In this document: one piece after another, positions 1 through 32,901 of the stretch
Layout: each line of letters opens with the position of its first letter
Numbering within the stretch: position 1 is the stretch's first letter
DNA from: an uncultured Prevotella sp.
Lineage (GTDB): Bacteria > Bacteroidota > Bacteroidia > Bacteroidales > Bacteroidaceae
Direction of reading: 5' to 3'
Assembly (NCBI GenBank): GCA_945787895.1
Contig: CALZJQ010000017.1
Location: forward strand, 1-32,901
Length of the DNA stretch: 32,901 bases
Made by a program: the position numbers and the translations under genes
Notes under the pieces: generated by a model
What the model was told of the DNA's origin: nothing
What the model saw: only the letters and a program-made list of their open reading frames with translations
Database searches by the model: none

Positions 1-55
1 ATTAAATCATAATAATTAAATCATAATAATTAAATCATAATAATTAAATCATAAT
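1..55. repeat. 14-bp AT-rich tandem repeat
   Basis: Four consecutive copies of the unit ATTAAATCATAATA occupy the left edge of the window; the fourth differs at its last base. The array begins at base 1, so it may continue outside the window. It lies just downstream of the broken four-helix-bundle gene and has no coding potential that I can see. Confidence 0.9.
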
Positions 56-57
56 TC

Positions 58-419
58 TTATTTATTGCATACTGTATTTTTAACAATACTTGTAAGAATT
101 TTGATTAGTTCGATATTATCATTTATTATGGAGTCAAATGACAAGTCATCTATGTAATCACTTTCATGCAATAATTCAAGCCAGTATTCTGTTTCACTTG
201 CTTCTTTTAATGCTATATTCATCTTAGCTCTGAAATCTGCAGTGGTCTGTGCTCGTAAGGCTTCCTTTATATTTGCACCTACACTTGTTCCGCTTCTGAG
301 AACTTGTTTTGACAAGACGTATTCTCTCGTTTCTGCGTTTATAGTAAGGTACTTATAGAGTTTTATTATGCGTAGAGCGAACTCTTTGCTTTTATCTCTA
401 TAGGATTATAGTCTTTCAT
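58..419 (-). pseudogene. Four-helix bundle protein (S23/IVP-like family), frameshifted near its start
   Basis: The family is small helical proteins, often found as insertions in 23S rRNA genes or as orphan genes; their role is poorly defined. The conserved stretch LSKQVLRSGTSVGANIKEA, followed by a helical tail with KEASETEYWLELL, is diagnostic. The reading frame continues upstream of the leucine codon at 313-315 with family-like sequence (DKSKEFALRIIKLYKYLTI) until a stop at 406-408, and no ATG lies in that frame. A start codon at 417-419 opens the expected N-terminus MKDYNPIE in a neighbouring frame. The two halves join if one base has been lost near 396-402, so I call a frameshift. It could be a decayed gene, a sequencing error or, less likely, programmed frameshifting. 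It stands apart from ychF and has no visible promoter. Confidence 0.75.
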
Positions 420-429
420 AAGCTAACAT

Positions 430-462
430 AATTATGCATTATGCATTATGAATTATGCATTA
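430..462. repeat. Short ATTATGCAT-type repeats downstream of ychF
   Basis: The self-complementary word ATTATGCATTAT recurs in overlapping copies between the ychF stop codon and the broken gene. It can fold back on itself, but there is no GC-rich stem, so I do not call it a terminator. Confidence 0.6.
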
Positions 463-464
463 TA

Positions 465-1565
465 TTAAACATTAAATCGGAAGTGCATGATGTCACCGTC
501 CTGCACTACATATTCCTTACCTTCGATACCCAGTTTTCCGGCTTCCTTTATCGCAGCCTCTGACTTGTATTCCATGTAGTCCTCATACTTGATGACTTCG
601 GCACGGATGAAGCCTTTCTCAAAGTCGGTATGGATGACGCCGGCGCACTGAGGAGCTTTCCAGCCTTTCTTGAAGGTCCATGCCTTCACTTCCATCTCGC
701 CTGCCGTGATAAACGTCTGGAGATTGAGCAGGGCGTATGCTTTCTTGATAAGGCGGTTCACGCCGCTCTCTTCCAATCCCAGTTCCTCAAGGAACAGTTG
801 CTTGTCCTCATAGCTGTCAAAGCCGGCGATGTCTTCCTCCGTCTTGGCAGCCACTACCATTGACTCTGCTCCCTCTTCCTTTGCCAGTGCCTCCACCTTG
901 CGGGTCCATTCGTTGCCGTCCTTGGCAGAAGCCTCATCTACGTTGCAGACATAGAGCACGGGCTTGGATGTGAGAAGAAAGAGATTGCGGGCAGCGTCCT
1001 GCTCATCCTTGCTCTCAAACTCCACGGTGCGTGCGTTCTTGCCTTGTGACAGGCATTCCTTGTATGCGTTGAGGACAGCCAGTTCTATCTTGGCATCCTT
1101 ATTGCCGGCAGAAGCCGTCTTCTGTGTCTTGGCATAGCGGCTCTCGATGGTCTCAAGGTCTTTCAACTGCAGTTCCGTGTCGATAATCTCCTTGTCGCGG
1201 ATAGGGTCGATGGTGCCGTCCACGTGAGTGATGTTTTCGTCCTCAAAGCAGCGCAGTACATGGATGATAGCGTCGGTCTCGCGGATATTTCCGAGGAACT
1301 TGTTGCCGAGTCCCTCGCCTTTTGACGCTCCTTTCACAAGGCCTGCAATATCTACTATCTCGCAGGTAGCGGGAACGATACGACCGGGATGCACTATCTC
1401 TGCCAGTTTCGTCAGCCGCTCGTCGGGTACGGTAATCACACCGACGTTAGGCTCTATCGTGCAGAAAGGGAAATTAGCTGCCTGCGCCTTTGCGCTTGAA
1501 AGGCAGTTGAACAATGTAGATTTGCCAACATTAGGCAGTCCTACGATACCACATTTTAATGCCAT
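465..1565 (-). CDS. ychF: Redox-regulated ribosome-binding ATPase YchF (OLA1 family)
   Basis: YchF/OLA1 is a cytosolic, Obg-related P-loop protein that binds ribosomes and hydrolyses ATP in preference to GTP. The N-terminus shows the Walker A/G1 loop GLPNVGKST at residues 8-16 and the G3 region with DIAGLVKGASKGEGLGNKFL at about 69-88. The helical insert and a C-terminal TGS domain (about 280-366, ending in MHFRFNV) follow. At 366 residues it matches the usual length of about 363. The start is fixed by the MALKCGIVGLPNVGKS N-terminus typical of the family. It is 45 bp downstream of metF and may be cotranscribed with metF and metH, although the pairing has no obvious metabolic logic. The leader is AT-rich with no Shine-Dalgarno. 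Confidence 0.97.
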   Translation of the reverse strand: MALKCGIVGLPNVGKSTLFNCLSSAKAQAANFPFCTIEPNVGVITVPDERLTKLAEIVHPGRIVPATCEIVDIAGLVKGASKGEGLGNKFLGNIRETDAIIHVLRCFEDENITHVDGTIDPIRDKEIIDTELQLKDLETIESRYAKTQKTASAGNKDAKIELAVLNAYKECLSQGKNARTVEFESKDEQDAARNLFLLTSKPVLYVCNVDEASAKDGNEWTRKVEALAKEEGAESMVVAAKTEEDIAGFDSYEDKQLFLEELGLEESGVNRLIKKAYALLNLQTFITAGEMEVKAWTFKKGWKAPQCAGVIHTDFEKGFIRAEVIKYEDYMEYKSEAAIKEAGKLGIEGKEYVVQDGDIMHFRFNV

Positions 1566-1610
1566 AAATATTTATTATTTTTTCTTTGACTGTTTTTTTC
1601 TTTGACGGAA

Positions 1611-2576
1611 TTACTTGAACAGTTCCCGGACGATGCTCTGTACCTGCTCCGTGCGGGTCATCGTGTAGAAATGGAGGACGGGGAAACCAGCGGCCAGGAG
1701 TTTCTCGCCTTGGCTTATCGCCCACTCTATTCCCACTTTCTTTACGTCGCTGTTGTCATTGCAACGCAACACTTTTTCCACGAGTTCCTGCGGCAAATCC
1801 ACTGCAAAGGTCTGTGGAAGAACCGTGAGCTGCGTCTTTGTGGCAAAAGGTTTCAGTCCTGGGAGGATGGGAGCATGAATGCCTGCCTTGTCGCATTCAT
1901 CACGATACTGGATGATACGGTCGGCATCATAGCATATCTGCGTGGCTATATACTCCGCTCCGGCATCAACCTTCTGCTTGAGATAACCGAGGTCGGTGAG
2001 TTTGTTAGGCGACTCCACGTGCTTCTCTGGGTAACCAGCCACACCGATACAGAACTGGCTGTTGTGCTTGGTGTTGGGTTCGCCGTCGATAAAGCGTCCG
2101 GCATTCATGTCCATAATCTGCTTGACGAGGGCATCGGCGTGCTCCAAACCCTCGGGATGAGGGCGGAAACGTGAGTCGCCGTGCATGGCATCACCGCGAA
2201 GTGCGAGCACGTTGTGTATGCCGAGGAAGTCGAGGTCGATGAGTGTGTCCTCGATGTCATAGCGTGACTGTCCTCCGCAGATGACGTGTGGCACCACTTC
2301 TATGCCGTATTTCTTCATTATGGCAGCAGAGACACCTACGGTACCGGGGCGACGGCGCACCACGTGCTTCTCTATCAGACCGTCGGGACGCTCCGTATAT
2401 TTCGTTTCTTCGCGGTGGCAGGTCACGTTGATGAATGCAGGATTGTAGGGCATCAACGAGTCTATCGCCGCAAACGTCTTGTCGAGTCCGTCGCCTTTCA
2501 GCGGTGGGAGCAATTCAAAGGAGAAGCGGTTCTTGCCTTCTTCCTTTGCTTTCTGTATTATTTCTGTTATTTTCAT
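1611..2576 (-). CDS. metF: Methylenetetrahydrofolate reductase
   Basis: The FAD-dependent TIM-barrel enzyme reduces 5,10-methylene-THF to 5-methyl-THF, the methyl donor used by MetH next door. The N-terminal FSFELLPP motif (about residues 18-25) carries the conserved glutamate near the flavin. The segments FINVTCHRE, VLALRGD and GVAGYPEKH are typical of the family, and the end of the protein contains VLHFYTMTR before the C-terminus. At 321 residues it is slightly longer than E. coli MetF (296). It follows metH on the same strand, separated by a repeat-rich 127-bp gap, and lies just upstream of ychF. The placement supports a metH-metF transcription unit. No separate promoter is visible in the gap. 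Confidence 0.97.
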   Translation of the reverse strand: MKITEIIQKAKEEGKNRFSFELLPPLKGDGLDKTFAAIDSLMPYNPAFINVTCHREETKYTERPDGLIEKHVVRRRPGTVGVSAAIMKKYGIEVVPHVICGGQSRYDIEDTLIDLDFLGIHNVLALRGDAMHGDSRFRPHPEGLEHADALVKQIMDMNAGRFIDGEPNTKHNSQFCIGVAGYPEKHVESPNKLTDLGYLKQKVDAGAEYIATQICYDADRIIQYRDECDKAGIHAPILPGLKPFATKTQLTVLPQTFAVDLPQELVEKVLRCNDNSDVKKVGIEWAISQGEKLLAAGFPVLHFYTMTRTEQVQSIVRELFK

Positions 2577-2579
2577 TTT

Positions 2580-2703
2580 ATTTGCTCGGTTGTTGGTTTT
2601 GGGTTGTTGGTTTTGGGTTGGGTAACCTTTTTCTTATGAGTAATCTTCCATTAGAAACACATTACTAACCGAAAACCAACAACCGAAAACCAACCACCGA
2701 AAA
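2580..2703. repeat. GT-rich / CA-rich fold-back element between metH and metF
   Basis: On the plus strand, repeats of TTGTTGGTTTTGGG (2590-2622) are followed by about 45 bp of other sequence and then by repeats of AACCGAAAACCAACA (2668-2703). The two arms are complementary, so the transcript can fold with a U/G-rich 5' arm and an A/C-rich 3' arm that ends next to the metF start. Similar elements occur at four or more other places in the window. Confidence 0.75.
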
Positions 2704-5700
2704 CTATACATTAAAATATTTCACGGGAGTATTGGCGAATATCAGTCCGCAGATACTTTCTCCGGGGTTTATCATGTTTGTTGACGTGAGTGAGAGACCC
2801 ATCCTTTCCCTTGCCTGAAGCATGTCGAGCACAGGGACTTTAAGGGCGTGGTCAGGACAGGCACCATAGCCGAATGCCATCCTTATGCCGTTGCTTCCCC
2901 AGAAGAGGTGTTTCTGCATATATTCCTGCACGTATTCCGCCAATGCTTCGGCGAGGCGGTCACAGAGCAACTTTGACATTATGGCATGATATTCATCGTT
3001 TTCCCTGCGATATTTCTCCTGAAGAGCATCGAGTCCGATGCCGGCAGTCACTACAAACGGGCAGATAAAGTCCGTGGCGTGCTGACCTTGGCAACATGGG
3101 CAGAGCCTCAGCTGGCGTGCGTGGTAACCTCGCATGATGTGGTCGGCAAGACATTGCGTCTGACGCTCGTCTTTCAGTGAGCGGGGGAATGGCAGGGAAT
3201 AGTCCTTTCCGTCGCACGTGATGATGATTTCATCCTCGTCAGTGGAGCGTGCGGGAAGAATTCTGGCAGCAGCCTGCAGGCTTATCATCTGTTTCTCTTC
3301 CATTTCCCGTAACATTGCCTCAGCATCACGGCGCAGTTTCAGCCCTTCTTCCGACTCACGTGCTTCGCCTTTCATGCCCCATGCCTGATAGAACATCTGC
3401 CATGATATGCGGTCAGTCACGTCGCTGATTTTCACGTTGAGGTTCACCTGCTCGGTGTTTCTCGGCACGGCAACGAGTTCCTGAGTCTTGACAAAGCGCC
3501 GGCGGCGTGACTCCTCCACCGTGAGAAGAGTCTTGTCTGCCTCGCGGGAGATGTAATTGTCACGTATAATCTTCTGCTGGGCTTTCAGTTCAGCGATGTA
3601 TTCCCTGCTGTCGTCAGCTTTCAGCCGTCTGATGATACTGGGGTTGTCAGCAGCCGCATGGGCGCAGATGACTATGCCATCGGGATATTCCGGTGCTATC
3701 TTCACGGCGGTGTGTAGCGGTGATGTGGTTGCTCCACCGATGATGACAGGCGTTGTCATGCCGCTTTTGCCAAGTAACCTCACGACGTTGGTCATCTCTG
3801 TCAGCGAGGGGGTGATGAGTCCGGAGAGCCCTATCACGTCGGCCTGCCAGCGTCTTGCCTCCTCTACGATGGTTTCCGGTTCCACCATCACGCCGAGGTC
3901 TTTCACTTCAAAGCCATTGCATTGCATGACGACACCTACAATATTCTTTCCTATGTCGTGGACATCACCCTTTACCGTCGCAATAACGACACGGACAGTG
4001 TCCTCAAGCCTCCCGTCGCGGAGGCTTTTTTTTGTGGCTTTCATGTATGGCTCCAGCACTGCGACGGCTTTCTTCATCACTCTTGCAGACTTTACCACCT
4101 GTGGCAGGAACATTTTTCCTTCTCCGAACAGTCTGCCTACCTGCTCCATGGCGGGCATCAGATAGTTGTCGATGACGGCGAGCGGAGTGCCAGCTTCACG
4201 AAATGCTTCCAGAGTGTCAGCGTCGATATTGCTGTCCAGGCCTTTCAGCATGGCGAAGGCGATGCGTTCCTTCAGGTCAGCAGGCATTGCCGTCTTCTTC
4301 TCAGCGTTCTTTCCGTTGTCAGTTTCCTTTGCTGCCTCTTCCTTTTCTTTCAGTTGCTGTGCAAAGTCTGTCAGACGTTCTGCAGCGTCCTTGTCCCTGT
4401 TGAGTATCACATCCTCTACATGGCGGCGCAGCTGCTCTGGTATGTCGTCGTAGATGGTCAGCATGGCGGGGTTGACGATGCTCATGTCGAGACCCGCCTT
4501 TATGGCATGATAGAGGAATACGGAGTGCATTGCCTGCCGCACGGTGTTGTTTCCGCGGAAGGAGAAGGAGAGGTTTGATATGCCGCCGGAGAGATGCACC
4601 TCGGGCATTTCCTCATGGATAGTGCGGCAAGCCTCTATGAAAGCCCTGCCATAGTCATCGTGCTCGGGCATTCCCGTTGCGACAGCGAGGACATTAGGGT
4701 CGAATATGATGTCTTCTCCCGGGAAACCGATACCTTTGAGCAGTGAGTAGGCACGTCGTGCCACTTCTATCTTTCTATCGTATGTATCGGCCTGTCCTTT
4801 TTCGTCAAAGAGCATGACGACAGCGGCAGCCCCCCTGGAATGGATATACCTTGCTTTCTTCAGGAATTTCTCTTCGCCTTCCTTGAGGGATATAGAGTTG
4901 ACGATACTCTTTCCCTGCACGCATTGCAGTCCTGCCTGCAGAATCTCCCATTTTGAGGAGTCAATCATCACGGGCACTCGTGCTATCTCCGGCTCTGAGG
5001 CAATGAGATTGAGGAACGTGGTCATAGCCTCCACGCCATTGATGAGTCCGTCATCCATGCAGACGTCTATCACCTGTGCTCCTGCATCTACCTGTGCCCT
5101 TGCCACGGTGAGGGCTTCGGTATAGTTGCCAGCCTGAATGAGTTTCTTGAATTTTGCCGAGCCTGCCACGTTAGTTCTCTCGCCAATGTTCACAAATCCT
5201 GTGTCGGCATTGAGAACGAGGGGTTCAAGTCCTGAGAGGGTGCATACCTGCTTGTGCTTTGTCTTTATCTCTCGCGGTTGGTATCTCTTTGCCACTGTGG
5301 CTACGGCACGGATATGTTCCGGTGTCGTACCGCAGCACCCGCCATAGATATTGACGAGTCGTTGGCTGAACAGTTCCTCTGCTACGGCAGCGAACGTCTC
5401 GGGCGTTTCGTCATATCCACCCATCACGTTGGGCAGTCCGGCATTGGGATGCATGGAGACGGGGCATTCTGCTACAGCCTCCAGACGTTGCAGCCATTGC
5501 TTCAGTTGTTTTGCGCCGAAGCCGCAGTTGAGACCGATAGACAGGAGGTTGGGGTGTGACAGTGATGCTGCAAAGGCTTCGACAGTCTGTCCTGATAGCG
5601 TTCTTCCCGAGGCATCAGAAAGCGTACCGCTGACCATGACGGGGATGTCCCTACCCTTTTCTTCTGCCACGGTATCTACTGCCTTGAGTGCCGCTTTAGC

Positions 5701-6294
5701 GTTGAGCGTGTCAAAGACAGTCTCTACGAGGATGATGTCCGCTCCGCCGTCCATGAGTCCTCTTACGGCGTCGCAGTAGGTCTCTGTGAGCTCTGTGAAG
5801 GTGACATCGCGTGAGGCGGGATTGTTTACGTCAGCCGAGATGGAAGCCGTTCTGTTGGTAGGTCCGAGAGAACCTGCAATGATTATATTCCTTTTGCCCT
5901 CCTTTTGGCTTGCGTCGTCAATGTCATTCCCTGCGGATATAGCCTCTTTGCAAGCCTGACTGGCGCAGGTGGCAGCAGCTTTGGCGATGTCATATACCCT
6001 GTCCTCAAGTCCGTAGTCTTGCAGGGAGAACCTGTTGCAGTTGAAGCTGTTGGTCTCTATAATGTCTGCTCCGGCATTGATATAGTCGAGGTGCATCTTA
6101 GTTACCGTCCCGGGCTGCGTGATACAGAGCACGTCATTGCATCCTTTGAGCGGAATGCTGTGCTCACGGAACGTCTTTCCACGGAAATCTTCCTCAGTGA
6201 GTCCGAGTTTCTGCAGGTAAGTGCCTGTAGCACCATCGAGAATAAGTATTCTTGAGTGCATTAACTGAATTATATCATTGCGTGTTGCAGCCAT
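2704..6294 (-). CDS. metH: Cobalamin-dependent methionine synthase
   Basis: The cytosolic enzyme transfers the methyl group of methyl-THF through cobalamin to homocysteine. All four modules can be read. The homocysteine domain (about 1-330) has its zinc cysteines in LNCGFGA and GGCCGT (around 318). The pterin domain (about 360-620) contains FVNIGERTNVAGS. The cobalamin domain has the axial-ligand motif DVHDIGKNIV (about 775-784). The C-terminal AdoMet reactivation domain has RMAFGYGACPDH. Length (1196) is close to E. coli MetH (1227). The 640-680 region carries a charged linker. A run of eight A residues within the coding strand (near 4029-4036) is the only slippage-prone tract. I found no cobalamin or SAM riboswitch in its leader; expression appears to start from a simple promoter at 6339-6369. 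Confidence 0.98.
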   Translation of the reverse strand: MAATRNDIIQLMHSRILILDGATGTYLQKLGLTEEDFRGKTFREHSIPLKGCNDVLCITQPGTVTKMHLDYINAGADIIETNSFNCNRFSLQDYGLEDRVYDIAKAAATCASQACKEAISAGNDIDDASQKEGKRNIIIAGSLGPTNRTASISADVNNPASRDVTFTELTETYCDAVRGLMDGGADIILVETVFDTLNAKAALKAVDTVAEEKGRDIPVMVSGTLSDASGRTLSGQTVEAFAASLSHPNLLSIGLNCGFGAKQLKQWLQRLEAVAECPVSMHPNAGLPNVMGGYDETPETFAAVAEELFSQRLVNIYGGCCGTTPEHIRAVATVAKRYQPREIKTKHKQVCTLSGLEPLVLNADTGFVNIGERTNVAGSAKFKKLIQAGNYTEALTVARAQVDAGAQVIDVCMDDGLINGVEAMTTFLNLIASEPEIARVPVMIDSSKWEILQAGLQCVQGKSIVNSISLKEGEEKFLKKARYIHSRGAAAVVMLFDEKGQADTYDRKIEVARRAYSLLKGIGFPGEDIIFDPNVLAVATGMPEHDDYGRAFIEACRTIHEEMPEVHLSGGISNLSFSFRGNNTVRQAMHSVFLYHAIKAGLDMSIVNPAMLTIYDDIPEQLRRHVEDVILNRDKDAAERLTDFAQQLKEKEEAAKETDNGKNAEKKTAMPADLKERIAFAMLKGLDSNIDADTLEAFREAGTPLAVIDNYLMPAMEQVGRLFGEGKMFLPQVVKSARVMKKAVAVLEPYMKATKKSLRDGRLEDTVRVVIATVKGDVHDIGKNIVGVVMQCNGFEVKDLGVMVEPETIVEEARRWQADVIGLSGLITPSLTEMTNVVRLLGKSGMTTPVIIGGATTSPLHTAVKIAPEYPDGIVICAHAAADNPSIIRRLKADDSREYIAELKAQQKIIRDNYISREADKTLLTVEESRRRRFVKTQELVAVPRNTEQVNLNVKISDVTDRISWQMFYQAWGMKGEARESEEGLKLRRDAEAMLREMEEKQMISLQAAARILPARSTDEDEIIITCDGKDYSLPFPRSLKDERQTQCLADHIMRGYHARQLRLCPCCQGQHATDFICPFVVTAGIGLDALQEKYRRENDEYHAIMSKLLCDRLAEALAEYVQEYMQKHLFWGSNGIRMAFGYGACPDHALKVPVLDMLQARERMGLSLTSTNMINPGESICGLIFANTPVKYFNV

Positions 6295-6338
6295 TCTTCT
6301 ACCTTATGTTGTTTTTGCTTGTAAACAATTATAAGGTG

Positions 6339-6369
6339 CAAAGTTACGATAAAATCCCCAAACCACAAA
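6339..6369 (-). promoter_or_regulatory. Bacteroidetes-type promoter for metH
   Basis: Reading the minus strand, a -33 box TTTG (6369-6366) is followed by 19 bases and a -7 box TAACTTTG (6346-6339). This fits the TTTG-N19/21-TAnnTTTG pattern known for the Bacteroidetes primary sigma factor. Transcription would start near 6332, giving a leader of roughly 38 bases before the metH ATG. Confidence 0.75.
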
Positions 6370-6461
6370 ATTCTTTCCTCGTTTTCCTGTTCTTTCCTTG
6401 TCTTCCCCTGCTCTCACCCCTTCCCTTCCCTACTCTTTTCGTCTTCATTTCAAAGAAAATC

Positions 6462-6509
6462 AAAGTGCCTTGAACTGCTGGAATCATTCCTGCAGGTTCA
6501 AGGCACTTT
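6462..6509 (-). terminator. Long hairpin terminator at the end of the NTPase operon
   Basis: Two perfectly complementary 14-nt arms (AAAGTGCCTTGAAC and its complement) enclose an inner stem built from TGC.GGAA / TTCC.GCA. T-rich sequence follows on both strands. It lies 41 bp beyond the stop codon of the small lipoprotein gene, and on its other side comes the metH promoter, so it fits a terminator that insulates the two transcription units. Confidence 0.8.
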
Positions 6510-6550
6510 TCTCGTATCCGTACGTTTTTCCTGTTGGTTTCTGATGATTG

Positions 6551-6928
6551 TCATTCTTCTGCGGCATCGTCATCATCTCCATAGCCTGAAAATTCCTCTA
6601 TGAAGCCTTCTACCTGATTGGTGATGCTGTTGATGGTCTTCTCCAACTGGCTTGCCGCTCCCTTGCTCATGACCTTGTAGCAAGCAGCCTTGAGCCGTCC
6701 TATCTCCTTGAGTTCTTCGTCGGAGTAGTCATACTCTTCGAGTTGTGTCACAATGTCTTCATACTGCAGTTTAGCCTCTTTCCAGTCCTGTTTGGAGAAA
6801 TCATCAGAGTTTTCTTTCAGGTACTCTGTGAAACCCCTGAGTTCGTCGAGTGCTTCCTGCTGTTTGTTGCATGATGTGAATATCATTGCAGAGAGTGCCA
6901 TGAAGGCAATGAACAGTATTTTTTTCAT
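6551..6928 (-). CDS. Small acidic helical lipoprotein, function unknown
   Basis: The N-terminus has a lipoprotein signal peptide: MKK, a hydrophobic stretch and the lipobox FTSC, with the acylated cysteine at residue 20. The mature part, about 105 residues, is almost entirely predicted helix, rich in Glu, Lys and Gln, and ends in a very acidic tail (GYGDDDDAAEE). I do not recognise a named family with confidence. It is the last gene before the strong hairpin at 6462-6509, 99 bp downstream of the TIR gene, so it may be the last cistron of the operon; the gap also holds one of the dispersed palindromes and a T-rich heptamer repeat. A periplasm-facing partner of the membrane proteins encoded upstream is possible but is an inference. 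Confidence 0.8.
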   Translation of the reverse strand: MKKILFIAFMALSAMIFTSCNKQQEALDELRGFTEYLKENSDDFSKQDWKEAKLQYEDIVTQLEEYDYSDEELKEIGRLKAACYKVMSKGAASQLEKTINSITNQVEGFIEEFSGYGDDDDAAEE

Positions 6929-6958
6929 GACTATGCTGTTTTATTTTTTCTTGTGTTG

Positions 6959-6983
6959 TACTCTTCGACCAGGTCGAAAAGTA
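6959..6983. repeat. Dispersed palindrome, copy A
   Basis: The core TTCGACCAGGTCGAA has perfect 7-bp arms around one base and is extended by TACT/AGTA with one mismatch pair between. It lies 31 bp upstream of the small lipoprotein start and is flanked on the left by TTGTGTTG, as in the other copies. Confidence 0.85.
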
Positions 6984-6989
6984 CCAGGT

Positions 6990-7019
6990 TTTTGTTTTTT
7001 GTTTTTTGTTTTTTGTTTT
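6990..7019. repeat. Heptamer repeat TTTTTTG between the TIR and lipoprotein genes
   Basis: About four consecutive copies of a 7-bp T-rich unit follow palindrome copy A. On the transcribed strand this is CAAAAAA repeats, similar in composition to other leaders in the window. Confidence 0.7.
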
Positions 7020-7027
7020 GAGGGGGA

Positions 7028-8014
7028 TTATTTTTTATAATATTTGAAGTAGAGGTATGGCAGGGAGATAAGCAGGGTGCCAGGCATGGCTATTCCCAGT
7101 ACTACGATGACTGCTATGAGGCATCCGCTTGGTTTTTCTCTGTCCTCGTATGTCGTTTGTCTTTCCTCTTCTCTTCTTCTTTGCTCTTCTAATCTTTTTT
7201 GCTCTTCTATCTGCGCCAGTTGTTGCTGGTGTTCTATTTCCATTTGTTTCTGGTATAGTTCCAGTCTTTTCTGATAGGCTTCATCTTCTATCTTTTTGTT
7301 CAGTTCCTCTTCTTTTTGTTGTCTCTGCCTTTCTCTTTCGTTTTCTTTGTAAAGGTCGATGAGATTGACTTTCAGGAACTGCTCTTTATCCTTTCCGTTT
7401 ACTTCATATTCCACGGAGCATCTCACCTCGGGGGTTTCTATATCAATAAACTCCAGGAGATGTTTTCCTTTTGCAAGTCTTATTTTGCAGTCTTTTCCTG
7501 CGTAGGCGGTGTCCAGTTCCTCTCCGTATCGTCTTACCTTGGCATTGCGTTCTTCGATGACGATGTGTACGAGTGTGCCGTATTCGTCTCCGGCCTCTAC
7601 GGTTTGTCCGAGGAGAGCCTTGAACTGTCCGAAGAGTTTTTCTTTCGACTTTTCATCTGTGATGGAATACGGTTTGCTTCTCAGGTTGAACTTGTCGCCT
7701 GCGGAGGTGAAAAGTTTCTTTTTCTCGATGACGATGGGCAGAATGTTACGGTTGATATTCTGTGCATATCTGACGCATTCAGCAACGTAGTCAGAGTTTC
7801 TTGCAGCATCGCTGATGAAGAGTACGAGGAATGCGGTCTCCTCTATTTTCCTTTCTTTTTCCTCATTGTAGGTATTGTCATTGCCATCCTGCATGGCAGT
7901 GGAGACCTTTGCGTTGAGTTCGTATTCCAGTTCCTTGACAAATTCCTTTACTTCTGCCGCATCTTCCCAGGCGTAGCATAGGAACAGTTTGTTGCTGATG
8001 TCTTGCATCTTCAT
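7028..8014 (-). CDS. Tail-anchored TIR-domain protein with coiled coil
   Basis: Residues 8-150 look like a TIR domain: LFLCYAWED forms strand A, FLVLFISDAARNSDYVAEC contains the region where TIR NADases carry their catalytic glutamate (here probably E79), and a RNILPIVIEKK strand follows. Bacterial TIR domains commonly cleave NAD+ or make signalling nucleotides in immune systems; activity here is not shown. Residues 165-225 look like a small beta-sandwich (PEGA-like). Residues 228-298 are a Gln/Glu/Arg-rich coiled coil, and about 298-322 form a single transmembrane helix followed by KYYKK. No signal peptide exists, so the protein should be a C-terminally anchored membrane protein with TIR in the cytoplasm. 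It lies 70 bp downstream of the membrane GTPase gene and fits an effector or signalling subunit of the operon. Confidence 0.85.
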   Translation of the reverse strand: MKMQDISNKLFLCYAWEDAAEVKEFVKELEYELNAKVSTAMQDGNDNTYNEEKERKIEETAFLVLFISDAARNSDYVAECVRYAQNINRNILPIVIEKKKLFTSAGDKFNLRSKPYSITDEKSKEKLFGQFKALLGQTVEAGDEYGTLVHIVIEERNAKVRRYGEELDTAYAGKDCKIRLAKGKHLLEFIDIETPEVRCSVEYEVNGKDKEQFLKVNLIDLYKENERERQRQQKEEELNKKIEDEAYQKRLELYQKQMEIEHQQQLAQIEEQKRLEEQRRREEERQTTYEDREKPSGCLIAVIVVLGIAMPGTLLISLPYLYFKYYKK

Positions 8015-8042
8015 TTCGGTTATGAGGTTTTTTGGGGGCTTT

Positions 8043-8072
8043 CGTTACTTACGTTATTCACGTTATTCACGT
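8043..8072. repeat. 9-bp tandem repeat between the membrane GTPase and TIR genes
   Basis: The units GTTACTTAC, GTTATTCAC and GTTATTCAC follow each other directly on the plus strand. The array is too short for a functional call. Confidence 0.6.
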
Positions 8073-8083
8073 CATCCCCTGTA

Positions 8084-9727
8084 TCACAATTTTACCTTGA
8101 GGTTTTCTATGATGCTGTCGGTCATCTTGTCAACGCCGATGTTCTTGAGGGCGGAGACGGCGAAGAAGTGCAGTGAGGCGTATGTGTTCTCCAGGTTGTT
8201 TACCTCGGCTGCCATACCTAACTGCTGGATGAAGAAGTCTTTGAGCTGTGCTTCGTCGTCCATCATTTCCTGTGGCACGTAGCCTGTGTCTGCCTTTACG
8301 AGAATGAGATTGACATGTATCTTGTCAGTAGCATGGGTAAACTGGTCGGAGAGTGCCTTGACGGAATGAATGACATCCGAGAGCTTTGATGTCGGCTTGA
8401 TGGCTTTCTTTGCTATGTTTTCGTTGTACCACGCTGCAAAGTCGCCGTCAATGTCATATTCCGTAAAGTCCATGGTGAACGGATCGACAAGGATAGATAC
8501 TACTTCCACGTCTTTGAAGAACTGCATATAGTCTGACTTGACGTTGGTGAACAGCTCTCCGCCTATGTCGTTGATGAAGAAGTGGTACGGTAGCGGTGCT
8601 TTTCCCGGCACAAGGATTTGCAGGCTTCTGCGCATATCGTTGATGCTGGTCTGTGCTGCTATCTCCTGTTCTTTGCCTTCCTTTATGTCGGTGATTATCT
8701 TCTGTGCTTCCTTGCTTACTTGGTCTGTGAAGGTCACCTCGGCAAAGCGTCTCATCATATTGCCCACGAATCTGTAGGTGAGGCAGGTCTTGCCTGACTC
8801 TGGCAGTCCTACGAAGGCGATGTGTTTCTCCACACCGGTCTGATAGTTGATGATGCGTTTGCAGTGCGGGCACATTCTTTCGAGTGAGTCTCTGCCGTTG
8901 AGCAGCATGGTGGGCATCTCCTCTTCCGTCTGTGGATGCTTGATATGGAAGAGTCCGTAAGGACCGGGGCGCAGCTTTATGGGCAGTTCATAGCCTTCTG
9001 AGAGGTATGTAGCGGGTTCTGACGGGTTATGGCAGAACGGGCATGGATGCTTGATGTTGTACTTTGAGGTCATCACGTACTCCACGAGCATGAAGGATCC
9101 TGCTACAATCATCGTGATTATTGCAGCGGCTACTCCCAGCATTATCGGTGTGAGGGCAATGATGAGGAACAACATGCCGTACTCCGTTACAGCGAATTTG
9201 CCGAGTTCCCATAGGTTGAGTGCGCTGTAGAAGTTGAATCCCGCTTCGACACAATCGTTTGCGAATGTTTCGATGTTGTCTTTATAATAGACTATCACTC
9301 CTCCTATCAGTACGGGGAGACAGCCTACGGGCTGCATTCCTATGAGGCACAGCACGCCTATGGCGAGGAGGATATATCCTATGATGATGAGTCCCCAAAG
9401 GAGTATTTTTACAAACCACAGCAGTCCGTAGCCTATTCCTCCTACAGCGAAGAGGATGAATGCAGAGAAAGCAGCGGATACCACGATGGCCATGGCGATG
9501 TATGCAACAGCCATGTATGGTTGCTTGTTGAACATAAACATCCTGCGCATTCCGTTCTCGTCATATTCTCCGCTGAGGTTTTCCCATATCTCCTTCCATT
9601 TGTCTAAGGTGAATGCGACTGCGAGGGTTACCAATGCCAGAATGGCGAATATCCATAACACTATTTCTGCCGTTTGTCCAGGGATATATATTCCTGCGAG
9701 GGGTGTGATGCTTAGTAAGGGAATCAT
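8084..9727 (-). CDS. Membrane-anchored zinc-ribbon GTPase of the double-GTPase (DO-GTPase) type
   Basis: I place the start at 9727 (MIPLLSITPLAG). The longer frame to 9823 would translate an intergenic repeat as TTKQQNNK units. Residues about 15-215 hold five or six transmembrane helices. A zinc ribbon has knuckles CPFC (about 228) and CPHC (about 285). The GTPase domain begins directly after with Walker A GLPESGKT (about 306-313), a G3-like INDIGGE and a G4-like LVKAD. The arrangement zinc ribbon plus P-loop resembles the soluble GTPase encoded two genes upstream, which supports a working pair. I recall the Pfam names DO-GTPase1 and DO-GTPase2 for such pairs; which number applies here is uncertain. 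It probably sits in the inner membrane with the GTPase domain in the cytoplasm, switching the complex between nucleotide states. Confidence 0.85.
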   Translation of the reverse strand: MIPLLSITPLAGIYIPGQTAEIVLWIFAILALVTLAVAFTLDKWKEIWENLSGEYDENGMRRMFMFNKQPYMAVAYIAMAIVVSAAFSAFILFAVGGIGYGLLWFVKILLWGLIIIGYILLAIGVLCLIGMQPVGCLPVLIGGVIVYYKDNIETFANDCVEAGFNFYSALNLWELGKFAVTEYGMLFLIIALTPIMLGVAAAIITMIVAGSFMLVEYVMTSKYNIKHPCPFCHNPSEPATYLSEGYELPIKLRPGPYGLFHIKHPQTEEEMPTMLLNGRDSLERMCPHCKRIINYQTGVEKHIAFVGLPESGKTCLTYRFVGNMMRRFAEVTFTDQVSKEAQKIITDIKEGKEQEIAAQTSINDMRRSLQILVPGKAPLPYHFFINDIGGELFTNVKSDYMQFFKDVEVVSILVDPFTMDFTEYDIDGDFAAWYNENIAKKAIKPTSKLSDVIHSVKALSDQFTHATDKIHVNLILVKADTGYVPQEMMDDEAQLKDFFIQQLGMAAEVNNLENTYASLHFFAVSALKNIGVDKMTDSIIENLKVKL

Positions 9728-9856
9728 GTTTTGTTGTTTTGTTGTTTTGTTGTTTTGTTGTTTTGTTGTTTTGTTGTTTAGTTGTTTGGTTGTTTGTGGC
9801 GCAATTGAGTCGGATACTATCAACTAAACAACAAGACAACAAAACAACAAAACACC
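9728..9856. repeat. TTGTTTTG / CAACAAAA fold-back element
   Basis: Six or so copies of TTGTTTTG-like octamers (9729-9793) are followed by a 33-bp core containing GCGCAATTGAGTCGG, then by complementary CAACAAGACAACAAAAC repeats (about 9823-9852). The element fills the whole gap between the GAP1-like gene and the membrane GTPase gene. On the transcript the A/C-rich arm abuts the GTPase start codon. Confidence 0.85.
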
Positions 9857-12262
9857 CTATTTCTTTGGTTTGAAGACACCAAAGATAGCCTTGAAAAATC
9901 CCTTTATTTTCTGAATGCGTTTATAACTCTTGTATTCTTTTGCGTATGATTTTTCAAAGAAAGCCTCTTTCCATTCTTTTTTCATGTCGAGCGTGGAAAT
10001 GATTTCAAATGCTTTCTTGAATGTCATCTTCTTTCTTTCCCTTAGGATAATGTCGAGTTTCAGAGGGTCGGCGACGGCAGCATTAAGGTCGTCAATCTCT
10101 TCTTTTACATCGACTCCTGGGTTGAAGTTCTCATAGAGTGCTATGAGTTCTTTCTGAGTGATGCTATTCTTATCCGCAGCTTTGAGGAAGGCATGGAGCA
10201 GTCTGTCGAAGGAGTCTCTGTCTTCCAATTCCCTGACGAGATAGAACATGGCGGGTATGGTGGAAGCGGACATATCGTCGTATCTGTCATATACTACCAT
10301 ATCGAGGTACATGGCAAGGTTGACGAAACTCTCGTTTCTGATGTTGAGGAATCCGAGAACGTTGCTGTTGAGCTTGCGCAGGGCCTCGGCGGCATTCTCG
10401 TGATTGTCCTTGTACATCCTCTTTATCTCTCCGAGGAAAGGTGTGTAGAGATTGTCGCTGTTGAAACCATTGCTGATGAGTTTTTTCAGCGAGTCATTAC
10501 CTTCGAGAATTTCTGTCAGTTGCTCTACCCCACTGATTGTCCGGTAAGGGTTTCTGTTTGCCTTGATGGAATAATAGAACAGCGGAGCATATTCCTTTTC
10601 GGTAAGTCTGTCGCTGAAGGCATTGAGCAGGTCGGGACAGGTGCCTTGGTTGAGATAGTGCTCCAGCATCTCCCACATCATGCCTGCCGGCTTGGCTCTT
10701 TTCTGCAGAATGGTGATGAAGAACTGCACCTTTGCCTCGTTGTCGCTTCCATGGGTATCGTCGATGATGGGTATGAGATATTTCTTCTCCATGTCGGGCA
10801 GGACAAAGCGGTTGTAGAGCATATTGTCCTTGCCCTTGAGTTCGGCTTCGGTAAGGAATACCTTGTAGAGGTCGAGCATATAGGGATACAGCACTTTTTC
10901 CTCCACGTAGTCACAGTGTTCCTCGAAGACGCTCTTGTCGAAGAACTGTCTTGTTCCCTTTACCGTGTGCTTGTCGAGTACTTTGCAGAGGAATGCCGCA
11001 CTGCTTAGGATACATCTGCTGACGCTGCCCATGACAGCCTGCGTGTTGTCCTGCATATTGAAGCCGTAGGACTCAAACTTATGGAAATCGCTGATGAGGT
11101 CGATGATGTTCTCCGTCGTGCAGGTGTTCATGGCCTCGGTGACGAGGTTGTCGAAATGCTCTGCATTCGGTGTGTCTTTCTTGGTGTACTCGCTGAGGAC
11201 TCTGAGTAATTCATCGCTTGAATATTTCAGGGTGGTGTAGTTGAATCTATGACGCTGTATGCAGTAGAGGAAGAAATTGTCGATGGTCTCTTTGGACATT
11301 TTCTTCACTGTCGCATACTCGGGCATCATGAGCCAGCGCAGAATGTCGTCTATCTGCGTCTTGTTGTTGCCGAACGCGCTGCTCACGAGTGATAGTAGTT
11401 CCTTGCCGAATGTTTTTGCTTCGTCCGTGTCGGGCATTTCGGCATTGTCTATGTCCATATACTCGTAGAGTCCGGGATATAGTTGGTGGGGATAGTCCGG
11501 CAGGATGAAATAGATGTCGAAATAATTGTTGATGCCATTGCTCCTGTGGTTGACAAGGGTGTGTATCTCTGTGGCAGACTTTCTGTCGAGCATTCTGTAG
11601 AAGTCTGCTGCAAGCGTGCGGGCACGTTCTTTCGTTACCCTTACGACGAGTTTCTTGCCGTTCTGCTTTGCTTTTAGATACGTGAAGAAGAGTTTCACGA
11701 CATCTTTGTCGAGCGAGTCCTTTACGTCAGCCTCAAAGGACTTTGTCTCTACGGGCAGCGGAGTCTGCTTGCCGAGAGATATGGTTCTCATCTCCTCGTT
11801 GTCCTCTGTCGGTCGCACGGAGGCGGGGATGAAATGGTTTGACTCCGGCAAGGCTTTCTCGTAGAGTATCTGATAGACAGAGGACTCCGGCAGTTCTTCA
11901 AAGGCGTAGTAGTCGATGACGTAGTTGCCAGGACGCGTGGGAATGCCATTGCTGTAAAAAGCATAGTTGAAGCCTACGTAGGCTCTGCGTGCTATGATGT
12001 GGAACATCTTGCCCTGCCTGTCGGTGATGCTGGTGACGGCATAGTATTTTGCTATGTCGTCCATTATTTCAGGGTGCTCCTTTATCTGTGCCGTAGTGGG
12101 CTGGTTGGAGAGGTCTTCCCACATATCATTGAAGAGGTTGATGTCCCTGATGGCTTCAATGAGTGATTCGGGTGTTCCCTCCGTTGCAGTCCTTATTCCG
12201 AAGCCTGCACCTCCTGTCATTGAACTCTCTGAGGAGTTGTATATTATGTGGTAGTAGTTCAT
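9857..12262 (-). CDS. GTPase-associated protein 1 (GAP1)-like protein
   Basis: The N-terminus (YHIIYNSSESSMTGGAGFGI, with TGGAGFGIR at residues 16-24) resembles the GAP1 N-terminal domain, a family that I recall as being named for co-occurrence with double-GTPase genes in predicted conflict systems. The rest, about 600 residues, is largely helical with no catalytic motif that I can identify and no membrane segment or signal peptide; the C-terminus is strongly basic (KIKGFFKAIFGVFKPKK). It lies between the two GTPase genes, which fits a scaffold or regulator bridging them. The name does not mean GTPase-activating protein, and that activity has not been shown. Assignment rests on motif memory and gene context; a profile search would settle it. 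Confidence 0.75.
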   Translation of the reverse strand: MNYYHIIYNSSESSMTGGAGFGIRTATEGTPESLIEAIRDINLFNDMWEDLSNQPTTAQIKEHPEIMDDIAKYYAVTSITDRQGKMFHIIARRAYVGFNYAFYSNGIPTRPGNYVIDYYAFEELPESSVYQILYEKALPESNHFIPASVRPTEDNEEMRTISLGKQTPLPVETKSFEADVKDSLDKDVVKLFFTYLKAKQNGKKLVVRVTKERARTLAADFYRMLDRKSATEIHTLVNHRSNGINNYFDIYFILPDYPHQLYPGLYEYMDIDNAEMPDTDEAKTFGKELLSLVSSAFGNNKTQIDDILRWLMMPEYATVKKMSKETIDNFFLYCIQRHRFNYTTLKYSSDELLRVLSEYTKKDTPNAEHFDNLVTEAMNTCTTENIIDLISDFHKFESYGFNMQDNTQAVMGSVSRCILSSAAFLCKVLDKHTVKGTRQFFDKSVFEEHCDYVEEKVLYPYMLDLYKVFLTEAELKGKDNMLYNRFVLPDMEKKYLIPIIDDTHGSDNEAKVQFFITILQKRAKPAGMMWEMLEHYLNQGTCPDLLNAFSDRLTEKEYAPLFYYSIKANRNPYRTISGVEQLTEILEGNDSLKKLISNGFNSDNLYTPFLGEIKRMYKDNHENAAEALRKLNSNVLGFLNIRNESFVNLAMYLDMVVYDRYDDMSASTIPAMFYLVRELEDRDSFDRLLHAFLKAADKNSITQKELIALYENFNPGVDVKEEIDDLNAAVADPLKLDIILRERKKMTFKKAFEIISTLDMKKEWKEAFFEKSYAKEYKSYKRIQKIKGFFKAIFGVFKPKK

Positions 12263-12305
12263 GATAATCGGGTTGTCGAGGTTTTAGTTCTTTCTGTTAT
12301 CTACT

Positions 12306-12357
12306 GGTATGCCGAAGCCTCCGGTCATTTATTGTCTGTCGGTATGCCGAAGCCTCC
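12306..12357. repeat. 35-bp direct duplication at the 3' end of the zinc-ribbon GTPase gene
   Basis: The 17-mer GGTATGCCGAAGCCTCC occurs at 12306-12322 and 12341-12357, with similar flanks (CTGTTATCTACT versus TTGTCTGTC). The upstream copy on the minus strand encodes the last residues GGFGIPTDNK; the second copy falls after the stop codon and would encode GGFGIPVDNR in another frame. Confidence 0.85.
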
Positions 12358-13554
12358 AATCTTGTGGAGCACCCATATCAGCGGGTCCATGACGCGGAAT
12401 GGTTTCACCTGCTCGTTGTCCAGTATGTCTATCTTCATCATGGCGTTGGTCATGCTTCCGAGAGCCGACACTCCGAAGAACCTGGCATTGTCGCCCCATA
12501 GGTGAGTGATGTCATCGCCGAGAGCTCCCTCGTCCCAGTGTTCCTCCATATAGCCCTTTATCATGTTGCTTGCCTCGTCAATCTCTTTCAGTGAGAAGAC
12601 TCCTGTGTTGATGAACGAACTGTTGTGCTTGAATGCAGTGATGTCAAATTCGAGGTCTTCCTGATTCTGTATGACGGAGTCGAACTTACTCATGACGAAA
12701 GCGAAAGGTGTCTCTTTCAGTTTTGGATTGTCGGTGACGAATGAACGCAACGCATCCATCGTTTCGCTGAAAGGTGTTGCCTTGTCCTGATTGACGATGT
12801 TCTTTGATGCCAGTATGTTTTGGATGTATGGCAGGGAGAGAGTATCGAGAAGCACTATGACAGCCTTTGATTTCTGCAGGTACTTGGCATTCTTCTTTAT
12901 CTCTTCGGGGTCACGGAAACTCTCGCCTGCCGTATCGTAGAAGACGAGATAGACCGCCTTGTTCGTAGTGTGGCTCTCAAGGCGGAACAGCCATGGTATA
13001 GGGTGTGATGTCACTCGTGTCTGCGGCACGGGTGTATGATCCTTGAATATCGTATCCTTTGCTCTTCCGTAGAGATGGTTCGTGTATTCTGTCTTTGTCC
13101 TTCCCACGAGTTGCGGCACTATCTGCGAGAGTGACAGCTTATAGCCGTATTTCTGCATCTGCTGGATGAGGGTGACGATATAGTTTGACTTGCCGCTGGC
13201 AGGACCTCCGATGACGGAAACTATTTCCGAGCCTTTCTCTATCATCTCTGTAGGTAGCCAGTTGTTGCAGTGGGGGCATACGAATCGTGTAGAGGGCGTG
13301 CCGCATTTGTCGCACTTGCACGCTTTCGGCTTATATCCGAAAAGCTTGTCTTTCCATCCTATTTCAGGGTAGAAGACGTGCTTTGACATAACTTTCTCAT
13401 CCCAGTGTTCGTTGAATCTCTGGTTTTCCTCGCGTTCGCATACTTCTTGCGGCATGCCATCAATGGTGCGGGTGGCATAGTTCTCGCACTGCACCATCAC
13501 CTCTGTATTATTGAAGCTCTCAAAGCAGTATGGGCATAATATTGTCTTTGCCAT
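12325..13554 (-). CDS. Soluble zinc-ribbon TRAFAC-type GTPase (DO-GTPase2-like)
   Basis: The protein opens with CPYC (residues 7-10) and carries two further knuckles, CDKC and CPHC, before the GTPase domain, so one or two zinc ribbons are likely. The nucleotide-binding motifs are clear: Walker A GGPASGKSN (about 114-122), G3 VFYDTAGESF (about 201-210) and G4 MSKFD (about 288). There is no transmembrane helix, unlike its partner encoded two genes downstream. The family is known mostly from gene-neighbourhood work as a component of predicted conflict systems; its exact role is unknown. The start is preceded by a purine-rich leader with GGAAATCACC. It lies between the 679-aa gene and the GAP1-like gene and should act with both. 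The 3' end shows a recent 35-bp duplication. Confidence 0.88.
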   Translation of the reverse strand: MAKTILCPYCFESFNNTEVMVQCENYATRTIDGMPQEVCEREENQRFNEHWDEKVMSKHVFYPEIGWKDKLFGYKPKACKCDKCGTPSTRFVCPHCNNWLPTEMIEKGSEIVSVIGGPASGKSNYIVTLIQQMQKYGYKLSLSQIVPQLVGRTKTEYTNHLYGRAKDTIFKDHTPVPQTRVTSHPIPWLFRLESHTTNKAVYLVFYDTAGESFRDPEEIKKNAKYLQKSKAVIVLLDTLSLPYIQNILASKNIVNQDKATPFSETMDALRSFVTDNPKLKETPFAFVMSKFDSVIQNQEDLEFDITAFKHNSSFINTGVFSLKEIDEASNMIKGYMEEHWDEGALGDDITHLWGDNARFFGVSALGSMTNAMMKIDILDNEQVKPFRVMDPLIWVLHKIGGFGIPTDNK

Positions 13555-13623
13555 GGTGATTTCCTTTTTTTTTGTTTTTTTTTCCTTCCTCTTTCTCTCT
13601 CTCTCTCTCTCCTCTTTCTCTTA
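13555..13623. repeat. TC microsatellite and T tracts in an operon gap
   Basis: An uninterrupted run of nine TC dinucleotides (13594-13611) lies between T8-T9 tracts and CCTCTTTCTC. On the transcript it is a GA-rich leader ending about 40 bases before the start of the zinc-ribbon GTPase gene. Such tracts vary readily in length. Confidence 0.85.
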
Positions 13624-15663
13624 TTACAGATTATAGCTGCCGGTGCCTCGGATGTCGAATCTGTTGATGGGGACGTTCTCGTCCTCATGGGGCCAGAACT
13701 TCACCATGAATGTCTTGTCATCCTTGCCGAGACCGAACTTGGAAGGCTCGCCTTTTTCATCCACGACGATGTCTTCTGCGCCTTTCTCCACGTCAAAGCA
13801 TACCACGCCTCTTCTATCCTCGGGTATCTTCGTGATAGTCTTTGGTGATATTATGAGCACTCCCCGGCATGGCAGAGGTTTGGTAATCTGCAATTTTATG
13901 CTTATCGTTTTCTTTGCTTTAAATCCGAGGAATCCTCCTGACTTCTCCACGCTGACGGTGACGCTGCCTTTTACGTCCTCTATGTCAAGTACGGGCAGTG
14001 ACTCCATGGTCATTTCCCTCATCTGCTCCAGATGCTTGCGCTTGGCTACGAGGGTAGGTTCGCTCTCAAACAGTCGTTTCTCTTCCAGATACTTGGGATA
14101 GAGGTCGCGGTATTTCTTCACTTTCCTGCGGAGGACGTCGGGCATGTCCTGGAGCTGGTTGGTCTTGTCGAGGTAAGTCCTCAGTTCTTCCTCCTTCTCA
14201 CGTATGTCCTCGACTATGTCCCTGACTTCTCGCAGTTGCATGAGATTGATGAGCAGGGAGTTGTTCCGCTCTATCTCTTTCAGTGTGTCGAAGGCTTTGC
14301 CGTTTGCGAGTGTAAGGCTGTCGCTGGTGGACATCTTGGCGATAATCTTCTCTGCCTCGTCAAACTGGCTGTGCTGCATCAGCGTTTCCCATGAAAGGGT
14401 CTGGTTTATGTTGCTTGCCGTGACGCTGTCGTAGGCATCTCGCAGTTGCCTTACAGCCATGCCTGCATCTGAGCGCAGTCTGCCTAAGGTCTCGGCATTC
14501 TTTACGTACTCGCGTATTCTCTCCCGTTCGTTGGCCTTGTCCATGTATATCCGCTCAAGGTCGTTGAGATTTTCCTCAAGGGAGGAATACATGACGTTGT
14601 ATCTGCCCAATGCTTCCTGTACGGCATTGTCGTCAAAGTAGGTATATTTCCCGTCGCTCTCCGTCTCGCTGACGCATTTTCCGAGGAATGTCTTGTCCTT
14701 GAACACGTCACCCATGAGCACCGTGTGGAGATGGTTGTTGCGGATACTCTCCTTGTAGTATTTCCTTACGGCGGCGATGGTCTCGCGGATGGCATCCTCC
14801 ACGAGCAGGCGCAGCTGTCTGCCGTCAATCTCGATGGGAGGGTATATATTGCCCGGATTGCGTGAGTAATGGAAGCGTTCCACCCAAAACGTCTCGTCTT
14901 TCCATTCCTTCAGCCATACCTCGGCAAACTGCATCTGATACCTGTATTCCCGCTCCTTTTCCTCTGTGCCGTAGAGCATGTTGTTGTTCCTCTCGTAGAG
15001 ATCTACAACCATCTTGGCGAGCTGGTATTTCAGGAACTCGCTACCCTGCTTCTTCAGGCGTATTGCGTCATCGCCCTGCATGAACTGTTCTCCGCACCAT
15101 GTCTGCACGGAGAGCAGTATGTCGTTGCCTGATGACTGTATGACAAGCATCTGGTCACCGAACGAGGGCGACATCGTGCGGTTGTCATAGTTCACCTTGT
15201 CAGCCAGGAGGTCATAGATTTCCTTGCTGTAGCTGCGCACCCGTCCCAGTCTTTGCTCTATATACCCGGCAAAGGCACGGCGTGCTTTCAGCGGTATGAC
15301 GGTGGCGAAGTGCAGCACTACCTCCGGTGTATCGGTGAAGAGCGTGGCATTTGCCCAGTCACGCAACGCTCCTATGATGCCGGCAAGGTCAAGCAGTTCG
15401 ATGAACCTATAGTTTTCTCCCGGCACGTTGTCTCCTTCTTCGAGATGTTTCCAGAAGTCTCCATAGTAACCTTCCTTTCCCGCCTCGGCATTGGCTTTGT
15501 TCGTCTCGTTGGCATTGAACATACCATTGTTGCCACGGTTGAAGAACAGCCACAGGCGGCGGGATGCTTGCTGGTCAATATATTTATTGACATTTCCATT
15601 CTCACCGATGCCTATCGGGATGATATAGTCGGCATCGAGGTATAGTTGCAGGTATTTGGGCAT
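13624..15663 (-). CDS. Large protein of unknown function, helical middle and beta-rich ends
   Basis: I do not recognise this 679-residue protein. The N-terminal 230 residues (from MPKYLQLYLDADYIIPIGIG) alternate strands and helices and include FGDQMLVIQSSGNDILLSV, which could belong to an actin-like or other Rossmann-type fold, but no P-loop or phosphate motif is certain. Residues about 240-540 are mostly charged helix with probable coiled coils (for example ERERIREYVKNAETLGRL and EEELRTYLDKTNQL). The last 130 residues look like a beta domain (VKGSVTVSVEKSGGF, then TISIKLQITKPLP). There is no signal peptide or membrane helix, so it should be cytosolic. It lies between the HSP70-like gene and the GTPase gene, separated on each side only by repeat sequence, which suggests a structural or adaptor subunit. 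Confidence 0.85.
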   Translation of the reverse strand: MPKYLQLYLDADYIIPIGIGENGNVNKYIDQQASRRLWLFFNRGNNGMFNANETNKANAEAGKEGYYGDFWKHLEEGDNVPGENYRFIELLDLAGIIGALRDWANATLFTDTPEVVLHFATVIPLKARRAFAGYIEQRLGRVRSYSKEIYDLLADKVNYDNRTMSPSFGDQMLVIQSSGNDILLSVQTWCGEQFMQGDDAIRLKKQGSEFLKYQLAKMVVDLYERNNNMLYGTEEKEREYRYQMQFAEVWLKEWKDETFWVERFHYSRNPGNIYPPIEIDGRQLRLLVEDAIRETIAAVRKYYKESIRNNHLHTVLMGDVFKDKTFLGKCVSETESDGKYTYFDDNAVQEALGRYNVMYSSLEENLNDLERIYMDKANERERIREYVKNAETLGRLRSDAGMAVRQLRDAYDSVTASNINQTLSWETLMQHSQFDEAEKIIAKMSTSDSLTLANGKAFDTLKEIERNNSLLINLMQLREVRDIVEDIREKEEELRTYLDKTNQLQDMPDVLRRKVKKYRDLYPKYLEEKRLFESEPTLVAKRKHLEQMREMTMESLPVLDIEDVKGSVTVSVEKSGGFLGFKAKKTISIKLQITKPLPCRGVLIISPKTITKIPEDRRGVVCFDVEKGAEDIVVDEKGEPSKFGLGKDDKTFMVKFWPHEDENVPINRFDIRGTGSYNL

Positions 15664-15799
15664 TTTTGTTGTTTAGTTGTTTGGTTGTTTGGTTGTTTAG
15701 TTGTTTGGTTGGTTGGTTGTATTGTTGTTAGCCAGACTCCATTGCGAAGACAAACAACAAAACCACAAAACAACAAAACAACCAAACAACCAAACAAAG
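15664..15799. repeat. TTGTTTGG / CCAAACAA fold-back element
   Basis: Repeated TTGTTTGG and TTGTTTAG units (15668-15716) face complementary CAACAAAACAACCAAACAACC repeats (15755-15796), around a core containing GACTCCATTGCG. The element fills the gap between the HSP70-like gene and the 679-aa gene, and its A/C-rich transcript arm ends at the start codon of the latter. Confidence 0.85.
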
Positions 15800-18700
15800 T
15801 CAATTCTTTCCGAATACTTCTCTGAGCAGCACCTCTTCGAGGTAGTACAGCGCAGTGGCGATGAATATCGGCATACGGTAGGAGTCATTGTTGCTCTTGC
15901 GGATATTCTCCACGTACTTCCTGTATTCGCTGTCTCTTACGATGAAGTTGCGCACGTTGCTCACCATCTCTACCTTGCTGTCCAGGCTGTTGGTCTGAGG
16001 ATAGATAGGCGTTGCATTGCCTACAAATTGGAGGAATATGTTCATAAACTCGCTGAAGTTCTCGAAGCGGCGAGGCACGGAGATGGCTCCTTCGTACTCA
16101 TAGAAGTTGTCATCTACGAGAGCAAGTTCGTCGATTTCCACGCCGTTCAGCTTGATGCCTATCTCTCCGATAACCTCCTGCTTGCGGGCATCGTACTCAT
16201 TCTTTGCCTTTTCGTTCCGTTTGCCGTAGAAATTCTTGCGGTTAGGCTGTATGCCGGAAATCTCATGGCGGGAGACGAGACCGCGTGCCACCTCCGACTT
16301 GTTCTCGGAGTTGTCGTTTTGACTCCACTGGTCGTCAGAGCAGTTGTCGAAGATGCACTTTATTTCCTTGCCGTTGCGTCCGAACTTGGCATTGATGACG
16401 TCGTTCTTCAGTCCTGCGTTGAAGCAGGCATCGAGGTAAGATTCCACGGTGTCTTTGTTGAACGAGAAGAAGAGCCATTCGAAGAGTCGTCCTCCCTTAC
16501 CGAAGTAGCGGAAGTGTACCTCCTCGACTTCCTGCATGTTCTGCGTGAGGATGGCATTTCTCACGAGCATTCCGGAGTATGTCATCAGTGCTCCCACGAT
16601 GTAGGCAGGCAGCGTGAAGACGAAAGGCACGTCACCCTTGAGGTAGTTGTAGAAGGTCTTGAACTCCTTGTCGCCTTTCAGCTGGTCGAAGATATTGTTG
16701 AGGTAATAAGGTGCTCTCTGTGGGTTTGACTCTATGCTGTTGATGTCTTCCACCCGGATATTTGTCGTCCTTGAGGCATGGAAGCGCACGATGCAGTCAC
16801 GGAATCTCTTTGAGCCCAGGATAGCGTCGAAGAACACTCCTGCCGCCATGCGTACGGAGCATTGCGTGTAGAGCCTGCGGTCGGTCTGTCCGGGCTTCTG
16901 GCAGTTGGCGGGAGCGGCTGGGGCTGTGCGTGGCTGTGCGACTGGAGCAGACGCTTTCTGTACGGGAGCAGCCTTTCTTGCCTTGAGCAGTTCGACTATT
17001 TCGCTGCGGCTCATGTCGTCCAGTTCCCTTGCGCTTGCAAGTCTGCGCTGCAGGGCGAGGTCGCTGAGCTCGCTGCGGCTCAGTTCATCGTAGTCGATGC
17101 CTGCACCGCCCTCGTTGGCCTTGAGCAGTTCGACTATCTGGCTGCGGCTCATGTCATCCAGTTCCCTTGCGCTTGCAAGCCTTTGATTGAGAGCCATTTC
17201 GCACAGTTCGCTGCGTGACAGTTCGTCATAGTCGATGCCTGCACCGCCCTCGTTGGCCTTGAGCAGTTCGACAATCTCGCTGCGGCTCATGTCGTCCAGT
17301 TCCCTTTCGCTTGCAAGCCTGCGCTCAAGGGCAAGGTCTGACAGTTCCCTGCGTCCCATCTCGTCGTAGTCGTAGGATGGGGTAGGGGCGGCTGCATTGG
17401 TGACGGCGGCGGGTTCTGCCTGTTGTGCTGCCGCTGGCTCGGGAATGGCGACATTGTTTGTCTCCTTTCCGAGTACGAGGATGTCGGAGGTAGAACCACC
17501 GATGTCGATGCCTACGAAGAGTTTGTAGTTCTCCAGGGCTATCCTCTTGTCGAGGAAGTAAGAGCATACGGCTTCTGCCTCGGTGTAGGAGTTCTTGTTC
17601 TCTATTCTATAGTCGGGGCATGGTGAGGGAATATCGCTGAAGATGCTTTCGAGAGTTCCCATGTCATTGGCTCCCATCGCGCTCGGATATGACCAGTTGA
17701 GCGTGTTGGGGTAGAGTCCTTCGGCGAAGAGGTCAGCGTATATCTGTATCCATATCATCTTGACGAAGGCTGTCTTGCGTCGGCTGCCCTCGGTATCTAC
17801 CAGCCATTTCATGTTGTAGTGCAGACGTCCGGCATTCGTCGTTATCTGGTATCTGTCCATGTTGTTGACCTTGATGTTGGTCTCATTGACAGGAACGCCG
17901 CCGATGAGTTCTTCTCCCATCATGTTTTGGTTGATGAATCTCGGGTCATGTTCGTGCAGCCATGACTTTATCTGTCCGTTCTTGTTGCACGGCTCTTCGT
18001 TGGAGATGAACAGCAGTTCGTTGTGCTCGGCAATATTGACGGGTTTGTTGTCGAAGCCGATGATGGCGAGACGTCTGTTGGTGAAAGGCACAGGCTTGAC
18101 ATCGCTGCCGTCCTGCCCTGCATAATAGGCGCAGGAATTGGTGCTGCCGAAGTCGAAGCCCACGGTAGCCGGGGTAAGGTTGTCGGAATCTCTGAGCACC
18201 TGAAGCGTCGTGGCACCTTCCTTGTTGTCATTGTCACGGCGTATGATAATCCATCCGAGGTCGCACATGCTGTTGCCTATGCGCTTGCGCATCTTTATCC
18301 TGCGCAGCGGCTTGTTGGTACGCATTATCTCGTAGGCATGGGTATCGGTGGCTGCATCAGCCGGATATTTTGCCATTTGGAGGAATGCTTCCTTGTCGAT
18401 GGTCTCCAGCAGGGTCGTATCCTCCACGTCCACTATGTCATCGAATACGGGCACCATCTGCACGTCTGTCGTGGCATTGGTGGGGAACTCGCTGTAATAA
18501 TAGTATTTCTGCCACTTGGCGGAGCAGAAGTTAGGCCATGCGAAGACTTTTTTCAGCGGATTGGGGCTCTCGGTGTTGAACGAGCGGTTGCGGATATTCA
18601 CCCATTCGCCTTCGCCGTCGATGCGTGCCTTGAGATAGATATCCACTCTGTTGCCTATCTTCTCTGCCTCTATCTTGACATTATTGTTGCCGCCCTTGAT

Positions 18701-19987
18701 TATAGGTGCAAACTCCTGCTTGAAGACTTCGTCGAGTGCAAACTCGCTGAATGGCACGGCGATGAACCATGTGACACCATTTTCCACGGTACGGATGAAG
18801 TGTACGGGCGACATACGGTAGTCATGCTCCATCTTCGTCGTCGCCTTGCCGTTGCTGTCGGTCACGGGAACAGCGCAGTCACGCCACACGGCAATGTAGT
18901 CGCTGTCGATGAACAGTCGTTCCACGTCATCCACCTTTACCTCGTTGCCGTCTGCCGTTGCCATGGCATTGTTGAGCAGTTTGGTGTAGAAGATACCGCT
19001 CTTCCAGTAGTACGTTGCCTTGATGTTGAGCAGTTCGCCCAGCGGTCCTTCCGGACGCTTGTGGTTGACGGGGATATTCTGTGACCTCTCGGCGTTGTTC
19101 TCACCGAGGATAGCCTTTATCTCGTTCATCCAGGCGGATATAGCCCCGCTGAGCACACTCTGTACCTGATAGTAGCGGGCATCGGTCGTGATGGGCTTGT
19201 TGTCCTTGTTGTGGTCATTGTCCCAGATGCCCTTCAGCGTCTCTATGTAGGTAGCCGTGTTCTTCTGTACTCCATAGAGGAAAGAGTAGAGTTTCTTCAG
19301 GTTGTTGTAGTGCTTGTCGTTGTATTTTACCTCACCCTCCTTGTAGTATATCTCATACTGCTTGGAAGCCGGGTCCTGGAACTTTCCGTCCTGCGTTATC
19401 CAGTACATCCTCTGGTCGTCAGCCTGCATCCTGTAGTTCATGCTGGAGAAGAGGATGCTGAAAGGTGACGTTGCGCCTATGAGGAAGCGGTTGTCGCCGT
19501 TATGGTAGTAGAGAAGCTGTATCTTCGGTTCGCTCTTGTCACCGCGCACGTGCTTCCACAGCGAGGTGTTCTCAAAGAGCATCTCGGCGTATGTGCTGAT
19601 GATGTCAAACTTTCCGTCGCGCTGTCTCATATCCTTTGACACGAGGTCGATGGGCTTGGTCAGCTCAAAATCCTCGGGGTACAGCACGTAGGCTGCTATG
19701 AGTCCGCGCCATTCGTTACGCAGGAAATTATAGAATTGTGTCAGCGTGCGTGTGTCTTTGGTATCATTGCCAGGCATGATGGCATGCTGGGTCAGGTGTA
19801 CCCTTGCCCAGGGCGACGGCACGCTGGAGACTAAGAGATTGAATTTTGCCGATTGACTCATTTCACCGCCGGTCGTATCAATGCTGTCGATGAACTGTGC
19901 CACCATCTGCATCTGTTCCCATGTGTTGGGCTTGGTCTGCTGGGTGTTGCTGGTGCTCTTTGGTAAGAGATTCTTTGTTATGGCCAT
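15800..19987 (-). CDS. Giant HSP70/actin-like ATPase with internal 46-residue repeats
   Basis: The actin/HSP70 ATPase fold is indicated by a phosphate-1 motif VGFDFGSTNSCAYYAG (about 606-621), a phosphate-2 motif VGIDIGGSTSDILVLG (about 824-839) and a glycine-rich adenosine-like segment YFGKGGRLFEW near 1168. About 600 residues precede the ATPase core and match nothing I know. Between phosphate-2 and the next subdomain, an Ala/Pro/Gln-rich linker is followed by three copies of a 46-residue unit (about 872-1000) built on DELSRSEL..LAL..RLAS and ELDDMSRSEIVELLKA. Each half looks like a short helix-turn-helix of SAP or LEM type. No signal or membrane segment is visible. Members of this superfamily either fold clients or form filaments; here it is encoded next to a tubulin-like protein. 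At 1395 residues it is far larger than DnaK (about 640). Confidence 0.85.
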   Translation of the reverse strand: MAITKNLLPKSTSNTQQTKPNTWEQMQMVAQFIDSIDTTGGEMSQSAKFNLLVSSVPSPWARVHLTQHAIMPGNDTKDTRTLTQFYNFLRNEWRGLIAAYVLYPEDFELTKPIDLVSKDMRQRDGKFDIISTYAEMLFENTSLWKHVRGDKSEPKIQLLYYHNGDNRFLIGATSPFSILFSSMNYRMQADDQRMYWITQDGKFQDPASKQYEIYYKEGEVKYNDKHYNNLKKLYSFLYGVQKNTATYIETLKGIWDNDHNKDNKPITTDARYYQVQSVLSGAISAWMNEIKAILGENNAERSQNIPVNHKRPEGPLGELLNIKATYYWKSGIFYTKLLNNAMATADGNEVKVDDVERLFIDSDYIAVWRDCAVPVTDSNGKATTKMEHDYRMSPVHFIRTVENGVTWFIAVPFSEFALDEVFKQEFAPIIKGGNNNVKIEAEKIGNRVDIYLKARIDGEGEWVNIRNRSFNTESPNPLKKVFAWPNFCSAKWQKYYYYSEFPTNATTDVQMVPVFDDIVDVEDTTLLETIDKEAFLQMAKYPADAATDTHAYEIMRTNKPLRRIKMRKRIGNSMCDLGWIIIRRDNDNKEGATTLQVLRDSDNLTPATVGFDFGSTNSCAYYAGQDGSDVKPVPFTNRRLAIIGFDNKPVNIAEHNELLFISNEEPCNKNGQIKSWLHEHDPRFINQNMMGEELIGGVPVNETNIKVNNMDRYQITTNAGRLHYNMKWLVDTEGSRRKTAFVKMIWIQIYADLFAEGLYPNTLNWSYPSAMGANDMGTLESIFSDIPSPCPDYRIENKNSYTEAEAVCSYFLDKRIALENYKLFVGIDIGGSTSDILVLGKETNNVAIPEPAAAQQAEPAAVTNAAAPTPSYDYDEMGRRELSDLALERRLASERELDDMSRSEIVELLKANEGGAGIDYDELSRSELCEMALNQRLASARELDDMSRSQIVELLKANEGGAGIDYDELSRSELSDLALQRRLASARELDDMSRSEIVELLKARKAAPVQKASAPVAQPRTAPAAPANCQKPGQTDRRLYTQCSVRMAAGVFFDAILGSKRFRDCIVRFHASRTTNIRVEDINSIESNPQRAPYYLNNIFDQLKGDKEFKTFYNYLKGDVPFVFTLPAYIVGALMTYSGMLVRNAILTQNMQEVEEVHFRYFGKGGRLFEWLFFSFNKDTVESYLDACFNAGLKNDVINAKFGRNGKEIKCIFDNCSDDQWSQNDNSENKSEVARGLVSRHEISGIQPNRKNFYGKRNEKAKNEYDARKQEVIGEIGIKLNGVEIDELALVDDNFYEYEGAISVPRRFENFSEFMNIFLQFVGNATPIYPQTNSLDSKVEMVSNVRNFIVRDSEYRKYVENIRKSNNDSYRMPIFIATALYYLEEVLLREVFGKN
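16982..17395 (-). repeat. Three 138-bp in-frame tandem repeats inside the HSP70-like gene
   Basis: The plus-strand word CTTGAGCAGTTCGAC recurs at 16982, 17120 and 17258, exactly 138 bp apart, and the copies are similar throughout. They encode the 46-residue repeats of the protein. The third copy (17258 onwards, the first in the protein) diverges at its outer end. Confidence 0.92.
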
Positions 19988-20002
19988 GATTCAGTAGAGA
20001 TA

Positions 20003-20198
20003 AAGGTGGGTTCTGTTAATTCGCTTTGTCATATTTTGGATTTATTTTCGAGGACAAATTGTAAGTTGAAGAGGGAGCGTAGCGGGCTACGTGACCGATG
20101 AGACTTACGATTTGTACCGAAAAGAAACCAAAAGATGACAAAACGTCAAACCTACATAATAAACATTTTTGGCGGTGGGAATTAATAGAACCCACCTT
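20003..20198. repeat. 196-bp imperfect palindrome between the tubulin-like and HSP70-like genes
   Basis: The outer arms AAGGTGGGTTCTGTTAATTC (20003-20022) and its complement (20179-20198) match at 19 of 20 positions. Inner arms GTCATATTTTGG...GACAAATTGTAAG and their complements (20102-20145) continue the pairing with few mismatches, and the tip contains the small hairpin CGTAGCGGGCTACG (20078-20091). One side has an unpaired insertion of about 33 bp (20146-20178). The right end includes the stop codon of the tubulin-like gene. It can form a cruciform in DNA or a long hairpin in mRNA. Confidence 0.85.
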
Positions 20199-21759
20199 AT
20201 GCGGTGAAACCGAATAGTTTGGAGAATGTGGTATAGGTACGCTTCAGGAGGGCGGAGACGGCGGTCTTGTCACTATCGGTGAAGACAGTGTCGCCAAACT
20301 CCTTCTTGAACGTGTCGTATGCGCTGCCGAGCATGCTGACCTGATAGCCGTGGGCAGAACCGGTCGGGTAGAGCAACTGGTTGTACTTGAACTTACCGGC
20401 AGACTTGGACGACGTGCTGTAGGCGGCCTCGTTGAAGAGGAAACCTCTGTAGCCCTGGTCTGTGGCTGACTCCTGCATCTGCTTTATCCATCCGCTGCCG
20501 GGCTCTTTCTCGTCAAGGCATTCAAGGTCGTAGAACCTGCGGAAATAATCGCGGATGTCCTTCACGTTCTGTTCCGTAAGGGCTTGGAAAGAAGTGTGGG
20601 CGCGGCGGTTGCTGGCAAAGTCCTGAGGACCGAAGAGGAAGGCGGAAGCCATCATGATGCCGCACTTCTGGGCAAACTTCTCACGGTCTTCACCGAAGAA
20701 ACTCTCAAACGTAAGGTTGTCATTCTCGTCCGTTCCTATCGTGCGGTAATATACCTCTGCCTTGTCTCCGAAGACTGGCTTGTCAGCATTGCGGAGAGCC
20801 GTATGGAAGAAGTCGTAGGCTGCGGAGGCTGCCATCAGTTCGATGTAATCCTCGGGGTTGCGCTGTGAGTCGCCGCCCGTCACGCTGCGTGCATCCTTGG
20901 AAGATACGTTGCGTGGCGTATCGCGACCGATGAGGTAGAGACGCTTGTAGGTCTTGTTGACCGTCTCGTCCTCGTTGTAGAAAGCAAGGGCGGCCTGTGA
21001 GTTAAGGGCAAACTTGTCCGAGGTGGCATATACCTTGTCTGTCGTGTTGGGTACGTCGAAACTGAAATAGTTGGTAAGCATCACGGTGCCGAAATAGTTT
21101 TTTGAGAGAACGTCACCGTTGCCTTTGTCGGATATTATCTTCGCCGCTTCCTGAAGAGCGTGGGGGAGGATAGGGATGGAAGAAGCTCCCGTACCGCCGA
21201 ATACCGAACCGAAGAGGAAGACGATGCTGCTGCCGTCCATCAGGTTCTGCACGTATCTGACGAGGTCGCTGCCGTTGGACCTGTTCTTGTAAGCCTCCTC
21301 CTTGATGGCATGGTACATCAGCATGGAGCCCATCTGCGTCTGGGCACGATAACCGTGCTGCAAATCCATGTCACGCATGTCGGGAGTGAGGAAGAGGTTG
21401 GCAAGGTCAGCGTCGCTCCATTTCACTCCGTCTTCGTCGTGTGTCGTGGTCTCTGCCTGATTGTAGTTTGCCACACCGTTGTACGTAGTGCCGGCCTTAT
21501 AGTTGGGACTGAACGAGTAATATACTATCTTTGCCGAGAACAATGTGTCGGATGCTACGCCGTCCCTGTCTGCCGTCACGCGGTTGTAGTTGTTGATAAG
21601 CTCCTGAAGCCTCTTGAAGTTACCGTTCTCATAGTCGGTGTCGAGGGCGAGAAGGTGTACTTCCGTATCGTCGAACATGCCCATGGAGCAGAGATGCACG
21701 AGGCACTCCGCACAGCGCATACCTGTTCCTCCTATGGCTATGACGTTGAATTTTTGCAT
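20197..21759 (-). CDS. Tubulin/FtsZ-superfamily GTPase-like protein
   Basis: The N-terminus FNVIAIGGTGMRCAECLVHL has the glycine-rich first loop of a nucleotide-binding Rossmann fold, and VFGGTGASSIPIL (about 186-198) matches the tubulin signature GGTGxG/S loop that contacts GTP phosphates. I therefore assign it to the tubulin-like family found in bacterial operons (Pfam Tubulin_2 type). The length, 520 residues, exceeds FtsZ (about 380) with an extra C-terminal part. No membrane segment is present. Whether it polymerises cannot be read from sequence. The start codon follows a leader of TTTGTC-type hexamers (GACAAA on the transcript). It lies upstream of the HSP70-like gene and is separated from it by the 196-bp palindrome. 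Confidence 0.85.
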   Translation of the reverse strand: MQKFNVIAIGGTGMRCAECLVHLCSMGMFDDTEVHLLALDTDYENGNFKRLQELINNYNRVTADRDGVASDTLFSAKIVYYSFSPNYKAGTTYNGVANYNQAETTTHDEDGVKWSDADLANLFLTPDMRDMDLQHGYRAQTQMGSMLMYHAIKEEAYKNRSNGSDLVRYVQNLMDGSSIVFLFGSVFGGTGASSIPILPHALQEAAKIISDKGNGDVLSKNYFGTVMLTNYFSFDVPNTTDKVYATSDKFALNSQAALAFYNEDETVNKTYKRLYLIGRDTPRNVSSKDARSVTGGDSQRNPEDYIELMAASAAYDFFHTALRNADKPVFGDKAEVYYRTIGTDENDNLTFESFFGEDREKFAQKCGIMMASAFLFGPQDFASNRRAHTSFQALTEQNVKDIRDYFRRFYDLECLDEKEPGSGWIKQMQESATDQGYRGFLFNEAAYSTSSKSAGKFKYNQLLYPTGSAHGYQVSMLGSAYDTFKKEFGDTVFTDSDKTAVSALLKRTYTTFSKLFGFTA

Positions 21760-21772
21760 GGTTATCGTTATA

Positions 21773-21834
21773 GTTTTTTGTTTTTGTTTTTGTCTTTGTT
21801 TTTGTCTTTGTCTTTGTCTTTGTCTTTGTCTTCT
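21773..21834. repeat. TTTTTG / TCTTTG hexamer array
   Basis: Ten or so hexamers, first TTTTTG and then mainly TCTTTG, run without interruption. On the transcript they give a CAAAGA-rich leader that ends about 14 bases before the tubulin-like start codon. Confidence 0.9.
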
Positions 21835-21866
21835 TTCTTTTCATGGTCTGCCCGGCTTGCGGTCAG

Positions 21867-21894
21867 GTGTTCTTCGACGGGGTCGAGGAAATAC
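21867..21894. repeat. Dispersed palindrome, copy B (degenerate)
   Basis: GTGTTCTTCGACGGGGTCGAGGAAATAC matches the other copies but has lost perfect symmetry: arms TTCTTCGAC and GTCGAGGAA differ at one pair and the centre is GGG. Confidence 0.65.
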
Positions 21895-21918
21895 ATTCCC
21901 CTTCCCGTTCTACCGCAA

Positions 21919-22308
21919 TCAGAACATGGAAGCGAGCTTGGTGTCCTTCTTCTGCAACTTGCAGATGATGAATGTCACCACACCATAGATGACGGCGCAG
22001 AGGATGGCGGCTATCATCATGTGCATGATATATTCGCTGGTAAACTGTGCCTTGGTGATATGGCGCATCCATGTCAGGTAATCCACGGCGAGACAGGTGA
22101 AGAGTGATGCCACGCCGAGTGACCAGAACCACGTCTTGCGTTTTGCCGGTGACGGGTCATGTGCGCCCGGCTGCCATGCTATGAGGTTAGCCACGATGAT
22201 GATGAGTACTATGAATGCTACTGCGATTACTGCATCTGTAAGGTAGGTTGCCATCTCTGCTGAATGTAGCTTTGCTACGGTGTCGATTTTGTCTGTGAAG
22301 CTTGCCAT
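21919..22308 (-). CDS. Three-helix inner-membrane protein, function unknown
   Basis: After an amphipathic N-terminus (MASFTDKIDTVAKLHSAEM), three hydrophobic helices are visible: about 25-44 (AVIAVAFIVLIIIVANLIAW), 62-80 (FWSLGVASLFTCLAVDYLTW) and 95-118 (MMIAAILCAVIYGVVTFIICKL). The loop after the first helix is polar and basic (PSPAKRKTW), which suggests it faces the cytoplasm. I recognise no family. In the operon it lies between the lipoprotein gene and the tubulin-like gene, so it may recruit the cytosolic filament-type proteins to the membrane; this is inference. The gap on its 5' side is filled with TTGTTTAG repeats and a palindrome copy. Confidence 0.8.
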   Translation of the reverse strand: MASFTDKIDTVAKLHSAEMATYLTDAVIAVAFIVLIIIVANLIAWQPGAHDPSPAKRKTWFWSLGVASLFTCLAVDYLTWMRHITKAQFTSEYIMHMMIAAILCAVIYGVVTFIICKLQKKDTKLASMF

Positions 22309-22312
22309 AGTT

Positions 22313-22400
22313 GTTTAGTTTTTTTGTTGTTTAGTTGTTTAGTTGTTTAGTTGTTTAGTTGTTTAGTTGTTTAGTTTTTTAGTTTTTTAGTTTTTTAGTT
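22313..22400. repeat. TTGTTTAG and TAGTTTTT tandem repeats
   Basis: About six copies of the octamer TTGTTTAG are followed by four copies of TTTTTTAG. The transcript equivalent, CTAAACAA repeats, sits immediately before the three-helix protein's start codon. Here only one arm is present; there is no complementary partner in the gap. Confidence 0.9.
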
Positions 22401-22422
22401 TTTTGCCTTTTGTTTTTGTCTT

Positions 22423-22450
22423 GTGTTCTTCGACCAGGTCGAAGAATACC
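22423..22450. repeat. Dispersed palindrome, copy C
   Basis: The core TTCTTCGACCAGGTCGAAGAA (22426-22446) is a perfect 10+1+10 palindrome, with GTG on the left and TACC on the right. It lies between the lipoprotein and three-helix genes. Confidence 0.9.
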
Positions 22451-22468
22451 TTTGCCCTCTGCTTGCCC

Positions 22469-23800
22469 TTAGTTGGTGAAGGTGGAGAGGTAGATGCTGT
22501 AGATGACGGGGTTGCCGCTGTTCTCAGGACTGATGGCAGGGTCAAGGAGCGTCTGCTTCAGGCTCTCATAGACGGACGTGTTGTAGCCGTAGGGGGAGTC
22601 GAACTGGAACTTGCTGCCTATCTCGGGGTTGCTGGAGAAGTTCTCCTTTGACTTCTTTACGCAGATGTCAAGGCGCAGGAGATTGCCTTCCTCGCCCGTC
22701 AGGCAACTGCCGTCGAATTTCGGAGAGAGCTTTATGACGATTTCGCCTTGCTTCCATGCTGCCTCGTCGATGACGAACATATTGGTGAGCGGCTCAGGAA
22801 GCTGTATCTGCTTCTTCGCCTTGGCGTCGAAAGAGGTGTAGAGGCTGCTTACCTCGTAGCACTTCACTTCTATTTCCGATGGCTTGTAGGCATCTTCTGC
22901 CGTAATGTTGAGCTTCAGACCCTTGAGGTAGAAGTCGCCGCCCTTGATGGGGTTGCCGTTGTCATCCTCGGCGTTGAGGACGAAGTCATAGACGTTCTCC
23001 CATTTCTCGTCCTGCAGGTGCCATTCGCAGGAGAGGGCGGGGTAGATGCCGTTGGTCTCTTCTGGCATGAGGAGGTCGTTCAGTACGACGCCTGTCTCTG
23101 CTACCTTCATGGAAGGGATGCCGCTGTAGAGGTGTACCATGCTCACGTCTGCCTGCTTTGGAGCTACGCGTGAGAATATCTCGTGGATGTTGTTGTCGAT
23201 GCGGTGGTCGGTGAAGAGCATATAGTAGCGGTTCTTTATGAACTTCCCTGACTGGTAAGGCTCGCTATACACGTAGATGTCGAGACCCATGCTGAGCCAT
23301 TTCTTGAACTCGTCGGCGAGGTAGGGGTTGTTCAGACTGGCTCCTATGCCTTTCAGATAGTACTCACCGTCGGTGATGAGTATAGCCTCATGCTTGTTGG
23401 CTATGATGCTATCTACCGCTCCCTTGATGTCGGAGTAGTCCACGTTGGTGATGGTGTTGAGCAGCTGGTGCACCTTCATCTTGTCGTTGGTCTCCATCGT
23501 GATGGCATTGCCCTTGATGGAATAGTAGTTGGGGTTGCAGGCTATGATGGCAGGCTGCACGCTGTGGTAATACTGCGACTGGCCGGCTGTCGTCATGCAG
23601 TCGGAGTAGTCGATGTACAGGTCCACCACTGCGCCTCCCTTGCCCTCGGCATCCGTGGCGAGGATATTGGCGGCTTTGCCTGATGTGTACTTGTGGAACG
23701 AAGCGATGTTGTCCATATCCTCTACTCGGTTTGACGAGCATGAGAAGAGGAGAAGTGTTCCTACGAGGAGTGTAGCAAATGAAAGAAATTTGTTTATCAT
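22469..23800 (-). CDS. Lipoprotein with von Willebrand A-like domain
   Basis: I place the start at 23800 (MINKFLSFATLLVG), 17 codons inside the longest frame, because this gives a standard lipoprotein signal: Lys, a hydrophobic stretch and the lipobox LLFSC with the acylated cysteine at residue 21. The mature N-terminal half resembles a vWA fold: VVDLYIDYSDCM (about 58-69) has a metal-site-like DxSxC in place of DxSxS, and ILITDGEYY would supply the later metal aspartate. vWA domains usually bind protein ligands through a metal. The C-terminal half looks beta-rich and has no motif I know. It should be anchored in the periplasm or outer membrane, giving the otherwise cytosolic and inner-membrane system an envelope-facing subunit. 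The Ser-to-Cys change may weaken metal binding. Confidence 0.82.
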   Translation of the reverse strand: MINKFLSFATLLVGTLLLFSCSSNRVEDMDNIASFHKYTSGKAANILATDAEGKGGAVVDLYIDYSDCMTTAGQSQYYHSVQPAIIACNPNYYSIKGNAITMETNDKMKVHQLLNTITNVDYSDIKGAVDSIIANKHEAILITDGEYYLKGIGASLNNPYLADEFKKWLSMGLDIYVYSEPYQSGKFIKNRYYMLFTDHRIDNNIHEIFSRVAPKQADVSMVHLYSGIPSMKVAETGVVLNDLLMPEETNGIYPALSCEWHLQDEKWENVYDFVLNAEDDNGNPIKGGDFYLKGLKLNITAEDAYKPSEIEVKCYEVSSLYTSFDAKAKKQIQLPEPLTNMFVIDEAAWKQGEIVIKLSPKFDGSCLTGEEGNLLRLDICVKKSKENFSSNPEIGSKFQFDSPYGYNTSVYESLKQTLLDPAISPENSGNPVIYSIYLSTFTN

Positions 23801-23869
23801 AGTGAGAAAGTATTTTGTTTTTTTGTTTTCTTTTTTTGTCTTTTTCCACAAGCGGGGAGAGGTTGGTGT

Positions 23870-24052
23870 TTATCCTCCGAGCAGCGTGCTCAGTGCGTCA
23901 TACACGCCGAGGAATATCAGCAGCCAGCCTATAACCTTGCAGATGAGCACTTTCTGCTTCTTTGCCTTGCTTCGCTTTGAGCCTGACAGAAAGTTGGGCA
24001 GCACTGCCATGATGAGTATTCCGAATATTATTATGATGATTGCGCCTGTCAT
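23870..24052 (-). CDS. Small two-helix membrane protein, first gene of the operon
   Basis: This 60-residue protein has a hydrophobic N-terminal helix (IIIIIFGILIMAVLPNFL, about 5-22), a very basic loop (KRSKAKKQK, about 26-34) and a second hydrophobic helix (VLICKVIGWLLIFLGVYDAL, about 35-54). The basic loop predicts a helical hairpin with both ends in the periplasm. I recognise no family. It lies 69 bp upstream of the lipoprotein and is the first gene after the promoter at 24208-24239, with a leader of roughly 150 bases. Small hairpins of this kind can regulate or anchor a complex, but nothing here shows which. The same strand, the spacing and the absence of another promoter support its place in the operon. 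Confidence 0.75.
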   Translation of the reverse strand: MTGAIIIIIFGILIMAVLPNFLSGSKRSKAKKQKVLICKVIGWLLIFLGVYDALSTLLGG

Positions 24053-24207
24053 GATTGTGTAGTGTTTTTATAGTAATTGTTTTGTGATTTATAGTAATTG
24101 TATAGTGTTTTAGAGGTAGGTTTCATGTCTGCTTGCCTATGCCTCTACTATGGGTAATGGAAAAGGCATGGCAGCATGTGTTTTTAGTGGAAAAAGATAA
24201 TGCGGTT
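24053..24207 (-). other. Leader of the NTPase operon
   Basis: This untranslated stretch follows the likely transcription start near 24201. It contains the direct repeat ATAGTAATTGT (twice, near 24070 and 24092) and a weak fold between AGAGGTAGG (about 24111) and CCTATGCCTCT. I see no known riboswitch and no coding sequence. Confidence 0.5.
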
Positions 24208-24239
24208 CAAAAGTAATCAAAAAATTTTAATAAAGCAAA
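24208..24239 (-). promoter_or_regulatory. Bacteroidetes-type promoter for the NTPase/TIR operon
   Basis: On the minus strand a -33 box TTTG (24239-24236) is followed by 20 bases and the -7 box TACTTTTG (24215-24208). This fits TTTG-N19/21-TAnnTTTG. It is the only convincing promoter between the end of the thiamine operon and the end of the eleven-gene cluster, which supports one long transcript. Confidence 0.75.
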
Positions 24240-24287
24240 AAAAAATCGGGAAAATGTGTTTTTTTTTGTCATGTTTTATTAATCATG

Positions 24288-24368
24288 AAACAAGACAACA
24301 AATCAGCCAAGCAACAAGACAACAAATCAATCAAGCAACAAGACAACAAATCAATCAAGCAACAAAAG
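24288..24368. repeat. 24-bp tandem repeat downstream of the thiamine operon
   Basis: The unit CAAGCAACAAGACAACAAATCAAT occurs nearly three times, the first copy slightly diverged. It belongs compositionally to the CA-rich arms of the other intergenic elements. Copies are adjacent without spacers, so it is not a CRISPR array. Confidence 0.9.
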
Positions 24369-24386
24369 CATTGATATTAGTGGATG

Positions 24387-24443
24387 AAAGCATTGATATT
24401 GCAGGGTAAAAGCTTAGTTATTACCCTGCAATATCAATGCTTT
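24387..24443 (-). terminator. Perfect 23-bp stem hairpin at the end of the thiamine operon
   Basis: Arms 24387-24409 and 24421-24443 (AAGCATTGATATTGCAGGG and complement) pair perfectly around an 11-base loop that contains the tenI/thiE2 stop codon. Beyond it on the minus strand there is only a short U-rich stretch (CTTTCATCC), while a T-rich stretch follows on the plus strand. A third copy of AAAAGCATTGATATT lies at 24365-24379. It probably ends or protects the thi transcript. Confidence 0.7.
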
Positions 24444-25043
24444 TGTTTTCTCCTGAATTTTGCTGTAATTTCTGAATCGTTGCAGTATGGCTTGTGTGTC
24501 GGGTTGTTGCCAGAGGTCGCCGAGGATGGCTGCTCCCTTGAATCCGAGTTGGCGGATGATGGGCAGGCGTTCGGCGGTGATGCCTCCGAGGGCGTAGATG
24601 TTGTCTGTGGGGAGCTGCCGTATCTGCTGGAGCTGCTGTGTGGTGAATGAGGCTGTGTAGCCTTGCTTTGAGATGCTGTCGAAGATGGGACTGAGGAAGA
24701 GGTAGTCGAACTGACGGGCGTATTGCTTGAGCTCGTCGATGGTGTGGCAGGAGCGTGAGAGGGTGATGCCGGTGTCGGGGTTGTACCAATGTGGCGGCTG
24801 GGGGTTGCGGCTGTTGAGGTGTATGCCTCCGAGAGCCATTGCGCCTGCGAGGTCGTGGTGGTCGTGGATGACGATGCGCTGGCGGTAGGGCTGCGCTATC
24901 TGCTCTACCCACTGTGCCGTGTGCTTGCGGTCGGTGTCGGGGAAGCGCAGGTGCAGCCGTTGCAGACCTGCCTCGAAGAGGGCGTTGGCTGTCTCGGGCG
25001 GGGCTTGCAATGGGGTAGGGGGCGTTATGACGATAATTTCCAT
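24414..25043 (-). CDS. tenI: TenI-like / second ThiE-family protein
   Basis: I start at 25043 (MEIIVITPPTP); the longer frame translates intergenic repeats. The protein is a (beta/alpha)8 barrel of the ThiE/TenI family: LHLRFPD, VIHDHHDLAGAMALGGIHLN and the C-terminal YALGGITAE are recognisable against ThiE. The pyrophosphate-binding segment of genuine ThiE (PFRFTTTKK in the other copy) is replaced by SPIFDSISKQG, closer to TenI, an enzyme that aromatises the thiazole tautomer. At about 209 residues the length is normal. It is the last gene of the operon, and its C-terminus (KALILQGNN) is encoded inside the terminator hairpin. TenI is the favoured call; a second thiamine-phosphate synthase remains possible. 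Confidence 0.75.
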   Translation of the reverse strand: MEIIVITPPTPLQAPPETANALFEAGLQRLHLRFPDTDRKHTAQWVEQIAQPYRQRIVIHDHHDLAGAMALGGIHLNSRNPQPPHWYNPDTGITLSRSCHTIDELKQYARQFDYLFLSPIFDSISKQGYTASFTTQQLQQIRQLPTDNIYALGGITAERLPIIRQLGFKGAAILGDLWQQPDTQAILQRFRNYSKIQEKTKALILQGNN

Positions 25044-25049
25044 TGTGGA

Positions 25050-25201
25050 GGTATGGTTTTTGGTTTTTGGTTTTGGGTTTTTGGTTGGTAATGCGTTGCA
25101 AATGGAGTCTTGCTCATGAGGCAATGGTATCCCAACCCACAACCTACAACCCACAACTCAGAACCTACAACCCACAACCTACAACCCACAACCTACAACC
25201 A
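25050..25201. repeat. GT-rich / CA-rich fold-back element between thiH and tenI
   Basis: GGTTTTTGG and GGTTTTGGG repeats (25053-25086) are followed by a core with AATGGAGTCTTGC and then by a long run of CCCACAACCTACAA units (about 25134-25200). Arms are complementary with some mismatches. The core, on the minus strand, reads GACTCCATTTGC, like that of the element at 15664-15799. Confidence 0.8.
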
Positions 25202-25208
25202 ATATATA

Positions 25209-26339
25209 TCACCTCTTTCCCACGAGGTCGAAGGAGGCGTCCCAGTCTTTCCATACGGGTTCGCGTCCGAGTTCTTTCAGTCTTTTGTTGATGACTTTTG
25301 CTGTGCGCTCGTCGGAGACGGTGAACTGTTCGAGGGCCTGCGGGTAGGTATGGTATCCGCCGGGGTTTACCTTTGACTCTGCCGACATGGTGGTGACGCC
25401 GAGTGTACACATATTGTCGCGGATATATGCAGGCTCGCGTGTGGAGTAGGATATATCTACGTCGTGGTCGAAGATGCGCATGGCGAATGTGGCCTGTGCG
25501 AGTTCGCGGTCGGTCATGTAGCAGTTGGGGTGGAAGCCTTCGTTCTGTGCGGGGCGCATGCGAGGGAAGTTGACGCTGTACTTGGTGCGCCAATAGTGCT
25601 TCTGGAGGTAGCGCAGGTGGTATGCCATCATGGTGACATCGGTGCGCCATTCTTTTTCGAGTCCTATGAGCACGCCCATTCCGATGGAGTGGACACCTGC
25701 CTGTCCCATGCGGTCGAAGCCGTCGCACCGCCATTCGAAGCGGCTCTTCATGCCTCGTGGGTGGTATAGTTTGTAGTTGTCGCGGTGGTAGGTCTCTTGG
25801 AAGCAGATGACGCCGTTGAGTCCGTGGTGTGTCAGTTCGCGGTAGTCTTCTGCGGAGAGGGGCATCACTTCTATCTTGATGTTGGAGAAATATTTCTTTG
25901 CTATGTCGATGGCTTTGGCGAGGTATGGCACTCCGGCTTTGGCGGGGTTTTCTCCTGTGACGAGGAGTATGTTCTCGAATGGTGCGAGTTTTTTTATTGC
26001 GCGGTATTCGTCTTCTATCTGTTCGGGTGTGAGTATGGTGCGTGCCATAGGGTTTTCGCGGTGGAAGCCGCAATAGACGCATGAGTTGCTGCAGGCGTTG
26101 GTGATGTAGAGTGGTATGAACATCGACATGGTCTTTCCGAATCTCTCTTCCGTGTATTTGCGTGAGAGTCTTGCCATGTGTTCGAGGTATGGTTCTGCTG
26201 CTGGGGAGAGCAGTGCCATGAAGTCATTGACGTCGCAGTGATCTTTGGCGAGTGCGCGTCGCACGTCTGTATCGGTCATGTGGGCTATGCGATCTGTGGT
26301 TTCTTCCCAGCTTATTTTTTTTAGTTCTTCTGAAAACAT
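25209..26339 (-). CDS. thiH: 2-iminoacetate synthase (radical SAM tyrosine lyase)
   Basis: ThiH cleaves tyrosine with a 5'-deoxyadenosyl radical to give dehydroglycine for thiazole formation. The radical-SAM motif CSNSCVYC places the cluster cysteines at residues 83, 87 and 90, followed by GFHREN. The later segments IEVMPLSAEDYRELTHHGLNGVICFQETYH and SVNFPRMRPA are typical ThiH. Length 376 matches E. coli ThiH (377). Use of ThiH instead of the oxygen-dependent glycine oxidase ThiO fits an anaerobe. It follows thiF with a 95-bp gap that contains palindrome copy D. Confidence 0.97.
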   Translation of the reverse strand: MFSEELKKISWEETTDRIAHMTDTDVRRALAKDHCDVNDFMALLSPAAEPYLEHMARLSRKYTEERFGKTMSMFIPLYITNACSNSCVYCGFHRENPMARTILTPEQIEDEYRAIKKLAPFENILLVTGENPAKAGVPYLAKAIDIAKKYFSNIKIEVMPLSAEDYRELTHHGLNGVICFQETYHRDNYKLYHPRGMKSRFEWRCDGFDRMGQAGVHSIGMGVLIGLEKEWRTDVTMMAYHLRYLQKHYWRTKYSVNFPRMRPAQNEGFHPNCYMTDRELAQATFAMRIFDHDVDISYSTREPAYIRDNMCTLGVTTMSAESKVNPGGYHTYPQALEQFTVSDERTAKVINKRLKELGREPVWKDWDASFDLVGKR

Positions 26340-26361
26340 TTTTTTTCTTTTTTTGGGGTTT

Positions 26362-26389
26362 GTGTTCTTCGACCTGGTCGAAGAATACC
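26362..26389. repeat. Dispersed palindrome, copy D
   Basis: The core TTCTTCGACCTGGTCGAAGAA (26365-26385) is a perfect 10+1+10 palindrome, again with TGTG on the left and TACC on the right. It lies 26 bp upstream of the thiH start. Confidence 0.9.
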
Positions 26390-26434
26390 TTTTTTTTGCT
26401 TATTTGGGGGCGAGGAATGCTCTCCCAAAAAAAG

Positions 26435-27127
26435 CTATAATTCCATTTCAAATGACTGCATGGTGGAGAGGTCTATGGTCCAAAGTCTGTCGATGAGGGG
26501 GTGACCTGACTGACAGATGAGGAAGATGGCTTGCAGTGCTTGTATGCTTCCCACCACTCCCGGCGTGGGACCTGCCACTTGTTTGCCGGGGTGGGGTAGG
26601 GTGGTGGTCTGCTGTTCGTCGGGGAAGAGGGTGCGGTAGGTGGCGTGACCCTTGCAGAGCACTGCCACTTGTCCTTGCAGTCCGCAGATGGCTCCATATA
26701 CGTAAGGCTTTGCGAGAGCCTGACACGCATCGCTGATGATGTAGCGGGTGGCGAAGTTGTCGCAACCATCTACTACGATGTCGTAGCGGGATATTATCTC
26801 TTCGACATTCTCTTTAGTGAGTCGGTGGCTGTGGGCGCAGACGTTGATGGAGGAGTTGATTGAGAGGAGTCTTTTCCTTGCACATTCTGCCTTTGGAAGC
26901 CCTGTCATTGTCTCGTCGTAGATGACTTGCCGGTGGAGGTTTGAGATGCTCACGTTGTCGTCGTCGATGAGACCCAGAGTGCCTACTCCTGCTCCTGCAA
27001 GGTAGAGGGCGATGGGCGAACCGAGTCCTCCCACGCCTACTATCAGCACTTTTGCCTGTGATAGCAGTTGTTGTCCCTGTTCTCCTATCTCTGGAAGAAT
27101 TATCTGCCTGTCGTATCTGGTGTGCAT
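26435..27127 (-). CDS. thiF: ThiS adenylyltransferase (E1-like), without the usual zinc cysteines
   Basis: ThiF adenylates the C-terminal glycine of ThiS before sulfur transfer. The E1-like Rossmann motif VLIVGVGGLGSPIALYLAGAG (about 28-48), the DDD at 56-58, the NLHRQ segment and VVDGCDNFATRYI are all present. Zinc cysteines typical of ThiF/MoeB are missing: E. coli CYRCLWP corresponds here to TYRTLFP, and the C-terminal CPVC is absent. The loop that carries the thiol cysteine in E. coli also lacks one (QVAGPTPGVVG). The protein is otherwise full length (230). It lies between thiC and thiH, so a true ThiF role is likely, perhaps by a direct adenylate mechanism. Confidence 0.92.
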   Translation of the reverse strand: MHTRYDRQIILPEIGEQGQQLLSQAKVLIVGVGGLGSPIALYLAGAGVGTLGLIDDDNVSISNLHRQVIYDETMTGLPKAECARKRLLSINSSINVCAHSHRLTKENVEEIISRYDIVVDGCDNFATRYIISDACQALAKPYVYGAICGLQGQVAVLCKGHATYRTLFPDEQQTTTLPHPGKQVAGPTPGVVGSIQALQAIFLICQSGHPLIDRLWTIDLSTMQSFEMEL

Positions 27128-27149
27128 GAATTGTGAGGGGTGATTATTT

Positions 27150-27245
27150 CTTTATTCACGGTTATGCGGTTTTACGGTTATACGGTTATGCGGAGGCGCG
27201 TAACTTCCGTAAAAGCGAAGCGACCGTACAACCATATAACCTTTA
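27150..27245. repeat. CGGTTATACGG-type repeat related to the thi leader
   Basis: Short CGGTTATGCGG / CGGTTATACGG repeats are followed by GGAGGCGCGTAACTTCCG and ACCGTACAACCATATAACC, which face the first arm as an inverted repeat. Much of this also occurs at 31885-31955 upstream of thiD (GTAACTTCCG, ACCGTACAACC). Confidence 0.7.
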
Positions 27246-27273
27246 AACCGAAGAAGTTGAAGCTTGCGAAACT

Positions 27274-29785
<2,512 letters not shown>

Positions 29786-29820
29786 ATTGTTTTGTTGTTT
29801 AGTTGATTTTCTTGTTTTGT

Positions 29821-29847
29821 GTTCTCTTCGACCTGGTCGAAGAGAAC
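29821..29847. repeat. Dispersed palindrome, copy E
   Basis: This is the longest copy, a perfect 13+1+13 palindrome centred on GACCTGGTC with outer bases GTTCTC and GAGAAC. The left flank TTTTGT and the right flank CCGG differ slightly from the other copies. It lies 36 bp upstream of the thiG start. Confidence 0.92.
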
Positions 29848-29927
29848 CGGGGGTTGCTTCGTTGCTTCTTTGTTTGTGGGGCTGGCTGAAATCTCAGTAA
29901 TGTGACCTACAACCCACAACCCACAAC

Positions 29928-30542
29928 CTACAACCCCAAAGTAACCATCTTCCTCATTTCGCCCACGGGGTCTTCGGCTTGGAGGATGGAGCCGGAGATT
30001 GCTATGCCGTTGATGCCAGTCTGCATGAGGTCGGGTATGTCGTCAAGGGTGATGCCGCCGATGGCAATGATGGGTATGTCAATGCCTTCGGCTTTCATCC
30101 TTGCGGTGATGTCGCTATAGCCTTGCAGAGCGAGGATTGGAGCGAGGACTTTCTTTGTCGTGGTGAAGCGGAAAGGTCCGCAGCCGATGTAGTCGGCAGA
30201 TGCCTCATAGTGGTTTCTTACGTCGTCGAAAGTGTTGGCAGTGCCCCCGATGATAATGTCGTTCCCGAGTATCTTCCTTGCTTCGCTGATGGGCATGTCG
30301 TTCTTGCCAAGGTGCACACCGTCGGCTCCTGTCTCTTTGACCAGTTCTACGTGGTCGTCAATGATTAGCGTGGCGGAGTATTTGTCGCATAGTCTCCGGG
30401 CTTGCTTTCCTGTCTCTATGATGTCTTCCGGCTTTGCTTCCTTCATTCTCAGTTGCACCCAGCGGCATCCTCCTTCGAGGGCTTTTTCTATTCCTTCGAG
30501 GTAATCAATTCTTTCTGTCTTGTGTGATATGAATTGTATCAT
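29928..30542 (-). CDS. thiE: Thiamine phosphate synthase
   Basis: ThiE joins HMP-PP and thiazole phosphate to thiamine phosphate. The barrel motifs are complete: RWVQLRMKEA, LIIDDHVELVKETGADGVHLGKND, GGTANTFDD, the pyrophosphate-binding GPFRFTTTKK and the final IPIIAIGGIT ... GINGIAISGSIL. At 204 residues the length is normal. This copy has the full catalytic set and is the functional enzyme of the pathway, whereas the family member at the end of the operon looks TenI-like. A 241-bp repeat-rich gap separates it from thiS upstream. Confidence 0.97.
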   Translation of the reverse strand: MIQFISHKTERIDYLEGIEKALEGGCRWVQLRMKEAKPEDIIETGKQARRLCDKYSATLIIDDHVELVKETGADGVHLGKNDMPISEARKILGNDIIIGGTANTFDDVRNHYEASADYIGCGPFRFTTTKKVLAPILALQGYSDITARMKAEGIDIPIIAIGGITLDDIPDLMQTGINGIAISGSILQAEDPVGEMRKMVTLGL

Positions 30543-30783
30543 GAATTTCTTTTTATCAAGAATTACAGAATTTTTCTTTTCTTCTTTTTTATCAAGAATT
30601 TAAGAATTACAGAATTTTTTCTTTTTATTTTTATCAAGAATTACAGAATTACAGAATTACAGAATTTTTTCTTTATTCGTATTTTTATCAAAGATTATCC
30701 TCAAGAAGAGAAATTCTTAAATTCTTTAATTCTTGATATAAAAAATAATCCTGATAAAAAACTGATGAAAGAGTAAAGGGGGG
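30543..30783. repeat. AATTACAG / TATCAAGAATT repeats between thiS and thiE
   Basis: Three blocks of TTTTTATCAAGAATT and runs of AATTACAG (30553-30668) face the complementary AATTCTTAAATTCTTTAATTC (30710-30736) followed by TTGATA. The gap can form a long AU-rich hairpin between two thiamine genes. I see no gene; a plus-strand open frame here is only the repeat being read through. Confidence 0.8.
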
Positions 30784-30981
30784 TTATCCGCCGCAGGCAG
30801 CCTGAATGATGACGACATTCATGCCTTCATCAAGAAGGGTGGAAGACCATTCCGTGCGGGGAATCATCTTGTTGCCAATGGCTACGGCGAGCCCTTTCTC
30901 TGAGAGGTTGAGCGAACTGATGAGAGCGGCGAGGTTCTCCTCTTCTGTAAAATACGGTTTGTTGTTGATGAATATGTTCAT
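30784..30981 (-). CDS. thiS: Sulfur-carrier protein ThiS
   Basis: ThiS is a ubiquitin-fold carrier whose C-terminal glycine is adenylated by ThiF and converted to a thiocarboxylate that feeds ThiG. The 65-residue protein starts at 30981 (MNIFINNKPYF) and ends with the required Gly-Gly (IIQAACGG). The longer open frame that reaches 31200 reads through thiD in another frame and is not real. The VAIGNKMIPRTEW segment is typical of the family. It follows thiD by 29 bp. Confidence 0.95.
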   Translation of the reverse strand: MNIFINNKPYFTEEENLAALISSLNLSEKGLAVAIGNKMIPRTEWSSTLLDEGMNVVIIQAACGG

Positions 30982-31010
30982 GGGTTGTGGGGTAGGGGGG
31001 TGAGATGATA

Positions 31011-31844
31011 TTATCTGGTGTGTTGATTTTCGCTGAGGGAATGGTTGAAGAAATGGCAGACGGGTCCGTGACCGTGCCCTATGTCGTAGTCCGCACCGGC
31101 GATGATGGCATTGTTGATATATTCCTTTGCGCCACGTGCGGCATCCTGCAACGACATTCCCTTGGCTATGAGAGCGGCGAGGGCTGACGACATGGTGCAT
31201 CCTGTGCCGTGAGTGTTGCGTGTGTGTATTCTGACGGAGGGCAGTTCGAGCATCGTCCCGTCTTCTGCGTCGTAGAAATAGTCTGTCAGCCGTTCCTCTG
31301 TCAGGTGACCTGCCTTGAGCATGACGGACGTGCCGTAACGCCGTGACAGTTCCCTTGCTGCATCGGGCAGGTCGCTCTGCTTGGAGAGCGGTTTGCCAGA
31401 GAGGAGTATCTCAGCCTCCGGTATGTTGGGAGTTATGACCCTTGTCGTGGGGATAAGCAAATCCTTGAGTGCGTCGATAGCCTTTTCCTCTATCAGCCGG
31501 TGTCCGCTTGTGGAGACCATGACGGGGTCGAGAACGATGTTCCGGATGCGGTATTCCCTCATGCAGCGGGCTATGACGGTGACTATGTCCGCTGACTGCA
31601 GCATACCTATCTTCACCGCTTTGGCTCCTATGTCGTCGAGAACAGCCTTTATCTGTCCTTCCACGATGTCTGCGGGTACTGGGTGGACGGCAGTGACACC
31701 TATGGTGTTCTGCACCGTCACCGCCGTTATTGCCGTTGCGGCGTAGCATCCTAAGGCGGAGACGGTCTTTATGTCGGCTTGTATTCCGGCTCCTCCTCCG
31801 CTGTCGCTTCCTGCTATTGATAGCACTGTGTCGTATTGTGGCAT
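31011..31844 (-). CDS. thiD: Hydroxymethylpyrimidine (phosphate) kinase
   Basis: ThiD phosphorylates HMP and HMP-P to HMP-PP, the substrate of ThiE. The ribokinase-fold signatures are AGSDSGGGAGIQADIKT at the N-terminus and NTHGTGCTMSSALAALI near the C-terminus, where the GTGC anion hole and catalytic cysteine lie. A length of 277 residues is normal. It is the first gene of the operon, downstream of the riboswitch-controlled terminator. The ATG is preceded by a CAACAAAACAACAAAACA leader repeat. Confidence 0.97.
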   Translation of the reverse strand: MPQYDTVLSIAGSDSGGGAGIQADIKTVSALGCYAATAITAVTVQNTIGVTAVHPVPADIVEGQIKAVLDDIGAKAVKIGMLQSADIVTVIARCMREYRIRNIVLDPVMVSTSGHRLIEEKAIDALKDLLIPTTRVITPNIPEAEILLSGKPLSKQSDLPDAARELSRRYGTSVMLKAGHLTEERLTDYFYDAEDGTMLELPSVRIHTRNTHGTGCTMSSALAALIAKGMSLQDAARGAKEYINNAIIAGADYDIGHGHGPVCHFFNHSLSENQHTR

Positions 31845-31890
31845 TGTTTTGTTGTTTTGTTGTTTAGTTGTTTAGTTGTTTAGTTGTTTG
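31845..31890. repeat. TTGTTTTG / TTGTTTAG repeats before thiD
   Basis: About five octamer-like units, the last three TTGTTTAG, run up to the thiD start codon. Their complement on the transcript is the A/C-rich leader seen before many genes of this window. A further stretch to 31955 resembles the 27150-27245 repeat. Confidence 0.85.
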
Positions 31891-31960
31891 CAGAGGCATA
31901 TTGTAACTTCCGCAAAACCGCAAAACCGTACAACCGTAAAAACCTCAGAATCGCAATAAC

Positions 31961-32004
31961 GAAAAAAAAGAAAAGGCTATGACCGTTACATCATAACCTT
32001 TTCT
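31961..32004 (-). terminator. Riboswitch-linked intrinsic terminator
   Basis: On the minus strand AGAAAAGGTTATGA (32004-31991) pairs with TCATAGCCTTTTCT (31982-31969) over 14 positions with one G-U pair, around an 8-base loop, and is followed directly by a run of at least eight U residues (31968-31961). It lies between the TPP aptamer and thiD, where ligand binding would be expected to allow it to form. Confidence 0.88.
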
Positions 32005-32040
32005 CCTGTTATTCTTTTATTGCCTGTAAAGTCTGTTTAC

Positions 32041-32117
32041 GGAATCAATCCCTACGGCAGTACTAACTGCATCAGGTTAGAAGGTATAATCTCAGCCTCA
32101 TTCAGAGGCACCCTTTT
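32041..32117 (-). promoter_or_regulatory. TPP riboswitch aptamer (THI element)
   Basis: The minus strand reads GGGTGCC, then TGAGGCTGAGA, ACCTTCTAACCTGATGCAG, TTAGTACTGCCGTAGGGA and TTGATTCC, the conserved order of a thi-box aptamer. It stands about 200 bp upstream of thiD, with a terminator between them. Binding of thiamine pyrophosphate should lower expression of the whole operon. Confidence 0.96.
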
Positions 32118-32131
32118 GATGTACGATGTTG

Positions 32132-32162
32132 CAAAAGTAATACTTTATTTTCAAACCACCAA
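32132..32162 (-). promoter_or_regulatory. Promoter of the thiamine operon
   Basis: The minus strand has a -7 box TACTTTTG (32139-32132), identical to that of the NTPase operon, with TTG (32162-32160) 20 bases upstream. Transcription would start near 32125, right at the 5' edge of the aptamer, which supports the assignment. The -33 box is weaker than in the other two promoters. Confidence 0.65.
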
Positions 32163-32325
32163 GAGAAAAGGATTTTTTTTCAGCACTTTTTGACATCTTC
32201 CCCAAGTACCGCTAAAAATGGCACAAGGGTATAAATCTTTGAGGAAGTGCTTCTTGAGCATCCCCTCTACAATACTTTATGATCTGCTCACACCACCTAT
32301 AGTATAAATGGCAGGCAATTATTTT
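32163..32325. other. Gap downstream of the orphan gene, no gene found
   Basis: I find no conserved coding sequence here. A 36-codon minus-strand frame from an ATG near 32256 ends within the thi promoter; its protein (MLKKHFLKDLYPC...) resembles nothing I know. There is no obvious terminator hairpin after the orphan gene. Confidence 0.5.
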
Positions 32326-32793
32326 TTATTGGATTTTGTTTATGTCATTGCACATCAATCCCAAGTCAGTATTGCAGACTCCTCCAATACTTTCTGAATT
32401 GCAGACTCCATCAATCTTTAATTCTGTCCAAATCTTGGTAGGATTCTCAAAAGTTGCCAACACTTGACCTGCTGAAGCTGTATTTGGGCCGGCTTTGTCT
32501 ATTCCTGCCTTCATGAATTCACATTTTCCATCCCATTCTGGATCATTGTAGATTCGCCGAACTTCTATTGGATCCTTTTCAGTTTCTATTGTGTAGAAAT
32601 TCTCGTCTTTAGTCCAATAGAAAAAAAGATTGAAACCTACAATCTCAATGCAATGTCTGAAAATTGTTTCCGGGTAATCAGACTGAGCTTCTTGCTTCAG
32701 CATATCAGGCCAGCCGAGGTCGTCAGTAGTAAGTCTAACGTCACCATTGACACCTGTTTTCCAGAAATGCTCTTTGATGATTTTCTTATCCAT
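32326..32793 (-). CDS. Orphan cytosolic protein of unknown function
   Basis: This 155-residue protein has no signal peptide and no membrane helix. It looks like a mixed alpha/beta domain in its first 115 residues, with aromatic-rich HCIEIVGFNLFFYWTKDENFYTIE, and then an unusual tail with repeated cysteines (GVCNSESIGGVCNTDLGLMC). I recognise no family. Its coding region is more AT-rich than its neighbours, which can mean recent acquisition. Its ATG overlaps the stop of a tiny upstream frame (MYNNNKDGKDKEGVRSIDNNG), so it may be translationally coupled to something to its right. Small orphan proteins of this type are sometimes immunity proteins of toxin cassettes, but nothing here proves that. 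Confidence 0.7.
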   Translation of the reverse strand: MDKKIIKEHFWKTGVNGDVRLTTDDLGWPDMLKQEAQSDYPETIFRHCIEIVGFNLFFYWTKDENFYTIETEKDPIEVRRIYNDPEWDGKCEFMKAGIDKAGPNTASAGQVLATFENPTKIWTELKIDGVCNSESIGGVCNTDLGLMCNDINKIQ

Positions 32794-32901
32794 TGTTATC
32801 TATGCTTCGCACACCTTCTTTGTCCTTTCCGTCCTTATTGTTGTTGTACATGTCTTTCTTGAAAGAAAGCCTATGGCTGGTTTATTTCAGAATGATTTTC
32901 T

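Follow-up and report, generated by a model that had tools for sequence, protein, structure and literature searches.

Eleven genes on the minus strand of the window (the whole stretch of 32,901 nucleotides analysed here, from an uncultured Prevotella sp., a gut bacterium) appear to make up one operon that encodes one envelope-linked, NTP-driven complex, a reading to which we assign a probability of about one half. By sequence or model, the set (6551..24052, Table 1) divides into a five-gene core (g2-g6), a swappable switch cassette (g7, g8, g9) and the accessory genes g10 and g11. The operon has apparently been assembled from exchangeable modules, and it probably serves to detect stress on, or attack against, the envelope and to respond to it. 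An earlier note on this DNA had singled out the same gene set, and we confirm that observation as real; the interpretation given there is borne out in part.

Table 1. Positions of the operon genes and flanking elements in the window
Feature	Position	Strand	Basis
Promoter-like element TTTG-N20-TAnnTTTG	24208..24239	-	exact pattern match
g1, 60 aa, two predicted transmembrane (TM) segments	23870..24052	-	TM prediction and profile matches
g2, vWA-like envelope lipoprotein, incomplete MIDAS (DxSx[CG])	22469..23851	-	
g3, two-TM core protein	21919..22308	-	profiles, TM prediction
g4, tubulin-like GTPase, kin of FtsZl1/Tubulin_2, FGSVFGGTGASS	20197..21759	-	
g5, 1395-aa HSP70/actin (ASKHA) type ATPase, DFGSTNS and DIGGSTSD loops	15800..19987	-	
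g5 insert, 207 aa, directly after phosphate-2 hairpin	16862..17482	-	
g6, pseudo-HSP70	13624..15663	-	
g7, soluble zinc-ribbon DO-GTPase	12325..13554	-	Pfam DO-GTPase1 34.6 bits, cut-off 27
g8, GAP1-N2 type protein	9857..12262	-	family profile match
g9, membrane DO-GTPase: N-terminal TM segments, zinc ribbon, GTPase	8084..9823	-	Pfam DO-GTPase2 27.8 bits, cut-off 27
g10, TIR domain, middle region, coiled coil, C-terminal TM	7028..8014	-	
g11, small lipoprotein, recurrent partner	6551..6928	-	profile matches
Terminator-like hairpin	6462..6509	-	z -6.15

The promoter-like pattern, which we take to be a promoter consensus, was found three times in the window by exact search, against 0.31 matches expected; the terminator-like hairpin is absent from the list of a simple scan. 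Sigma-70-like sites also lie within the operon and count against the reading as a single complex. Six of the products are membrane or lipid-anchored proteins, and the envelope linkage claimed for the gene set holds. PADLOC and NCBIfam returned weak, sub-threshold matches, the best in PADLOC being g11 against JetC (3.7e-4).

As the earlier note had proposed, a tubulin and an HSP70/actin fold occur together in the operon. The g4 protein gave a weak match to a tubulin/FtsZ chain in a PDB profile search (E 0.011) and matches only Tubulin in its own right (E 0.0016); its relation to Tubulin_2 comes through its family, in which 28 of 32 members match that profile (best 2.4e-7). The motif FGGTGA (FGGTGASS in the window) is invariant in all 32 aligned rows of this family, and the canonical GGGTG(S/T)G loop was found in none of them. 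As this departure is common to the whole branch, we call g4 kin of the FtsZl1 (Tubulin_2) proteins rather than a canonical member. The insert in g5 holds a 138-bp tandem repeat (46-aa unit). SAP-like repeats suspected by eye in this insert gave no Pfam match above cut-off, and an assignment of g5 to SrfB was rejected, one of 28 members having matched (E 0.04). Residues 1-363 of g6 are modelled as an HSP70 nucleotide-binding fold, after which come a helical stretch and then a beta domain. The phosphate-1 and phosphate-2 nucleotide motifs are absent from g6 by eye in 32 aligned rows, and it is by this absence and by a different C-terminal region that g6 departs from the atypical HSP70 Ssz1/DnaK fold.

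The predicted folds of g6 and of the envelope protein g2 both argue for the envelope-linked complex. Profile matches to g1 occur in 10 loci, at varying places in the locus, and in six other loci the vWA gene has a g11-type gene immediately upstream. The kinship of the switch cassette to GAP1 and DO-GTPases, asserted earlier, is upheld by Pfam and family profile matches. Both g7 and g9 exceed the Pfam cut-offs and carry the motifs DTAGE and DIGGE, a Walker B followed by Glu as in TRAFAC-clade DO-GTPases. The GAP1-N2 profile matches nine of 12 aligned g8-family members, the window g8 not being one of them, and it is through these family matches that the gene next to the DO-GTPase genes is recognised as GAP1. 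A g9-type GTPase directly follows GAP1 in the window, in locus L064 and in all 10 extra loci; in L162 the two are fused. The cassette also adjoins HSP70 genes in L177 and L178. The true start of g9 is probably at 9727; a repeat lies at 9727-9795.

The gene-order comparison proposed in the earlier note revealed one conserved gene set, its order being kept in other Bacteroidota. It covered 85 loci (80 named and five others), which are not independent, several being near-copies and L082 being the same as L064. Among the 77 named loci whose tubulin ORF can be read (L085, L119 and L123 lack one; in L067 the ATPase is seen as a fragment ORF only), the giant ATPase gene comes immediately after that of tubulin in 67; three of the remaining ten run off the contig and seven differ. 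Where there is room, g6 is present in 46 of 54 loci, and the vWA and TM proteins are found upstream in 51 and 48 of 62, respectively. In L064, the order g1-g10 is retained beside different flanking genes. In group B, a deep branch among the tubulin loci, profile comparison found counterparts of the vWA-, TM- (g3) and OmpA-like proteins (hhalign 95, 98.5 and 99.8%); a 550-aa protein of this branch was rejected as counterpart of g6, there being no profile relationship.

What follows g6 varies. The 49 loci mapped, outside which stand nine more with room but no g6 match, carry a Ter cassette in 33 cases, GTPase/GAP1 in 11, a kinase in two and something else in three, and no mapped run carries both Ter and GTPase/GAP1 cassettes. 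The Ter-type cassette comprises TerD or TerD-slot proteins, an OmpA-like protein, and TerC or a P-type cation ATPase. Pfam confirmed TerD only for the tested proteins of L137 and L131, and all other Ter labels derive from profiles that took L137 as their seed. Among the 33, at least seven (L065, L066, L068, L087, L089, L090, L104) rest on the TerD-slot protein U192, which is only weakly TerD-like (hhalign 52%; neither of the two tested matched in Pfam). That the core precedes a TerD-type cassette in 33 of 49 loci points to a probable role of the core in stress or conflict responses rather than in DNA partitioning. Ter (TerD/TerC) clusters are reportedly described as stress-response clusters in a paper of 2012.

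Consistent with an exchange of cassettes, a single clade of GTPase-type cores was rejected (p-AU 4.8e-6). A tree of 81 rows carried labels other than those of the mapping (12 GTPase, 31 Ter, three kinase, 35 labelled unknown). The core of GTPase-type L140 shares 58% (tubulin) and 50% (ATPase) identity with that of Ter-type L143 and 40% and 30% with that of L084, whereas the GTPases of L140 and L084 are 68% identical. The Pedobacter strains among the named loci have a Ter-type core, and two record titles, with binning taken as given, lie outside Bacteroidota (L104, a Chlorobiaceae MAG; L129, a Saccharibacteria MAG). No match was found in 50,697 phage records, and the five matches among 72,556 plasmid records are all cyanobacterial; mobility of the system is weakly supported.

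Systems of this kind are not unknown, having been described in 2010 and 2020; the combination itself, the pseudo-HSP70 and the modular exchange appear to be new. We say "appear" because the literature scope was limited to the matches listed, covering few subscription journals, among which no title or abstract placed TerD in an operon together with genes for tubulin-like and HSP70-fold proteins. Makarova and Koonin described FtsZ-like/vWA/GTPase/OmpA operons, with Bacteroides caccae named in their Figure 1 legend (PMC2875224). The window shares with these a tubulin-like protein, a vWA protein (g2) and GTPases, and its relatives OmpA-like or kinase genes. In contrast to them, the constant partners here are the giant HSP70/actin-type ATPase and the pseudo-HSP70, and the window has no OmpA. 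Their text mentions neither HSP70 nor TerD nor tellurite, although its Additional File 6 families may include these genes unnamed. Kaur et al. 2020 predicted conflict functions for GAP1-N2/DO-GTPase systems with tubulin or HSP70 (PMC7159879), with which the operon shares a zinc-ribbon DO-GTPase, a GAP1-N2 protein and a membrane DO-GTPase as well as the partners tubulin and vWA (theme 1) and HSP70 (theme 2). Their tubulin and HSP70 themes did not overlap, the former being found in Firmicutes and Actinobacteria (PMC7159879), whereas here both folds stand side by side in Bacteroidota. Those systems also include an FNIII-repeat protein; the ten operon proteins scanned against Pfam gave no fn3 match at E <= 0.1, the beta domain of g6 having been scanned as part of the full protein.

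The earlier note had inferred a TIR output, with a likely catalytic glutamate; with NADase activity of the TIR protein, the operon would be an abortive-infection system. A TIR domain is indeed encoded in g10 (TIR_2, 38.5 bits, cut-off 28; E 0.0064 against ThsB_TIR, under that profile's cut-off), and the TIR_2 domain is common to Thoeris and other TIR NADase defence systems. However, the column of the catalytic Glu, presumably four residues past a conserved Trp/Tyr, holds Cys in g10 and Phe in L064, the only full relative, whereas all 14 readable references have Glu there. Moreover, a TIR gene was seen in two of 12 GTPase-type loci and in none of the other ten fetched; in one of these ten, L166, the contig stops 533 nt past the last GTPase. 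A sequence search of the TIR end of g10 against structures found no TIR chain. Because of the substituted column and the missing genes, a TIR output is unsupported and we consider it very improbable. A chance neighbourhood of unrelated genes would accord with the gaps of up to 209 nt, the internal repeats and the promoter-like sites, yet it is refuted by the conserved gene order, with g1-g10 alike beside other flanks in L064 and dozens of loci keeping the core; its probability is close to nil.

A machine for membrane remodelling or vesicle formation, in which a tubulin-like polymer under the inner membrane would work with vWA, OmpA-like and GTPase partners to shape or move the membrane, is an unlikely alternative. 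It is the function favoured by Makarova and Koonin for FtsZl1 operons, and the six membrane or lipid-anchored products agree with it; FtsZl1, however, is without recognisable T6-H7 elements, and a reviewer of that work doubted the topology (PMC2875224). The exchange of Ter and GTPase cassettes also fits signalling better. Still less probable is a housekeeping role in metal or calcium homeostasis and the envelope, with the core regulating ion transport and the GTPase cassette standing in for TerD, TerC and the P-type cation ATPase. The TerD-TerD-OmpA-TerC or P-type cation ATPase genes after the core of Ter-type relatives (Pfam for examples, otherwise profiles) speak for it; the window has none of them, no transporter or TerD family was detected in the ten operon proteins scanned, and no TerD match turned up in the genome, which is 88.85% complete.

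Returning to the envelope-linked complex, we propose that g2 and the membrane proteins would report an envelope insult inward and that g4, g5 and g6 would assemble on the inner membrane, g6 acting as a nucleotide-less partner of g5 and the variable g5 insert possibly tethering a client or adaptor. The DO-GTPase pair and GAP1 might form a threshold switch, and g10 could be a membrane-tethered assembly adaptor rather than an NADase. Effectors of known activity are lacking in the operon, which counts against this reading, as do the weak PADLOC matches, the weak support for mobility and the preference of Makarova and Koonin for membrane remodelling. The model is least certain as to whether filaments form, what triggers the complex and how the cell is finally affected.

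We know of no settled mechanism for Ter resistance, FtsZl1 operons or DO-GTPase/GAP1 conflict systems. If the core accepts interchangeable cassettes, these three may be faces of one modular machine: a general envelope signalling chassis made of a tubulin-like GTPase, a catalytic/nucleotide-less HSP70-fold pair and a vWA-type sensor, with TerD/calcium-metal, DO-GTPase/GAP1 or kinase outputs. We hold this wider proposal tentatively, at slightly less than even odds. It names a concrete ensemble, a tubulin-like protein and two HSP70/actin-fold proteins encoded together, that can be co-purified. If the chassis is common, one experiment would inform Ter, FtsZl1 and DO-GTPase/GAP1 systems alike.

Eleven ORFs were read on the minus strand of the operon, in agreement with the single-strand set of eleven genes described in an earlier note on this DNA. 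Its two GTPases and TIR domain were confirmed as well, since both DO-GTPases and the TIR protein of the window passed the Pfam cut-offs; the window's own tubulin and GAP1 proteins stayed below the cut-off or gave no match. The tubulin-like, GAP1 and HSP70/actin labels were upheld through family members and become firm once relatives are included, not before. Among 32 members of the tubulin-like family, Tubulin was matched in 31 and Tubulin_2 in 28 (E ≤ 0.05), GAP1-N2 was matched in 9 of 12 GAP1 family members, and the family of the giant ATPase g5 matched MreB in the phosphate-2 region (4.5e-5) and HSP70 in the phosphate-1 region (4.2e-4). Against a solved tubulin/FtsZ chain, the tubulin profile reached E 0.011 at best.

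A search of 295 genomes from the order gave tubulin homologues in 19, of which 10 reach ≥37% identity; among 399 genomes of the family, 51 have one, in 44 cases at just 20-34% identity. Checked for conservation of gene order, the core of the proposed operon held up. The set of 80 loci includes 77 in which a tubulin ORF is readable; of these, 67 encode the giant ATPase directly after tubulin, three stop at a contig edge and seven deviate. Where there was room, a vWA gene (51/62) and a TM gene (48/62) lie upstream of tubulin, and the pseudo-HSP70 gene g6 follows the giant ATPase in 46 of 54 loci. A deep branch common in the family sample (L070-L081, L034-L042) has the order vWA-TM-tubulin-giant ATPase, often followed by a 550-aa and an OmpA-like protein; by profile comparison, the 550-aa protein is no counterpart of g6. 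Five plasmids matched, and both of those examined, the cyanobacterial L199 and L200, encode the tubulin and the giant ATPase together with a vWA-type match, which lies on the opposite strand in L200; the tubulin search of phage records gave zero matches.

The cassette after g6 was Ter-type in 33, GTPase/GAP1 in 11, kinase in two and other in three of 49 loci with room (44 from the 80-locus set and five others). Pfam confirmed TerD in the proteins tested from L137 and L131, the remaining Ter labels derive from profiles seeded with L137, and at least seven of the 33 depend on a protein that is only weakly TerD-like. The kinase-type genes of L112 (Pkinase, 2.2e-41) and L121 (profile match) stand after the core in place of Ter or GTPase cassettes. 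Within the available flanks, Ter and GTPase genes occurred together in none of the mapped runs, and TerD was found elsewhere in the genome in one of 15 genomes bearing GTPase cassettes, many of them incomplete. A single clade of GTPase-type cores was rejected (p-AU 4.8e-6, quick tree, long branches included); eight changes are needed to place the 12 GTPase-type rows on the tree of the tubulin, and starred branches force at least six of these. In the GTPase tree, L084 and L140 are paired with 100/99 support. Their GTPases are 68% identical, their cores just 40%/30% (tubulin/ATPase), and the L140 core shares 58%/50% identity with that of the Ter-type locus L143. Taken together, these results show recombination between cassettes and cores, L140 joining a GTPase akin to that of L084 to a core akin to that of L143.

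GAP1 was matched in five of the 399 family genomes, those of the window and its closest relative L064, G419, G431 and G305 (E 4e-4). HSP70 genes and a gene for a zinc-ribbon protein precede the same GTPase-GAP1-GTPase cassette in both G419 and G431, an arrangement like that in the HSP70 theme which Kaur et al. (PMC7159879) describe. The G431 cassette (L178:4223-17828), accompanied by HSP70 and HSP70-vWA genes, is possibly on a conjugative element, because a TraG-type coupling protein adjoins. A GTPase of the membrane type (g9) is encoded immediately 3′ of GAP1 in the window, L064 and ten additional loci; in L162 both form one fused protein. A search for the g9-type GTPase in G694 gave zero matches.

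The TIR gene is present in two of 12 GTPase-type loci, the window and L064; the L166 contig ends soon after the GTPase. Searching the 399 family genomes with the TIR protein gave six matches, strong only in G435, the genome of L064. The likely catalytic glutamate of the earlier note did not stand: it sits one residue before the catalytic column, which holds Cys in the window, Phe in L064 and Glu in all 14 readable TIR_2 reference domains of related genomes (three from one protein). A profile built from these references gave the identical register, and four other TIR relatives (L184, L203, L205, L206) have Glu there.

Directly after its phosphate-2 hairpin, g5 carries an insert of 207 residues in the window (46-aa repeats), 198 in L064 and 230 in L083, which include a GYF-like sequence recognised by eye. 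GYF_2 was matched (1.6e-27) in one of 28 g5 relatives, taken to be L083. The remaining rows with both ends located have 4-22 residues at this site, except L121 with 50, its end pattern having been missed; five rows lacked an end match and 14 a readable phosphate-2 pattern. Exchanged between sisters at the hinge of the ATPase, this domain is a candidate tether for a client or sensor.

The window is a complete contig of a 2.76-Mb draft genome (198 contigs, 88.85% complete). The operon is bordered downstream by genes for methionine synthase and MTHFR; on its upstream side lie thiamine genes, accompanied by a TPP riboswitch. The closest named relatives are one Bacteroidaceae and one Prevotella MAG. 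Because the operon of L064, whose tubulin is 74% identical, is flanked by different genes, the operon is not tied to the position it has in the window. Short tandem repeats of period 6-24, often 8, occupy many gaps within the operon and in its surroundings, also immediately ahead of the promoter, and could allow variation in spacing or translation.

Promoter patterns and tandem repeats in the window
Feature	Position	Strand	Remark
Bacteroidota-type promoter pattern, exact	6339-6369	minus	just before methionine synthase gene
Bacteroidota-type promoter pattern, exact	28853-28883	plus	pattern match
Tandem repeat	16980-17372		138 bp, 2.8 copies; codes 46-aa units inside g5
Short tandem repeats	6989-7019, 8043-8072, 9727-9854, 13581-13622, 15664-15797		operon gaps
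Short tandem repeats	21777-21832, 22308-22404, 24054-24112, 24281-24366		operon gaps and promoter side
Short tandem repeats	2588-2704, 25133-25200, 31836-31889		further in window

In summary, the anatomy of the operon and its modularity are well supported. Judged from the neighbouring genes and from published predictions, the operon may serve a response to stress or conflict at the envelope, with a probability of about one half.
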